Of a DNA stretch of 64,000 nt, positions 1 through 64,000 are shown in pieces. Made by a program: the position numbers and the translations under genes. The notes below the pieces were generated by a model, which saw only the letters and a program-made list of their open reading frames with translations, ran no database searches and was not told where the DNA came from. Origin of the DNA: Dinoroseobacter shibae DFL 12 = DSM 16493 (GTDB taxonomy: Bacteria > Pseudomonadota > Alphaproteobacteria > Rhodobacterales > Rhodobacteraceae); assembly GCF_000018145.1 (NCBI RefSeq), contig NC_009958.1, positions 1-64,000 of the forward strand, given 5' to 3'. The stretch's first letter is position 1. Every line of letters starts with the position of its first letter.

Positions 1-41
1 CACACCATCAAACCATGGGATCAAATACCTAAAAAGCTCAT
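1..41 (-). mobile_element. End of an IS481-family element, inverted relative to the copy at 1.02 kb
   Basis: Read on the minus strand, this stretch matches the left end of the IS481 copy that starts near 1022: both share the core GGTTTGATGGTGTG preceded by a TTGATCCCA-like segment. The rest of the element would lie outside the window. With the copy at 1022-2063 it flanks the luxR-type gene in inverted orientation. Confidence 0.6.
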
Positions 42-968
42 TCATTCTGCTTCGACTGGCTCGAAATCTTGAATGCCATTCAGAGCTCTGGGAGTACTTA
101 TGATATCGTTTTTATCGTAGGGTAGTGAATTGAACCAACCTTTCGAGGCGGCAATTGCAACCGCTTGATAGGCCGATCGAACTCCGAGTTTTAATCTAAT
201 AGATTTTTGCATCGTCTCAGTGGAACCCCAACGAGCATTGGCTTTTAAAAGATCGCTAGGGTTTGAAGAAATCGCAAGATTTCTCAAAAACCTTATTTCG
301 TCGATATTGAGCACTCCTTCTGGAATGGATGGGCCGGAAGAAAGAAATGAGAAGCTATCGAAAACTATTTCACTTATATGGTAAAGATCATATCCATGCA
401 ATCGCTTTATCTCATGGACTTTTTCTTTATTACTTACTGAATACAATGACAGGCCGATTCTTAGTCCATTCTGTCTGGTGGTAGCAAAACAAATCCCATT
501 ACGACCAACATTATGATTCTCTGCATCCTGCCAGAAGCTTTCTACCAGAGGCCCTGACGCTTCTGTTTCTGAAAAGTCGAAATATCCATCGCTTGAATGA
601 GCCTTCAGCATAACAGGATCTATGAATTGATAACCACCCGCCTGATATTTTTTTATCCATTGCTCCTTTAATGACGTTAAGATTCGGGCTTTGCTTGTCA
701 ATCCTTGTGCTTCTCGAATAATAAAAATCATATAATTTTGAAAGCCTGTTTCAATAGTGAGTTGTGACAAAAGTTGCGCAAACTCTTCCATATCCTCAAC
801 TTCTGCTAAATTGTCTGCGAGTTGCTCAATTTCTTTCGAGCGAAAAACATGATGCGTACTCCCTTCGACCAATCGCACAAGTCGCTCTAGGCCATTCCGT
901 ACGTGTTCAGGGGGCGGTGCGGTAAGCCAGAAAGAGTCGTCCAAGATGGTTTGTGCCCAGTGCTGCAT
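42..968 (-). CDS. LuxR-family quorum-sensing transcriptional regulator
   Basis: A 308-residue protein with the two-domain LuxR layout. An N-terminal autoinducer-binding domain (about residues 60-200) carries the conserved pocket residues W104, Y108, Y113 and D117 in the segment WIKKYQAGGYQFIDP, plus a Gly in the GRNGIC segment. The C-terminal 70 residues resemble the LuxR/GerE helix-turn-helix (TMQKSIRLKLGVRSAYQAVA), although less typical than in TraR. It should bind an acyl-homoserine lactone or similar signal and regulate transcription in the cytoplasm. No luxI-type synthase occurs in the window, so it may be an orphan receptor. It is AT-richer than the polysaccharide genes and lies between inverted IS481 ends, which suggests it arrived by transfer. 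Family assignment is secure; ligand and targets are unknown. Confidence 0.85.
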   Translation of the reverse strand: MQHWAQTILDDSFWLTAPPPEHVRNGLERLVRLVEGSTHHVFRSKEIEQLADNLAEVEDMEEFAQLLSQLTIETGFQNYMIFIIREAQGLTSKARILTSLKEQWIKKYQAGGYQFIDPVMLKAHSSDGYFDFSETEASGPLVESFWQDAENHNVGRNGICFATTRQNGLRIGLSLYSVSNKEKVHEIKRLHGYDLYHISEIVFDSFSFLSSGPSIPEGVLNIDEIRFLRNLAISSNPSDLLKANARWGSTETMQKSIRLKLGVRSAYQAVAIAASKGWFNSLPYDKNDIISTPRALNGIQDFEPVEAE

Positions 969-1021
969 CTGTGTTCGTCCAAAAGTTTAGGAGATTTTTA
1001 TACGATGCCTTCAGTTAATTT

Positions 1022-2063
1022 TGTGTTAGAAGCTCATACATTGTAGGTGCTTGATCCCACGGTTTGATGGTGTGATCCTTTCGTTGGAATGGAAGGAAGC
1101 ACTATGGGACAAGTTCGTCACGTGAGCGCCACGACCACGCACGCGGTCCGAGCAGCAATACAGCGATCGCAGGCTTCGATCGCGGAGCTGATCCGGGAGC
1201 TTGGGATCAATCCCAAGACAGTTGCCAAATGGCGCAAGCGGCAGACTGTCGAGGACCTGAAGACCGGCCCCCAAAAGCCGCGCTCTACTGTTCTGAACGA
1301 GGATGAGGAAGCGATGGTTGTGGCGTTCCGGCGGCACACCCTGCTGCCACTGGACGATTGCCTTTATGCGTTGCAGCCGTCCATCCCGCATCTGACCCGC
1401 TCTTCTCCGCATCGTTGTTTTCAGCGGCATGGCATTTCGCGTCTTCCGGATGTCGAGGGTGACAAGCCGAAACGGCAGAAGTTCAAGCGCTACCCCATCG
1501 GCTATTTTCCACATCGACCTTGCTGAGGTGAGAACCGAGGAAGGCAAACTGCATCTCTTTGTAGCCATTGACCGCACGAGCAAGTTCGCTGTTGCGCAAT
1601 TGGTCGACAAAGCAAATCGCAAAACGGCCTGGGAGTTCCTTGAACACCTGCTGGAAGCTGTGCCGTACAAGATCCACACCATCCTCACTGACAACAGCAT
1701 CCAGTTCGCGGAACAGCCCAGGAACCGGAATACAGCCTATTCCCGGCCTATGCGCTTCGACATGATCTGCGAAGCAAATGAGATTGAACACCGACTAACC
1801 AAACCGAACCATCCATGGACTAACGGTCAGGTGCAACGGATGAACCGCACGATCAAGGATGCGACGGTCAAAAGGTATCACTACGCCAGCCATGATCAGC
1901 TTCGCAGCCACCTCGCCGACTTCTTAGATGCGTATAACTTCGCACGCAGATTGAAGACGCTGAGCGGCCTCACGCCATATGAATACATCTGCAAAATCTG
2001 GACATCAGAGCCAGATCGATTCATCCTCAATCCGATCCACCAGATGCCGGGACTGAACACCTA
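1022..2063 (+). mobile_element. IS481-family insertion sequence, inactive, 3' end cut by IS5
   Basis: The left end begins near TGTTAGAAGC. The single transposase gene fills the element. The right terminus is missing: the IS5-family copy at 2064 inserted in the TA of the transposase stop codon, so the stop TAG is completed by the first G of IS5. End sequences related to this IS recur at 1-41 and at about 8700-8745. Confidence 0.75.
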
Positions 2064-2064
2064 G
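1104..2064 (+). pseudogene. IS481-family transposase, frameshifted and missing its catalytic Glu
   Basis: Homologous to DDE transposases of the IS481 family. The ATG at 1104 follows a GGAAGG Shine-Dalgarno sequence and gives the usual MGQV start. An N-terminal helix-turn-helix (NPKTVAKWRKR) is followed by the rve catalytic core. The frame breaks near 1500-1510, where PIGYF runs into the second frame at FHIDLAEV, and the remainder reads to 2064 ending in the family-typical HQMPGLNT. The first two catalytic Asp are visible (HIDLAEV and LTDNS), but the third acidic residue is changed: the motif reads NGQVQRMNRT where the family has Glu in QVERMNRT. With the frameshift and the E-to-Q change, the enzyme should be dead. 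Confidence 0.85.
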
Positions 2065-2481
2065 GGTCAGGCTTCATAACCAGTAGATCACGACAGCAGC
2101 GAGTGCGATGGCTGAGAGGAAGACCCCGGGACAGCGGTCATAGTGTGTCGCGACGCGTCTCCAATCCTTGAGCCTGCCAAACATAATCTCGATTCGGTTG
2201 CGCCGTTTGTATCGGCGCTTGTCGTATTTGACCGTCGTCTTTCGCTGCTTTCGACCCGGGATACAGGCGCGTATCCCTTTGTCTTTCAACGCTTCTCGGA
2301 ACCAGTCAGTGTCATAACCACGATCTCCGAGCAGTCATTTGACGTTTGGCAGGCCGCTGAGCAGTGCCCGTGCGCCGATATAATCGCTGACCTGTCCGGC
2401 GGTGACAAACAGATCGATTGGTCTTCCCTGGCTTTCACAGATTGCGTGCAGCTTGGTGTTCATGCCGCCCTTGGTGCGACC

Positions 2482-2522
2482 CCCTCTCGGCAGATTGCCT
2501 CGCAATCGCCTGACGGGCAGTG
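2482..2522 (-). repeat. 41-bp hairpin insertion element, variant 2
   Basis: Exactly 41 bp are inserted relative to the intact IS5 homologue, between codons for RLI and GRT. On the coding strand it starts CACTGCCC and ends GAGAGGG. The centre forms a hairpin: GGCGATTGC, loop GAG, then GCAATC and GCC with one bulged T. Stem bases differ from the other variants but pairing is retained. Confidence 0.85.
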
Positions 2523-2788
2523 GATCAGGCGACCACGCCCCCTTTTTTAGCGGCCATGCTGGTCGCAGTTCGATGTGCCTTGAGGTATGTCGCGTCGATC
2601 ATCACAGTCTTCTGTTCGCCGTGCGCCGCAGCGAGATCGGTCATCATCCGCGCAAAGATGCCTTTCTCGCTCCAACGCTTCCAGCGGCTGTAAAGCGTCT
2701 TGTGTGGACCATAGGCGGCAGGAGCGTCGCGCCAACGCAAGCCATTGCCATTGATCAAGATAATCCCGCTCAACACACGCCGATCATC

Positions 2789-2829
2789 CCCTCTCGGGAC
2801 ATTGCTGCGCAATACCCTGCCGGGCAGTG
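2789..2829 (-). repeat. 41-bp hairpin insertion element, variant 1
   Basis: Exactly 41 bp are inserted in the IS5 transposase between codons for PRV and DDR. The coding-strand order is CACTGCCCGGCA, arm GGGTATTGC, loop GCA, arm GCAATGTCCC with a bulged T, then GAGAGGG. It has the same orientation relative to the host gene as the other variants. 41 is not a multiple of three, so the frame is shifted. Confidence 0.88.
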
Positions 2830-2977
2830 AACGCGAGGCTTGCCGTGCGATTTCGGGAAGAAAGGGGAAAGCTTGGCCATCTGCTCGTCGGTCAGCCAGT
2901 AAAGGTCACTCATGTCACCGCTCCGTTTTCCGAGCCGTGAATCACGCAGCGCAGCGAAATTCAATGCGTCCTGACCC

Positions 2978-3167
2978 TAGGCTTTATAATCGAACATCCG
3001 CTCAAGCCCCGTATTCTCACCCAAAGATAAACTCAAGTATATTTTATTTAAAATTTCAGTCTATTTCTCTCAAAGAAAAAATATGCTGTTTAATTTCATT
3101 AACCGCCTGTAAGTATCAACCCACGACATTAGCAAGGCCACACTGTACCGAAAAGGTCTCACCGCTC
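2978..3167. other. AT-rich spacer upstream of the beta-helix gene
   Basis: About 190 bp without a gene, markedly AT-rich between 3030 and 3110, and probably carrying the promoter of the gene at 3168. From about 3145 (GTACCGAAAAGG) the sequence is shared with the second gene copy at 62319; upstream of that point the two loci differ. Confidence 0.5.
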
Positions 3168-6100
3168 ATGTCAGGTTCCTCCTACTTCAAGGATTACACT
3201 GCCCATCAAAACGCCACCATCCTTGTTTCCAGCACAGAAGAACTCAATGCCGCTGTGGCGGAGCTTGCTGGCACGACCGGGGGTACGGTTCTGCTCTCGG
3301 GTGAGGCTGGTCCCTACCGATTGGATGCGCGCAACCTCGGCGATAGTGCCGAGAGCGCGGTTCTGATCACCTCCCAAGACTCGAACAACCCCGCGCAATT
3401 AAAGCAGGTCTATATCGACAACAGTGTCTATCTCAGCCTGACCGATGTGACGATCGATAGCGGGGATTACGGATTCGAGCGGTCAGGCCATCTCCATGAC
3501 ATCTATGTAAAGTCCGGAGCGCATCTGCAATTCGTCGATCTGACCATGACCAGCACTGCCGAAGCCCCCCTCGGCTTCGATGACGACACCGTGAAGGCCG
3601 AGGATGCCGTCTATCTGCGCAATGCCTCGGACGTTCTATTCGCCGACAGCACGATCTCGAATTACTACCACGGTATCAGTTTGGCAGGGGTACGCGATAC
3701 GATCGTAACCGGCAACGACATCTCCGCCTTGCAGGGGGACGGTATTCGCGGCGGCGGCGTGAACAATGTTCTGGTCTCGGACAATCACATCCATGATTTC
3801 TTGGGTGCGACCAACGAGTACAACCACCCAGACATGATCCAGTTCTGGACCGGGTTCCCAGAGGGGATGACCAACACCGACCTGACGATTACCGGTAACC
3901 TGCTCAATGCGGGCGAAGGCTCCGCTGCTCAGGGCATTCTCGTACAGAACGAGGCCTTCGATGACGCGGGAGACCCTTTGGAGGGAGTTTATGGTCAAAA
4001 CCTGACGATCACGGACAATGTCATCCATTCGGGCATGTCTAATGGCATCGGGATCATCGGATACCAAGGGGTCGAGGTTGCCAACAATTCGGTGCTTTGG
4101 AACGAGGGCGCCGTGCTGTCCCAGACGGCTGATGCCGTACCGGCCTCCAACCCTCCCTGGATCTTGGTACGCAACAGCTTGGAAGTCGAGACCGCTGGCA
4201 ATGTCGCTCACTTGGTCCGGATCGAAACCGAGGACCAGGCCGAGACCAATTACTTTCTGGACTACGATAATCCGAGTGCGCCGAATTATGCCTATGCCCA
4301 TGTGATCGGCCTTGCCGCCGATGGCCAGACGGACGTCTACGACTTGCAATTCCGGCCCGATAGCCCACTCAACGGGGTCTCTGGCGCTGAGGCCAGCACT
4401 TGGACGCCCAGCGAGGCCCCGGTGAACGCCGTGATCTCCCAGCAGCCCAGTCTCGAGGACCGCGCAGCGGTGGAGTTGTCGGCCCGCTATTCGACTGTGG
4501 ATGGACAACTGGTTGATCCCGAGACTGCACAAGTCTTCTGGACCTTGGCCGATGGCACCGTCCTGGAGGGCCTGGAGGTCACGGTAACTTTCGACACGCC
4601 GGGGCTGCACGAGGTCACGCTCGATGTCCTTGCGCCTGATGGCAGTTCCGACAGCGCCACGAGATCCGTCGACATCCGCGGAAACGGCCTGTTCGAGGCG
4701 GATTTCGCCCGTTCCGAAACCTTTGGCGACGGTGTCGAGATTGTCGATCCCAATGGCGAAGCGTTCTCCAAGAAGGGCGTGTTCACTCTGGATGGCGACA
4801 GTGTTTTCGAGGTGACCCGCGGAAACCCAGAGTTCGAGACGCTTCATACCCTGTCCATGGACGTCTCATTCAAACCGGACGCGTTCGAAAAAAACGGCTG
4901 GCTGGTGAAATGGCTCAAGGCGGTCGATCTGCGGGTGACAGACGAGAAGGGGCTATGGCTCAAAATCGAGACCGATGCCGACGTTTACGAGATCCGCACC
5001 GAGGGTAACCTTCTTGAGAAGGGCGAATGGGCTGACATCGCGGTCGATTTCGACAGCCATGCGGGGCAGATGCGCTTGTCTCTGGACGGCGAGGAACTCG
5101 GCCGGACCGACGTCGAAGGCACCATCTCGGGGTCGCAATACGACCTCACCTTGGGAGAGGGCCGGGGGCGCAGCGCCGAAGGGGAGATCGATTACTTCTC
5201 GATGACCACCCCGCCTGCAGGATCGGTGCTTGAGATCGGAGACCGGTTTCCGGAGGAACCAGAAGAGCCCGAAGACGAAACACCCCCGCCGGTGGGTGTG
5301 GACGATAGCTTCATCACGGACGAGGATGTAAAACTCTCGGGCGATGTCTTGGATAACGATATCAATGGCCAAGGCGCTATCCTAACGGTGAGCCTACTCA
5401 GCGATGTGTCCAACGGCATACTACTGCTGAACAACGACGGTACCTTTGATTACACCGCCGCACCGGACTTTAACGGCTCCGATAGCTTTACCTACACAGT
5501 GTCGGATGGGTCGTTCACTGATACGGCCACGGTCTCGATCACAGTCAACTATGTGAACGACAATCCTGTCCTGACCGCAGACACGGTGACGACGAAGGAG
5601 GACATCTCGGTTAATATCGACGTGGTGGTAAATGACACAGATGTCGATGGCGACACGTTGAGCGTGTCGGTGGTCGGCGCGGCTTCGAACGGAACTACAT
5701 CAATAAACCTCGACGGAACAGTATCTTATACTCCTAATCTCCATTTCTTCGGCACCGACAGCTTTATTTACACAGCCTACGACGGACATGGCGGCGTCAG
5801 GTCGTCATCGGTTACCGTCACTGTCGATGCGGTTAACGACGCGCCGGTGATCGAAATCTCCAACTTCGCGGTCGACGAAGAACAGACAACTGTCGGTAAG
5901 ATAATCGCTTCTGACGTCGAAGACCACGATTTAGACTTTGCCATCTCGGGCGGCGCGGATGCCGACCTCTTCGACATTACGGAAGACGGCGAACTCAGCT
6001 TCCTCGTTGCTCCGGATTTTGAAGCGCCATTAGATGTTGGTGGTACCTCTGGCGACAATATCTACGAAGTCGAGGTATCGGCCTTTGACACTAGGGGTGC

Positions 6101-6497
6101 GTTGAGCAGTGCACTCTTCAACGTCGCAGTAAAGGATGTAGATGAGGGCGTCAGGCCGATCGAGGTCCTCGGGACGGGGGACAACGACGTGCTGACCGGA
6201 ACCGTGGCAGACGAGCGCCTCATCTCACATGGCGGCAGAATAGACCGGATGACCGGCGGTGGGGGTGCAGATGAATTTGTCTTCGGCCCTGAACTCGACA
6301 ACAACCAACGCGAACTCGATATTATCTACGACTACGACACCGATGATACGATCATACTGGGCTCTGATGACTATCGATTAATTTCTCTCGGAAATAGTGT
6401 ATTGATCCATCACAACGACGACGGCGACTTGATCTATGTGCTAGGAACAGAAGCAGAGAGTTTAATGATCGAAATTGAAAACTCCGCCGTTCTATAA
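3168..6497 (+). CDS. Large secreted right-handed beta-helix protein with cadherin-like repeats and RTX-type tail
   Basis: An acidic 1109-residue protein with no N-terminal signal peptide. The ATG at 3168 is preferred because the reading frame upstream runs through IS5. Residues about 1-410 form a parallel beta-helix rich in N-x-I and D-x-V turns, as in pectate lyase-like or epimerase-like proteins. A PKD-like domain follows (nt about 4415-4680), then a LamG-like jelly roll (4690-5210), two tandem VCBS/cadherin-type repeats (5290-5550, 5560-5835), a cadherin-like domain (5836-6150) and a C-terminal segment with GTGDNDVLTG and TGGGGADEFVFG, typical of RTX type I secretion substrates. It is likely exported in one step by a type I system not present here and may bind or modify an extracellular polysaccharide; the catalytic activity is not evident. 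The first 1.66 kb is duplicated at 62343. Confidence 0.85.
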   Translation: MSGSSYFKDYTAHQNATILVSSTEELNAAVAELAGTTGGTVLLSGEAGPYRLDARNLGDSAESAVLITSQDSNNPAQLKQVYIDNSVYLSLTDVTIDSGDYGFERSGHLHDIYVKSGAHLQFVDLTMTSTAEAPLGFDDDTVKAEDAVYLRNASDVLFADSTISNYYHGISLAGVRDTIVTGNDISALQGDGIRGGGVNNVLVSDNHIHDFLGATNEYNHPDMIQFWTGFPEGMTNTDLTITGNLLNAGEGSAAQGILVQNEAFDDAGDPLEGVYGQNLTITDNVIHSGMSNGIGIIGYQGVEVANNSVLWNEGAVLSQTADAVPASNPPWILVRNSLEVETAGNVAHLVRIETEDQAETNYFLDYDNPSAPNYAYAHVIGLAADGQTDVYDLQFRPDSPLNGVSGAEASTWTPSEAPVNAVISQQPSLEDRAAVELSARYSTVDGQLVDPETAQVFWTLADGTVLEGLEVTVTFDTPGLHEVTLDVLAPDGSSDSATRSVDIRGNGLFEADFARSETFGDGVEIVDPNGEAFSKKGVFTLDGDSVFEVTRGNPEFETLHTLSMDVSFKPDAFEKNGWLVKWLKAVDLRVTDEKGLWLKIETDADVYEIRTEGNLLEKGEWADIAVDFDSHAGQMRLSLDGEELGRTDVEGTISGSQYDLTLGEGRGRSAEGEIDYFSMTTPPAGSVLEIGDRFPEEPEEPEDETPPPVGVDDSFITDEDVKLSGDVLDNDINGQGAILTVSLLSDVSNGILLLNNDGTFDYTAAPDFNGSDSFTYTVSDGSFTDTATVSITVNYVNDNPVLTADTVTTKEDISVNIDVVVNDTDVDGDTLSVSVVGAASNGTTSINLDGTVSYTPNLHFFGTDSFIYTAYDGHGGVRSSSVTVTVDAVNDAPVIEISNFAVDEEQTTVGKIIASDVEDHDLDFAISGGADADLFDITEDGELSFLVAPDFEAPLDVGGTSGDNIYEVEVSAFDTRGALSSALFNVAVKDVDEGVRPIEVLGTGDNDVLTGTVADERLISHGGRIDRMTGGGGADEFVFGPELDNNQRELDIIYDYDTDDTIILGSDDYRLISLGNSVLIHHNDDGDLIYVLGTEAESLMIEIENSAVL

Positions 6498-6597
6498 TTG
6501 GTAGCTTAGCAGGGTGCTGAAGAAGTCTGCGGGACGGAACGGTTTTCTTTCGGCGCAGCCGTCTGCATTTGGTTTCGGCTCCTTCGAGGCACGTGAA
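6498..6597. other. IS-end-like debris
   Basis: The segment GCAGGGTGCTGAAGAAGTC resembles the end of an IS1182/IS4-type element (compare TTGTTGAAAAACTC at 12053). No gene is seen. It suggests the following IS3 copy landed in an older IS. Confidence 0.3.
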
Positions 6598-6616
6598 CTG
6601 AGGTGCCCCTAGTTTC

Positions 6617-7495
6617 CTAGACACCTGCCTGGTTCATCTTCTGCGGTCGGATTTCGAAGTCAACTGGTGACAGCATTCTGTTGTTCGTATGCTTGCGTTT
6701 CGGATTGTAGAACAGCTCGATGTATTCGAAAACGTCCCGTCTTGCGTCTTCGCGGGTCGGGTAGGTCCGACGCCTGATCCGCTCGCGCTTCAGCAATTGG
6801 AAGAAGCTCTCCGCAACAGCGTTGTCGTGACAGTTGCCCCGTCGGCTCATGCTGGGTTCCAGGTCGTGCTGGCGAAGGAACGTCTGCCATTCCCGGCTGG
6901 TGAACTGGGAGCCCTGATCGGAATGCACGGTGACCTTCCTGTTCGGTTTTCGTCGCCAGACCGCCATCAGCAGGGCCTGCAAGGCCAGATCCGTTGTCAT
7001 ACGGGACTGTGCTAACCAGCCGACCACGCGGCGCGAGAACAGGTCGATGACAACACATAGGTACAGCTAGCCTTCATGGGTTTTGATGTAGGTGATGTCG
7101 GTCACCCAGACCTGGTCCGGCTGAGAGGCGCTGAATTGCTGCTCCAACCTGTTCTCAGCCACAATGGCAGGCTTGCCGCCGTACCGGCCGGGACGGCGCT
7201 TGTAGCCAACCTGCGCAGCGATCCCGGCCAGCGATGCCAGCCGCGCCACCCGGTTATCGGAAATCTGTTCTCCCAGGTCGCGCAAGTCATCGGTCAGCTT
7301 GCGATAGCCGTAGACCTTCCCACTTTCGACCCAAGCCTGCCGGATCAATTCGGTCTGACGCGCATCCTCTTGCGCGCGGTGGCTTAACGGATTCTTAAGC
7401 CATGCATAGAAGCCGCTGAAATGGACCCGCAGCACCCGGCACATGGCTCTGACGCCGAACTCCTCACGATGCGCCCGGATGAAGGCGTACTTCAT
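6617..7495 (-). pseudogene. IS3-family transposase OrfB with an internal amber codon
   Basis: OrfB has an N-terminal HTH_21-type region and an rve integrase core. The catalytic triad is present: Asp in WVTDITYIKT, Asp in HSDQGSQF and Glu in NAVAESFF. A TAG at 7067-7069 replaces the Trp expected in HEGWLYLC, splitting the protein into 142-residue and about 150-residue parts just after the first catalytic Asp. Unless the amber codon is suppressed the element is inactive. Confidence 0.85.
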
Positions 7496-7764
7496 TGGGA
7501 CTCGCGCGCGAAGTACGCCGTTGCCTTTTTTAGGATGTCTCGCTCTTCGGTGACCCGCGCCAGTTCCCGCTTCAAACGCCGGTTCTCGGCTTCATGGTCC
7601 AAGCCGGGCTTTGGCGATGGTTCCCCGAACAGCTTCATCCATTTGTACAGAGAATGCTTGCTCACGCCCAAACGACGCGAAACCTCCCGAACTGGATACC
7701 CTCGAACCGTAATCTGATGCACCGCATCGCGCTTAAACTCGTCACTGTAATTGTTTGTCCCCAT
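7492..7764 (-). CDS. IS3-family transposase OrfA (HTH protein)
   Basis: A 90-residue protein with the HTH_Tnp_1 fold (REVSRRLGVSKHSLYKWMK) followed by a leucine-zipper-like heptad region (ENRRLKRELARVTEERDILKKA). It binds the IS ends and is normally fused to OrfB by a -1 frameshift in the overlap at 7492-7495. OrfA itself appears intact although its OrfB partner is interrupted. Confidence 0.88.
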   Translation of the reverse strand: MGTNNYSDEFKRDAVHQITVRGYPVREVSRRLGVSKHSLYKWMKLFGEPSPKPGLDHEAENRRLKRELARVTEERDILKKATAYFARESQ

Positions 7765-7959
7765 GTCGGCCTCCTTGCCGCAAAGTTAGGGGGCAAGGCG
7801 TCTACAAATCTAGGGGCACCTCAGAGTCCGTCGAGGCTCGAGTGCGGTCGGTGATGGTTGTCTCCTCAATTGGAGAGCAGGCTAATCTCAAATCGAGGAC
7901 TTTTCAGGGGAGCGGGTCAGAGGCACCTCAGTCCAATGTCTGGCGTTGACTACCAGCCA

Positions 7960-8178
7960 TCAAGATCCGAACTTTTCCGTCAGATAGTTGTTGAGATAAT
8001 GCGCTTCGCAGCCTAGTTCTTTCCGGGCCTCCTTCAACGCACTTTGTGCACTTAAAATTAAGCACTCATCACCCTTAGTTTCTGCATAATCAATCAATGA
8101 AAGTATTGATACTAGTATTTGCTCTGCTGCAGTCATAAATTTTAGAAACGGAATTGCACTACTAAGGTCATGACTCAT
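7960..8178 (-). CDS. Small hypothetical protein
   Basis: A 72-residue protein (MSHDLSS to EKFGS) rich in helix-forming residues. It is not recognised. The ATG at 8178 overlaps the stop of a 3' remnant of an IS5 transposase (ATGA), so the true N-terminus may have been replaced by IS debris; an internal start at MTAAEQIL is possible. It lies next to another cut small gene, and the two may once have formed a short cassette. Confidence 0.4.
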   Translation of the reverse strand: MSHDLSSAIPFLKFMTAAEQILVSILSLIDYAETKGDECLILSAQSALKEARKELGCEAHYLNNYLTEKFGS

Positions 8179-8245
8179 AGCCAGCAAATGACGAGTGCGG
8201 CGAGGGTGATGGCTGAAAGGAAGACCTTCGGGCATGGTCGTCGCC
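8168..8245 (-). pseudogene. 3' remnant of an IS5-family transposase
   Basis: In one minus-strand frame this encodes CPKVFLSAITLAALVICWL and a stop. That aligns with the C-terminus of the transposase at 25327 (CPKVFLSAIALAATVIYWL). Only about 75 bp remain. It separates the two neighbouring small genes. Confidence 0.75.
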
Positions 8246-8395
8246 AAGTCTATCTTTTTCTACCTGTTCTTGTTCATAGTTTTTTACAATTTCATCGAAA
8301 AGCTTGCGAAGGGCTGCCTCTGTGCAGGGAAGGCGTTTCTCCTTCGACGCCATAAGTGCGCCGCAGAGAGCATTTAGTTTTTCGGTTTCAGTCAT
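8246..8395 (-). pseudogene. 5' part of a small unknown gene, cut by IS debris
   Basis: The ATG at 8395 opens a reading frame of about 50 native residues (MTETEKLNALCGAL to QEQVEKDRL) before it runs out of frame into the IS5 remnant. It is lysine- and glutamate-rich and probably helical. No family is recognised. Confidence 0.4.
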
Positions 8396-8842
8396 GATAT
8401 AGCCTCGTGTGTATTGCCACTGTGCCGTAAGATCGTGAATTTTTTGTTAAAATTCTCGAAATTGACCTCCCCCCTCCCCCCGCCAGTCCCTCATTCACAT
8501 GAGATTCCGCGGGTTGGAGTTGGGTGTTCCGGTTCCTTGTCTTGGGCAAACGTACAGGGCGCGTAGCCCTCAAATTGCTCAAGCGCTCAGCGCGCTTTCT
8601 GCATTGTCTGGTTGCCCAGGGACGAGGGCAGCCTGACCGCATCGTGTCATAGCGCCATCTTCCTGTGCGTGTCATCCAGGCTGTCGCAGAACTCAAAGCT
8701 AATGCTTCCTTCCATTCTTGCGAAAGGATCACAACCTCAAACACCTAGGGAGATAACGCCATCAACCAGATTTCCGACACTGCGAGTTTTGCGCTACTAG
8801 CCGCAGAGGCCGGGTTCGACCTGATCAAGGAGCGGCTACGGA
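8396..8842. other. Non-coding stretch with an IS481-like end relic
   Basis: No convincing gene. A C-rich tract lies near 8468-8483. At about 8700-8745 the minus strand reads GTGATCCTTTCG and GAATGGAAGGAAGC, matching the left end of the IS481 copy at 1070-1100. This is another remnant of that IS, inverted. Confidence 0.5.
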
Positions 8843-9245
8843 CTATTTCCGCGGCGGCGACCGGCCCTGGCAGGTCTTCGTGCACGACCATTACGACAAT
8901 TTCTACGCTCGCTATTTCGCCGCGCGCCGGATGCGGGCCTGGGCCCGGACCCGCGAGACCGCGCCGCAGGCCCTGCTGGAGACCGCCAGGACGCATATCG
9001 CCGCCGATCTCGACCGGGTCTACAGCACCGAGGACCTCGGCGCGCTGGAGCAGGACATCGCCGCGCACTACGGCCTGGCGATCTCGGTGACCGACCGCTT
9101 CGTCAATACCGGCGACCAGCCCCACGGCGAAGCCCGCTGGCCACGGCTCATGGCCCTGCTGGACACCGACGCCGCCCGGGCGAAACTGACGGCCTTCGTG
9201 CAGACCGACGAGGCGCTGCTGGCTCGGCTGGGCCTGCCGGTCTGA
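8843..9245 (+). pseudogene. Sulfotransferase, 5'-truncated
   Basis: The reading frame from about 8843 (DYFRGGDRPWQ) to LARLGLPV aligns along its whole length with the C-terminal half of the sulfotransferase at 54931 (EYFFGGDAAWQ, HYDNFY.SYFA.RRM, the Y.T/S.EDLGALE region and the final LG.P/RV). The N-terminal PAPS-binding half (PKTAGQT-type P-loop) is absent, replaced by sequence next to an IS481 relic. It precedes the KpsE-like gene in the same direction and was probably part of the same capsule locus. Confidence 0.8.
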
Positions 9246-9369
9246 CAGGGGCGACCGCGGCGGGGCCGGGATGCCGCGGTGCATACCGCTGGAAAAAGCG
9301 CCCGGTTTTCGATAGCACACGGAGCAGGGCATTCTGGCCTGCCCGGACCGCCTGAAGGATTTTTCCCGC

Positions 9370-10845
9370 GTGACACAGCCCAAACCCTCCCCCCAGGACA
9401 GGGGCCCCTCCGCCCCCGAGCCCAAGCCCGGTGCACCCGACAGGGCCGCGCAGCAGGGCGCCGCGGCCTCGAAGGCGCCGGGGTCGGGCGGTCAGAACAG
9501 ACCCGGCGGTCCGGACGGGGCAAGCCCGAAGGCGCGGCCTCAACCCGTCGTCCAGGCCTCGAAAGAGACTGCTAAAAAGACCGGAAAAGACACTTTAAAG
9601 GACACGGGGCACAAGACCGCCGCCCCGCAGCCCGCCCAGAAACCGGCCCAGAAACCCACACCGAAACCCGCGCCTACAAAGGGCCAGGCCGAAGCGGCGC
9701 AGATCCGCATCGCCCCACCGGTTCCCCCGGCCCGCCGCCGTCCTCATCACAAGTTGCTGATGATCAGCTTCGCGATCATGGTGGTCGTCCCGATCCTGGT
9801 CTCGGCCTGGTATCTCTGGGCCCGGGCTCAGGACCAATACGCGTCTTACGTGGGCTTTTCCGTGCGCACCGAGGAGGTCGGCTCGGCCATCGAGCTTCTG
9901 GGCGGGATCACCGAGCTGTCGGGCTCGTCGAGCTCGGACACCGATATTCTCTACAAGTTCCTGCAAAGCCAGGAGCTGGTGGCGACGGTGGATGCCGCGC
10001 TCGACCTGCGCGGGATCTGGTCGAAGGCCGACCCGGAGGTAGACCCGATCTTCGCCTATGATCCCCCCGGCACCATCGAGGATCTGCAGGATCACTGGCT
10101 GCGCAAGGTGTCGATCTATTACGACAGCGGCTCGGGACTCCTGGACCTGCGGGTGCTGGCCTTCGATCCCGCCGACGCGCGCGCCATCGCCGAGATGATC
10201 TTCGCCGAGAGCAGCGCGCGCATCAACGCGCTCTCGGCGCTGGCCCGGGAAGACGCCATCGCCTATGCCCGCGACGAGCTCACCCAGGCCGAGACCCGTC
10301 TGCGCGACGCGCGCCTTGCGCTCAACGAGTTCCGCAACCGCACACAGATCGTCGATCCGACCATCGACACCCAGGGCCAGATGGGGCTGGTCAACACGCT
10401 GCAGGCGCAGCTGGCCGATGCCCTGATCGAGGTGGACCTGCTGCGCGAGACGACGCGCACCGGCGACCCGCGGATCACGCAAGGCGAACTGCGCATCGCG
10501 GTGATCGAACGCCGCATCGAGGAGGAACGCCGCAAGGTGGGCCTGGGCGGCGGGGTCTCGGGGGACCGGTCGGTCTTTGCCGACCTGGTGGGCGAGTTCG
10601 AGCGGCTCTCGGTGGACCTGGAATTCGCCCAGCAGAGCTACGTGGCAGCGCTCGCCACCTTCGACGCGGCCCGCAACGAGGCCCGCCGCCAGAGCCGGTA
10701 CCTGGCCGCCCATGTCCGCCCGACCCTGGCCGAGCGGGCCGAGTACCCCCAACGGATCTACCTGCTGGGCCTGATCGGGCTGTTTTCCTTCCTGGCCTGG
10801 ACGATCACGGCCCTCATCGCCTATTCCCTTCGAGACCGGCGCTGA
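9370..10845 (+). CDS. KpsE/CtrB-type capsule polysaccharide export inner-membrane protein
   Basis: A 491-residue protein starting at GTG 9370. The first 120 residues are a Pro/Ala/Lys-rich cytoplasmic tail. TM1 follows (LLMISFAIMVVVPILVSAWY), then a periplasmic Wzz-like domain with long coiled-coil segments (nt about 10250-10710) and TM2 near the end (IYLLGLIGLFSFLAWTITAL). This is the topology of polysaccharide co-polymerases that work with an ABC exporter (KpsE, CtrB, BexC, RkpR). It bridges the ATPase/permease and the outer-membrane channel. A KpsT-like ATPase follows 16 bp downstream, so they form an operon. Neither a KpsM-like permease nor a KpsD/Wza channel is seen nearby. The proline-rich N-terminal extension is longer than in E. 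coli KpsE. Confidence 0.85.
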   Translation: MTQPKPSPQDRGPSAPEPKPGAPDRAAQQGAAASKAPGSGGQNRPGGPDGASPKARPQPVVQASKETAKKTGKDTLKDTGHKTAAPQPAQKPAQKPTPKPAPTKGQAEAAQIRIAPPVPPARRRPHHKLLMISFAIMVVVPILVSAWYLWARAQDQYASYVGFSVRTEEVGSAIELLGGITELSGSSSSDTDILYKFLQSQELVATVDAALDLRGIWSKADPEVDPIFAYDPPGTIEDLQDHWLRKVSIYYDSGSGLLDLRVLAFDPADARAIAEMIFAESSARINALSALAREDAIAYARDELTQAETRLRDARLALNEFRNRTQIVDPTIDTQGQMGLVNTLQAQLADALIEVDLLRETTRTGDPRITQGELRIAVIERRIEEERRKVGLGGGVSGDRSVFADLVGEFERLSVDLEFAQQSYVAALATFDAARNEARRQSRYLAAHVRPTLAERAEYPQRIYLLGLIGLFSFLAWTITALIAYSLRDRR

Positions 10846-10861
10846 ACGCGTCGCACGCGCC

Positions 10862-11521
10862 ATGATCCGGTTCGAGAACCTCACCAAGCGTTTCGTGGTC
10901 AAGGGCTACGTCAAGACGGTGATGGAGAATGTTTCCCTCACCATCCCCTCGAAGACCTCCGTGGCGCTTCTGGGGCGCAACGGGGCGGGCAAATCGACCC
11001 TTCTGAAGATGATCGCAGGCACGGTCGACCCGACCTCGGGGGAGATCCTGTCCAGTGGCACGATCTCCTGGCCCGTCGGCTTCGCCGGCTCGTTCCATCC
11101 GGACATGACCGGCGCTCAGAACACCAAGTTCCTGGCCCGGGTCTATGGCATCGACACCCAAGCCCTGACCGATTTCGTGGAGGATTTCGCCGAGCTGGGC
11201 GACCACTTCCGCCAGCCCTTCCGCAGCTATTCCTCGGGCATGAAATCGCGGCTCGCCTTCGGTATCTCCATGGGGATCAAGTTCGACACCTACCTGGTCG
11301 ACGAGGTAACGGCGGTGGGCGATGCGGCCTTCAAGAAGAAGGCGAGCGCGATGTTTCAGGACCGTATGGCCGATGCCGGCGCGGTCTTCGTGAGCCACTC
11401 CATGGGCCATGTGCGCGAGATGTGCGATGTGGGCATCGTGATCGAGAACGGGCAGCTGACCTACCATGAAGACATTCACGAGGCCATCGCCCATCACGAA
11501 AGCAACATGAAGTTGCGCTGA
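10862..11521 (+). CDS. kpsT: KpsT-type capsule polysaccharide ABC transporter ATPase
   Basis: A 219-residue protein, the size of KpsT/CtrD. Walker A is GRNGAGKST (residues 38-46), the ABC signature YSSGMKSRL lies at about 123-131, Walker B is TYLVDE (about 143-148), and the H-loop is in FVSHSMGHV. It energises export of a group 2-type capsule or related polysaccharide across the inner membrane. It lies directly after the KpsE-like gene. The permease partner (KpsM) is missing from this window, so either it is elsewhere in the genome or this cluster is a fragment of a larger locus. Confidence 0.88.
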   Translation: MIRFENLTKRFVVKGYVKTVMENVSLTIPSKTSVALLGRNGAGKSTLLKMIAGTVDPTSGEILSSGTISWPVGFAGSFHPDMTGAQNTKFLARVYGIDTQALTDFVEDFAELGDHFRQPFRSYSSGMKSRLAFGISMGIKFDTYLVDEVTAVGDAAFKKKASAMFQDRMADAGAVFVSHSMGHVREMCDVGIVIENGQLTYHEDIHEAIAHHESNMKLR

Positions 11522-11556
11522 CCGGCGCAGGCAGGATCCTTGAGGGCAGGGCAACC

Positions 11557-11931
11557 ATGTACGAACTCGATATTCCCAGAACCCCGATCCCCTTTCCCCG
11601 GGGCGCGACCCTGCTTTATGGCATCGGTGCGCAGAAGGCGGGGACGACCTGGCTGTCGGACCTGCTGCAGACCAGCCCGGACTGTCATTTCAGTCCGATC
11701 AAGGAGCTGCATTACTTCGACATCATGCGCCTGCCCGGCACCCAGACGATCCAGGTCGAGCGCATCGCCACGCTGCAGCGGCTCGCCGGGGAGCTGACCC
11801 CCGAACAAGGGGCCAGGCATCGCATCAAGCTGCGCCGGATCGCGGACCTCGCGATGCAGCTGCACATGTGCACCGATGAGGCGCCGAGCTATAACGGCTA
11901 TCTCGCCTACCTGCTGCAGGGCTACCTGTGA
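11557..11931 (+). pseudogene. Sulfotransferase, 3'-truncated before IS1182
   Basis: The first 124 residues of a sulfotransferase: the 5'-PAPS phosphate-binding loop GAQKAGTTWL is at residues 24-33, and KELHYFD follows. The homology stops at about 11930, where the frame ends in CTGTGA, and no 3'-phosphate-binding region follows. The IS1182 copy begins 120 bp downstream. It belongs by direction and spacing to the KpsE/KpsT cluster, and a sulfated capsule is the natural inference. A short functional protein is unlikely at this length. Confidence 0.75.
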
Positions 11932-12051
11932 CCTTTACCACAATCTGGCGCAATTTCTTCAGCGGTAAGTGGCGTGCTGGGGGAGATATCTGGAAGAGAA
12001 GTAGAGCAGACGTTCGGGCGTGATGCCGCGAAAGTCTGGTCTGAGCCGATA

Positions 12052-13591
12052 TTGTTGAAAAACTCTTCCTTGATCGACGCCCAATTGACTGATTCAATTC
12101 AGTTATTGAGCGGGAGAACTTACAATGATGGGGCCAAGGCAGGAAGCACAGGCGGCACTGTTTTACGAGTTTTCGCTGGAGGAGCATGTCCCGCAGGACC
12201 ACCTTTTGAGATCGATTGATCGGCATCTCGATCTGAGCAGCATCCGGGGGCATTTGGCAGATTTCTATAGCCACACGGGGCGTCCATCTGTCGATCCTGA
12301 GCTGATGATCCGGATGCTGTTGGTCGGATACTGTTTTGGCATCCGGTCAGAGCGGCGGCTCTGCGAAGAGGTGCATCTGAACCTGGCATACAGATGGTTC
12401 TGCCGCCTTGAACTGACAGACCGCATCCCGGACCATTCGACATTTTCCAAGAACCGGCACGGCCGCTTCCGTGACAGTGACCTCTTGCGTCATGTGTTCG
12501 AGGCGACTGTTGCGCGCTGCATTGAAGAGGGTTTGGTCGGCGGCCAGGGCTTTGCGGTCGATGCCAGCCTGATCAGCGCGGATGTCCAGAAGCAGAACTC
12601 GAGCAATCCCGAAGGCTGGGCGGCCCGCGAGATTGATCCCACGGATGCGCCCCGCGCGGTGCGGGAGTATCTCGACACTTTGGACGATGAAGCCTTCGGT
12701 GCAGCGACAACAGCAAAACCCAAGTTCACCGCCCATGCCGATCCGGCCAGTCAATGGACGGCTGCGCGCAAAGGGCCTGCATTCTTTGCCTATTCTGACA
12801 ACTACCTGATCGACACCGATCACGGGATTATCGTTGACGTGGACGCCAGCCGGTCGAACAAGACCGCCGAGGTCGGTGCCATGCGGAAGATGCTCGACCG
12901 GACCGAAGACCGGTTTGGCGTGAAGCCCGATTGGATCGCTGCTGACACCGCCTACGGATCGTCAGACAACCTGGTCTGGCTGGCACTCAAGCGCCAGATC
13001 CTCCCCTTCATCCCTGTCTTTGATAAAGGTGAACGGACCGACGGAACCTTCTCGCGGTCCGACTTCACGTGGGATGACGAGAACGATCGCTACATCTGCC
13101 CGAGTGGAAAGGAGATGCGCCACACATGGCGGACCTATTCCGATCCCGCGCGAAATGCACCAGCTTGGAAAGCCCGCAGATATCGGACGCGGAAGTCTGA
13201 TTGCACGGGATGTGCGCTGAAGGCCAAATGCTGCCCCAACTCGGAGGTCCGTGCGATCCATCGCGAGAAATATGAGATCGTCCGAGACTTCGCCCGCCAA
13301 TGCACCGCCTCAGAGTACAATCCAACTGCCCAGAGGCGGCGAAAGAAAGTAGAGATGCTCTTTGCCCACCTTAAACGCATCCTCGGCCTGGGCCGGCTCC
13401 GATTACGTGGCCCATGCGGCGTCCAAGACGAGTTTACCCTCGCAGCCACCGCCCAAAACCTTCGGAAACTAGCAAAACTCAAACCCATGGTGCCGGCCAC
13501 AGAATGACAAGCGGCACCGTCTCAGATTGCCGAACAAAAATTAGGCCACAACCAACCCCAAAGTGCCAAATCGAAACGAGTTTTTCAACGG
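12052..13591 (+). mobile_element. IS1182-family insertion sequence
   Basis: Terminal inverted repeats GTTGAAAAACTC (from 12054) and GAGTTTTTCAAC (ending 13589) bracket one intact transposase gene. Sequence just inside each end is non-coding. Confidence 0.85.
12125..13507 (+). CDS. IS1182-family transposase
   Basis: A complete 460-residue protein with the N-terminal DUF772 region (YFEFSLE-like start, IRMLLVGYCFGIRSERRL). The DDE core has Asp in FAVDASLI, Asp in WIAADTAYGS and Glu in KKVEMLFAHLKR. A cysteine cluster (CTGCALKAKCC) precedes the last helix, as usual for the family. All catalytic residues are present and the frame is open, so this is probably an active copy. Its insertion accompanies loss of the 3' part of the preceding sulfotransferase. 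Confidence 0.93.
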   Translation: MMGPRQEAQAALFYEFSLEEHVPQDHLLRSIDRHLDLSSIRGHLADFYSHTGRPSVDPELMIRMLLVGYCFGIRSERRLCEEVHLNLAYRWFCRLELTDRIPDHSTFSKNRHGRFRDSDLLRHVFEATVARCIEEGLVGGQGFAVDASLISADVQKQNSSNPEGWAAREIDPTDAPRAVREYLDTLDDEAFGAATTAKPKFTAHADPASQWTAARKGPAFFAYSDNYLIDTDHGIIVDVDASRSNKTAEVGAMRKMLDRTEDRFGVKPDWIAADTAYGSSDNLVWLALKRQILPFIPVFDKGERTDGTFSRSDFTWDDENDRYICPSGKEMRHTWRTYSDPARNAPAWKARRYRTRKSDCTGCALKAKCCPNSEVRAIHREKYEIVRDFARQCTASEYNPTAQRRRKKVEMLFAHLKRILGLGRLRLRGPCGVQDEFTLAATAQNLRKLAKLKPMVPATE

Positions 13592-13910
13592 AATCAGCCC
13601 AGTGTAACCGGTGCTGCATCGACTACGAATGTCTGCTATCAACAGCAAGCCAAAAAACCTTCAACAACTGTTTGGGTTTTGAACGGGGTTTTTGGCGGCG
13701 TTGGACGAGGCGGTTTGCGCAGGTGCAAAAAACGAGCGTTTGTTGAGCGGCTAAACTCCCACTGGATACGGTGCATCACCTCTATATAATTCGCCGCCAA
13801 CAGGACGCTGGCGGCGACGTGCATGACAATCTGGCTGGGGATGCGCTGCGCCAGCCGCATATTGGTGACAGGTCTTTCCGATATTACGCTTCCGGCGAAC
13901 CTGTCACCCC
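13592..13910. other. Spacer with a doubtful small reading frame
   Basis: Mostly non-coding. A 73-codon minus-strand frame (13639-13860; starts MRLAQRIPSQIV) exists but matches no family I recognise. It could be a fragment left by IS1182 insertion, and I do not call it a gene. Confidence 0.35.
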
Positions 13911-15722
<1,812 letters not shown>

Positions 15723-15794
15723 TCAGTATCTCCGTGCTCATAGCAATGAGATCCAGCTCCGCCGTACTGAATGGAGAATAGCCACGCGATAAAC

Positions 15795-15812
15795 GCCTGT
15801 AAAAAACAGGCA
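15795..15812 (-). terminator. Possible expression-platform hairpin below the TPP riboswitch
   Basis: GCCTGT and ACAGGC arms surround a run of A (T on the minus strand). It lies between the riboswitch aptamer and thiC and may be the expression-platform stem. There is no clean U-tract after it. Confidence 0.35.
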
Positions 15813-15836
15813 GGGCAATGCCGCACAGCCGAACAC

Positions 15837-15945
15837 CATCCCTACGCCAGTATGAACTGGATCAGGTTCGTCGGGTCACTGCGCTATGCGTTGCCGCACC
15901 ATCAGTTTCTCAGCCCCTTGTCGGGACCCCCCGGGTGAGAAAGGA
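15837..15945 (-). ncRNA. TPP riboswitch (THI box) controlling thiC
   Basis: The minus strand carries the conserved aptamer parts in order: GGGGGGTCCC, AGGGGCTGAGA, GAACCTGATC, AGTTCATACTGGCGTAGGGA. It sits about 120 nt upstream of the thiC start in the same direction. Thiamine pyrophosphate binding would reduce thiC expression. Confidence 0.93.
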
Positions 15946-16239
15946 CTACGTTGTGCGCCAAGGGGGGCTTTGTCAACTGCTGTTCCCGTGGCGGTCTGAC
16001 GGACCAGTTTTATCAGGCCTCAGGGGGTTTAAATGTAGCCAGAAATTAATGTCATCCGTAAGGGTGTGATTCAATATCAATATGGTAGCCGCTCACTTTT
16101 ACCGGAAGTGAAGCAGCACAGCTCGTTCAAAAACCACCATTTGTTGAACGGTTTGCTGAACCAGACATTGGTGCGCCTGCAGCGAACGGCAAAAAAGTCC
16201 CGCGTTGTGTGAGTTCATGTGCAGCGCAGCGATCGGCAG
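15946..16239. other. Spacer, probable left end of the Tn552-like transposon
   Basis: No gene. It contains short dyads such as GTTCAAAAACC and TTTGTTGAACGG near 16127-16160. The terminal inverted repeat of the transposon should be here but was not identified with confidence. Confidence 0.3.
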
Positions 16240-16839
16240 CTATACCGCAGCCGAAGACGCATCGGCGCTCGGTGTCCGCTGCAAGACCCGATAGACGGTG
16301 GGCCTCGATACGTCGAACAGCTCTGCCAGATCGCTGATCGAGTAGTCACCCGTGTCATACATGCGGCGCAATTCTGCCTGACGACGATCCGATAGTTTTG
16401 GCTTTTTGCCCTTCAGTCGTCCCTTGGCGCGGGCGATGGCCATACCTTCCTTGGTGCGCATCCTGATCAGATCAGCCTCGAATTCGGCAAATGTGGCGAG
16501 GATGTTGAAGAACATCTTACCCATCGGATCGGTCGGGTCATGGACCGATGCGCCCAATGCCAGTTTCACCCCGCGCTTTTCCAGTTCATCAGCGATAGCC
16601 CGGGCGTCGGGAACCGACCGCGCCAGCCGGTCCAGTTTCGGCACGACAAGCGTGTCCCCTTCGCGGACTGCTGCGAGTGCCTGGGCCAGACCTGGCCGCT
16701 CCCGGTTCGTGCCGGTCAGGCCGTGATCGGTGTAGATCCGGTCTTCCGCGACATCGAGAGCGAGGAGCGCTGTCCGTTGCGCTGCGAGATCCTGTTTGTC
16801 GGTCGAGCAGCGGGCATAACCGACGCGGGTTTTGGTCAT
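16240..16839 (-). CDS. Serine recombinase (resolvase/invertase) with HTH
   Basis: A 199-residue small serine recombinase of the usual size. The start at ATG 16839 gives MTKTRVGYARCSTDKQD, with the nucleophile Ser in YARCSTD. The catalytic domain continues with VPKLDRLARS and FAEFEADLIRMRTKEG, and a C-terminal Hin-type helix-turn-helix reads SISDLAELFDVSRPTVYRVL. It is divergent from the transposase gene at 16978; the 138-bp gap is a plausible res/promoter site. Its role is probably cointegrate resolution for the adjacent Tn552-like transposon. Confidence 0.9.
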   Translation of the reverse strand: MTKTRVGYARCSTDKQDLAAQRTALLALDVAEDRIYTDHGLTGTNRERPGLAQALAAVREGDTLVVPKLDRLARSVPDARAIADELEKRGVKLALGASVHDPTDPMGKMFFNILATFAEFEADLIRMRTKEGMAIARAKGRLKGKKPKLSDRRQAELRRMYDTGDYSISDLAELFDVSRPTVYRVLQRTPSADASSAAV

Positions 16840-16977
16840 GATACATCCTTGGGCCAGAATTGGCCGAGCTTCGTCTTGATCGTGATCGTATGTAACGCAA
16901 AAGGCCCCTCCAATGATACTATAACCGGACCAGTCAAATGAGAATCGTTTTCCGTTGCAAACACTGGGAGCAGTTCG

Positions 16978-18471
16978 TTGATAATCCGGCGTCCGGTCAC
17001 CGATCCCCTTACGGACAGTCTGACTGCGCTGCCCGAAGACCGACGCGCCGAGGCGTTGCGCCGGTTCAACATACTGCGCCAGCACCTGATCGACGAAGTC
17101 CCCCTGACGGAAGTTGCCCGTGTCAGTGGTATCCCACTGCGCACGCTGCAAAGGTGGACGTCCCGATATCAGCGCTTTGGGCTTGCCGGACTTGCAAGAG
17201 CACCGCGATCTGATGCCGGGCAACGGCGGCTATCATCTGAACTGGTCGAGCTGATTGAAGGGCTGGCCTTACACAAACCCCGTCTCTCTACCGCCGCAAT
17301 CCACCGGCGCATCATCCCGATTGTAAAATCGCGTGACTGGCCTGTCCCTTCTTATGCCACGATACATTCAATCGTGAATAGTCTTGATCCCGCGCTTGTC
17401 ACGCTCGCTCATGATGGCGCAGCCGCCTATCGTGACCGGTTCGAAATGATTCATCGTCATCGGGCCGAAAGGCCGAATGCTGTCTGGCAGACAGACCACA
17501 CACAACTCGATCTAATCATCTTGGATACCAATGGTGCGCCGGTGCGGCCGTGGCTTACCATCGTGCTTGATGATCATTCCCGTGCAGTGGCTGGGTACGC
17601 CGTCTTTGTCGGCGCACCTTCTGCTATCCAGACCGCTCTTGCCCTGCGGCAAGCTATCTGGCGAAAGGATACGCCTTCCTGGCCGATTTGTGGCCTGCCG
17701 GATGTTTTATACACCGATCACGGCAGCGACTTCACCAGCAAGCACCTTGAGCAGGTCGCAGCTGACCTGCGCATTGAGCTTGTGTTTTCCACGGTTGGCC
17801 GGCCACAGGGGCGTGGCAAGATCGAGCGGTTTTTCGGTACCATCAACACTGAGCTGTTGCCTGAGTTACCGGGGGCTTTGTCGAACGGAAAACCAGCCTC
17901 CCCGCCACGCCTGTCGCTCGGCGAGTTGGAGGTTGCCGTAAAGACTTTCGTCACCGCAGTGTACAACGCGCGCAAGCATAGCGAAATCGATGTGCCACCT
18001 AATGAGGCTTGGCGGGGTGACGGCTGGCTACCTCGTATGCCGAACAGTCTGGAACAGCTCGATCTGCTACTGGTAATGGCCTTAAAAACCCGGCAGGTCC
18101 GCCGTGACGGCATTCGGTTTCAGGGCTTGCTCTACACCGATCCCACACTTGCAGCCTATGTCGGCAAAACGGTCAACATCCGCTATGACCCGCGCGACAT
18201 TACCGAACTGCGCGTGTTCCACCGCGACCGGTTTTTGTGCCGCGCTGTCAGCGCCCATCATGCGCATCACACAATATCACTCAAGGATATCCAACAGGCC
18301 CGCACCGCCAGGCGGAAGGCTTTGCGCAACGAGATCACGGTAAAATCCAGACAGATCACCGAGTTTCTTCCCAAACCTGCGCCACCTCCAAGTCGTGAAA
18401 AGCAAAATCCCGTATCGCCTGACGCCCCGCGCCAAAAGCTGGTCCTGTATAAAACGGACAAGACGCCATGA
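16978..18471 (+). CDS. Mu/Tn552-type DDE transposase (TniA-like)
   Basis: A 497-residue protein starting at TTG 16978; an upstream start is unlikely because of the divergent resolvase. An N-terminal helix-turn-helix (EVARVSGIPLRTLQRWTSRY) is followed by an rve core with catalytic Asp in WQTDHTQLD, Asp in LYTDHGSDF and Glu in GRGKIERFFG, then a Mu-transposase C-terminal beta-barrel (YDPRDITELRVFHRDRFL). This is the Tn552/Tn5053 TniA layout, used for replicative or MuA-like transposition with an ATPase partner. It overlaps the ATPase gene by 4 bp (ATGA). Confidence 0.92.
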   Translation: MIIRRPVTDPLTDSLTALPEDRRAEALRRFNILRQHLIDEVPLTEVARVSGIPLRTLQRWTSRYQRFGLAGLARAPRSDAGQRRLSSELVELIEGLALHKPRLSTAAIHRRIIPIVKSRDWPVPSYATIHSIVNSLDPALVTLAHDGAAAYRDRFEMIHRHRAERPNAVWQTDHTQLDLIILDTNGAPVRPWLTIVLDDHSRAVAGYAVFVGAPSAIQTALALRQAIWRKDTPSWPICGLPDVLYTDHGSDFTSKHLEQVAADLRIELVFSTVGRPQGRGKIERFFGTINTELLPELPGALSNGKPASPPRLSLGELEVAVKTFVTAVYNARKHSEIDVPPNEAWRGDGWLPRMPNSLEQLDLLLVMALKTRQVRRDGIRFQGLLYTDPTLAAYVGKTVNIRYDPRDITELRVFHRDRFLCRAVSAHHAHHTISLKDIQQARTARRKALRNEITVKSRQITEFLPKPAPPPSREKQNPVSPDAPRQKLVLYKTDKTP

Positions 18472-19292
18472 GCCGCCAGACTCGCCGGACCGGTACTTTC
18501 CTCGTCACCCGCGAACATAAGCGGTTTGTCGAATTCGCGAACGCTGTGCGCCGCAACGCAACCATCGGCTTGTGTCATGGTCGGGCGGGCGTTGGCAAAA
18601 CCTTGTCAGCCCGCCGCTATGCCAATTGGGACCTGATCGAACCGCTGATAACGACATGGGGTAGGCGTGAAGACTCGGACAAGAAAGTGTATGCAGCCTC
18701 GTCCCGCGCCCGTACCTTGTTCTATACACCGCCGGTGGGCGGCAGTATCTCGGCGCTGCGCAAGGACATTCAACCATTTATCATGCGACTATGCGTTTGC
18801 ATTGACAGCTACGGGAACCCCAAGTGGGCGGAGCGACCTCTAACACCGCTTGGCCTGATAGAGTTGGTAATCATTGACGAAGCCGAACGCCTTACCATGA
18901 CCGGCCTGGAGTTCCTGCGCGACCAGTTCGATCGCAGTGACGCTGGGCTGATCCTGATCGGTATGCCCGGCATTGAAAAACGGATGTCGCAATACCCGCA
19001 ACTCTACAGCCGAATAGGTTTTGTGCATGAATACCCACCGCTTTCGAAGGATGAGATGCAATTCGTTTTGCAGCGGCAATGGAGGAAATGGGGCTTTGGC
19101 CAGGATGATGCAGATTTCACCGACGACCGTGTTGCTGCTGCCATCATCCGACTGACAGCTGGCAACTTCCGTCTTTTGCAACGCCTGTTCATGCAGATCG
19201 AACGCATCGCCCGCATCAACGAAATGGCCGCAATCACCGAAGATGTGGTAGAGGCCGCCGCTCAGACCCTCGTCATCGGAAACGCCAATTAA
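18468..19292 (+). CDS. AAA+ ATPase of transposon (TniB/MuB-like)
   Basis: A 274-residue protein with Walker A GRAGVGKT and Walker B LVIIDEAERL, the latter with the sensor region ILIGMPGIEKRM. It belongs to the AAA_22 family of target-selection ATPases (TniB, MuB, Tn552 orf271). It is translationally coupled to the transposase (start ATGA at 18468). It would bind target DNA and activate TniA-like transposase. Unlike Tn7-type systems, no TnsD/TniQ target selector is seen next to it. Confidence 0.9.
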   Translation: MSRQTRRTGTFLVTREHKRFVEFANAVRRNATIGLCHGRAGVGKTLSARRYANWDLIEPLITTWGRREDSDKKVYAASSRARTLFYTPPVGGSISALRKDIQPFIMRLCVCIDSYGNPKWAERPLTPLGLIELVIIDEAERLTMTGLEFLRDQFDRSDAGLILIGMPGIEKRMSQYPQLYSRIGFVHEYPPLSKDEMQFVLQRQWRKWGFGQDDADFTDDRVAAAIIRLTAGNFRLLQRLFMQIERIARINEMAAITEDVVEAAAQTLVIGNAN

Positions 19293-19350
19293 CGCTCAAA
19301 AAAGACCGCCAAGTAGCGATCAAGTTCACAGCCCCCCTGCCCTACCTCGC

Positions 19351-19408
19351 ATTGTTGCAAATATATGTTGCGAAATAACTTGATTGAGCAACAAGAAAGC
19401 GCAACAAT
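19351..19408. promoter_or_regulatory. Nested inverted repeats, candidate res site or operator of the second resolvase
   Basis: The outer dyad ATTGTTGC (19351-19358) and GCAACAAT (19401-19408) encloses an inner dyad TGTTGC (19366-19371) and GCAACA (19388-19393). The DNA between is AT-rich. It ends 6 bp before the resolvase start at 19415, as expected for a res site overlapping the resolvase promoter. Confidence 0.55.
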
Positions 19409-19414
19409 GTTTCT

Positions 19415-19981
19415 ATGAACCTAGGCTATGCCCGCGTATCGACCGACGACCAGGCCACCGCCGCGCAGCTCGACGCGTTGCGCGCGGTTGGCTGTGAGCG
19501 CGTGTTCGAGGAACGCGCGTCCGGCGGTCGATGGGATCGGCCGGAGCTTCATAGGATGCTCGATCAGCTACGCGACGGCGACGTAGTGATCGTCTGGAAG
19601 CTGGACCGGCTGTCCCGGTCCCTGAAAGACCTTCTGTCAATCATGGAGAAGATCGACGCGGCGGGCGCTGGATTCCGGTCCCTGACCGAAGCCATCGACA
19701 CGACTACGCCCGCCGGGCGCATGATGATGCAGATGGTGGGCGTTTTTGCAGAGTTCGAACGCGAAATGATCCGCGAACGTACCCGCGCCGGTCTGGAGCG
19801 CGCCCGCAAGAAAGGACGCCACCCAGGGCGCAAACCGAAGCTGTCTGACGATCAGCGCCAGGAAATCCGGGATATGGTGCGGTCGGGCAAGCGCACGGAG
19901 GCCCAGGCCGCACGGCTTTTTGGCGTTCATCGCTCCACGATCAGCCGCGTCATGCGGGAGGCATCCGATGCAGCAGCTTGA
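19415..19981 (+). CDS. Serine recombinase (Tn3-type resolvase)
   Basis: A 188-residue protein. The start MNLGYARVSTDDQ carries the catalytic Ser in ARVST. WKLDRLSRSLKDL, GRMMMQMVGVFAEFEREMIRERT and the C-terminal HTH (EAQAARLFGVHRSTISRVM) complete the small-resolvase architecture. It is distinct in sequence from the resolvase at 16240, so the module has two resolvases. The upstream dyads at 19351-19408 are a likely binding site. It overlaps the WGR gene by 14 bp. Confidence 0.92.
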   Translation: MNLGYARVSTDDQATAAQLDALRAVGCERVFEERASGGRWDRPELHRMLDQLRDGDVVIVWKLDRLSRSLKDLLSIMEKIDAAGAGFRSLTEAIDTTTPAGRMMMQMVGVFAEFEREMIRERTRAGLERARKKGRHPGRKPKLSDDQRQEIRDMVRSGKRTEAQAARLFGVHRSTISRVMREASDAAA

Positions 19982-20222
19982 GTTGTTTCCCGAGGATATC
20001 CGCATCGAGCGCGTAGACCCCGAGGCCAATATGTATCGCTTTTATCGGCTGCGCTTGATGCCCGACCTGTTCGGCGGCGTATCACTGCTGCGCGAATGGG
20101 GCCGCATCGGCACCCAAGGGCGGCATCGGATCGAGCTGTTCGAAGATGCAGGCCGCGCGGCCGACGCTATGGTTTCGCTCTATCGCGCCAAGCAGAAGCG
20201 CGGATATCAGCTCGTCGGGTAA
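19968..20222 (+). CDS. WGR-domain protein
   Basis: An 84-residue protein consisting almost entirely of a WGR domain: NMYRFYRLRLMPDLFGGVSLLREWGRIGTQG contains the defining W-G-R triad. In eukaryotic PARPs the WGR domain binds DNA ends; stand-alone bacterial versions are common on plasmids and transposons next to resolvases, and their role is not established. The ATG at 19968 lies inside the end of the resolvase gene, so the two are co-translated. A DNA-binding accessory role in recombination is an inference from context. Confidence 0.85.
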   Translation: MQQLELFPEDIRIERVDPEANMYRFYRLRLMPDLFGGVSLLREWGRIGTQGRHRIELFEDAGRAADAMVSLYRAKQKRGYQLVG

Positions 20223-20320
20223 GTTCACCCCTGCCCCGACCATTGTCAGAATGAGAAGTCAAACTATTTGGAAAAGGTCGTTTTTGGTGTAGTATTGCAC
20301 CAGTCTGTAGGAGATGTGTC

Positions 20321-20572
20321 ATGCCAAGACAAACGATTACGATTAGCGAACCCAACCATGCTTGGTTGCAAGCCCGTGTCGATAGCGGTGAGTTCAAGAC
20401 CCAGACCGAAGCTGTCAACGATGCCTTGCGGCGTGCCCGCGAGATCGAGAACGGTGTGGAAGAGATCAGAGCGAGACTAATCCGTGCAGAGCAACGCGGT
20501 TTCACCGATATGACCCCCGACCAGATTCTAGAGCAATCAAAGAAAGAACTGCGCAAAAATGGGGACTTATAG
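20321..20572 (+). CDS. parD: ParD-family antitoxin
   Basis: An 83-residue protein with an N-terminal ribbon-helix-helix (PRQTITISEPNHAWLQARVDSGEFKTQTEAVNDALRR), followed by a disordered acidic tail that neutralises the toxin. Antitoxin gene first, toxin gene second, with a 14-bp overlap: the classical ParDE order. It likely autoregulates the operon through the promoter region 20250-20320. It stabilises the replicon by post-segregational killing. Confidence 0.9.
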   Translation: MPRQTITISEPNHAWLQARVDSGEFKTQTEAVNDALRRAREIENGVEEIRARLIRAEQRGFTDMTPDQILEQSKKELRKNGDL

Positions 20573-20852
20573 GCTTTCGGAAGAGGCAAAAGATGACCTG
20601 ATCGGCATTCATCAGTATGGCGTTAGAAAACACGGCGAAGCACAAGCCGATGCCTATTTTTGGCAGATCATCGAAAGGTTGGAAGTGTTGGGTGAGACCC
20701 CCCTGCTCTACCAGGAAGTGCCGGAAATTCGCGAAGGATACCGGCGCAGCGTCTGCGGGAAGCATTCGATCTACTACACGCTAGATGGTGATGACGTAGA
20801 GATCATGGCCATATTGAGATCGCAGGATCCAACTCTGCGTTTTGGACGATAG
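20559..20852 (+). CDS. parE: ParE-family toxin
   Basis: A 97-residue RelE/ParE-fold toxin. The typical parts are the N-terminal beta strand YRLSEEAKDDLIGIHQYG, a helical hairpin (DAYFWQIIERLEVLGETP) and the C-terminal strands RRSVCGKHSIYYTLDGDDVEIMAILRSQDP. ParE proteins inhibit DNA gyrase. It overlaps the parD 3' end. It appears intact. Confidence 0.9.
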   Translation: MGTYRLSEEAKDDLIGIHQYGVRKHGEAQADAYFWQIIERLEVLGETPLLYQEVPEIREGYRRSVCGKHSIYYTLDGDDVEIMAILRSQDPTLRFGR

Positions 20853-20857
20853 GAAGC

Positions 20858-21250
20858 ATGTCATTTGACCCGACAAATCATGGGTTTCTGAAGCTCGACT
20901 TCACTTTCCCCAGCAATGTCGCCGTTTATGAACGTGAGCTTGAGGGGATAGACCAAAGCGCACACGACCAGATGCGTCTGAATTGCTACCTATCTCAGGA
21001 TGGGGATTTCGTGACCGTTTGGGACGGCCTGATCGACGCGTATGTGACCGGGATCAGCCTGGGTTTTGGCGACGATGCATCGTTCGATTTTGCTGAACAG
21101 TACGAAGAAACCCTCTTTCGCGGCTACATAAGCAACGACGACGAAGGCGCTGTGATACTAAGCGCCCTACGGCTGGAGCAAAGAATCCCAAATATCCTGG
21201 TCGTCCCGACAAAAGGACGGCTGGAGTGCCACATGCTGAAGGTGGGTTAG
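20858..21250 (+). CDS. Hypothetical protein downstream of ParE
   Basis: A 130-residue soluble, acidic protein. It starts at ATG 20858, 5 bp after parE, so it may be co-transcribed with the toxin-antitoxin pair. It contains no signal peptide, membrane segment or recognised motif. Its stop (TAG 21248-21250) overlaps the stop of the convergent methylase pseudogene (TAA, complement of 21247-21249), which shows that the reading frame ends naturally there. Confidence 0.6.
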   Translation: MSFDPTNHGFLKLDFTFPSNVAVYERELEGIDQSAHDQMRLNCYLSQDGDFVTVWDGLIDAYVTGISLGFGDDASFDFAEQYEETLFRGYISNDDEGAVILSALRLEQRIPNILVVPTKGRLECHMLKVG

Positions 21251-21411
21251 CGCGGTTCCGTAGTCTCGCCATCATCTGTGAACACAACGCGCGTGCGTTT
21301 ATCTGAGTGAATCTGCGGCTCGGCAGCCAGCTTGGCGCGAAGCCGTTCCATCTGACCTGAGACCCGACTCTCCTCCGGATTTTCGGAGAGTCCGCAGGTT
21401 GATCTCTGAGG

Positions 21412-22251
21412 CTACGCGGCGCGCATTTCCAGCCCCTTCTTTGCCACGAACTCGACGGGCGGAATGTTCCCCAGTCCTGAGTGAGGGCGATGGTGGTTGT
21501 AGTCGTGCTGCCATGCCCGGATCTGCTCGCGGGCATCGGCCAGAGACGAGAATAGCGACTCGTTGAGAAGCTCGTCCCGGAAGCGTCCGTTGAAGCTTTC
21601 GACGAAGCCATTCTGCATGGGCTTTCCTGGCGCGATGTAGTGCCATTCGATGCCCGTGCGCTGGCACCAGCTCAGGACAGCCACCGAGGTCAGTTCCGTT
21701 CCATTGTCCGAAACCACCATTGCAGGCTGGCCGCGGCGCAACATCAACGCATCGAGCTCGCGCACGACGCGCAGGCCAGAGAGCGACGTGTCCGCCACCA
21801 AGGCCAGGCACTCCCGGCTGTAGTCGTCGACCACGGCCAGAACGCGGAACTGTCTGCCATCCGTCAGCGCATCGCTGACGAAGTCCAGGCTCCAGTGCTG
21901 GTTGGGGGCATCTGGCACCAGCATCGGCCAGCGTGTCCCCAGAGCCCGCTTTCGGCCGCCCCGGCGGCGCACTTGGAGCTTCTCCTCGCGATAGAGCCGC
22001 CTGAGCTTCTTCAGGTTCATCATGATCCCCTGCCGTTCCAGCATCACGTGGATGCGGCGATAGCCAAACCGCCGCCTCTCGGCCGCGACAGCCTTCATGG
22101 CGGCCCTCGCTTCGGCATCGTCAGGCCGCACGCTGCGATAGCGCACGCTCGACCGATCCACGGCCAGTGCCTTGCCCGCCCGTCGCTGGCTCACTCCGTG
22201 GACTTCCACAACGTGTGCCACCGCTTCCCGCCTGACGCCGGGCGCTACCAC
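21412..22251 (-). CDS. IS3-family transposase OrfB
   Basis: A 279-residue integrase-core protein. DDE residues are in [20 protein letters not shown] and [11 protein letters not shown]. The N-terminal part has the HTH_21 segment [16 protein letters not shown]. It overlaps orfA by 7 bp at 22245-22251, where frameshifting would yield the OrfAB transposase. It appears intact, so this element may be active. Confidence 0.92.
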
Positions 22252-22511
22252 TTTCGCGAAGTGACATCCTTCAGTATCGCATTGTCGAGCATCGCTTCGG
22301 CCAGCAGCTTCTTCAGCTTGGCGTTCTCGTCCTCGAGCGCCCTCAGTCGGCGCGCGTCCGATACCTCGAGGCCGCCGAACCGCGCCTTGTATTTGTAAAA
22401 CGTTGCCGTGCTGACCCCGTGCTTGCGGCAGACATCGGCCGTCGTCATTCCGGCCTCCTGCTCCTTCAGCATCCCGATGATCTGCTCTTCCGTGAACCTT
22501 GATCGCTTCAT
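22245..22511 (-). CDS. IS3-family transposase OrfA
   Basis: An 88-residue HTH_Tnp_1 protein: [17 protein letters not shown], then the helix-turn-helix [20 protein letters not shown], then a coiled coil ([20 protein letters not shown]). It supplies end-binding specificity when fused to OrfB. Intact. Confidence 0.92.
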
Positions 22512-23596
22512 TGTCCGTCTCCTGGTTGGGCGGACTCTACCTCAAACTGGAGGAAGAAGCGGCTCTCAGGTCACATCGGGCCTCCTGCCACACACAGGTC
22601 CGGAGATAGACCGAGCACATCGACAAGCAGCCGTCTGTCCAACTCAGCCCGGGCAGTGTCCTCGTTGATCTGGTCAAAGGGCAGGAACCGTTCTTGCGCC
22701 AATGCATCAAACGCTTCTCGCGCCGCTTGATGCTGGTTGGTTGACAGCCGCCGTACGTACAACGTCGAAAATCCCGGAACGCTTGTCACTGTGGATGCGC
22801 CCCGCCCCGCCTGAGTCTTGTTCGACATCCACCATCGACACAGAAAGCCTGGTGTAGAATTGCTCCAGAGGGCAAATGCGAATTCGTGTAGATCATCGGC
22901 CAAAATCACGGTTGGCCAAGCGCGTCCGCCGATTGACGGATGTTCGGTCATGCAGGCGACAAGAGACTGAGAGTTGAACTGAAGATCAAGGTTGTAGTGC
23001 AACCGTCGCGCTGTCTCCCACCTCGCCTGAGCGCGGTCGCGAAGGTCATCGGGCGTTTGCCCATCAACATCCCTGACGCGGCAATGTGAGTCTGGCTGAA
23101 CCGTTAGTCGGCGCTCATCAGCAGTCTGGTGGTTCCAGAGGCAAGGATAGGCTGCGCCGTCCGGCAAGCCAGCAATGACTTCGAACGGACCTTGAGGCAA
23201 GCCATCGCCCTTAATCTGCGCGCCTGATATGTCGAGGTGGTGGGGTCCAATTCTCGTGCTGACATCTCCTATGGACGAGACCGGCAGAGCATATTTTGCT
23301 CGGCCTCAGTTGCTCCGAATGCCGCAAAAGCGGGATTATGAACTTCTGTGCGGTCGCCTTCTCGTGCACCATGACGGGTGAAAGGTGGGTTCATTATGAC
23401 CAAATCGAACTGATCGTGGCCTACCTGTTGCACAAGGCCGCGCACTTCATCCGTCCCTCGCCCACCGGCCGTTTGGGCTGCAGCCTGAATAATCTCGAAA
23501 TTGGTTTGCGCTTCCAGCAAATCGAGTGAGCCAAGGCAGACGCCCCATTCATACGATCCGTAAGGCATCGTCAGAAGGCACTCGCCAGCAAACGGC

Positions 23597-23791
23597 GTGT
23601 CTCTCTGGAAGCGATGGAGCGGCTACCACGCCCGAAGCCGTGTCGAGGCCAAGATGCGATGCCTCAAATCATTCGGTGAACGCATTATGGCAAGAGACCC
23701 CGACCGACAAACCGCAGAAATCCACATCCGCATCGCCCTCATGAACCGTTTCTCAGCCCTCGGAAAGGCTGACGTCGTTTGTGAAGCGTGA
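23597..23791 (+). pseudogene. 3' remnant of an IS5-family (ISL2/IS903-like) transposase
   Basis: Encodes the C-terminal 64 residues: GYHARSRVEAKMRCLK contains the catalytic Glu region, followed by RDPDRQTAEIHIRIALMNRF. The 5' part is missing. Downstream at 23800-23836 a TTGTGCAACAACGCC sequence resembles the terminal repeat of such elements; a relative occurs at about 56775-56820. Confidence 0.75.
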
Positions 23792-23861
23792 ACCCGCCGG
23801 GGATAGGGGGAACTCTCCCTCAGGCCTAATTGTGCAACAACGCCAACGTCATCTAGGCTCA

Positions 23862-23905
23862 GGACTTCGGTAACGGGGCTGTCCCGGTCAAGCCGTTTTG
23901 GCCGC
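23862..23905. repeat. IS-end relic shared with 55736-55790
   Basis: CTCAGGACTTCGGTAACGGGG here and GTCAGGCCTTCGGTAACGGGG near 55740 are diverged copies of the same IS5-type terminus. Confidence 0.45.
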
Positions 23906-23948
23906 ACGGTGTTGACCGCTGGAATGCGGGGCATTGGTCTTTGCATTC

Positions 23949-24156
23949 AAGCCGCTCTTCTAACTTCGCAGTCTTCCTGAGAGGTCGCACCCGGGTGCAT
24001 GCTTCGGTCCGTGGTCAGCGCAAGGGCTGCCAACAAGATGCTGGTTCGATACAATTCCGATGTGTCCATCTCATAGGCGTGCTTGGCGGGGCCGGCATCA
24101 GTCCAGACCACGACATCATCGGAACCGCGTCCCTGAGGGACCTCGAAGACCTGCGG
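23949..24156 (-). pseudogene. Unidentified gene fragment cut by IS110
   Basis: A minus-strand frame of about 65 codons (VFEVPQGRGSDDVVVW, then TDAGPAKHAYEMDTSELYRT, ending EVRRAA-stop) has protein-like composition but begins abruptly next to the IS110 end. The family is not recognised. Probably the 3' end of a gene whose front was lost. Confidence 0.4.
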
Positions 24157-24187
24157 TCAGGCAGGTAACGGCTGGTAACTCACAGTG

Positions 24188-25219
24188 TCATGCCGCATGG
24201 CTGATTGGCGCCCCCGCTTGGAATGCGGTTTCGTCACGCCACATCCGGTGAAGAACAACGGCGATGCGGCGCGCAAGCGCGACCATGGCACACTTTCGGC
24301 CCCTGCGGCGGGCGACGCGCTCGGCCCAGGTTCTCAGCCATGTAGAAGGGCCGCGGTTCATCATGACGGTCGCGGCCTGACACAAGGCGCGGCGCAGATT
24401 GGCATCGCCCGCCTTCGTTATGCCGCCTGAGACATCGCGTTCGCCGGATTGATTGCGCGACGGTGTCAGGCCGGCCCAGGGGCCCACTTTCTTTGAGGAA
24501 CTGAACCGGGACGGGTCGTCCACGGCGGAGCGGAACGTCAACGCCACGACCGCGCCGATACCGGGCATGGACATCAGGCGCTGACACACTTCATCTTCTT
24601 GGGCCAATCCGCGAACGTGCCGCTCGAGTCCAGCCAATTCCTGTCGCAGGGCGGCGCGGGCACGCAGCATCGGCTCGGTCGCCGCTTCCAGCATCGCATT
24701 TCCTGTCGCCAGTTCCCGAATGCGGTGTTCGAAACGGCCTCGGGAGATGGCGCCCACCTTCAGGCCGAAGTTCCGCAGCAGGCCGCGCAGAGACATCTCC
24801 AGCGCGATCATGCCCTGCTGGACCGCTTTGCGTGCCGCCAGCAGGGCGCGGACTTCCTGCGCCGAGACGGACTTGCAATGGACCGGCCGGAACCACCCGA
24901 GGTGAAGCAAACGCGCGATGCCCTCGGCATCCCTCCGGTCCGTCTTGATCGGCATCGCCTTCAGGGCGCTCTTTACCCGGCGCGTTTCCATAAGCACCAC
25001 GTCCAGGCCCGCGGCCGAGAGGCCCCGATGCAGCCACTGCGACAGTGGTCCGGCCTCGAGACCGACGGCAGCGATGCTGCCGGACTGCTCTTCGATCCAC
25101 CGCGCGAGCGCCTCGGGCTCGCTGATGACCTGCGCCTCCCTAACGATCTTTCCATGCTCGCTGATCACGCAGATCGCAGTCTTCTCCAGCGATACATCCA
25201 AGCCGACAAACAACCTCAT
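24188..25219 (-). CDS. IS110-family transposase (DEDD)
   Basis: A 343-residue protein from ATG 25219 (MRLFVGLDVSLEKT). The N-terminal RuvC-like DEDD domain has Asp in GLDVS, Glu in VGLEAGP and Asp in KTDRRDAEG. The C-terminal transposase_20 domain has SMPGIGAVVALTFRS and a serine-bearing GLTPSRNQSGERD region. IS110 elements use a bridge RNA from their non-coding end; the sequence upstream of the start (25220-25325) or after the stop (24100-24187) could encode it. A longer upstream frame runs into the neighbouring IS5 and is not used. The element replaced the left 8 bp of that IS5. Confidence 0.9.
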   Translation of the reverse strand: MRLFVGLDVSLEKTAICVISEHGKIVREAQVISEPEALARWIEEQSGSIAAVGLEAGPLSQWLHRGLSAAGLDVVLMETRRVKSALKAMPIKTDRRDAEGIARLLHLGWFRPVHCKSVSAQEVRALLAARKAVQQGMIALEMSLRGLLRNFGLKVGAISRGRFEHRIRELATGNAMLEAATEPMLRARAALRQELAGLERHVRGLAQEDEVCQRLMSMPGIGAVVALTFRSAVDDPSRFSSSKKVGPWAGLTPSRNQSGERDVSGGITKAGDANLRRALCQAATVMMNRGPSTWLRTWAERVARRRGRKCAMVALARRIAVVLHRMWRDETAFQAGAPISHAA

Positions 25220-25319
25220 CCCGCAGTCCTCCTTTTGGATCCGATACGGGAACGGCGACAGCTCGCGCGACAGTTGGCAAGCGGCAACGGGCGGCGTGTG
25301 TGTGGCGCAGGCCCCGTTA

Positions 25320-26148
25320 CGGCATCTCATAGCCAATAGATGACGGTTGCCGCTAGGGCGATGGCTGAGAGAAAGACCTTGGGACAGCGGTCGTATCGGG
25401 TTGCCACACGCCGCCAATCCTTGAGCCTGCCGAACATGATCTCGATCCTGTTGCGCCGTTTGTATCGGCGCTTGTCGTACTTCATCGGTTTCTTGCGTTG
25501 CTTTCTTCCAGGGATACATGCGCGTATCCCTTTGTCTTTCAACGCTTCTCTGAACCAGTCCGCATCATATCCGCGGTCTCCGAGCAGCCATTCAACCTTT
25601 GGCAAACTGCTGACCAAAGCGCGGGCCCCGATGTAATCGCTGACTTGTCCCGCCGTGACGAACAGATTGAGAGGACGTCCCTGGCTGTCACAGATCGCGT
25701 GCAGCTTGGTGTTCATTCCGCCCTTGGTGCGTCCGATCAGGCGGCCACGCCCCCCTTTTTCACGCCCATGCTGGTCGCCGTTCGGTGGGCCTTGAGATAG
25801 GTTGCATCGATCATCACGGTCTTCCGTTCGCCATGCTCGGCAGCCAGGCCCGCCATCATCCTGGCGAAGACACCTCTGTCGCTCCACCGCTTCCAGCGGT
25901 TGTAGAGCGTCTTGTGTGGACCATAGGCAGCGGGAGCATCGCACCACCGTAAACCATTGCGATTGATGAAGATAATCCCACTCAGCACACGCCGATCATC
26001 GACGCGGGGTTTGCCGTGAGATTTCGGGAAGAAGGGCTCAAGGCGCGCCATCTGCGCATCCGTCAGCCAGAAAAGATCGGACATGTTCACCGCTCGGTTT
26101 TCGAACCGTGAATCATGTAGCCAAGCAGAAATCAATGGGTCCTGACCC
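25320..26148 (-). mobile_element. IS5-family element (IS427-like), left end lost
   Basis: The right end CCTGACCC with flanking TA is intact (26141-26150). The matching left end GGGTCAGG is absent, the sequence reading CCCGTTACGG instead where the IS110 element abuts. It is the uninterrupted relative of the two dead copies at 2064 and 55845, and was used here to define the 41-bp insertions. Confidence 0.85.
25327..26084 (-). CDS. IS5-family transposase, two frames joined by -1 frameshifting
   Basis: The first frame starts MSDLFWLTDAQM at 26084 and runs to 25737. The second covers 25947-25327 and ends ATVIYWL. The frames overlap at an A5G6 run after GGCGTG, a classical slippery region for IS427-group elements; a -1 slip gives KKGGRGRLIGRTKGG. 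The DDE core is visible as MIDATYLKAH (Asp), LLGDRGYDAD (Asp) and RRNRIEIMFGRLKD (Glu). No stop or insertion interrupts either frame, so this is the best candidate for a functional transposase able to move the defective relatives. Confidence 0.85.
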
Positions 26149-26698
26149 TAGGCCCCAGGATGGGGGGCATGCGTTCTGTGACCCCCCCTTCTCAAAGTCT
26201 GCCCCCTTCTAAAAAATTGCAGGGCTATTCTACATACATGCTATGTGTGCGAAGTGGGCGGTAATTCGGTTTTTTTCCGCATGTGTGTTGCATGGGGACT
26301 GGACGGGGCGCAGGTTGCGAAAAAACTCTGGTAACAGAGGCGGTTTCCATGGGCGAAGGCCGTTTCACAGCGGTCCTGAATATGCGGTGGAGGGTAGCGG
26401 TCTGGACAACAGCGAGGGCATCATGGCGATCGCGATGGGCGGGAAAAGCAAGCTAGGGGGCTGTACGGACTGCTCCAGGGCTCTCAGGCCGATTCTCCGG
26501 ATGCGGAGATGGGGTCTTGCTGAGACAGAGGCCCCCAGGGCGCAAATTGCGGTTGTCTCGGGGGGGGGGGGGAGGTCTGAGTTCCCGCGTGTGCTTCCAG
26601 CTCACAGCGGGTTCTGCTGGGTGCTTCCGGGTGACAGCGGGTTCTGTTGGGTGCTTCCGGGTGACAGCGGGTTCTTCCAGGTTCCCTCTCCCGGTCTA
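26149..26698. other. Low-complexity non-coding region
   Basis: About 550 bp between two IS5-family elements. It holds a 13-base G run (26560-26572) and three 30-bp tandem repeats (26591-26680). A 157-codon plus-strand frame (26243-26716) exists but is composed of repeats and biased residues, so I do not call it a gene. Confidence 0.5.
26591..26680. repeat. Three tandem 30-bp repeats
   Basis: Units at 26591, 26621 and 26651 share GTGCTTCC, GACAGCGGGTTCT and a few variable bases. The 30-bp period keeps any reading frame. A 13-G homopolymer lies just upstream. Confidence 0.85.
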
Positions 26699-27546
26699 GG
26701 GTCCGTACTCAATTAGCGGATTCCCATTGAGGTTTGGTTCTGATTCACTTTTGCCATGATCGGCGGGAGCGAACGATGGCAAAGACCCTTTATTGGCTGA
26801 GTGACGACGAATGGGCTGCGATCCAGCCGCACCTTCCGACAGGTCGGCGTGGCGCGCGGCGGGTTGATGATCGGAGGGTGATCTCCGGCATTCTGCATAT
26901 GCTGCGAACGGGAGCGCGATGGCGAGACTGCCCGTCGGAGTATGGTCCCTATACGACGATCTACAACCGCTTCAACCGATGGTCCAAGCAGGGGGTGTGG
27001 GAGGATGTTTTCTATGTTCTTTCAGGCTCTTCCGGTGTGGTGGGCACCACCAGCGCCGACAGCACGTCGATCAAGGCGCACCGCTCGGCGTCGGGCGGAA
27101 AAGGGGGGAGTTTGCGCAGGCGATCGGACGATCACGCGGCGGACGGACGACCAAGGTTCATGCCCTGACCGATGACATCGGGCGGCCCGTCGCGTTGTGC
27201 CTGACGCCGGGCCAGGCGCATGACCTGACAGGTGTGGCGATGCTTTTGGAGCGCATCCCGACCCCACGCCGCCTGCTGGCGGACCGCGCCTACGATGCGC
27301 GCAGATTGCGCGACTGGCTGGCCGAGCGCGGTTGCTAAACAGTTATCCCGCCAAACCCTACCCGCAAGCATCCGCACACCTATGACAAAGCTGCGTATCG
27401 CGGACGCAACGTGGTCGAAGGGATGTTCTGCCGACTAAAGGATTTCCGCCGCATCGCAACACGTTACGACAAGCGAGCCGATATCTTCCTCTCAGGCGTC
27501 TTCCTCGCCGCTGCAATCGCCTGGTGGGCCAAATGAGTCTGGACCC
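26699..27546 (+). mobile_element. IS5-family insertion sequence flanked by TA
   Basis: Terminal repeats GGGTCC (from 26699) and GGACCC (to 27546) with TA on both outer sides in a CTAG context. It contains one transposase split by a slippery run and a nonsense codon. Insertion removed the 3' part of the lysozyme-like gene at 27549. Confidence 0.88.
26776..27536 (+). pseudogene. IS5-family transposase with a nonsense codon
   Basis: The start MAKTLYWLSDDEWAAI at 26776 is followed by VDDRRVISGILHMLRTGARW. The frame changes by -1 at GGAAAAGGGGGGAG (about 27100), as in programmed frameshift IS5 elements, to continue AIGRSRGGRTTKVHAL. The catalytic core has Asp in TSADSTSIKAH, Asp in LLADRAYDA and Glu in RGRNVVEGMFCRLKD. 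A TAA at 27336-27338 follows ERGC, after which VIPPNPTRKHPHTYD stays in frame to 27536. The slip may be programmed, but the TAA should inactivate it. Confidence 0.85.
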
Positions 27547-27548
27547 TA

Positions 27549-28071
27549 GTGGGTTATGCGCCAGAAACTCGCTCTGCTTCTGTGTCGCCCGGTTGCCGTT
27601 GAACCCGTGGTAGACACTGCGGCCTGCCTTGGGGCCGTTGAGCGCGGGGAAGGCAGCCCACACATGGGCGATGCGGGTTCCCATAGAACGCAGGTTGATC
27701 TGACTGGACAGAAACTCCGGCCATCCGGCTTCGTGGAGCAGGAACAGAGCCATGCGATCCTGCATCGCTGCGTTGAACGGTTCATTGCCTGTGAGGCCGA
27801 GGGACTCGATCAGGTGGTCCATTGTACCAGATACGATCTGGTACCGGCCCGCGGCAGAGGAGACGAGAGCGCCCGGAGGACAGTTACGACGGTTGGCCGC
27901 CAACCGTTGCCAAGCGCGGACTTCGGACACGGTTTTGGAGGTCAGGGGGCGTTTCGGCTGGGGCCGCGCGCCGTTGTAGAAAGCATCGTAGCCGTCGGGG
28001 CCCTCAGGGGCGCCGTGTCGAGAATGGTCGTTGCAGACATGATTCCTCATCCTGAATACGTCATTTTGCAT
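27549..28071 (-). pseudogene. Lysozyme-like glycoside hydrolase, C-terminally truncated by IS5
   Basis: From ATG 28071 the protein reads to about 170 residues before entering the IS. Features are those of endolysin/muramidase-type enzymes (GH104/GH24-like fold): YDAFYNGARPQPKRPLTSKT, then SEVRAWQRL, then SSAAGRYQIV, then FNAAMQDRMALFLL. Such enzymes cleave peptidoglycan and occur in phages and conjugation systems. The segment GFNGNRATQKQSEFLAHN is the last native part. No other phage or conjugation genes are close by. Confidence 0.7.
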
Positions 28072-28139
28072 TCATCTTATTGATATTGTTGTATTTTATG
28101 TGATTAAGGGCGGGTTTCCCCGCTCTCGGATGGCGCAGA

Positions 28140-30307
28140 TCACTCCGCAGCCATCATCGGCGCCTCACTATCCGGGAGGTCAGCGGTGAAGAAGGCAGGC
28201 AGATCGACCTCATCGGTCTGGCCGGCGTCGGAACCGGGCTCAGGCGCCCCCTGCCCTTCCGCGTCGTCGAGTGCTGCAAGGTCGTGACGGCGAAGAACCT
28301 CTGACAACCAGCCGCTGCCTTTCAGCAGACGCTCGGCTTCGGTCGCCATCTCGCCCTTCTTCAGATGATCGAGGAGCTGCGCCGTCCCCTCCCCTTTCGA
28401 CTCACGCACGGCCTCGAGGATCCGGACCTTGGGTACCCGGTTCAGGTAGGTATCGGCCGTCGGCTCCCAACCCGCCTCGACCATGTCGAGATCGACCGCC
28501 TGTGCGACCAAGTCGGACTGGGCCATCCGCTTGGTCAAACCGCTGGCGGAGATACCGGCACCATAGAGATTCACCTTCTCGTGGAGCGCGTTGATTCCGA
28601 AGCTGAGGCAATGCGCGAGCAGCGACAGCCGACTCGCCTGATCAAGGGACGCCAGCTAGTCCCTAAGAGCGGCATCGTCGCCGAGCGGTAGGTCGGCTTC
28701 CCACTCCGCGTGGAAATCGTCCACCAGCTTGGCCACCACGCTGTCCTTCAGATCGCTCGCCTGCGCCGACATGTAGACGTGACGAACCGAAGCCTCGAGG
28801 CAGCAGCCGGCCAAACTGGACGTCCGGAAGGTGTCATTGACGAGCTTCAGGAGCAGCAGTGTCAACGCGACGTCAGGGGAGCGACCGACAGCTTCGCGCA
28901 GGCCAGTGTCCGGTACGCCGTCAACTCAATGACCAGCCGCTCAGGCAATGGCTTCAACGCACCATCGTCCTCGTCGTCGGGCAGGTTCGCACCAAGCGCC
29001 TGACCAGCAGAAGTAATTACCGTGCCGTGGCCGATACCATCCACATTACTCCCCGCTGAAAGCTCAGCGCCCTGCCCGTTTGCCTCCTGTTCACCGCTGT
29101 GGACGTCGGCGTCTTCCCGAGGCTCATCCTCGGGCCGCACAAAGCCCCGATAGACGGCAAGCTCGCCATAGCGATCAAGCGTCATGAAAGCCCCTGCCCG
29201 CGCGATCTCCTCATCGTCGGAGATCAACGGCCGGGCCTCGAGTTTCTCCATCGCGACTTCCAACTCGCCAAGACGTGCGTCGATCCCTTCGGGGAATTCA
29301 TCCTGGCCCTCGTATTCCTCCTCGAGCGCCCGGTATTCGGCAAGCAGCTTGGCATGGGCCGCGCCTTCGTCATCCGTCATCGGCACCGGGTCTCCGCTCA
29401 GCCGTCGCAAGCCGTGGCTGTAGCCATAGGGCAGGTCGAGCGAGACCTCGATCCATTTCCAACCTTCGGTCGCAATCGCTTCGGCTTCAGCCTGTAGCTT
29501 TTCGCTGACCAGACGATCCAGCAAGGCAGGGTCTTCCAGCCAGCCGCCATCGTCGCCCTGGAAGAGGTCGTGCAACATGGTGCCGCCAGCAACCTCATAG
29601 GCCGCGATGCCAACAAAGACGGCACGACGATCGGAGGCCCGCACCGAAGTTTCCGTCAGCATCCGCCGGATCTGATACTGCTCCTTATTCCAAGACGACT
29701 TGATCGCCTCCCAGACCTGAATCTGGCGCTCATGATCCGGATTGACCGTGAAGGCCATCAGCTGCTCCAACGTCATCTCGTCCTCGGCATAGAGCTCGAG
29801 CAGGGCAGGGGCCATGGCGGCGAGTCTCAGGCGCTGTTTGACCACCTGCGGCGTGACGAAGAAGGCGGCTGCGATCTCTTCATCGCCCTCACCCTTCTCC
29901 CGAAGCGCCACGAAGGCGCGGAACTGATCGAGCGGATGCAGGGCTGCGCGCTGCATGTTCTCAGCGAGCGAGTCGTCTTCGGCGAGGATCGCGGAAGTGG
30001 CATCCCGTACGATGCAGGGAATGGGCGTCGTCTTGGCCAGACGCTTCTGCTTCACCAGGAGTGACAGGGCCTGGAAGCGCCGACCACCAGCGGGGATTTC
30101 GAACTTGCCGGTCTAGGACACGTCATCCGCCAGAACGGCCCGAACGCTCAGGCTCTGCAGTAACGCGCGGCGGGCGATGTCTTCGGCCAGCTCCTCGACC
30201 GAGATGCCGGCCTTGATGCGCCGGACGTTGGACTGGCTCAGCACGAGCTTGCCGAAGGGAATGTCCCGGGACGGGGACAGGGTGACTTTCTGGGCAGATT
30301 TCGCCAT
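28140..30307 (-). pseudogene. Large ParB-like protein, decayed (two stops and a frameshift)
   Basis: An originally about 710-residue ParB/Spo0J-type protein of the plasmid-borne kind. The N-terminal ParB/Srx domain (IPFGKLVLSQSNVRRIKAG, then GKFEIPAGGRRFQAL and DSLAENMQRAALHPLDQF) precedes a helical domain and a C-terminal acidic region. A TAG at about 30114 interrupts the motif before TGKFEIPAGG, a 1-nt shift near 28870 separates SVAP from DVALTLLLLKL, and a TAG near 28656 precedes LASLDQASRLS. All downstream sequence is otherwise well conserved, so the decay is recent. It lies directly beyond the parS-like palindromes, on the same strand as repABC. Confidence 0.8.
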
Positions 30308-30418
30308 CAGATCTTCTCCACGACGGGCGCCGGAAGCCACTCTTTCTATCTCACATCCCGGCACCCCTCAAACCAACAAACCTTTCCCTCTCTTATTCTG
30401 ACGCCCCCGAGACATGAC

Positions 30419-30434
30419 CTTAACAGCTGTTAAG
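30419..30434. promoter_or_regulatory. parS-like palindrome 1
   Basis: The perfect 16-bp palindrome CTTAACAGCTGTTAAG. It fits the general form of repABC centromere sites (TT-N4-GC-N4-AA core). A second identical copy is 58 bp away. RepB is the presumed ligand. Confidence 0.8.
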
Positions 30435-30476
30435 TCGTCAGTCCCGAGGTGGCGGAACAGTACGTAGTCTCTCAAC

Positions 30477-30492
30477 CTTAACAGCTGTTAAG
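30477..30492. promoter_or_regulatory. parS-like palindrome 2, overlapping the repC stop
   Basis: A second identical copy of CTTAACAGCTGTTAAG, whose right half overlaps the last codons of repC (stop at 30488-30490). No other copy was noticed in the window. Confidence 0.8.
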
Positions 30493-31699
30493 CTGCAGAT
30501 CGTCGCCCAATCAATGCCATGACCATCGGCCCACAGGAAAACTCACCGGCCGCAGCTTTGGCGGTCAGAGCTCGCAAGTATCCACCAGGCGATCTGATGT
30601 CCTCAAAGCGTTCCAGCATGGCAGCAACGACGATCGACGCTTGCTCCGGACCCATGAACCGCTGGGCTTCTTCCCATGCAGACGAACTGATCCCCATAGC
30701 TGGCCGCACATGGCATGCCGCGTCGAAAAGCTGATGCCAATGCCGGATTTCGCCTTGGTAGAAGGTCTTGAGCGAGGGACATGCCGCGATCACTAGATGC
30801 AACGGGATCTTTGGCAGGTTTTTTGTGTCCTGTTCATCGACGCCAGCCACAGGCTCATCCGTGTCCACATCTGGCATGCCGGCCACCGCCCGGCTTTTTT
30901 CTAAAGCAGGTTCAAGATCTATAGATTCTTTATTTGAATTATGATGGTGACGCTCAAATTGGGCATCATTGGTGTTCATTTCTTCTGTTTCAGGGCCATC
31001 AATGATGTTGCGTGCCTGGTCAAGGAGACCTTCAAGGTCGGCTCGGTAGGCCGCGAGGTCCTCAATTGAAAGCTTGCGGCGAAGCGCGCGGGCTGTGAGG
31101 GCGGCCTTGTCGCGAAGCTGATCCCAGAAGCCTAGGCCCGGCTGCATCTCGTCTCCGAACTCCGCGAGGGCCGCGAGATCGCGTCGCATGAGGCTTACGA
31201 CCTCTCTCAGGCGCCTGACGCGCTCCTCAGCTTCACGTACGGTCTCTGCGGCCCGTGCTATCTCTTCGGACTGACAGTAGAGCGGGGAAAGATCGAAACC
31301 AAAAGCGACGCGCTCTCCGCCGTGCTTGCGGACGTAGCGCTTTCCATTGGGGCTATCACGCCGCTGGAGCAAACCAGCATCGACAAGACGCGCGAGGTGA
31401 CGACGCATCGTGGAGCAGGGCATACCATTCAGGCGCTCACAGATCGCCTTGTTCGAGGGGAAGACTACCATCTCGGCGTTTCCGCCAAGTGCATCATCTG
31501 GAAAGAAGCTGAGGAGCCCCTGCAAAACAGTCAAATCACGTTCTGACACGCCAAAGGCCGCTTGCGCCTTGGATAGCTCGCGCAGGAGTTCCCACTTGTT
31601 GACGGGTCTACCCGGAACAGAAGCCTCGGGTCGCTCAATCACGCGCAGATGGGCCTGCGAGATCGGCCGCATAAACGGCGAAATCGGTGTGTACTCCAT
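30488..31699 (-). CDS. repC: Replication initiator RepC
   Basis: A 403-residue RepC from ATG 31699 (MEYTPISPFMRPISQAH); an in-frame ATG lies 12 bp upstream. The N-terminal winged-helix replication domain includes FPSNKAICERLNGMPCSTMRRHLARLVDAGLL. The C-terminal domain reads GYLRALTAKAAAGEFSCGPMVMALIG, the standard ending of the family. RepC binds the origin, which in repABC plasmids lies within repC itself, in an AT-richer central part (here about 30890-30990). Last gene of repABC, separated from repB by about 215 bp holding a counter-transcribed RNA. Intact. Confidence 0.96.
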   Translation of the reverse strand: MEYTPISPFMRPISQAHLRVIERPEASVPGRPVNKWELLRELSKAQAAFGVSERDLTVLQGLLSFFPDDALGGNAEMVVFPSNKAICERLNGMPCSTMRRHLARLVDAGLLQRRDSPNGKRYVRKHGGERVAFGFDLSPLYCQSEEIARAAETVREAEERVRRLREVVSLMRRDLAALAEFGDEMQPGLGFWDQLRDKAALTARALRRKLSIEDLAAYRADLEGLLDQARNIIDGPETEEMNTNDAQFERHHHNSNKESIDLEPALEKSRAVAGMPDVDTDEPVAGVDEQDTKNLPKIPLHLVIAACPSLKTFYQGEIRHWHQLFDAACHVRPAMGISSSAWEEAQRFMGPEQASIVVAAMLERFEDIRSPGGYLRALTAKAAAGEFSCGPMVMALIGRRSAA

Positions 31700-31749
31700 G
31701 AAAACGTTCACGAAGGCAAAATTTCTAGGGCCCGCGAATCGCTTTGCGC

Positions 31750-31778
31750 TTGCGGGGTAGGGGCCAGAACGCTACATT
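31750..31778 (+). promoter_or_regulatory. Promoter of the counter-transcribed RNA
   Basis: TTGCGG (31750-31755), a 17-bp spacer and TACATT (31773-31778) on the strand opposite to repABC, in the repB-repC gap. Confidence 0.55.
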
Positions 31779-31784
31779 CAGAAG

Positions 31785-31876
31785 TGCGAAAACTGAGATT
31801 TTGTAGCGGGCTGATCCCGGTGCGAAACCTTAAAAAGGTCTCGTGAAGCTAGCTTCTCGGGGCCTTTTTCTTTTTT
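31785..31876 (+). ncRNA. Counter-transcribed regulatory RNA of repABC (incompatibility RNA)
   Basis: The repB-repC gap of repABC plasmids encodes a small antisense RNA that represses repC. Here a sigma70-like promoter at 31750-31778 and a strong hairpin terminator at 31832-31876 define a transcript of about 90 nt antisense to the repC leader. Start position is inferred from the -10 box. Confidence 0.75.
31832..31876 (+). terminator. Rho-independent terminator of the counter-transcribed RNA
   Basis: The left arm AAAAAGG with GAAGC pairs with GCTTC and CCTTTTT across a nearly perfect stem centred on GAAGCTAGCTTC, followed by a T-rich tail (TTTTTCTTTTTT). Confidence 0.85.
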
Positions 31877-31913
31877 GCCTGTATCGTGCCTCCTTTTTGT
31901 TGGTTGCTCTTCC

Positions 31914-32843
31914 TCAGTCTCCTGAACGCTTCCAGCGCTCATGAAGCTCGGTAATCAGCTTTGAGGCATTGCCCTCCAACCAGCTGACAAATTCAGGTTC
32001 ATCGGTAGTCAGATCGAGTTTTAGCTGCTTGCCTTGGCGACCGGTCTTGACTGTCGCAGCTCCGACACCGGGGATCTCCAAAGCAGGCGCACCCTTGCGA
32101 GGCGAACCTGCTTTCCTCTCCGCGCTCTTCGCAGCTTCCAGAACTGCGAGAAACGCACGATCAGAAACCTCATCCACCGAGCCGGAACTTTCGGACTTAG
32201 CTGCATGAGCTGCGGCTTGCAGTTGGTCTCGATCACCGTCGTAGGCACCCAAGGCCTTTTTGAGTTCTTCCCATCTTGGGCGACCAATACCGGGAGCCGC
32301 ACCAATTGCCTGGATGAGTTCCTCGCCGACTGTCCGAACGACACTCAAGAGTTGTGAAACCCCAGCTTCATGGAGGTTAAGGACTTCGGCGACACCTCGA
32401 TTGGTGCGCTCAGCCCCTTCCAAATGGTCACCGTCCAGAAGCGCCGTTGCAACAAGCGCACGTTCAATAAAGCTCAGATCACGACGCTCTTGGTTCTCGA
32501 GAAGCTGATCTCGAAGCGCTTGATCACCCTCAACTTCCGTGACGATGGCTCGAACTTTTATACCGAGTTCGCGACATGCTTCTAGGCGTCTGCGGCCATA
32601 GATCAGGTTGTAGCGATCGCCTTCCAGTGGGCGGACCAATACAGGCACACGCTGACCGTTCTTGGAGATAGAGTTCTTCAGGCCCTCAACTTCAATCTGA
32701 AGCCTGTCATCCAACCGTCCTTCGGTAACAATCTGCACCGGATCGATCTCAAATACACCGCCACGCAGTCGGCGCCCTTCAAGAGCGTCAGGAGCGTTGC
32801 GAAGGGTCTGCAGCGGCAGGCCAAGTTTAGGCTTTCTTGCCAT
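31914..32843 (-). CDS. repB: Plasmid partition protein RepB (ParB family)
   Basis: A 309-residue protein from ATG 32843 (MARKPKLGLPLQTL), overlapping the repA 3' end by 17 bp. The ParB/Srx domain contains VLVRPLEGDRYNLIYGRRRL and QLLENQERRDLSFIERALVA. A central helix-turn-helix follows (RGVAEVLNLHEAGVSQLLSV), with a C-terminal RepB dimerisation region. It binds parS palindromes (candidates at 30419 and 30477) and, with RepA, segregates the plasmid. Intact. Confidence 0.95.
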   Translation of the reverse strand: MARKPKLGLPLQTLRNAPDALEGRRLRGGVFEIDPVQIVTEGRLDDRLQIEVEGLKNSISKNGQRVPVLVRPLEGDRYNLIYGRRRLEACRELGIKVRAIVTEVEGDQALRDQLLENQERRDLSFIERALVATALLDGDHLEGAERTNRGVAEVLNLHEAGVSQLLSVVRTVGEELIQAIGAAPGIGRPRWEELKKALGAYDGDRDQLQAAAHAAKSESSGSVDEVSDRAFLAVLEAAKSAERKAGSPRKGAPALEIPGVGAATVKTGRQGKQLKLDLTTDEPEFVSWLEGNASKLITELHERWKRSGD

Positions 32844-34020
32844 TCCGCCCCCATGTGTTCTGGATGATTTCAGCGATCTCATCGTTCACTGCGTTCATGG
32901 ATTCGATCGCACGATCAAACGTCTGACGCGTGAAGTCCTTCTTGTCAGCTTCGTAGAGCGTTTGCTTGGTCAAGCCGGCATCAGAAATTGCGGTCGATTC
33001 AACCATGTGATTGGTCAGAATCGACCTCCCGAACAGTCCGCGAATGAAAGCGATGACTTCGGTTTGTGGCGCGTCGCCGACTTTGTATCGCGTTGGCAAA
33101 AAGCGCAGCCAATCGAAGCGCAGATTTGCGCCTGCATCCCTGATCACTCCCAGGAGATCCGCGGTCATTCGCAGGAATTGGGACATCGACATGAGGTCAA
33201 GCATCTGCGGATGAACCGTCACGAGGACACCCGAGGACGCGGAAAGTGCTGACATCGTCAAGAAACCAAGCTGCGGCGGGCAGTCGATCACGACAACGTC
33301 GTAGTTCGCTTCAACACTATCGAGTGCGTCATGAACTCTCGCGAAGAACGCTTTCGCTCCGCCTCGCTGGATAGCAGCAGGCGTCTCGTGCTCGAACTCC
33401 ATGAGTTCAAGGTTGCCCGGGATAAGATCAAGGCCGCGGATGTAGGTCTTGCGGATCACTTCGGCGATCGGAACCGGATCGTCATAGCGAACGGCATCAT
33501 AGAGGGTTCCGCCCTCCATAAGGTCGAGTTCTGGCTGGATTCCGTGAAGAGCCGATAGAGATGCTTGGGGGTCGAGATCGATCGCAAGAACCCTGTACCC
33601 CTTGAGCGCCAAGCGCTGAGCGAGGTGAGCAGACGTCGTCGTTTTGCCGGACCCGCCCTTGAAGTTCACCACTGAAATAACTTGAAGCTCGTCACCGTCG
33701 CGACGCCCAGGCACGTAAGTTCCAGACTTTTTTGCGGTTCCTTCAAGCGTCTGCCGGATTTCCCAGATATCGTCGAGCGTATAGCGACGATGACTTCCAG
33801 CCGTCGTCTCAACGTCAACGATCTTTCCTTCTCGATGAAGCTTCCGAAGATAGGTATGGTCGACGCCAAGGAGTTCAGCAGCTTCGCCGCTGGTCAAAGT
33901 GCGCATCACCTTCTTTGCATCCGGAGGGAAGTGTGCGGCGCGCTGAGCATGCAGGTTCGACGCGAGAAGTTCCGCGTAGTGCCCGATGGCGATGTCTAGA
34001 TCCTGCTCTAATTCGCTCAT
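32827..34020 (-). CDS. repA: Plasmid partition ATPase RepA (ParA family)
   Basis: A 397-residue protein with an N-terminal MerR-like DNA-binding region (SGEAAELLGVDHTYLRKLHREGKI), then the ParA ATPase with deviant Walker A KGGSGKTT (121-128), Walker A' LAIDLDPQAS and Walker B VVVIDCPPQLG. First gene of repABC; it represses the operon promoter, which should lie in 34021-34150. Intact. Confidence 0.96.
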   Translation of the reverse strand: MSELEQDLDIAIGHYAELLASNLHAQRAAHFPPDAKKVMRTLTSGEAAELLGVDHTYLRKLHREGKIVDVETTAGSHRRYTLDDIWEIRQTLEGTAKKSGTYVPGRRDGDELQVISVVNFKGGSGKTTTSAHLAQRLALKGYRVLAIDLDPQASLSALHGIQPELDLMEGGTLYDAVRYDDPVPIAEVIRKTYIRGLDLIPGNLELMEFEHETPAAIQRGGAKAFFARVHDALDSVEANYDVVVIDCPPQLGFLTMSALSASSGVLVTVHPQMLDLMSMSQFLRMTADLLGVIRDAGANLRFDWLRFLPTRYKVGDAPQTEVIAFIRGLFGRSILTNHMVESTAISDAGLTKQTLYEADKKDFTRQTFDRAIESMNAVNDEIAEIIQNTWGRNGKKA

Positions 34021-34154
34021 GTCTGCCCCGATCCGTGGGCGCGTTTTTTATGTGACCGCGCGGTATTTTTCGAGACTATTGCCCGACCAACCAGATTCGT
34101 GCAAGCACTTTCTAGATTTAGTGGCAATCGGTTAGGCCAACACAAGTGTGATCC

Positions 34155-35036
34155 TCAGAGGAGCCCCAGGTTTTCAGCACGCTCCAGCAGCATTCTGACT
34201 GAGGAAGGCTGCCAGCTGGTGCGACCGCGAGGGGTGCGCTCACGCATGGATTCCAGTCGGTCACAGATTGCCTGCAAGGTGATCTCGGGGTCAGCACCTT
34301 TGATTGCAGCGACAATCGCAGGCAGGCGATCGTCGGTTTCGCGACGTCCAGCGCGTCCAAGCACTTCAGCGGGCAGGAACCCGTCCCGCACATATGCCTT
34401 CACAGCGCGGAGTAAACGGCTTTGGGTCCAGTGGCGGCCGTGGGGCAGGGGGCCATTAATGATCCGCAGCACATCTTCCCAAGCCATATCCGGCCGCAGG
34501 CGCCGCACATGCGGCACCCAATCCTGCGCGGTCTCGTTCAGGCGTTCCATGTAGCCATCCTGCCGGGCAAGCCGTACCTTGCGCAGCGCGGCGGGGTCCT
34601 TGGTGCGAAGCCCAGGATTGCCACCAACGCGACCTTTGGCGCGCGCAGAGGCAAGACCCGCCTTGGTACGCTCGCGGATCAGAGCGCGTTCAAACTCGGC
34701 CGCGGCGCCCAGAACCTGCAGCGTGAACTTGCCCTGCGGCGATGCGGTGTCGATTGGATCCTGCAGGGAGCGGAAAAAAGCTCCCTTGGCTTCCAACCGC
34801 TCGATCACCTCCAGCAAGTGCGACAAGGACCGTGCAAGCCGGTCGATCCGAACGACAACCAGAGTGTCGCCCTTGCTAATGCGCTCCAAGACCCGCGCAA
34901 GCACCGGCCGGGCGCGATTGCCGCCTGAGGCGTGCTCTTCGAAAATCTCGGAACATCCCGCAGATTGAAGGGCCTCCGACTGGGGCAGGGGGGTCTGATC
35001 CTCTGTGGAAACACGGGCATAGCCTATCAGGGACAT
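34155..35036 (-). CDS. Serine recombinase with extended C-terminal domain
   Basis: A 293-residue protein from ATG 35036 (MSLIGYARVSTEDQ). The catalytic resolvase domain has the nucleophile Ser in ARVST, VVVRIDRLARSLSHLL and AAAEFERALIRERTKAG. A C-terminal extension of about 110 residues, longer than in Tn3 resolvases, contains WEDVLRIINGPLPHGRHWTQ and may be a recombinase-like DNA-binding domain. Located upstream of repA, it probably resolves plasmid multimers; that role is inferred from position. Confidence 0.88.
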   Translation of the reverse strand: MSLIGYARVSTEDQTPLPQSEALQSAGCSEIFEEHASGGNRARPVLARVLERISKGDTLVVVRIDRLARSLSHLLEVIERLEAKGAFFRSLQDPIDTASPQGKFTLQVLGAAAEFERALIRERTKAGLASARAKGRVGGNPGLRTKDPAALRKVRLARQDGYMERLNETAQDWVPHVRRLRPDMAWEDVLRIINGPLPHGRHWTQSRLLRAVKAYVRDGFLPAEVLGRAGRRETDDRLPAIVAAIKGADPEITLQAICDRLESMRERTPRGRTSWQPSSVRMLLERAENLGLL

Positions 35037-35254
35037 GAAATCGGGCCGTTTGCAATTTAAGGTATCGCTAATAAACGACCGTTTGTAAACAAATGCAAGC
35101 AAGCGCTCTCTGGTCGTGCTCCTCCAAAAACCCTTGGTTTCCTTGCGCTAAGCGCGGTCTGAGCGGTTTCACTGGCAGTCACGCTCGCATACTGTGTAAT
35201 AAGTGTCGGCAACCGCCACAAAATCATTTGGGTAATGTGCAAAACCTCAGTATT

Positions 35255-35274
35255 TTGCATATATGAATATGCAA
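35255..35274. promoter_or_regulatory. Inverted repeat across the start codon of the 35263 gene
   Basis: TTGCATAT, spacer ATGA, ATATGCAA. The start codon ATG at 35263 lies in the dyad. It could be an autoregulatory operator or an mRNA hairpin that hides the start. Confidence 0.6.
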
Positions 35275-36330
35275 GCCTCTACTTTGACTGATGATTTCGA
35301 TGACCCCCTCAACACCATCGAGGAGGATGAAGAGGCTCACGAAGACGATCTCTGGTTTCTGCCTGGGCCACTCGAGGAAGAACCGGATGATTTGCCTCCC
35401 GGGCCACGGGCGGAACCGCCAGACACTGCTGTTATCGAAAACTGGGCAAAGGCAGAAGGCATTCACGCTGCGCGACTGGCACGGGTCGCTGGACGCCTGG
35501 GTGCTCTGGATGACCGGCTACTGCGCGGTCCTGAAGGCTGGCGGCACCGCCTCGCACTGATCGAGGCAGCGGAACTCAGCTGGTTTGCAGGGGACCGGGT
35601 GAGTTCTGATCGTCTGGCGCTCTGGATATCGATGCGGCTGTCGGGTGCACAGGATGACCCGAATGCGCTGGCACGCGTTGGATGGGCTGTTCGGCGCCTG
35701 ACAGGCGGTCCGGGACCGGAGTCTGACTTGGCCGCCTTCCTGAATCGCCGCGATCCCAAGAACATTGAAGACAACGCCGAACGCTTCAAAGATCGCGCGG
35801 GCGGATGGCTGGACGTCATGGCGGCTGCGGGCGAGCTCCACCCGATCACGCGGGCTTGCATGGGCTTTCATCTCTGGAGTCTGGCGGGTCTCGGTGGGCA
35901 GGGCGACCAGATCGAAGCCGCCGTCACGGCGTCCAGGATCGCGGCCAGAGACGGAAGCGGCGCCGTCTTCGCACCGCTCGCCATGGGCGGGGCAGGGGGG
36001 CTGCGTGTTTCGGGCTTGCCACCCGAACGTTTGGCCCGCTGGCTGGATGGGATGAACAGCGCAATTCTGACGGTGATGCGAACACTTGACGATATTGAAG
36101 CGTGGACGGGTCGGGCAGAAAACGTCATGGCGCAATTGTCTGGCCGCACGCCGCTTGCCTTGCGAAGAACTTTCTCTCAATGGCCCTTGGTCTCCGCTCC
36201 AATGGCAGAAACCGTGACCGGAGCCAGTCGCGCCGCCGTTCAGCGCAATCTGGCGTGGATGGAGGCAAGGGGTTTGATCCGCGAAGTGACCGGGCAAGGG
36301 CGATATCGAATGTGGTCTCTCGACATCTGA
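35263..36330 (+). CDS. Plasmid-associated HTH protein, similar in layout to DUF1612/RHE_PE00001-type proteins
   Basis: A 355-residue protein. An acidic N-terminal stretch (DDFDDPLNTIEEDEEAHEDD) precedes a helical domain (VAGRLGALDDRLLRGPEGWRH). A C-terminal winged helix-turn-helix reads PMAETVTGASRAAVQRNLAW, then MEARGLIREVTGQGRYRMW. The overall layout resembles DUF1612/HTH proteins common beside repABC modules in Rhizobiales and Rhodobacterales. The C-terminal domain probably binds DNA; the target is unknown, but the dyad over its own start suggests autoregulation. Family assignment is from memory of the layout and is tentative. Confidence 0.6.
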   Translation: MNMQASTLTDDFDDPLNTIEEDEEAHEDDLWFLPGPLEEEPDDLPPGPRAEPPDTAVIENWAKAEGIHAARLARVAGRLGALDDRLLRGPEGWRHRLALIEAAELSWFAGDRVSSDRLALWISMRLSGAQDDPNALARVGWAVRRLTGGPGPESDLAAFLNRRDPKNIEDNAERFKDRAGGWLDVMAAAGELHPITRACMGFHLWSLAGLGGQGDQIEAAVTASRIAARDGSGAVFAPLAMGGAGGLRVSGLPPERLARWLDGMNSAILTVMRTLDDIEAWTGRAENVMAQLSGRTPLALRRTFSQWPLVSAPMAETVTGASRAAVQRNLAWMEARGLIREVTGQGRYRMWSLDI

Positions 36331-36435
36331 AAGTCGTTTCTCAGGGTTTGCGGGGTGGCTCCAATCTGTCAGCATGACAGAAATTGTCATGCTGGGATAC
36401 TACAACAAACGCAAATTTGAAATGAGGCCGTCAGC

Positions 36436-36778
36436 ATGACTTTCTCAAAAGCTGCCAATCTGTTGCGCGTCGCTGACATGGTGACCTCGCGGTATGATGG
36501 AATCCGATTGCAGGACGTGACGGACGAGTTCGCCTGTGATCACCGAACCGCACAGCGCATGATGCGTGCTTTTGAAGCAGTGTTTCCTCAGGTTAGCGTT
36601 ACCGAAGATGATCAGCGCCGCCGCCGCTGGCATTTGCCCCGCAGTGATCCTCGATGGCTGCAGGCCCAAGGACTACGTGACAGTGAATTGGCCGCACTCG
36701 AAATGGCAGAGAAACGCGCGCTTCGCGATGGCGCGCTCGAAGATGCAAAAAACATCCGCGCTTCCGCCATCGAAAAAT
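36436..36778 (+). pseudogene. WYL-type transcriptional regulator, 5' part only
   Basis: The start MTFSKAANLLRVADMVTSRYDGI is followed by an HTH (TDEFACDHRTAQRMMRAFE), as in DeoR/WYL regulators. At about codon 114 ([10 protein letters not shown]) the sequence passes into IS3 debris on the opposite strand. The WYL ligand domain is missing, so only the DNA-binding part could be made. Confidence 0.65.
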
Positions 36779-37157
36779 ATGCTGACGCCTTGCGAAGGAT
36801 CTCGTTCGCCTGGCGCAGCTCGCGGTTCTCCCGCTCTAAGGCCTTCAGCTTCTCAGCCATCTCGGTCGAAATACTGGCGCGATCTCCGCGATCAACCTCG
36901 GCCTTCTTGACCCATTTGTTCAGCGTCTGGGGAGCGCACCCGATCTTCGAGGAAATCGACAAGATCGCTCCTCTCGGGACATTGCCATGCAATGCCCTGC
37001 CGTGCAGTGGACCAGCGGCTCTCATGCTGCCCGGGATTGTCCAGAACCAGGCGAACGGCACGCTCGCGTACGTCGGGGGAACACTTGTTCGTCGTCTTGC
37101 TCATGATGCTTCGTCCTGCTCAGGAGTTGAAGCCTCCGGCAAACCCGGCGCGGTTCA
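36775..37157 (-). pseudogene. IS3-family OrfA remnant carrying a 41-bp insert
   Basis: Minus strand: [19 protein letters not shown] from 37104, then SRWS, then the 41-bp element, then [20 protein letters not shown], a coiled coil and ILRKASAYF, where it stops at the junction with the truncated regulator. orfB is absent. The outer IS end (complement TGAACCGCGCCGGG) is at about 37157. The insert shifts the frame. Confidence 0.8.
36969..37009 (-). repeat. 41-bp hairpin insertion element, variant 3 (in an IS3 orfA)
   Basis: On the coding strand: CACTGCACGGCA, arm GGGCATTGC, loop ATG, arm GCAATGTCCC with a bulged T, then GAGAGGA. It sits in a different IS family from variants 1 and 2 but has the same length, orientation and structure. 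Relative to the expected SRWSAILS frame, the net insertion is 40-41 bp. Confidence 0.85.
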
Positions 37158-37180
37158 GTGGCAGGTCACCGTTTCTTCAC

Positions 37181-37345
37181 AAGCCTCCGCCGTGCCGCGT
37201 TTTGCATCGCGGTGGCCTGTCGCATGACAGCTGAGGCCTGAGAAGATCCACATAGTGCCGCCGGCGAAGCTAAGCGGCGGCCTCGACATGGTCGTGGTGG
37301 TCCATGCAGATGCAAATGCGGCTTCGTGGGGGTGCCAGACTTTGG
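37181..37345 (+). repeat. Diverged long repeat, copy A
   Basis: About 75-80 percent identical to 44910-45078. Shared blocks include CTCCGCCGTGCCGCGTTTTG, GCGGCGGCCTCGACATGG and GATGCAAATGCGGCTTCG. In copy B the block overlaps the 3' end of the giant recombinase gene, so copy A may be what a related element left behind, or a shared attachment or end region. Confidence 0.7.
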
Positions 37346-38758
37346 AAAACCGGCCCGGAGAAACGACAAGTTTGGCCGTAGAACCCTCAGAACCATGCGC
37401 TGAGTCCAGGAAACCTCATAATATTAAGGTATTAAGGTTATTCAAATGCGGGTTAAAGACGCGTTTTCTGATCATCTTGCGCGCCAGGTATCCCGGACAT
37501 TCCCTTTGATCCCGTTGAGGTCGCCGCATTCACCGCCGAGGGCTCCGGTCGGGTCGAAGGCTCCGCCTTTTACCGTCGACGCGACAGCAGCATTGTCACC
37601 TGCGCCGCGGACACCGTCCTGCTCGCGCCCGACACGGCTTTCACGCGCGAAATCGACCGGCGCGTCCAGACGGCCTTCCCGCGAGACACGATCCTCGCCT
37701 TGCGCGCCTGCTATGAGGATCCCGCGCTGTCAAACGCTTTCCGCCGCACGGTGTGCAACGCCGACGGTGCGTTCATATTCGACAGTCTTGCGCCAGGGCA
37801 ATGGTTTGTTCTCACCCGCATCCGCACCACGCCCGGCAGTACCATTACCCGCGACGGCGAGATTTTCCTCCGCCAGTTCATCCGCGTCCCCGCCGACCGA
37901 ATCGCGACACCTGTCCTGACCAATCTAGACATTCACTTCGTCTACAGCGATCTGCTGTAGGCAGTGGTCAACGGCGCTTGTGGCGAAGCGCTGGTTACAA
38001 CGATGTAGCCCTTCTCGTCAGAAGCAGGGACCAGCGCTGGTCCGTAAGCTGCAGCCGCCCAAACACCTCATGCGTATCAAAGACGGGATCTTGTTGGACG
38101 GAATGGCCTGCTTCTGAGACGCGCGAGCCTCCCATGCTCATAGGACCGGTGGTGTCGAATTGCCGGTCATTGTCGCACACGAAGCAAAAGCTCAATGTGG
38201 TATAGGTTCGAACCGATAGTACACCTTACCCAGACACAAATGCGGGTTCAGCGCTGGACGTGGTGTTGGAAAACCCAAGCCCCTTAAATGCAAGTTTTCC
38301 GGGAAAAACGCGCACGAATGCCGGGCCCCTATATTTTCCCTTTATTTCATATGGTTGCGTATCTTAAATGCGGACTCACATCCACGTTCCCGTTCTTCGG
38401 CGCAACGCACGTCCAGCACGGCACGATCCAGCTACGGCCTCCAGTCGTGGTGATTTCCATCTCCGACGCAAGCATATGCCCAGAGGTATGCCTGAGCTAC
38501 CATGGTTCTTCCAACATCGCCGATCGAAATGGGGACAACTCGAAACACAGGAGGAACTGCGACAGAAAAGCCATAGAGCGGTTTGCGTGGGTTTGCCACA
38601 CGCAAGGAGTGCCAGAGCGCGAGACGGGGAATTTCCAAAACATTTCATATCCTTCGCCATCAGTAAATGCGGTATCAATCCTATCGCTTGACGCGTGCGC
38701 TCTTGCGATCCGCCGCGGGTGTAGGTACCGTGATGGCGTGAAGACGATGCGAATGCGG
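37314..38758 (+). repeat. Recurring AAATGCGG motifs
   Basis: Exact AAATGCGG on the plus strand at 37314, 37444, 38238, 38366 and 38665, with GAATGCGG at 38751 and one more exact copy at 45052. Three are extended as CAAATGCGGG or similar. None was noticed elsewhere in the window. Confidence 0.55.
37488..37960 (+). pseudogene. Fragment of an unidentified, probably exported protein
   Basis: The plus-strand frame from about 37488 (IPDIPFDPVEVAAFTAEGSG) to FVYSDLL-stop at 37960 has protein-like composition: SAFYRRRDSSIVTCAADTVL, then DGAFIFDSLAPGQWFVLTRI, reminiscent of carboxypeptidase-regulatory-like beta-sandwich domains in envelope proteins. The 5' end with any signal sequence is missing: 44 bp upstream is one of the AAATGCGG motifs. 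It could be the C-terminal part of a lipoprotein gene captured in the element. Confidence 0.5.
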
Positions 38759-39317
38759 GTTGTTTCCCGCGTTCCGCAAAAAAGTGGCCCAAAAATCCAG
38801 GTCACTGGCCTGCACAACGTGCAGCGATTCCAAGGCACTCGGTGCCTCAGAGATCCGGTTTGGAACCGGAGCGACATCCACACCGGCGCTCGCCGTCGGA
38901 ACGCAAGCGCACGCGGCAGGTGCTTAGTCTTGTTAGATGGTTGTCGTCACACATATCGGACGCGCCCCAGGCGTCCAAAACAGAACGCTCTTCTCGGGTG
39001 TTCTTCCAGGTGAAGGGCTTTGCCTGCCTAGCCACCGGCGGTGTCGTGGACACACGACAGTATGGACCCGCCCATAGCACGGTGTTCGTCGTGACTTTAA
39101 GGCTTCGGTCTTGGCGACGATGCTTTAGTTGGTTCTCCGCGCATGCGTGGCGACCAGTGCTCCTTGGATTGGATGCGATCCTCCATACGGCGTCCCCGAA
39201 CTCAAATCGGGTTGATGCTCCACTCTTCACATGAACTCGGCCTCGGCCGCTGCCAGAAGCGTGCCTTAGCCATCCTTTTTGTCTGGTCCACGGACCATTG
39301 AAGACTGGAGTCTGTCC
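37961..39317. other. Long stretch without convincing genes
   Basis: About 1.35 kb upstream of the recombinase genes. Open frames here are short, overlap on both strands and lack ribosome sites, so I call none. It holds four of the AAATGCGG-type motifs. It may contain recombination sites, cassette remnants or the recombinase promoter. Confidence 0.5.
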
Positions 39318-39818
39318 ATGACCCAAAGTACCCGCTCCGGCGGCATGGCACCGCTATGCCTGCGTCCGCTCCCGAAGAACGCACGGTGGATCCCAAACAC
39401 CAAGCTTGCTCTCCACCCCCTCGCAACGCCCGCGTTTGAGACATATCGCAACATCCGTGTATCCGCGCGGATCAGCCCGTCTTTGGCCGATCCTCTCCTC
39501 GTGGTGCGCAGTGACCAAGGGCGAGCACTATTTTTTGGCAACTTCGCCGCGCGCATGGTTTTTGCCGACCATGAAACGATGCCCGTGATTGTTTTCGACG
39601 GGCTCGAGGGCGCGGACATCACGCGCTTTGCTTGGGCCGAAATCACCAAGCTTGCCTTCAACCAGTTGCATCCAAGAGGTGGGTTCCAGGACCTCAAGCG
39701 CGCCCTGCTGTTGTCTCCGGAAGACGTTACAAAGACGGCAATTGGCCAGATCGGCGATGCTGCACTTGCACGTCATCTCGCAGTGGATGTGAGCCGTTTC
39801 CGGGGGGCGCAGCGATGA
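39318..39818 (+). CDS. Small protein coupled to the giant recombinases
   Basis: A 166-residue protein. The ATG at 39318 is preferred because a GGAG sequence lies about 8 bp upstream; an in-frame ATG at 39279 is possible. Not recognised. Its stop overlaps the next start (ATGA at 39815-39818), so the three genes are translated together. It contains RISPSLADPLLVVRSDQGRA and an alpha/beta-like pattern, and no tyrosine-recombinase motif. By position it may be an accessory factor such as the third gene of Tn554-like or trio-type elements; that is an inference. Confidence 0.55.
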   Translation: MTQSTRSGGMAPLCLRPLPKNARWIPNTKLALHPLATPAFETYRNIRVSARISPSLADPLLVVRSDQGRALFFGNFAARMVFADHETMPVIVFDGLEGADITRFAWAEITKLAFNQLHPRGGFQDLKRALLLSPEDVTKTAIGQIGDAALARHLAVDVSRFRGAQR

Positions 39819-41992
39819 GCGATCCCTTGGAAAAACTTCTGCCGCCCTGCCCCGTCGCGCGGAAACAATTTGCTGCCGAAGGGCGCAGGTTGCTAAATCT
39901 GCTGCCGGACTATGCCGCCAAGAGCAAAGTGGAGGCATGCTTCACGCGATTATTTGCTGGGCACGAGGTGGAGAACGTTTCCCTCGAGAACGCTCGGCAA
40001 GCGATCCACCGTAAGCTGAAAACCTACCCGCTTGGTGATCTTCTCGGACACAGGCCAAGCGAGGCTCAATCCAAAGCGCCGTCTATCGATATGCTGCGCG
40101 CCTGGGTATTCGCCGGCGCGCTCCACGCGATCGATGACGAAGACCAGTGCCATACGGCGTGGGCGTTTGCGGTCAGGGCGGTTCGTAAACTGGCGATGGA
40201 TCAGGCATGGGGCGGTGAGCGTGCTCGGCTCCCCTCTGTCCTAGACCTCAGCCTTTGGCAGGTACGACAGACACTAAACGCATGGGAAGGGCGCGAACGT
40301 ACGGTCGGCAATGCGCATGCTGGTCAAATCGAAGACATCAGGCGCCATCTAGATCATCTGGCGGGGAGCCCACGGCGACATGTGGGCGACGTCACCCGCA
40401 AGGCCGCCAAGCGTAGCCAACGCTTGGCGGCAGAGCTGACAGCACCTTGCGCGCTGTCTGCAGACGTCCCGGTTCAGCCTGTTCTCGACCTGGTCCAGCA
40501 CGACCATGACGACGCGCCGCTGGTCACTTTGGAAGAAGCGGCAGATGTGGCGGAGGTGACTTGGTTGAAGTCCACCCACGAGAACCTTGACGATGTGATC
40601 GAGGACCTGCTTGAGACCGAAGCCCCTGTGTCGGCCATGACGGCGTCGCGGCATCTGACACATGAAGAGGCCCGCGCGCTCGCCCGAGATCTCCGCAAGG
40701 CCATCGCCCACGGCGCAGAGCCCGGTGTTGTCATGCTCGCCATGAGTCTATGCCTCGGCAGCAGCTTCGAGATGCTTGTGCGCCTGTCGAAGAGTGTGCC
40801 AAAGGTCGCCGGCACCCCATGGTGGCATGTGTCGGGCGAAAAGATGGGACTTGCATTCGCACCTGCTGTCACAGGCGCGCCAAAGCCCGCCAGCGGTGGG
40901 TTTGTTATCATGCTGCCCACGTGGCTTGCCACCGCAGCTCACAAGATCCTGGAGGGAGACCTCGACCTCGATGCTTTCGAAGGGCAAGCCAAGCAATGGT
41001 TGAAGCGGCGGCCCGGTCGGGCGCAGCGTCTCAGCCGAGTTGCCCAATGTCTGCCTGCGGCCCTGAAATCGGTCGGCATTGATGCGGCCCTTGCAGGACT
41101 GCTAACGCGCCAAGACATCCGGACATGCCCACAGATATACTACACGCTGGTGACGGCGCCCCAACTGGACCGGGTCTATGCCGAGTTCCAGACCAATTGG
41201 CTGGGTGATACTGAGCGTGAAACGGCTGTTTGCGCCTTGACCCGTTCCAACAACCGGATTGGTTCACGTCGGGTACCATCGCGTGAAGCCGTGGCGACGT
41301 TTTTCTCCGAGCTGGACCACCAGCTCGCTGATGCGGAAGAGTGCCTTACCACCCGGCGACCCTATGCCGTCCACCAGTTGCACTCAGCATTAGTGAACAA
41401 GGTCGCGGGCATCGTCGCCTTCACAACTGCAATGCGACCCCACGGCGAAGCCTGCTCATCCTTTCGCCAGATGATCCTCGAAGGTCCCTGCCCCACCATG
41501 CGGCTCGAGGATAAGGGCAACCGACAAGTAGATGACGCACGTTGGCTACCTATACCAAGACTGTTGGCTGAAACTTTCTGCGCCCTGCGGGACCATCTGG
41601 AAAACCTGCACCCATGGGCGAGCATCACATCGCCGGACCTTGCGGCCCATATCGATGCTTCGCTCAAGGGGCAGTGCGCGCCTTTGTGGTACATCCCTGA
41701 ATGCACAGACAAGCCGGAGGCCCTGAAATCCTCTGACTTCTGGAAGGTCCACAAGCAACGGCGGCAAGAGCGGAACATGTTTCGCCACTACTGGCGCACC
41801 CGGCTTGTCGCCTCGCACACCCCCGGTTGGATGATTGACTACTGGATGGGACACGGCGGCTGGCAGGCTGCGCAGTATTTGCCCCTCGGCGCCTACCAAG
41901 CACGTGATCTGAAGAGCCTAGCCGACACGATTGACGAGCATGCGGCGGATCTTGGTCTTCACGCCCCCGAGGTACGGAGGCTGCCGCAATGA
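39815..41992 (+). CDS. Giant tyrosine recombinase-like protein 1
   Basis: A 725-residue protein. Only the last 200 residues resemble the tyrosine recombinase catalytic domain: an Arg in TTAMRPHGEA (R541), H-x-x-R as HYWRTR (H658, R661), and a G-H motif MGHGGW (H680) followed by QYLPLGAY, with Tyr 688 or Tyr 694 as candidate nucleophile. The N-terminal 500 residues are helical, with no recognised domain. Integrases are usually 300-450 residues, so this is nearly double. It overlaps its neighbours by 4 bp on both sides (ATGA). The catalytic call is by motif only and the pattern is degenerate (no clear second basic residue). Confidence 0.6.
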   Translation: MSDPLEKLLPPCPVARKQFAAEGRRLLNLLPDYAAKSKVEACFTRLFAGHEVENVSLENARQAIHRKLKTYPLGDLLGHRPSEAQSKAPSIDMLRAWVFAGALHAIDDEDQCHTAWAFAVRAVRKLAMDQAWGGERARLPSVLDLSLWQVRQTLNAWEGRERTVGNAHAGQIEDIRRHLDHLAGSPRRHVGDVTRKAAKRSQRLAAELTAPCALSADVPVQPVLDLVQHDHDDAPLVTLEEAADVAEVTWLKSTHENLDDVIEDLLETEAPVSAMTASRHLTHEEARALARDLRKAIAHGAEPGVVMLAMSLCLGSSFEMLVRLSKSVPKVAGTPWWHVSGEKMGLAFAPAVTGAPKPASGGFVIMLPTWLATAAHKILEGDLDLDAFEGQAKQWLKRRPGRAQRLSRVAQCLPAALKSVGIDAALAGLLTRQDIRTCPQIYYTLVTAPQLDRVYAEFQTNWLGDTERETAVCALTRSNNRIGSRRVPSREAVATFFSELDHQLADAEECLTTRRPYAVHQLHSALVNKVAGIVAFTTAMRPHGEACSSFRQMILEGPCPTMRLEDKGNRQVDDARWLPIPRLLAETFCALRDHLENLHPWASITSPDLAAHIDASLKGQCAPLWYIPECTDKPEALKSSDFWKVHKQRRQERNMFRHYWRTRLVASHTPGWMIDYWMGHGGWQAAQYLPLGAYQARDLKSLADTIDEHAADLGLHAPEVRRLPQ

Positions 41993-44979
41993 ACGTATGC
42001 TTTGACCGCGATACAGTGATGGCTGTCGAGATCGTAGATGAGCTGCTACGCGGCGATGCCGTCCCAGAAGACTGGACTGTTGCGATCGAGACCGCAGTGG
42101 CGGACCGCCGTCCTGACCTCGGCCCCAAAGACCGTAACCGCATCGTCGCCCGCGTGATCGAGCGGGTAAACGACCGGCGGGGTCTGTCCCTCAAGAAATC
42201 ACATCTTCATCGCCCACCGGCCGCCATTCCTCCGCTCCGGGATGCCGAATGGCCTCCGCAGGCGATGGAGATCATCCACCTGAGGCACCGCCTGGATGAG
42301 ATGCTGACAGCGGCCGGGCGCTCCACGCTCGGGGCCGACTTGCCGCGCCTCATTCTGGCCTGTGCTGCCTTGCGTGGGGGGCTTTGTCGTTTGGAAGGTT
42401 TGCATGCGTTGGCGCGTGCAGTTGGCTCGGGGGAATTGACACTCACTGGCGCCGACGCGTTTCCCAACCTCGTCTGGATCGACTTGGATCTGCAAATCGC
42501 AAAGGGGACGCAGCAGCACACCAACACAAATCCCGGCAGCGAATACCTGCGCTGGTTCCCCGATGTCACAACGCTGGCCCTGATCGATCGATGGCGCCGG
42601 CTGGGGCCCCTGACCTATCACGTCCCGTCCTCTCCTGCAGCGCTCTACACCGACATGCTGGACCTGTTGGGGGCGCCGGAGCTGAAGAAACAAGTACCGG
42701 CCACCCGGTTCCCGCTCGTAGCGCTGGCTGCGCTCGAACATGTCTCGGGCGTCGCCCTCCCGGTCAGCGTCGAGGCCGTGGCGTCCGGGCATAGCGTTGG
42801 CCTCTCGGTGCTGCCTGAGACGTGGGACGCCCTGTGCACGCGTGGTCAGCCTTTGAAGGAGCCTCCGGACACTCGAGGCGCGGCCAGGACAGCGCAACCG
42901 CAACCCTCCCGCACCCCAAAATCAGCTGCTCCGCGCCCTGCTCCTGCGGATCATGCCAAGGCGCAGCTACTGGAGGCACTGAAAGAGTGCCTCGACACCC
43001 ATGCGGCAACGTCCTCGGTCAAGGGGCGCAAAGCAATGTCTGATGCCCTGCAGACCCTTCAACAGGAGGCCGTCGGGATCTGGCACTCCCTCGAAGCTCT
43101 GGTCAGCTGGTATCGGACCCTGCTTCGCAACGGCGACAAGCCACGCACCGTGAAGGACTATCATTCCATCGTGGGTCGGCACGTACTGGCGGTCATGACC
43201 GAGGACGACCCGAGGAACCTCACACCAGAGGCTCTGCGAGACATGTTCGAGCAGGTTCTGGCGCGCTCATCCTACGCCAATCCGGCCCATCCGCTCGGCC
43301 GCCTCGCGCATTTTGCCCGCCACGCAGAGCGGGTCTTGGATTGGCCCGACGCTGATTTTTCCGGCTTTGGAGATCAGGGCAAAGCCAGCGCCACATTCGT
43401 CCGTACCGCTGCCCTGCCCATGGCCATCTATCCCGAGGTGTTTGACGCGATCCTGCAGACCACCGACCTGAGCCCGGACATGGCCGAGTGTTACGCCGTT
43501 GCGTTCGCACTGGTTGCCTGGGGCGGCTTGCGGATCGACGAGGCCCATGGGCGCGTGGTCGATGACATCGGGACTGACTTGACGGTATTTGTGCACGCCA
43601 CAAGCAGTCACGGTCTGAAATCGGAGGCCGCGCGCCGGCTGATCCCCCTCGCCCTCTTCGCGCCGCCAGAGGTCGTCGCACAGGTCAAAAGCTTCGTGGC
43701 GCGCCGGGCGACCGTACCGGACAAGACCCGCGACAAGCTTCTCGATCTGGGCACGCTCTTCCCCGGCGACCGCTTCGACACAGGGACGTTCCGCACGCTA
43801 CTGCAACGCACTCTTGGCCAGATGCTGGGGATCGCGGTGAGGCCGCATGATTTCCGGCACACGCTGATCAGTGCCCTGCAGCTTCTGTTCCATCTTGGTG
43901 CAGATGCAGTTGACACGATCGAAGCCGTGAGCGGCTGGAACGCGAAGCGGCAAAAACGCATCCGGCACGCGCTGCTCGGCGTCTGTCCGGACCCGCGCCG
44001 GGCCCCAAGGCAGATCTCGGCGTTGGCCGGGCACCGCGATCTCAGCGCGATCAGCGGCACCACCTATTGCCACTTGACCGACCTGGCGCTTGGATGCCTG
44101 ATCCAGAGCGCCGAGGAGCGGTTGCCGGCCTCTGTTGCCGCTCGGTGGCTTGGCCTCAACCGTCGGAGCCTGCGACCCTTCATCGACGATAATGATACGG
44201 TCCGGCTGGAGGACTTGCGCGGGCCACTCGTGAATAAGATGGATATCGCGTGGCGCACCACGCGAACGGGACAGTTACCCTCACCCGAGCCTCGCGTAGC
44301 AAAGCCGGTCAGGGTCACGCCGACGGTCGTCCATGCGGTCCTCAAAATGGCCGAACATGACACGGACACGCTGACCATTGCCGATCAGCTCAACATCATG
44401 CGGGATCAGGTGACCCACATGCTGGCGACCGCCGAAGACCTGATGGCGGCAACCACCCAGAAAAAGGGGGCCCGCCATGTTGGAGCTCACGACCAGGACC
44501 GCCCCAACTGGCCAGTCGCCCGTTTTGCAGATCAGCCGGGCGAAGTGCGATTCCTGGCAAGGCTGTTGGCCGATGCAGAGACATTGCCGCCTGAGAATAT
44601 GCTGAAATGGTCTATGGTGGTGCTGACCCATGCGGACCGACATCGGCCTTGTCTACGTTTCCTTGGGGCCCCCGCCGCACAGAATTGGCTAGAGCTGTTC
44701 CCAAAGGCCTTCCCCAAGTCCTCTCTGGACATCCTGATCCGATTCCCGTCGGATGTGACGCCCGAGGCTGCGGAAAAGGCTTGGTGCACGGCCATAGGTG
44801 CCAAGGGGAACTACCAGACGGAGTCCAGTGGTCATGGTACCAGTGTCTGCCCGACAGCCCCCGGACTGATCATGCTGCGGAAGGTTTCGAAAAAGGCCAA
44901 GGAGAGCCGTTCCTTCTCAACCCTCCGCCGTGCCGCGTTTTGTATCGCGGTTACCTGTCGCGTGACTGATGAGGCTTGA
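41989..44979 (+). CDS. Giant tyrosine recombinase-like protein 2
   Basis: A 996-residue protein with a recognisable integrase core in the middle. A SAM-like core-binding region (ALVSWYRTLLRNGDKPRTVK, then YHSIVGRHVL) precedes box I Arg in WGGLRIDEAHG (R515), H-x-x-R as HDFRH (H620, R623), the G-H motif LAGHRDLS (H682) and the candidate nucleophile in GTTYCHL (Y693). About 300 residues follow the Tyr, which is unusual; they include a possible HTH (TLTIADQLNIMRDQVTHML). The last 20 codons run into the diverged repeat B. It starts by ATGA overlap with the preceding gene. Probably a DNA-integrating enzyme of an uncharacterised mobile element. Confidence 0.7.
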   Translation: MNVCFDRDTVMAVEIVDELLRGDAVPEDWTVAIETAVADRRPDLGPKDRNRIVARVIERVNDRRGLSLKKSHLHRPPAAIPPLRDAEWPPQAMEIIHLRHRLDEMLTAAGRSTLGADLPRLILACAALRGGLCRLEGLHALARAVGSGELTLTGADAFPNLVWIDLDLQIAKGTQQHTNTNPGSEYLRWFPDVTTLALIDRWRRLGPLTYHVPSSPAALYTDMLDLLGAPELKKQVPATRFPLVALAALEHVSGVALPVSVEAVASGHSVGLSVLPETWDALCTRGQPLKEPPDTRGAARTAQPQPSRTPKSAAPRPAPADHAKAQLLEALKECLDTHAATSSVKGRKAMSDALQTLQQEAVGIWHSLEALVSWYRTLLRNGDKPRTVKDYHSIVGRHVLAVMTEDDPRNLTPEALRDMFEQVLARSSYANPAHPLGRLAHFARHAERVLDWPDADFSGFGDQGKASATFVRTAALPMAIYPEVFDAILQTTDLSPDMAECYAVAFALVAWGGLRIDEAHGRVVDDIGTDLTVFVHATSSHGLKSEAARRLIPLALFAPPEVVAQVKSFVARRATVPDKTRDKLLDLGTLFPGDRFDTGTFRTLLQRTLGQMLGIAVRPHDFRHTLISALQLLFHLGADAVDTIEAVSGWNAKRQKRIRHALLGVCPDPRRAPRQISALAGHRDLSAISGTTYCHLTDLALGCLIQSAEERLPASVAARWLGLNRRSLRPFIDDNDTVRLEDLRGPLVNKMDIAWRTTRTGQLPSPEPRVAKPVRVTPTVVHAVLKMAEHDTDTLTIADQLNIMRDQVTHMLATAEDLMAATTQKKGARHVGAHDQDRPNWPVARFADQPGEVRFLARLLADAETLPPENMLKWSMVVLTHADRHRPCLRFLGAPAAQNWLELFPKAFPKSSLDILIRFPSDVTPEAAEKAWCTAIGAKGNYQTESSGHGTSVCPTAPGLIMLRKVSKKAKESRSFSTLRRAAFCIAVTCRVTDEA

Positions 44980-45078
44980 GAAGAGGCACATGGGGCCGCC
45001 GTCCAAACTACGCGGCGGCCTCGACATGGTCGTGGTGGTTTGTGCTGATGCAAATGCGGCTTCGTGGGGAAAGCGGAC
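44910..45078 (+). repeat. Diverged long repeat, copy B
   Basis: Counterpart of 37181-37345. It begins in the 3' end of the giant recombinase gene and extends about 100 bp past its stop to CAAATGCGGCTTCGTGGGG. It may mark the right boundary of the recombinase element. Confidence 0.7.
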
Positions 45079-45615
45079 TTTTTCCGAACTATTTTCTCGG
45101 GTTTGTGCCGCTTGTTCGCCATTTTCCGTCCTCTGTTTAATAAGCATAACGTCGGACCAGTTCAAATGGGGCACTCTAGGAACACAGGTCGTTTTCAACG
45201 ATCCGACGAGCAGCATTTTGCATGGCCGTTGCTTGTAGTGGCGGACACCTTTCAGAAAAGCGCTGGAAGCACGCCATTCAGACGCATATCATGGTGGGCG
45301 CATGTCCAGTCGAGTGCACCCGGGTTGCGTTGCTCCACCGATTAGCTGGAAAAACCGACGTTTCATCTCAACATCATGAGACATCATCAGGCAACGACCA
45401 GTAAAGGCTGACCGACCCCACCCGTTTCAGGTGGTAAGACAGAGTGGACAGTCCTCCGCCAAAGTTTGATGCGATCTTCCACGTTTAAAGTCTCTCCGGT
45501 TGAGACAGATCAGCGGAGCCAAGAAGGCGGTGTTTGTGCGGGGCAACCGTGAAGCTGGACGGACTTGGCGCTCTCTGTATAGTATGAAAATTATCTATTT
45601 TATGGAGCTGTGTCC
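45079..45615. other. Spacer before Phd/Doc
   Basis: No gene seen. It contains a TTCAAATGGGG variant of the recurring motif near 45163 and AT-rich DNA (45580-45605) just ahead of the antitoxin start that probably holds the promoter and operator. Confidence 0.45.
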
Positions 45616-45843
45616 ATGCCCCGCATCACCGCCACGGAGTTCCAGCAGAACGTGGGCGCCTATAGCGACGCGGCCCAGCGGGAGCCGGTGATCATCACCC
45701 ATCACAACCGCGACCGGCTGGTGCTGATGAGTGCGGAGGCCTATGCGCGGCTGCAGGCCTTCGAGGCTGCCGAGGAGACGGCGCTGATCGAGGCGCGGAT
45801 GGCGGCCCAGCGGGTGACGGTTGAAAAACTGGCCCGGCGGTGA
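45616..45843 (+). CDS. phd: Phd/YefM-type antitoxin
   Basis: A 75-residue protein. The Phd fold is visible in MPRITATEFQQNVGAYSDAA, followed by EPVIITHHNRDRLVLMSAEAY, with an Ala/Glu-rich C-terminal tail that binds the toxin. Antitoxin first, toxin second; the toxin start GTG overlaps the stop (GTGA at 45840). Phd represses its own operon. The replicon therefore has two addiction modules. Confidence 0.92.
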   Translation: MPRITATEFQQNVGAYSDAAQREPVIITHHNRDRLVLMSAEAYARLQAFEAAEETALIEARMAAQRVTVEKLARR

Positions 45844-46232
45844 CGGAGCCCTTTTGGGTTTCGCAGGCCGGGGTGCTGCGGATCCACGACCTGGGTCTCG
45901 AGATCGGCGGCGGGGCTGCGGGGCTGCGCGACGCGGGACTTCTGGCCTCGGCCCTGGCGCGTCCGGTCAACCTGTGGGCCTATGGAGAGACCGATCTGTT
46001 CGTGTTGGCGGCAGCCTATGCCGAGGGGATCGCGGGCAATCATCCGTTCGTGGACGGCAACAAGCGTACGGGTTTCATGACGGCGGATGTGTTTCTGGCC
46101 CGGCATGGCTGGCTTCTGTCGCCGGTGACCGATGAGACCCATGCGGACATGATGGTGGCGCTGGCCCGGGGGCAGATCGACCGGGGGCAGGCGGCGGCGC
46201 ATTTTCGGGATCACGCCGCCCCCGTGCCCTGA
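45840..46232 (+). CDS. doc: Doc-type toxin (Fic fold)
   Basis: A 130-residue Doc family protein. The Fic/Doc catalytic motif HPFVDGNKRT is at residues 68-77 (His 68; N-K-R at 74-76). Doc phosphorylates elongation factor Tu and stops translation. It starts at GTG 45840. Intact. Confidence 0.93.
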   Translation: MTEPFWVSQAGVLRIHDLGLEIGGGAAGLRDAGLLASALARPVNLWAYGETDLFVLAAAYAEGIAGNHPFVDGNKRTGFMTADVFLARHGWLLSPVTDETHADMMVALARGQIDRGQAAAHFRDHAAPVP

Positions 46233-46393
46233 GCGCGCCCTGATCGCGCCCGGGCCCTGCCTGTCGCGGCGGTAGCCTGTCTGTTGTGCATCTGTGGCAT
46301 ATCCGGCGAACCGGGCGGTTTCGCGCGCGGGTGCCGTGACTCCCCGCGGGCCGGTTGCTATATTGCCCGCAAAAATGGGCTAAGCTCATGTTT

Positions 46394-46399
46394 TATAAT
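46394..46399 (+). promoter_or_regulatory. Probable -10 box of the polysaccharide operon
   Basis: TATAAT in a short AT-rich patch (46390-46410) inside otherwise very GC-rich DNA, 20 bp before the rmlC start. No good -35 box is at standard spacing. A small dyad GCCC/GGGC (46366-46380) lies just upstream. Confidence 0.45.
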
Positions 46400-46418
46400 A
46401 TAAATAAAAGAGGTTCCG

Positions 46419-46973
46419 GTGCAGATCGAAGACACCCCCCTTCCCGGCGTGAAGCTCCTGACCCCGGCGCGGTTCGGCGATGCGCGGGGGTTCTTCTCCG
46501 AAAGTTACTCGCGCCGGGTGCTGGCCGGGCATGGCATCACGCTGGATTTCGTGCAGGACAACCATTCGCTCTCGGCGCAGGTGGGCACGGTCCGGGGGTT
46601 GCATTTCCAGGCGCCCCCCCATGCCCAGGACAAGCTCGTGCGCTGCGGGCGGGGGCGGCTGTTCGACGTGGCGGTGGATGTGCGCCGGGGCAGCCCGACC
46701 TACGGGCAGTGGTTCGGCGCCGAGTTGAGTTTCGAGAACGGCAAGCAGCTGCTGGTGCCGGCGGGGTTCCTGCATGGCTTCGTCACCCGGGAGCCCGATA
46801 CGGAGATTGTCTACAAGTGCAGCGACTACTATGCGCCCGAGTGCGATGGGGCCGTGCATTGGGACAGTTGCGGCATCGACTGGGGCTTCGAGGGCGATCC
46901 GGTGATCTCCGCCAAGGATGCCGCCGCCGTGCGGCTCGCCGATTTCGACAGTCCGTTCGTCTACGAGGGATAA
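46419..46973 (+). CDS. rmlC: dTDP-4-dehydrorhamnose 3,5-epimerase RmlC
   Basis: A 184-residue RmlC, starting at GTG 46419 preceded by AAAGAGG. It epimerises dTDP-4-keto-6-deoxyglucose at C3 and C5, the third step to dTDP-L-rhamnose. The cupin motif RGLHFQ with catalytic His, [17 protein letters not shown] and [11 protein letters not shown] are present. First gene of the operon, followed by rmlB after 4 bp. Confidence 0.95.
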
Positions 46974-46977
46974 GCGC

Positions 46978-48018
46978 ATGAAACTTCTGGTGACCGGCGG
47001 GGCCGGGTTCATTGGCTCGGCGGTGGTGCGCCAGGCGATCCGCGACGGGCACCAGGTGGTGAACCTCGACGCGCTGACCTATGCGGCGTGCCTCGACAAC
47101 GTGGCCAGCGTGGCGGACAGCCCGGCTTACGCATTCGAGCATGTGGATATCCGCGACCGCGCCGCGCTGGACCGGGTGTTCGCGACCCATGCGCCGGATG
47201 CGGTGATGCATCTGGCCGCGGAATCCCATGTGGACCGGTCCATCGACGGGCCGGGCGATTTCATCGAGACCAACATCACCGGCACCTACAACATGCTGGA
47301 GGCGGCGCGCAGCCATTGGGTGGGGCAGGGGCGGCCGGAGGATTTCCGGTTCCACCATATCTCCACCGACGAGGTGTTCGGATCCCTGGGCCCCACGGGG
47401 CAGTTCACCGAAGAGACACCTTATGACCCGCGCAGCCCCTATTCGGCCTCCAAGGCGGCGTCCGATCATCTGGTGCGCGCCTGGCACGAGACCTACGGGC
47501 TGCCGGTGGTGATGACCAACTGCTCGAACAATTACGGCCCCTTCCATTTCCCCGAGAAGCTGGTGCCGGTGATCATCCTCAAGGCGCTCGCCGGAGAGCC
47601 CCTGCCGATCTATGGCGACGGGTCGAACGTGCGCGACTGGCTCTATGTGGAGGATCACGCCGATGCGCTCCTCCTGGTGGTCCAGAAGGGCGTGGTCGGC
47701 CGGTCCTACAATATCGGCGGGGAGAACGAGCGTACCAACCTGCAGCTGGTGCAGACCCTGTGCGGGATCCTCGATGAGTTGCGCCCGGGGCCGCGGCCTT
47801 ATGCCGAGCAGATCAGCTTCGTCACCGACCGGCCCGGGCATGACGCGCGCTACGCGATCGACCCCACCCGGATCGCCACGGAACTGGGCTGGCGCCCGTC
47901 GGTCACGGTCGAGGAGGGGCTGCGCCGCACCGTGCAGTGGTATCTCGACAACGAGGCCTGGTGGCGCGCGCTGCAGGATCGCGACGGGGTCGGGCGGCGG
48001 TTGGGCAAGGCGGGCTGA
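46978..48018 (+). CDS. rmlB: dTDP-glucose 4,6-dehydratase RmlB
   Basis: A 346-residue short-chain dehydrogenase/reductase of the extended type. The NAD-binding GGAGFIG is at residues 7-13, the catalytic TDEVFG and the YxxxK pair in [10 protein letters not shown] follow. It makes dTDP-4-keto-6-deoxy-D-glucose, the second step of the rhamnose pathway. ATG 46978 follows a GGGATAAGCG context. Intact. Confidence 0.96.
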
Positions 48019-48021
48019 GGC

Positions 48022-48855
48022 GTGCCGGACGCCCCCCATCATCCGCGGCTGCTGCGTCACACGCCGGGCACGCGCGAGCCGCTCGGCAAGAACGCGGCCC
48101 ATCGCTTCGCCAGCCAGCATGCGCTGGTGCATTACGGATCGGGCACCGTGTTCACCTTCATTCCCAAGAACGCCTGCACCAGCCTGCGGATCAGCCTGGC
48201 CCTGGCCAATGGCGCGATCGCCACGGTCGAGGAGTGGAATTGGGTGCACAAGAACAACGCCACCTTCGCGGCCACGCTGCCCGAGCTGGCCCGGGCGCCC
48301 GAGACAGCGCTTGTCCTGCGCTGCCCGTTCCGCCGCCTGGCCAGCACGTTTCTCGACAAGATCGTCTCGCGCCAGCCGGATTTCTGGGCGCTTTACGACC
48401 GGTCCGCGCGCGAGATCGATCCCGACCGGCTGACCTTTCGCGGCTTCGTCGACTGGATCGGGCGGCCGGGGATGCTGCGGGCCAATATCCACTGGCGTCC
48501 GCAGGAGGATTTCCTGGTCTACGCGCGCTATGACCATGTGTTCGGGATGACCGGGCTGGACGCTTTCGCGGCGTTCTTCGCGCAGCGGACGGGGCATGAC
48601 CACGTGGATTCGCGCAAGTTCTCGGGGCACACGAGCGCGGGCTTTGTGCCGCTGGAGGGCGGCTGCCAGGCCGACACGCCCCTGGTCGAGCTGATGGTGG
48701 CGAAGGCGCGGGGGGCGCTGCCGCGGGCGGTGGATCTGTTCGATGACGCCCTCGCCGGGCAGGTGGCCCGGCTCTACGGGCGGGATCTCGCCCTTCTGCG
48801 GGATCTCGCCCGCGACGCGCCCCTGCTGTTTCCCGAGTACGGAGAAGAGCCATGA
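48022..48855 (+). CDS. Sulfotransferase-family protein inside the rml operon
   Basis: A 277-residue protein from GTG 48022. GTVFTFIPKNACTSLRISL resembles the 5'-PAPS loop of carbohydrate sulfotransferases of the Sulfotransfer_2 family, and LVLRCPFRRLASTFLDK resembles the 3'-phosphate-binding RdPf.RllS motif. It overlaps rmlD by 4 bp (ATGA), so it is translated with the sugar-nucleotide genes. Insertion of a sulfotransferase between rmlB and rmlD suggests the rhamnose-containing polymer is sulfated. Donor-binding assignment is by motif. Confidence 0.75.
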   Translation: MPDAPHHPRLLRHTPGTREPLGKNAAHRFASQHALVHYGSGTVFTFIPKNACTSLRISLALANGAIATVEEWNWVHKNNATFAATLPELARAPETALVLRCPFRRLASTFLDKIVSRQPDFWALYDRSAREIDPDRLTFRGFVDWIGRPGMLRANIHWRPQEDFLVYARYDHVFGMTGLDAFAAFFAQRTGHDHVDSRKFSGHTSAGFVPLEGGCQADTPLVELMVAKARGALPRAVDLFDDALAGQVARLYGRDLALLRDLARDAPLLFPEYGEEP

Positions 48856-49709
48856 TCCTCGTTTTCGGACAGACGGGCCAGGTGGCCCGCGAACTGGCGG
48901 CGCGGGTGCCGGAGGCGCTGTTTCTGGGGCGCGATGCGGCGGATCTGTCGGACCCCGACGCCTGTGCCGCCGCCCTGCGCGCCGCGGCGCCGTCGGCGGT
49001 GATCAATGCGGCTGCCTACACGGCCGTGGACCGGGCCGAGGCGGAAGAGGATCTCGCCACGCGCATCAACGGGGCGGCCCCGGGGGCCATGGCGGTCGCG
49101 GCGGCGGAGCTTGGCGTGCCGTTCGTGCATATCTCGACCGATTACGTGTTCGACGGGGCGGGCACCGCGCCCTTCGCGCCGGACGCGCCCGTGGGGCCTC
49201 TGGGGGCTTACGGGCGATCGAAGCTGGCCGGGGAAGAGGCCGTGCGCGCCGTGGGCGGGGTGCACGCGATCCTGCGCACCTCCTGGGTGGTCTCGGCCCA
49301 TGGCGGCAATTTCGTCAAGACCATGCTGCGGCTCGGGGCCGAGCGCGACAGCCTGAGCATCGTGGCCGACCAGGTGGGCGGGCCCACGGCGGCGGGCGAT
49401 ATCGCGGCGGCCTGCCTGAAGATCGCGGCACGGCTGGCCGCCGATCCGGGCAAGTCGGGGACCTATCATTTCGCGGGTGCCCCGGATGTGAGCTGGGCCG
49501 ATTTCGCGCGCGAGATCTTCGGCCAGGCGGGGCTGGACTGCGCGGTCACGGATATCCCCTCGGCGGCCTATCCCACGCCCGCCCGGCGACCGCACAACTC
49601 GCGCCTGGACTGTTCCAGCCTGCAGGCGGCCTTTGGCATCGCGCGGCCCGACTGGGCCGAGAGCCTGAGCGGGATCCTGCGCGATCTCGGCCACACCCCC
49701 CGCCCGTAA
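48852..49709 (+). CDS. rmlD: dTDP-4-dehydrorhamnose reductase RmlD
   Basis: A 285-residue RmlD. The nucleotide-binding motif GQTGQVA is at residues 6-12, followed by [21 protein letters not shown] and the YxxxK pair in YGRSKLAGE. It performs the last NADPH-dependent step to dTDP-L-rhamnose. It is coupled to the preceding sulfotransferase and followed by rmlA after 34 bp. Confidence 0.95.
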
Positions 49710-49743
49710 CCCCGATTTCCCTTATGAAGAGGCTGTTTTTTCC

Positions 49744-50616
49744 ATGACCCAACGCAAAGGCATCATTCTGGCGGGGGGCTCCGGCACGCGGCTCTACCCG
49801 ATCACCATCGGGGTGTCGAAGCAGCTTCTGCCGATCTATGACAAGCCGATGATCTATTACCCGATCAGCGTGCTGATGCTGGCCGGGATCCGCGAGATCG
49901 CGATCATCACCACCCCCGAGGACCAGGCCCAGTTCCAGCGCGCCATCGGCGATGGCAGCCAGTGGGGGGTGTCGTTTACCTTCATCGTGCAGCCCAGCCC
50001 CGACGGGCTGGCCCAGGCCTATATCCTGGCCGAGGACTTCCTGAATGGCGCGCCCTCGGCCATGGTGCTGGGCGACAACATCTTCTTCGGGCACGGGCTG
50101 CCGGACATCATGGCCGAGGCCGACGCCCAGACCGCGGGCGGCACGGTGTTCGGCTACCACGTGGCCGATCCCGAGCGTTATGGGGTGGTGGCCTTCGACA
50201 GCGCGGGGTCGGTCAAGCAGATCATCGAGAAGCCCGAGGTGCCGCCGTCGAATTACGCGGTGACGGGGCTTTATTTCCTCGACGGCTCGGCGCCGGAGCG
50301 GGCGCGCAAGGTGCAGCCGAGCGCCCGGGGCGAGTTGGAGATCACCACGCTGCTGGAGATGTACCTGGCCGACGGGCTGCTGAGCGTCAAACGGATGGGG
50401 CGGGGCTATGCCTGGCTCGACACCGGGACCCATGGCAGCCTGCTGGATGCGGGGAATTTCGTCCGCACCCTGGAGCGGCGGCAGGGGCTGCAGACCGGCA
50501 GCCCGGACGAGATCGCCTACGACAAGGGCTGGATCAGCGCCGAGGCGCTGCAGGCCCGGGCGGAGAAGTTCCGCAAGAACAATTACGGCGAATACCTGGG
50601 CCAGCTGTTGAAATAG
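49744..50616 (+). CDS. rmlA: Glucose-1-phosphate thymidylyltransferase RmlA
   Basis: A 290-residue RmlA. The signature GGSGTRLYP (11-19), [15 protein letters not shown] and [10 protein letters not shown] are present. It activates glucose-1-phosphate to dTDP-glucose, the first pathway step, and is feedback-inhibited by dTDP-rhamnose in known homologues. All four rml genes are present and intact. Confidence 0.96.
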
Positions 50617-50747
50617 GGCGTGCGTTTGCCTGTCATTGGTCTTCAAATACTCCCGCCGGAGGCTCCGACGGGGGTTGTCGGGTGCGCCCGGTGGTCAAGC
50701 CGGGCGCAGGCATGTTCGGGAAACGACGACGGGGGCGAGGGTCCGGG

Positions 50748-51629
50748 ATGACCGTGCGGGTTCTGGTTCTGGGGGCGACGGGGCGGCTGGGCGGGATGCT
50801 CCGGCGGCACTGGGGCGCATGGCCCGATCTGGAGCCGCTTTGGCAGGCCCGGCAGGGGGCGGTGCGCGGGGCCGGGGACTGGGTGGTGTTCGATCCGCGC
50901 ACGGACCCGCTGGCCCTGGCGCAGGCCTGCGGCCGGGTGGACGTGGTGCTCGACCTGGCGGGGCCGGTCCCGGCACCCGGGCGTGCGATCGACAGTTTCG
51001 CGGCCATCGCGCCGCTCGCCCGGGCCGTGGCCCATGGGGCGCGCGTGGCGGGGGGGCGGCCCTTGCTCTGGGCCTCGTCGGCGGCGGTCTACGGGGCGCG
51101 GGCGCTCTGTGCCGAGGATGATCCCCCGTCCCCCCTGAGCGAGTACGGCCGGGCCAAGGCGGCGGGCGAGGCGGCGCTGGCGGGCCTGCCCGGGGCCTGC
51201 GTGCTCAGGATCGGCAATGTGGCGGGGGCCGATGCGCTGTTGTCTGCCGCGACCCCGGGGGTGCCGGTGAGCCTGCACCGCTTTGCAGATGGCACGACCC
51301 CGCGGCGCAGCTATCTCGGGCCTGCGTCCCTGGCGGCGGTGCTGGCGGGGCTGGTGCGGCAGGCGGCGGGGCCCCCCTTGCCCGGCGTGCTCAACCTCAC
51401 CGGGCCCGGCCCGGGGGTGGAGATGGCCGCCCTGCTGGCCGCCGCGGGCCTGCGCTGGCGGCCCGTGCCCGCGCCGGAGGCGGCCCTGGCGGAGGTGGTG
51501 CTGGACACCGCGCGCCTGGCCGGGCTGGTGGCGTTGCCGCCCGAGGCGGGCACCGCCCGGGGTATCGTGGCGGAATGGCGGGCGGACACGGCCCTGAAAC
51601 AGGCTCTTTGCAAGGAGATTTCCCCGTGA
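50748..51629 (+). CDS. NAD-dependent epimerase/dehydratase-like protein
   Basis: A 293-residue extended SDR-fold protein: the dinucleotide motif is GATGRLGG, then LDLAGPVPAPG, SSAAVYG, and the YxxxK pair in YGRAKAAGE. The substrate is unknown; a nucleotide-sugar modification is likely by context. It is very GC-rich and alanine/proline-rich. Its stop overlaps the GTG start of the sugar transferase. It follows rmlA by 131 bp. Confidence 0.75.
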   Translation: MTVRVLVLGATGRLGGMLRRHWGAWPDLEPLWQARQGAVRGAGDWVVFDPRTDPLALAQACGRVDVVLDLAGPVPAPGRAIDSFAAIAPLARAVAHGARVAGGRPLLWASSAAVYGARALCAEDDPPSPLSEYGRAKAAGEAALAGLPGACVLRIGNVAGADALLSAATPGVPVSLHRFADGTTPRRSYLGPASLAAVLAGLVRQAAGPPLPGVLNLTGPGPGVEMAALLAAAGLRWRPVPAPEAALAEVVLDTARLAGLVALPPEAGTARGIVAEWRADTALKQALCKEISP

Positions 51630-52234
51630 CCCCGGGCAAGCGTGCGCTCGATCTGATCCTGGCGCTGGTGCTGGGGATCGTGCTCGGCCCGGTGATCGCG
51701 GGGCTGGCCCTGTGGCTGCGGCTCAGCCAGGGTGCGCCGGTCTTTCATGCTGCCGAGCGGATGACCACGCCGGAGCGCGGCTTCACCCTGTGGAAGTTCC
51801 GCACCATGACCGTGGCCGCGGCCGACAGCGGCGTGTCGGGCGGTGACAAGGCCGCACGGATCACCCCCGCGGGGCGCTGGCTGCGGCGCACCCGGCTCGA
51901 CGAGTTACCGCAGTTGTGGAACATCCTGCGCGGCGATCTGAGCTTCGTCGGGCCGCGCCCGCCCCTGCGCGAATATGTCGAGCGGTTTCCCGAGCTCTAT
52001 GGCCGGGTGCTGCGGTCCCGGCCCGGGGTCACGGGGCTGGCGACCCTGACCTACCATGCCCATGAGGAGCGGCTGCTGGCGGCCTGCGCCGATCCGGCCG
52101 AGACCGACGCGGTCTATGCGCGGGCCTGCGTGCCGCGCAAGGCCCGGCTCGACCTGATCTATGCGGCGCATCGGTCGGTCTGTTTCGACTTGGTGTTGAT
52201 CGCGCGCACGGCCGGACGGGTGCTGGGGCGCTGA
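51626..52234 (+). CDS. Undecaprenyl-phosphate sugar phosphotransferase (bacterial sugar transferase)
   Basis: A 202-residue small monotopic phosphoglycosyl transferase, starting at GTG 51626 after AAGGAG. One N-terminal membrane segment (LILALVLGIVLGPVIAGLAL), then WKFRTM, LRRTRLDELPQLWN and the D-E/VGPRP catalytic region. It transfers the first sugar phosphate onto undecaprenyl phosphate to start the repeat unit. It lacks the long N-terminal part of WbaP/WcaJ, as do PglC-size enzymes. Confidence 0.9.
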   Translation: MTPGKRALDLILALVLGIVLGPVIAGLALWLRLSQGAPVFHAAERMTTPERGFTLWKFRTMTVAAADSGVSGGDKAARITPAGRWLRRTRLDELPQLWNILRGDLSFVGPRPPLREYVERFPELYGRVLRSRPGVTGLATLTYHAHEERLLAACADPAETDAVYARACVPRKARLDLIYAAHRSVCFDLVLIARTAGRVLGR

Positions 52235-52378
52235 GGCCCCGGGTCCGTTACGCGCAGGCCACAAACCGCTCTGCTGCGGTGTTGCGATGCGTGGACAGGG
52301 CGGGGTGAGGCGGCTACACCGCGAGCGCGACAGCCGCGGGGCGGTGATGGGTCGGGTCAGCTGGAAGGAAACAGGGTC

Positions 52379-54934
52379 GTGTTGCAACGCCTCAAGGGGG
52401 TATTCCATCGCTATGCGGATCGCCATCTGACGCTGGATCTGCCGGGTTTTTCCCTCGGGGAGCCCGTCGAAGAAGGTCAGCCCCTGGGGCATGTGGACCT
52501 CGTGGCGGCGCGGGGTAATCGGCTGCGTGTGGTGGGCTGGAGCACCGCGGATCGGATCACCCTGAGCTGGAACGGAGGGCAGGCCAGCTGCCGCCCGCAT
52601 ATCCCGCGCGAGGATGTGGCCAACGCCCTGGGCTTGGGGCGGTATGTCGGGTTCGAATTAGACGCGCCGCTGGAGGCCTTTCCTTATCTGTTGACCCTCG
52701 ATCACGGAGGCGGGCGTGCCGAGCTGCCCCTTGCCGGGATGAGCCTGGAGGCCCTGCGGCGCGCCCGGGGCCGTTTGCGGTGGCGGTTTCTGGGCAAGCT
52801 GATGGTCATGTCGCCCCTGCTGGGCCGCTATGTCCTGCGCCGTGACCCGGTCACCCGGGACCGGATCAAGCGGGCGCTTTCGCTGGAGGCGGTGCCCCGG
52901 GCCGGGCCGATGGAGACTGCGCTCTTCACCTTCGCCGAGGGCGAGGAGTTGGCCTTTCCCACGGACCTGCCGATCACCGTGGTGATGCCAGTCTACAATG
53001 CGCTGGATCTGACCCGGGCCGCGTTGGCGCGGGTGGCCGAGCACACGGATCTGCCCTGGCACGCCATCGTGATCGAGGATTGTTCCACCGACCCGGAGGT
53101 TCGGCCTTGGCTGCGCGGCTGGGCCACGGCCCAGAACGCGGCCCAGCCCGGGCGTGTGAGCTTGCTGGAAAACGAGACCAACCTGGGCTTCATCGACTCG
53201 GTCAATCGCGGCTTTGCCGCCGCCCTGGAGCGCGGGCATCACGTGGTGCTGCTGAACTCCGACGCGCTGGTGCCGCCGGGCTGGGCGTCGCGGCTCCTGC
53301 GGCCCATGGTGGTCCATGACAACGTGGCCAGCGTCACGCCCATGTCCAACGACGCGGAGATCTTCTCCAGCCCGGTGATCTGTGCGCGCAGCATGCTGGC
53401 GCCGGGCGAGGCCGAGGCGGTGGACGCGGTGGCGCGCGGCTTTCATCCCGAGGCGACCCTGTCGGTGGCGCCCACCGGGGTGGGGTTCTGCATGGCCATG
53501 CATATCGACTGGCTGCGTCGGTTCCCGACGCTCGATCCGGTGTTCGGGCGCGGTTATGGCGAGGAGGTCGACTGGTGTCAGAAGGTGCGCGCCCGTGGCG
53601 GGCGGCACCTGGGCCTGCCTGGGCTTTACGTGGAGCATCGGGGCGGCGAGAGCTTCGGGTCCGAGGAGAAGCAGCGGCTCATTCACACCAACAACCAGAT
53701 CGTCGCCAAGCGCTACCCGAGCTATGACCGGGAGGTGCAGGGCTTTATCGCGGCCGATCCGCTGATCACGCCCCGGGTGGCCTTGGCGGTCGGGCTGGTG
53801 GCGGCGCGGGCCCGGGCGGCGGAGGCGGCCCTGCCCATCTACCTGGCCCATTCCCTGGGCGGCGGGGCCGAAGACGACCTGGCGCGCCGGGTGGCCGAGG
53901 ATGTGGATCGGATCGGCGGGGCAGTGATCCTGCGGGTTGGCGGGCCGCAACGCTGGCAGGTCGAGGTGGTTACCCCTGCTGGCCAGGTCGCCGGCGGGAC
54001 CGACGAGTTCGGCTTCGTGCAGGCGCTGCTGGCGCCCGTGGGTGCGCGGCGGCTGATCTATTCCTGCGGGGTGGGGGATGCGGACCCGGCGGAGCTGCCG
54101 GCGCTGCTGCTGTCACTGCGCAAGTTCGCCATGCGCGACCCGGTCGAGGTGCTGGTGCATGACTATTTCCCCCTGAGCCCGTCCTACTGTCTGCTGGACA
54201 GCGACCATGTGTTCCGCGGGCTGCCGCCGCTGGACACCGCCGATCCGGCCCATGGAATTGCCCGCCCGGACCAGGGGCTTCTGGATCTGGCGGGCTGGCG
54301 CGCGGCCTGGGGGCCGCTGATGACCGCGGCACGCGAGATCACGGTCTTTTCCGAAAGTAGCCGGGACCTGGTCGCAGAAGCCTACCCGGCGGCCCGGGCG
54401 GCGATCCGCGTCCGGCCCCACCGTTTGCTGAACGAGGTGCCGCGCATCCCCGTGCCGGGGCCCGACGCGGCCCCCGTGGTCGGAGTGCTCGGCAATATCG
54501 GGGTGCAGAAGGGGGCCCAGCTGGTGCAGGACATGGCCCGCACCCTTCATGGCAGCGGCGCGCGGCCGACCGATCCGGGCCTGGTCCTGATCGGCAATAT
54601 CGACCCGGCCTTCGGGCTGCCCGAGGGAATGGCGGTCCATGGCACCTACCGGATCGCGGATCTGGCGCAGATCGTCGGGAAATACGGCATCACCTGCTGG
54701 CTGATCCCCTCGGTCTGGCCCGAGACCTTCTCCTTCACCACCCATGAGGCGCTGGCCAGTGGCCTGCCGGTCTATGCCTTCGATCTCGGCGCCCAGGGGG
54801 CGGCCGTGGCGGCGGCCGGGAACGGTCGGGTCATCCCCTTCGATCCCGATGCCGATCCGGCCCGGACGGTGCTGGAGCGGTTGCGGGCGGATCTGGGTAT
54901 TGCCGCAGGACATGTGGCGCCGGTTTCTGCATGA
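52379..54934 (+). CDS. Large bifunctional glycosyltransferase (GT2 plus C-terminal GT4-like domain)
   Basis: An 851-residue protein from GTG 52379. An N-terminal domain of about 190 residues is unrecognised. A GT2 domain (about 195-470) follows: TVVMPVYNALDLTRAALARV, the DxD-like NSDALVPPGW, and YGEEVDWCQKVRARGG. A C-terminal GT4-like half (about 500-850) contains GVLGNIGVQKGAQLVQDMA and LIPSVWPETFSFTTHEALAS, the donor-binding E-x7-E-like region. It probably adds two sugars, rhamnose being a plausible donor. It overlaps the next sulfotransferase gene by 4 bp. Confidence 0.85.
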   Translation: MLQRLKGVFHRYADRHLTLDLPGFSLGEPVEEGQPLGHVDLVAARGNRLRVVGWSTADRITLSWNGGQASCRPHIPREDVANALGLGRYVGFELDAPLEAFPYLLTLDHGGGRAELPLAGMSLEALRRARGRLRWRFLGKLMVMSPLLGRYVLRRDPVTRDRIKRALSLEAVPRAGPMETALFTFAEGEELAFPTDLPITVVMPVYNALDLTRAALARVAEHTDLPWHAIVIEDCSTDPEVRPWLRGWATAQNAAQPGRVSLLENETNLGFIDSVNRGFAAALERGHHVVLLNSDALVPPGWASRLLRPMVVHDNVASVTPMSNDAEIFSSPVICARSMLAPGEAEAVDAVARGFHPEATLSVAPTGVGFCMAMHIDWLRRFPTLDPVFGRGYGEEVDWCQKVRARGGRHLGLPGLYVEHRGGESFGSEEKQRLIHTNNQIVAKRYPSYDREVQGFIAADPLITPRVALAVGLVAARARAAEAALPIYLAHSLGGGAEDDLARRVAEDVDRIGGAVILRVGGPQRWQVEVVTPAGQVAGGTDEFGFVQALLAPVGARRLIYSCGVGDADPAELPALLLSLRKFAMRDPVEVLVHDYFPLSPSYCLLDSDHVFRGLPPLDTADPAHGIARPDQGLLDLAGWRAAWGPLMTAAREITVFSESSRDLVAEAYPAARAAIRVRPHRLLNEVPRIPVPGPDAAPVVGVLGNIGVQKGAQLVQDMARTLHGSGARPTDPGLVLIGNIDPAFGLPEGMAVHGTYRIADLAQIVGKYGITCWLIPSVWPETFSFTTHEALASGLPVYAFDLGAQGAAVAAAGNGRVIPFDPDADPARTVLERLRADLGIAAGHVAPVSA

Positions 54935-55707
54935 GTGTTTCTGCGACCGCCCCGCTGGTCTTTCTGCACATCCCCAAGACCGCCGGGCAGACCATCCATG
55001 AAGAACTGGCCCGCGCCTTGGGCCCGGAGACCGTCTCGCCGGTGCGCCGCTACAACCAGGTGGCGGCGGGTGCGCCGCAGATGCCGCCAGGATACAGTCT
55101 CTATTCCGGGCCGCTCGACTGGGGCGAGACCGATACCCTGCCGTCCGGGGCCTTCGTCTTCACCGTGCTGCGCGACCCGTTCGAGCGGCTGGCCTCCTAT
55201 TATCTCTATGTGCTGAAAATGGCCCGGGCCCGGGCCGACGAGGTGCTCGAACAGCCCCAGGAGCCGCATCTGCGGGGGCTGCGGCGGATCCTGACCATGT
55301 CCGCGGAAGAGTATTTCTTCGGTGGCGATGCGGCCTGGCAGGGGTTCATCCGGGCCCATTACGACAATTTCTATACCTCCTATTTCGCCACGCGGCGGAT
55401 GCTGGGCTGGCGCGAGGTCCAGGCGCTGGACGAGGAGACCGCCTTGCAGGCGGCCCTGTCCAACGTGCCGCGGATGAGCCGGATCTACTCGATCCGGGAG
55501 CTGGGTGCGCTGGAGGCGGACATGGCCGCCCGGGGGCTGGAGATCTCGGTGACCGAGACCTTCCGCCGGGCCACGGATGACGCCCACCAGGAGCGCCGCT
55601 GGCCGATGCTTGCGGCCCGGTTCGAGAGCGATGCGGGCATCCGGCGGCTGGAGGCTTTCGCAGTGCGCGACGAGCTGCTGCTGTCGGAGCTGGGGCTCAG
55701 GGTGTGA
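54931..55707 (+). CDS. Sulfotransferase (Sulfotransfer_2 family)
   Basis: A 258-residue protein. The PAPS 5'-phosphosulfate loop is LVFLHIPKTAGQTIHEEL, and the 3'-phosphate-binding segment is FTVLRDPFERLASYYLY, both canonical. It is the full-length homologue of the fragment at 8843-9245. It closes the polysaccharide operon and is coupled by ATGA. It probably sulfates the sugar chain; the acceptor is unknown. Confidence 0.9.
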   Translation: MSVSATAPLVFLHIPKTAGQTIHEELARALGPETVSPVRRYNQVAAGAPQMPPGYSLYSGPLDWGETDTLPSGAFVFTVLRDPFERLASYYLYVLKMARARADEVLEQPQEPHLRGLRRILTMSAEEYFFGGDAAWQGFIRAHYDNFYTSYFATRRMLGWREVQALDEETALQAALSNVPRMSRIYSIRELGALEADMAARGLEISVTETFRRATDDAHQERRWPMLAARFESDAGIRRLEAFAVRDELLLSELGLRV

Positions 55708-55735
55708 GCGCTCTGGTACTGTGCCCGGGTCCTAA

Positions 55736-55790
55736 TAGGGTCAGGCCTTCGGTAACGGGGTCGTCCGGGTCAAGTGATTTGGGCACGGGG
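55736..55790. repeat. IS-end relic
   Basis: GGGTCAGGCCTTCGGTAACG after TA, homologous to 23862-23905. It is a remnant of an IS5-type terminus ahead of the intact IS5 copy. Confidence 0.45.
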
Positions 55791-56262
55791 TCTCTGCCGC
55801 AGAGGTGCGGCTTGATTAGTCCGAGCCTTTCGGGCCGTGCTCTAGGGTCAGGCTTCATAACCAGTAGATCACGACAGCAGCGAGTGCGATGGCTGAGAGG
55901 AAGACCCCGGGACAGCGGTCATAGTGTGTCGCGACGCGTCTCCAATCCTTGAGCCTGCCAAACATAATCTCGATTCGGTTGCGCCGTTTGTATCGGCGCT
56001 TGTCGTATTTGACCGTCGTCTTTCGCTGCTTTCGACCCGGGATACAGGCGCGTATCCCTTTGTCTTTCAACGCTTCTCGGAACCAGTCAGTGTCATAACC
56101 ACGATCTCCGAGCAGTCATTTGACGTTTGGCAGGCCGCTGAGCAGTGCCCGTGCGCCGATATAATCGCTGACCTGTCCGGCGGTGACAAACAGATCGATT
56201 GGTCTTCCCTGGCTTTCACAGATTGCGTGCAGCTTGGTGTTCATGCCGCCCTTGGTGCGACC

Positions 56263-56303
56263 CCCTCTCGGCAGATTGCCTCGCAATCGCCTGACGGGCA
56301 GTG
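56263..56303 (-). repeat. 41-bp hairpin insertion element, variant 2 (second copy)
   Basis: Same sequence and site as 2482-2522, carried within the duplicated IS5. Confidence 0.85.
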
Positions 56304-56569
56304 GATCAGGCGACCACGCCCCCTTTTTTAGCGGCCATGCTGGTCGCAGTTCGATGTGCCTTGAGGTATGTCGCGTCGATCATCACAGTCTTCTGTTCGC
56401 CGTGCGCCGCAGCGAGATCGGTCATCATCCGCGCAAAGATGCCTTTCTCGCTCCAACGCTTCCAGCGGCTGTAAAGCGTCTTGTGTGGACCATAGGCGGC
56501 AGGAGCGTCGCGCCAACGCAAGCCATTGCCATTGATCAAGATAATCCCGCTCAACACACGCCGATCATC

Positions 56570-56610
56570 CCCTCTCGGGACATTGCTGCGCAATACCCTG
56601 CCGGGCAGTG
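56570..56610 (-). repeat. 41-bp hairpin insertion element, variant 1 (second copy)
   Basis: Same sequence and site as 2789-2829, carried within the duplicated IS5. Confidence 0.85.
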
Positions 56611-56758
56611 AACGCGAGGCTTGCCGTGCGATTTCGGGAAGAAAGGGGAAAGCTTGGCCATCTGCTCGTCGGTCAGCCAGTAAAGGTCACTCATGTCACC
56701 GCTCCGTTTTCCGAGCCGTGAATCACGCAGCGCAGCGAAATTCAATGCGTCCTGACCC

Positions 56759-57014
56759 TAAGATGAATCCATCCGGGGAAAGGGGAACCTTGGCCTTCAC
56801 CCGATTTGTGCAACAGAGCCCCGTCAAAGGCGCAGAAATTACACCACGTGCTCAGACACTAACTTGTTTGGCGAAAGCGGTTCGATAATCGACCACTCAA
56901 AGTTCGTCAGTTCGTAGCGACTTTGGGCCATGCTGCTCTCCTCCTCTACAAAAGTGAACAAGCAATCCTCAGACCTCGCTCGTCATTTATGAGTGTGTGA
57001 CCTAGACTGACCCC
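56759..57014. other. Spacer with IS debris
   Basis: Near 56775-56820 a TTGTGCAACAGAGCC sequence resembles the ISL2-type end at 23800-23836. No gene. The promoter for the gene at 57015 should lie in 56900-57010. Confidence 0.4.
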
Positions 57015-59051
57015 ATGATGTATCGTGATCTTTTGTTTCCCCGTCTTCAGGGCCTGCGTGTGGTGCTCTGTGGTCTGTGGCTACTGGCCCCAGGGACGGG
57101 GGCGGCGGAAATCCTCGCGGCGCCGACGCGGGCGGCCGGCCCGGAGGCGCCGGTCGGGCCCGCGCCGGTGGTGTTCGGGCTGCGCAACGCGCCGGACAGT
57201 GCGGCGGTGCCCACGGAGCTGGGCGATGGGCAGTATTTCGTCGAGGGAGCGGTTTTCTCGGTGCGCGACGGGCGGCTGAGCCTGGCGGCGCCGCCCACCA
57301 CGCCATGGGAAGGGCTTCTGAGCGACGGGACCCTGTCCGTGCCAGTGGCGATCCGGGCCGATCATCTCTGCGTAGCTACGGATGCAGAGTTGGACGCGGC
57401 CCTGCGTCTTCCGGCGGCGGAGAAGTCGGGTCTGACCCTATGCCTGGGTCCTGGGCGGTTCGGAAACTTCAAGTGGCACGCCCATCGCGGGGCCTTCGTG
57501 GGGCTCGATCCAGCTCGCCCGATGGTGGTCACCTCACGCGATCCGGCTAATCCTGCGATCTTGTCGCGTTGGATCATGGGCTCGACCGATGATCGGCCTA
57601 ATGGTGACTTAATCTTGCGGGACCTGGTCTTCGAGTTGGACGCACCCCAAGTGACACGCCTGAGTGATCTGGGTTTTCGCGGTGTGACCAATGCGCTCGA
57701 GCTTGGCTGGAAGGGCATTCCAACGCGCAACATGGTGATCGAACGCGTCGCCTTTCGTGGCCCTTTGGGCGAAGCCTTTGCAGGGGCGCTGCCGGTCGAG
57801 CGAATCCTCAATGGGATTAATGGGTATGCCCTGGAGCTAACGATCCGGGACGTTACCTTCAGCGGGTTGATGAACTCGATGCAACTCCAGGGGGAGGATA
57901 TCCTGGTGGAGCATACCCGCACCCGGCACGGCTGGGGCGACATGCTGCGGATCTCGGCGGTACGCCTGCCCGAGGGGCGCTGCCGTCAGAGCCGCAATAT
58001 CGTGTTTCGCAATAACATCATGGAGAATATCTGGTCCAACAATCAGTATCACCCCGACGCGATCCACATGTTTCCGGTCGCGAAGATTGCCTGTGGCGTC
58101 TCGGATGTAACGATCGAGGGCAATATCGTTTATATGGGAGCCGAAGGCACGCGGCAGCCCGGCTTTATCACCGGGTTCCGGGCGACTGATCCTATGCCTG
58201 TCCCCGATGATCTACCCTTCGAGCCAAGCCTGTTGCACCGCTTCGAAGCCCCTGGCACGACCCGTCTGCCGGCAGCGCGCTGCCCCGAGCGCCGGGTGCA
58301 GTTGGGAATCCAGAAGCTCCCCTCCGAGGGCGTGCTGCGTGTGCTGCCCCCCGAGGGGCAGGTCATGACCGCCTATGGTCGGCCTGCCGAAGTGGTGGAG
58401 ATCACCGGACCCTGGGAAGTGCTGCGCATCGCGTGCAACGGCAAAGGGGTGGACCAGTGGGACCTGCGCGGCGCCAAGCCAGGACCTCAAGGGTTCTTCT
58501 CCAATAACGTGGTTGGCCCCGAGGGCTACAGCAACCTCAAGATCCGGCACAATGTGCTCTGGATCACCTCGCCAAACGGGATCCGGTTCTCGGATCCGGA
58601 TAATCGCGGCCTGTATGTGCACCACAATAGCCTGCTTCAGCCGTTTCCTGGTGATGCCAACGGCGATGGCCGCCCCCATACGAGCGCCGATGGGTTCAAT
58701 CCGGACTGGCAGGGGGCACGGCTTCTCCTTACTGGCGCCGACGTTCGTGTGCATCACAACATCTCTGCGACTCTTGGCCGTCAGCGCAACCAACCGGGCT
58801 GGAATGACAATGACGACGGCTTGCGCTCGACAGATCTGGGCCGGTCTATGCGGATCCGCTTTGGCGGGCCCGGGCTGATCCAGACCTCCGATGGGCCGCA
58901 GCCGGGGGTCTACCTGCCGACAACTCCGCGCGAGGCCATCGAGATGGCACGGCCTTTGCCGGGGGAGTTCTTGGACAACCGCCGGATAGGTGCGGTGGCG
59001 GGAGCGGCGGAGCGGGACTGGTACGACTGGAGTTGGGTGCCCGACCGCTAG
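57015..59051 (+). CDS. Exported right-handed beta-helix protein
   Basis: A 678-residue protein with an N-terminal signal peptide (basic start, hydrophobic LRVVLCGLWLLAPGTG, cleavage near GAAEI). The body is a pectate-lyase-like parallel beta-helix: repeated short strands with N-I-x-F/I-N turns (RNIVFRNNIMENI, DVTIEGNIVYMG, LKIRHNVLWITS, LYVHHNSLLQPF, VRVHHNISATLG). Candidate roles are polysaccharide lyase, epimerase or binding protein acting on the locus polymer in the periplasm or outside; no catalytic residues could be assigned. It lies after the polysaccharide operon, separated by IS5. It differs from the 3168 protein in having a Sec signal and no RTX tail. Confidence 0.8.
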   Translation: MMYRDLLFPRLQGLRVVLCGLWLLAPGTGAAEILAAPTRAAGPEAPVGPAPVVFGLRNAPDSAAVPTELGDGQYFVEGAVFSVRDGRLSLAAPPTTPWEGLLSDGTLSVPVAIRADHLCVATDAELDAALRLPAAEKSGLTLCLGPGRFGNFKWHAHRGAFVGLDPARPMVVTSRDPANPAILSRWIMGSTDDRPNGDLILRDLVFELDAPQVTRLSDLGFRGVTNALELGWKGIPTRNMVIERVAFRGPLGEAFAGALPVERILNGINGYALELTIRDVTFSGLMNSMQLQGEDILVEHTRTRHGWGDMLRISAVRLPEGRCRQSRNIVFRNNIMENIWSNNQYHPDAIHMFPVAKIACGVSDVTIEGNIVYMGAEGTRQPGFITGFRATDPMPVPDDLPFEPSLLHRFEAPGTTRLPAARCPERRVQLGIQKLPSEGVLRVLPPEGQVMTAYGRPAEVVEITGPWEVLRIACNGKGVDQWDLRGAKPGPQGFFSNNVVGPEGYSNLKIRHNVLWITSPNGIRFSDPDNRGLYVHHNSLLQPFPGDANGDGRPHTSADGFNPDWQGARLLLTGADVRVHHNISATLGRQRNQPGWNDNDDGLRSTDLGRSMRIRFGGPGLIQTSDGPQPGVYLPTTPREAIEMARPLPGEFLDNRRIGAVAGAAERDWYDWSWVPDR

Positions 59052-59132
59052 GAGCCGATATCAGCCTGTAGTACTTCCGAGAACTGGAGTTGGAGTTCCC
59101 CCGGTTTGATGGTCACTTTTTCACTGATGAAG

Positions 59133-60020
59133 GAGAGTGTTTTTCATGCCGAGAACGAGAAACCCATACCCGACGGAATTCAGGGAGCAAAGCTGGCCCG
59201 CGCCGGTGCCACGCTCTTTGCCGACGACACCCCGGTCAAGATGCAGGTCGGAGGCTAGACCGGCAGGACCCAGACCGCGCGGATGTGGAGCTATGTCCGC
59301 GATGAACGACCATGGTGCGGCCAGGCGTCGCCCTGCGCCTGGTATCAGTTCAGCGTGGATCGCAAGGGTGAATATCCCGCCGCCTACCTCAAGGGCTATA
59401 CGGGCATCGTGCATGCCGATGGGTTCACTGGCTACAACGGGCTGTTCGGCGCGGGGCTGGCCACGGAACAGGCCTGCATGGTGCATGTCCGCCGCAAGTT
59501 CGTGGATGTCTTCGAGCGCAACGGATCCACAATTGCGCAGGAAACCATCGAACGCATCGCCAGGCTCTATGCCAGCGAAAAGGAGGCGCGCTACAAGCCG
59601 CCCGACGAACGGGTCGCCCTGCGACAGACCAGGGCCAAGCCGATCTTCGACGATCTGGAGACCTAGCTGAAGCAGCAGCTGCCGAAAATCTTGGGAAAAA
59701 CCAGTCTGGCCGAGGCCATTCGATACGCCCTCGGCTGCATGCCCAAGGCGCGGGCCTATCTCGAAGACGGCCAGCTCGATCTGGACAACAACATCTGTGA
59801 GCGATCAATCAGACCGCTGACACTTGGGCGGAAGAACTATCGCTTCATGGGCTCGGAAGGCGGCGGCAAGGCCGCAGCGGTCGCCTACACCCTCATCGAG
59901 ACCGCCCGCATGAACCGCGTCGATCCGGAAGCCTGGCTGACCTGGGTGCTGAGCCACATCGCCGATCATAAGGTCAACCGCATCAACGAATTGGCACCGT
60001 GGAACTGGCAGCCAAGCTGA
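59133..60020 (+). pseudogene. IS3 OrfA start fused to a decayed IS66 TnpC transposase
   Basis: 59146-59190 encodes MPRTRNPYPTEFREQ, the start of an IS3-type OrfA. It joins IS66 TnpC at KLARAGATLFADDTPVKMQV. TnpC continues to [11 protein letters not shown] at 60020 with TAG stops at 59256-59258 and 59664-59666. Catalytic landmarks are visible: Asp in FADDTPV, Asp in HADGFTGYNG and Glu in [12 protein letters not shown] composite relic, not functional. Confidence 0.8.
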
Positions 60021-60062
60021 ACAAAGGGCGGAAACTCTGATAACGGCCGAGGGCGCGTTGGG

Positions 60063-60330
60063 TAGCACATCACCCCATCCGAAGATCGACCCTTGGCGGT
60101 CGGAGTTGGACGAGTTGCTGGCCGAGAATACGCGGCGGTCGAAGCGAGAACGCCTGACGCTCGCCCGGATTTAAGAGGAGCTGCGCAGACCAGCGGACAG
60201 CTTCTGTTCCACTTCATCAGAAAGCTCTACGAGCGCTCTTCGATTGTCGTCACGACCAATCTCGCCTTCGGCGAATGGCCGACCGTCCTTGGCGACGCCA
60301 AGATGACCACTGAAGTGCCCGTTTTAGTTC
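60063..60330 (+). pseudogene. IS21 istA and istB fragments
   Basis: 60075-60185 encodes [19 protein letters not shown] and RERLTLARI, an IstA segment. 60185-60330 encodes [20 protein letters not shown], then [19 protein letters not shown], an IstB ATPase segment. The two are joined by a deletion. Confidence 0.7.
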
Positions 60331-60513
60331 GCCGATCCGATCCAGGTCACAACCAACGTCCTCTCATTGCTTAGCCACAGCTGGGATAGGAATGTCGCCT
60401 GATAAGGCGTCGCACAGCACCTGGCGGTCTTCCTGGGGCAAATCTGCAAGAATTGCACTTAACCGTCCATCAAACCGGGGGAACTCCAACTTCCATACAG
60501 ACCGACAAGTAGT
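60331..60513. other. Spacer after IS debris
   Basis: No gene or clear terminator seen. The segment GGGGGAACTCCAAC near 60477 resembles the complement of the IS-end sequence at 59085-59105 (GTTGGAGTTCCCCC), so 59085-60490 may be bounded by inverted IS ends. Confidence 0.4.
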
Positions 60514-61947
60514 TCAAGGTTTTTCCGGTTTTTGTGCCTGAGCAGGATGTTTCTTACCCCGCACTAGGTTGCGTACAGGGCGTGTGCTCAAGGCGGCTAA
60601 TCCGACAAGGATTAGTAGGGCGAGTTGTGCGGGATAAACATTGCCCAAGATCTCAACCGTTGGCGGATGCAACGCGTCTAGCACCAGGATCAAGCCGAAG
60701 GTCAGTCCCGACAGCCCCACGAGTATCCAGGGCACTTTCAGGGAAGGCTCGATTTGGCGGTGCAACAGGACTTTGGAGACCAGCAGACCCAGCAGTTCTC
60801 CACCCAGGGAGGCGAGCAGCAAGCCTTCGATCCCATGTCCGAGCATCAGCGCGCCCAAGCCTGCGGGAAGCACGAGAAGGCGCGCCAGATTGGCATAGAG
60901 CATATTGGTGGTGGTTCCGCGGGCCAAGGCAATCATCGATAGACCTAGCTTGCTGATGCGCACGGCCTGCACGACACCCATCAGCAGGAGGATCTCTAGG
61001 CCGGGTGCGAACTTGTTCCCGAACGCCAACAGAAGCAGGATCGGTCCGAAGAGAGCGATCCCGACCGCCACCACGATCCCGATCAGAAATCCCAAGGCCA
61101 TTGCATCTTCGGCGGCGACAAGAAACTCCTCCCGTGTATTCTGAAGCCCCGATAGGCGCGGCAGTAAGACTGATTGCATCGTGTTCGCCATGACGGTTGT
61201 AGGTGTGTAGGTGATCATGAACACCGCAGAGAACCAGGCAAGCGTCTCGACACCTAGTTGGTTCCCGACGATCAGCCGGTCGCCATTGATCACTGTGAAC
61301 ATCACCAGTCCGTTCAGCAGAAGCGGCGTGCCGAACCCCAAGGCCCGGCGCAGGATCGTGGGCTCGAAAGCGAGGCCGAAGGGCCTTTTGGCCATCAGAT
61401 GCGATAAGACCACCAACACTGTCTGATGCCCGATGATCGCCCAAAGCATGGTCTGATAATCCCCGATGATTAGGTAGATCAGCACCACCACCGGGATCGA
61501 CGACAGAGCCGACAGGACGCTCGCTCGCGCGAAGGCTTGGAAATCCATCCTGCGCTGAATGCGGAACATATCGAGATTGAGAAACCCGCGTATGAAAGGT
61601 ACCCACGCCAGCGCCATGAAGGCCCAGGTCACCTCGGGGATGTTCAGCAGCCCAGCGTAGGGTGCGGCTAGGATCAGCGTGACCCCGGCGCCTAGCAGAC
61701 CTCGGACCACCTGAAACAGGTGAAGCACATCGACGAAAAGCTGATCATCCCCATCCCGATCCTGGACGACCAGCCGGTTGAGCCCCACATTCGTAGCGCT
61801 TTCGATGAAGGCAAAGGCGATCGCGAAACTGCTCGCGATACCGAAGTCCTCCACCGAAATAAGCCGTGCGATAAGTATATTGCGAGCAAACAGGATCACC
61901 GTGACCAGCCCCTGGCTTGCAAACACCACCCCCGCAGCCTTCAACAT
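60514..61947 (-). CDS. Wzx-like oligosaccharide flippase
   Basis: A 477-residue polytopic membrane protein with about 12-14 hydrophobic segments, from ATG 61947 (MLKAAGVVFASQGLV). It belongs to the polysaccharide_synt / MATE-like MOP superfamily: LLNGLVMFTVINGDRLIVGN with central charged D-R, and MQSVLLPRLSGLQNTREEF. It would flip undecaprenyl-linked repeat units from cytoplasm to periplasm. It is transcribed opposite to the main polysaccharide operon and separated from it by IS debris. A Wzy polymerase is not seen. The C-terminal tail is basic. Confidence 0.88.
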   Translation of the reverse strand: MLKAAGVVFASQGLVTVILFARNILIARLISVEDFGIASSFAIAFAFIESATNVGLNRLVVQDRDGDDQLFVDVLHLFQVVRGLLGAGVTLILAAPYAGLLNIPEVTWAFMALAWVPFIRGFLNLDMFRIQRRMDFQAFARASVLSALSSIPVVVLIYLIIGDYQTMLWAIIGHQTVLVVLSHLMAKRPFGLAFEPTILRRALGFGTPLLLNGLVMFTVINGDRLIVGNQLGVETLAWFSAVFMITYTPTTVMANTMQSVLLPRLSGLQNTREEFLVAAEDAMALGFLIGIVVAVGIALFGPILLLLAFGNKFAPGLEILLLMGVVQAVRISKLGLSMIALARGTTTNMLYANLARLLVLPAGLGALMLGHGIEGLLLASLGGELLGLLVSKVLLHRQIEPSLKVPWILVGLSGLTFGLILVLDALHPPTVEILGNVYPAQLALLILVGLAALSTRPVRNLVRGKKHPAQAQKPEKP

Positions 61948-62318
61948 GTTGGACTTCCTTTCGAATCTTGCCACGCGGCGACCCTGTCGGCATCGCAGAT
62001 ATGGTCCGGAAATAAAGGTGTCAGGAAGGCGCAACCGTTAGCGTTTTGCAACTTTTCTGGCAGTCCGGTGCTGGCTGCCCCGCTTAGAGGCTTGTTTTTA
62101 GAAACAAAGCCGAAAGAGGCGCGCAGCGGTCTTCGGGCTCGGTTGTGATGCCATGTCCATTCTCCTTTGCGACACGATACGTGTTCAAAGGAGCGGCATA
62201 ATTCCGCGACAGGTTCACACTGACCCTAGTGTCCCCGATTGCACTATTCTAGAACGCCCAAGTCAGACGCGTTAGCCAGTGGCTTCTTAAGCATACGCTC
62301 AAAATCAGGCACTACCAC
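61948..62318. other. Spacer between flippase and second beta-helix gene
   Basis: No convincing gene. Inverted short repeats surround 62159-62200 (CTCCTTTG and CAAAGGAG). CTGACCCTAG at 62220 is an orphan IS5-type right end, just upstream of the duplicated gene. Confidence 0.45.
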
Positions 62319-64000
62319 GTACCGAAAAGGTCTCACCGCTCCATGTCAGGTTCCTCCTACTTCAAGGATTACACTGCCCATCAAAACGCCACCATCCTTG
62401 TTTCCAGCACAGAAGAACTCAATGCCGCTGTGGCGGAGCTTGCTGGCACGACCGGGGGTACGGTTCTGCTCTCGGGTGAGGCTGGTCCCTACCGATTGGA
62501 TGCGCGCAACCTCGGCGATAGTGCCGAGAGCGCGGTTCTGATCACCTCCCAAGACTCGAACAACCCCGCGCAATTAAAGCAGGTCTATATCGACAACAGT
62601 GTCTATCTCAGCCTGACCGATGTGACGATCGATAGCGGGGATTACGGATTCGAGCGGTCAGGCCATCTCCATGACATCTATGTAAAGTCCGGAGCGCATC
62701 TGCAATTCGTCGATCTGACCATGACCAGCACTGCCGAAGCCCCCCTCGGCTTCGATGACGACACCGTGAAGGCCGAGGATGCCGTCTATCTGCGCAATGC
62801 CTCGGACGTTCTATTCGCCGACAGCACGATCTCGAATTACTACCACGGTATCAGTTTGGCAGGGGTACGCGATACGATCGTAACCGGCAACGACATCTCC
62901 GCCTTGCAGGGGGACGGTATTCGCGGCGGCGGCGTGAACAATGTTCTGGTCTCGGACAATCACATCCATGATTTCTTGGGTGCGACCAACGAGTACAACC
63001 ACCCAGACATGATCCAGTTCTGGACCGGGTTCCCAGAGGGGATGACCAACACCGACCTGACGATTACCGGTAACCTGCTCAATGCGGGCGAAGGCTCCGC
63101 TGCTCAGGGCATTCTCGTACAGAACGAGGCCTTCGATGACGCGGGAGACCCTTTGGAGGGAGTTTATGGTCAAAACCTGACGATCACGGACAATGTCATC
63201 CATTCGGGCATGTCTAATGGCATCGGGATCATCGGATACCAAGGGGTCGAGGTTGCCAACAATTCGGTGCTTTGGAACGAGGGCGCCGTGCTGTCCCAGA
63301 CGGCTGATGCCGTACCGGCCTCCAACCCTCCCTGGATCTTGGTACGCAACAGCTTGGAAGTCGAGACCGCTGGCAATGTCGCTCACTTGGTCCGGATCGA
63401 AACCGAGGACCAGGCCGAGACCAATTACTTTCTGGACTACGATAATCCGAGTGCGCCGAATTATGCCTATGCCCATGTGATCGGCCTTGCCGCCGATGGC
63501 CAGACGGACGTCTACGACTTGCAATTCCGGCCCGATAGCCCACTCAACGGGGTCTCTGGCGCTGAGGCCAGCACTTGGACGCCCAGCGAGGCCCCGGTGA
63601 ACGCCGTGATCTCCCAGCAGCCCAGTCTCGAGGACCGCGCAGCGGTGGAGTTGTCGGCCCGCTATTCGACTGTGGATGGACAACTGGTTGATCCCGAGAC
63701 TGCACAAGTCTTCTGGACCTTGGCCGATGGCACCGTCCTGGAGGGCCTGGAGGTCACGGTAACTTTCGACACGCCGGGGCTGCACGAGGTCACGCTCGAT
63801 GTCCTTGCGCCTGATGGCAGTTCCGACAGCGCCACGAGATCCGTCGACATCCGCGGAAACGGCCTGTTCGAGGCGGATTTCGCCCGTTCCGAAACCTTTG
63901 GCGACGGTGTCGAGATTGTCGATCCCAATGGCGAAGCGTTCTCCAAGAAGGGCGTGTTCACTCTGGATGGCGACAGTGTTTTCGAGGTGACCCGCGGAAA
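62319..64000 (+). repeat. Direct duplication of 3145-4825
   Basis: From GTACCGAAAAGG onward this is the same as the sequence at 3145, except for one extra C just before the start codon. The repeat runs off the window, so its full length is not known. Sequence upstream of it is different. Confidence 0.93.
62343..64000 (+). CDS. Second copy of the beta-helix / RTX protein gene, cut by the window end
   Basis: ATG 62343 opens the same protein as 3168 (MSGSSYFKDYTAHQNATILV). 552 codons are visible, ending within the LamG-like domain (VFEVTRG). No difference was found from copy 1 over this length. The extra C lies 1-2 bp before the ATG and slightly changes spacing from the upstream AAAAGG. Two loci of one adhesin or enzyme could serve as recombination substrates; whether the 3' part diverges cannot be seen here. 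Confidence 0.88.
   Translation, partial: MSGSSYFKDYTAHQNATILVSSTEELNAAVAELAGTTGGTVLLSGEAGPYRLDARNLGDSAESAVLITSQDSNNPAQLKQVYIDNSVYLSLTDVTIDSGDYGFERSGHLHDIYVKSGAHLQFVDLTMTSTAEAPLGFDDDTVKAEDAVYLRNASDVLFADSTISNYYHGISLAGVRDTIVTGNDISALQGDGIRGGGVNNVLVSDNHIHDFLGATNEYNHPDMIQFWTGFPEGMTNTDLTITGNLLNAGEGSAAQGILVQNEAFDDAGDPLEGVYGQNLTITDNVIHSGMSNGIGIIGYQGVEVANNSVLWNEGAVLSQTADAVPASNPPWILVRNSLEVETAGNVAHLVRIETEDQAETNYFLDYDNPSAPNYAYAHVIGLAADGQTDVYDLQFRPDSPLNGVSGAEASTWTPSEAPVNAVISQQPSLEDRAAVELSARYSTVDGQLVDPETAQVFWTLADGTVLEGLEVTVTFDTPGLHEVTLDVLAPDGSSDSATRSVDIRGNGLFEADFARSETFGDGVEIVDPNGEAFSKKGVFTLDGDSVFEVTRG

Follow-up and report, generated by a model that had tools for sequence, protein, structure and literature searches.

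The hairpin sequences that interrupt transposase genes in Dinoroseobacter shibae belong to a real mobile family, which has moved in the past, enters a defined target motif without duplicating it, and is concentrated in insertion sequence (IS) DNA. The family is probably an ultra-short, non-autonomous hairpin element of the Rhodobacteraceae that depends on an enzyme acting in trans for its movement and is kept mainly within IS DNA. The window, by which we mean the whole stretch of 64,000 nucleotides analysed here, is part of the 86-kb plasmid of D. shibae, with which it agrees without difference over two compared stretches of 921 and 551 bases, and carries five copies of the element, located in IS5 and IS3 transposase genes. 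The copies and their hosts are as follows.

2482..2522, minus strand: hairpin element of 41 bp, GGC-stem variant, sense in IS5 copy 1; 62.5 bits; net 41 bp relative to an empty homologue
2789..2829, minus strand: hairpin element of 41 bp, GGG-stem variant, sense in IS5 copy 1; 69.5 bits; compared with an empty homologue
36969..37009, minus strand: hairpin element of 41 bp, sense in an IS3-type orfA (HTH_Tnp_1); 58.2 bits
56263..56303, minus strand: hairpin element identical to that at 2482-2522, in IS5 copy 2
56570..56610, minus strand: hairpin element identical to that at 2789-2829, in IS5 copy 2
2060..2980, minus strand: host IS5-type insertion sequence, copy 1, with two elements and a nonsense codon at 2335-2337
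55842..56760, minus strand: host IS5-type insertion sequence, copy 2, 100% identical, with different flanks
25327..26151, minus strand: related IS5 without elements (75% identity), used as the empty-site reference
36615..36968, minus strand: downstream part of the IS3-type orfA (HTH_Tnp_1 OrfA), interrupted by the third element

A pattern search of the window returned five matches with 0 mismatches, all on the minus strand, against 0.00 expected from 100 shuffles; these are the five 41-bp copies of the original prediction, all present where it had placed them. A third IS5 copy lies just beyond the window and contains two further elements (C5:65158 and 65465), and the three D. shibae IS5 copies are mutually 100% identical with different flanks. 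Comparison with the empty IS5 at 25327-26151 identified both IS5 sites as net 41-bp insertions, in agreement with the earlier delimitation of these sites by the element-free copy. The host of the third site was identified as an IS3-type OrfA by HTH_Tnp_1 (E=3.1e-6), and the sole empty-site match for this site, at 68% identity (L003), is doubtful. The curated Rfam models gave three matches in the window, none of them over the hairpin element copies. As anticipated, no named family matching the element was found in our searches, and no description of it was found among the literature matches listed.

For the empty-site test across the family, 188 copies (≤4 mismatches) were taken in, those with flanks <80 nt being left unsearched. 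An ungapped empty-site homologue was obtained for 106 copies, a few of these matches being of low identity, such as the doubtful one of L003. The net insertion length was 41 bp in 71 of the 106, 40 in 30 and 42 in 5; the alignments locate this spread at the 3′ G run, and no target duplication was present in them. With 106 of the 188 copies having such a homologue, the possibility raised in the original prediction that the sequence is an ancestral part of the transposase genes is rejected. Its statement that every copy breaks the frame holds for inserts of 40 and 41 bp, whereas an insert of 42 would keep the frame. To define the target, 198 non-redundant copies (≤6 mismatches) were reduced to 182 (≤4 mismatches, flanks ≥30 nt) and grouped into 121 site families. 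These carry C or T at position -4 (81%), A or G at -3 (88%), T at -2 (79%) and C at -1 (76%), followed mostly by G, and the insertion point lies between the C and the G of C/T-A/G-T-C↓G.

Across the 121 site families, the modules at the 5′ end (CACTGCCCGGCAG) and the 3′ end (CGAGAGGG) hardly vary. The element thus has constant ends (CACTGCCCGGCAG ... GAGAGGG), and the hairpin between them, consisting of a 9-bp stem, a 3-nt loop and a bulged T, varies freely with its pairing kept. Among 115 distinct copies, 97.9% of the pair cells were paired and double-sided changes occurred at 8 of the 9 pairs, compared with 27-59% paired when the partner was slid by 1-3 columns; this covariation confirms the predicted hairpin, its paired stem changes and the selection on its structure. 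Mismatch cells were more often G.T (26) than A.C (8), which favours folding of the written strand, either as RNA or as single-stranded DNA. In DNA folding of the three window variants, one stood out from its shuffles (z -2.75), the others giving -0.98 and -1.48. A wider scan for the same ends, in which pairing was itself a search criterion, found 210 copies with 103 distinct hairpins, a total length of 34-45 nt and the bulge present or absent, which shows that the hairpin is replaceable. No covariation was detected for a second small stem (3-6/10-13) or an outer stem (3-4/38-39). By mutual information, stem position 15 was most strongly linked to the bases immediately downstream of the element (z about 7.7 and 7.5); we read these links as subfamily structure, and in the same search for guide-target pairing the upstream target gave no comparable signal.

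At ≤2 mismatches, 74 of 394 Rhodobacteraceae genomes had at least one match, the window's own genome counted, and a reversed-pattern control gave zero among the genomes listed from these 394. The exact gapped pattern of the ends was found in 4 of 5 family members versus 0 of 332 other Alphaproteobacteria. In GTDB contigs, the exact pattern matched 118 stretches, and among the 80 with titles all but four were labelled or known as Rhodobacterales, the exceptions being two alphaproteobacterial MAGs, one Rhizobiaceae MAG and one Enemella contig. Matches were also obtained in 96 plasmid records and in 2 stretches of viral contigs, and none in the phage records searched. With a covariance model, 137 hits were obtained across 17 near-complete positive genomes; genome G013 has 38 model hits.

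The host DNA was characterised by recurrence of the interrupted genes. In 108 of the 121 site families the element spans or adjoins a gene that recurs, as homologues, in other loci; for 11 the homologues occur only beside the site, and 2 have none, one of which (L139) resembles an IS66-type transposase by eye. Homologues of the host gene were present in at least 5 other loci for 76 of 121 sites, compared with 2 of 196 control positions chosen in the same loci at least 2.5 kb from an element. Pfam searches, run on 110 of the 121 sites after 9 too-short fragments and the 2 without homologue had been dropped, and yielding counts per family, matched transposase and integrase domains and their helix-turn-helix parts from about ten IS families. 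We take these domains to represent IS3-type elements (rve, HTH_21), IS5 and IS4-like elements (DDE_Tnp_1), IS21 (IstB, Mu-transpos_C_2), IS66, IS256 Mutator, IS110, IS30-like HTH_38, IS1182-like DUF772 and IS630-like DDE_3, the last with a score below its cut-off. One phage-integrase-type recombinase was also among the hosts, and the matches to AAA, ResIII, PhoH, DnaA and sigma-54 domains probably reflect IstB. Two elements also lie inside a MITE that is non-coding and whose ends look IS5-type by eye.

A second count was made on the 17 near-complete positive genomes, where 76 of the 137 hits were classified and 61, mostly copies inside multi-copy IS, were left out. Of the classified copies, 61 overlap ORFs that have homologues among those of the first loci, 4 lie in an IS5-type gene (one site with a Pfam match, two with its flanks and one further along the gene) and 1 beside another DDE transposase domain, which places 66 of 76 firmly in IS-type genes and at most 10 of 76 elsewhere. 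Flanks in common with a site family recurring in six other loci were recognised by eye for 2 of these 10. The remaining 8 comprise four weak or unclear cases and four non-IS sites, namely two intergenic ones (one between rhamnose-type genes, the other in D. shibae), the beginning of a DNA-methylase ORF and a DUF3768 fragment. Non-transposase locations, for which a check had been proposed, thus do occur, and the empty sites together with the host counts support the original prediction of a miniature mobile element, one that is found mainly in transposase genes.

We infer a single-stranded intermediate, an enzyme acting in trans, and retention in IS DNA in preference to targeting. In the proposed mechanism, an element of 34-45 nt, whose hairpin evolves freely between constant ends, would be inserted as a folded single strand between the C and the G of C/T-A/G-T-C↓G, leaving the target unduplicated. 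The enzyme, acting in trans, would come from the host or from another mobile element, and the element would persist mainly in insertion sequences. On the basis of the anatomy, we favour a nicking enzyme acting on the folded single strand; a host recombinase, also named in the original prediction, is one possibility. Persistence in IS may have two reasons: a transposase gene is dispensable, so that a frameshift in it does little harm, and an interrupted IS can still spread with transposase from another copy. Counting against retention, mere tolerance would seem to predict a lower IS share, since intergenic DNA should tolerate elements too.

Alternatively, a Rhodobacteraceae system may recognise IS DNA as multi-copy, transposing or poorly translated and plant the hairpin there, in effect disabling transposons. 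Such active targeting is conceivable, if on the whole doubtful. It would account for the excess of repeated genes at element sites (76 of 121, compared with 2 of 196 controls), for the about ten IS families affected, for genes with up to 9 elements, several of them otherwise little damaged, and for the two elements in the non-coding MITE; however, the four named non-IS sites and a target of merely about 5 bases are difficult to reconcile with it, and no such system was identified. Its broader form, a family-wide genome defence that inactivates IS of any family with a 40-bp hairpin cassette of constant ends and free hairpin, appears unlikely; its outcome would be comparable to that of repeat-induced mutation in fungi. 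It is simpler to suppose that the element is retained in DNA that is dispensable and spreads by itself.

The candidate movers were sought by domain and by sequence. A Y1 transposase (Y1_Tnp) match was present in 15 of 74 positive genomes, the only genomes covered by this search, and was not found in the other 59, with none in D. shibae and none in G013, and a resident Y1 transposase was rejected as a requirement. In 14 genomes searched for longer elements that share the 5′ end, none was found, 43 of 44 exact 13-mers of the 5′ end being model hits and the remaining one lying in a stretch without a hairpin; an autonomous parent with this 5′ end was accordingly rejected for the 14 genomes searched. 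Of 17 positives, 10 had a reverse transcriptase (RVT_1) match, as did 6 of the 23 genomes lacking a pattern match (p=0.053); at the curated cut-off the counts were 8 of 17 and 5 of 23. Since 7 of 17 positives had no match, reverse transcriptase was rejected as a requirement. These counts bear on RNA-mediated insertion, in which a small structured RNA, as in a bacterial SINE, would be copied into DNA at a nick by a trans-acting reverse transcriptase. We regard this as decidedly unlikely: the excess of G.T over A.C mismatches on one strand, the net length of 40-42 varying at the 3′ G run, as reverse transcription there would give, and the somewhat higher frequency of RVT_1 in positives are in line with it, but G.T is tolerated in DNA hairpins as well, and RVT_1 is unmatched in 7 of 17 positives, with p=0.053 for the difference.

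The orientation of the element was uniform in the window, as the original prediction had noted from what are only three independent sites, but not across the family, where 63 copies are antisense and 45 sense (two-sided binomial p=0.10). In 71 genes, 42% of the copies were sense compared with 49% of unused target motifs, with the same leading codon phase, indicating that orientation shares and codon phase follow target-site availability.

Many hosts have been hit repeatedly. A permissive scan found 54 clusters of at least 3 elements, 30 of them without repeats (two of these being copies of one IS), and the densest held up to nine elements in 1.35 kb, with up to 9 in one gene. Among 23 distinct IS3 copies, different hairpins occupy identical positions in identical orientations, in lineages interleaved with element-free copies. 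The 65 same-site pairs were nevertheless more alike than random pairs (mean 2.62 vs 4.85 differences), with identical loops in 22 of 65 compared with 23% of random pairs, so that inheritance and re-insertion both seem to occur. The pair L039/L129 has a degenerate 3′ element end in common, which marks this element as inherited; the dN/dS of the pair is about 0.2, and both members have other lesions. Over the 65 same-site pairs, dN/dS was ≤0.5 in 53, higher in 8 and saturated in 4.

Interrupted IS copies have spread onward. Genome G013 contains six copies of an IS3 with four elements each (two sense, two antisense) and no other lesion, differing by 12 non-synonymous and 3 synonymous SNPs (rate ratio about 1.2); no further full-length copy of that IS3 was listed there, the fragments reaching 318 bp (40 of 46 first-look candidates scored). 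The G075 IS3 likewise has four elements and no other lesion, and the three D. shibae IS5 copies have multiplied with a nonsense codon beside their elements. In the IS3 and IS5 types, other lesions were recognised by eye in 16 of 21 element-bearing groups, near-identical copies being merged and one truncated copy left out; the groups without were G013, G075, L080, L095 and L146. Lesions were also present in 8 of 14 rows for element-free members of these two IS groups; by themselves they are thus no sign that a copy bearing elements is dead, and the count of 16 of 21 is weak. In a cruder count, set aside because it also included stops inside elements, 42 of 101 hosts had no other stop or frame change. 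Spread in trans by another transposase would explain the G013, dN/dS and D. shibae observations without bypass. An intron-like or bypass element, skipped in the mRNA or by the ribosome so that the host transposase stays active, is very improbable, although the otherwise intact G013 and G075 copies with four elements and the low dN/dS of many same-site pairs would suit it: antisense copies are common (63 vs 45), orientation and codon phase track target availability, the D. shibae hosts multiplied despite a nonsense codon, the G013 copies have a dN/dS of about 1.2 from 15 SNPs, and other lesions were seen by eye in 16 of 21 groups of the two IS types, and the translational bypass originally proposed is not supported. 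The trans-acting enzyme and retention that we prefer also have results against them: no helper was found (Y1_Tnp, RVT_1 or longer element), 53 of 65 pairs have dN/dS ≤0.5, L039/L129 has an inherited element and yet a dN/dS of about 0.2, and element-free copies have lesions too.

Several known systems resemble the element in part. Bypass elements such as T4 gene 60 and mitochondrial byp are hairpin inserts in coding DNA, whereas the hairpin element occurs in both orientations and its hosts also have nonsense codons. The hairpin ends of IS200/IS605 combine a short 5′-side target with a bulged hairpin and no target duplication, and the element has a similarly fixed short 5′-side target and no duplication; unlike them, it has one conserved hairpin only, has no longer relative in 14 genomes, and lacks a TnpA (Y1) match in most genomes that contain it, where external supply is possible. 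It differs from MITEs of DDE transposons in the absence of target-site duplication, of a clear inverted repeat at its ends (by eye) and of a longer element in the 14 genomes. REP sequences insert cleanly. The cited passages describe REPs and REPINs as short imperfect hairpins, dispersed and non-autonomous, and REPs as mainly extragenic, GTAG-tagged and RAYT-linked (PMC3116915, PMC3733652). As far as these passages go, the element is comparable to REP/REPIN (RAYT, TnpA-REP) in being a short, dispersed, non-autonomous palindrome with a bulge, but differs in being intragenic in IS (it spans or adjoins a gene in 108 of 121 site families) and in lacking GTAG; 59 of 74 genomes with the element also lack a Y1 match, unlike the REP/RAYT arrangement. 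CGTC-tagged palindromic repeats are, in the passage cited, short palindromes common in Alphaproteobacteria for which no dedicated transposase was found (PMC3733652). On that description, CGTC lies inside the repeat, whereas the C/T-A/G-T-C of our element is a target outside the insert, and its hosts are IS genes. Cyanobacterial small dispersed repeats (SDR), reportedly described by Elhai in 2008, are very small mobile repeats with a paired stem; they differ in size and lineage, and are not known to prefer IS. Overall, the hairpin element behaves in the manner of the smallest repeats that are non-autonomous (REP, CGTC repeats and SDR) but lacks defining features of REP/RAYT and of MITEs.

The concentration in insertion sequences is the most surprising feature of the hairpin element, which would rank among the smallest mobile DNA known and whose design of constant ends around an interchangeable hairpin is absent from the families compared. 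Its enzyme, once identified, would reveal one of two things: a new activity that integrates single strands at a target of about 5 bases, or a bacterial transposon-breaking mechanism. The IS genes of many Rhodobacteraceae are peppered with the element, and the annotation of IS activity in these bacteria is affected accordingly.

Many of the element copies in four Rhodobacteraceae genomes (G013, G123, G055 and G075) sit in multi-copy IS elements, which carry one to five hairpins each. The highest density among the cases seen was in a decayed IS3 gene with nine hairpins (positions 4-1348 of the element-bearing locus L144). Among the 121 site families, 63 sites were compared with an empty homologue, that is, a related sequence without the element at the same site. 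The last base before the insert was T at the site versus C in the empty homologue in 6 of these 63, and the reverse, C at the site versus T in the empty homologue, was found in 2.

Two hairpin elements lie inside a stretch of about 350 bp at approximately 4222-4573 of locus L132, with ends judged by eye to be of the IS5 type, and such a stretch occurs in locus L135 too. On the D. shibae chromosome, an intergenic stretch (locus L194, 2840-3030) contains two similar GGGGCCGACATT repeats, one of which comes after a truncated element without the bulged T. A Rhodobacteraceae-like IS5 with three elements was present on an actinobacterial contig labelled Enemella evansiae (L055), which may reflect contamination or transfer.

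The Rfam matches in the window include two RNA features:
15821-15943, minus strand, TPP riboswitch, scoring above the gathering threshold
31832-31876, plus strand, plasmid p42d antisense RNA family match, sub-threshold
The latter match plausibly fits a repABC-type replicon.
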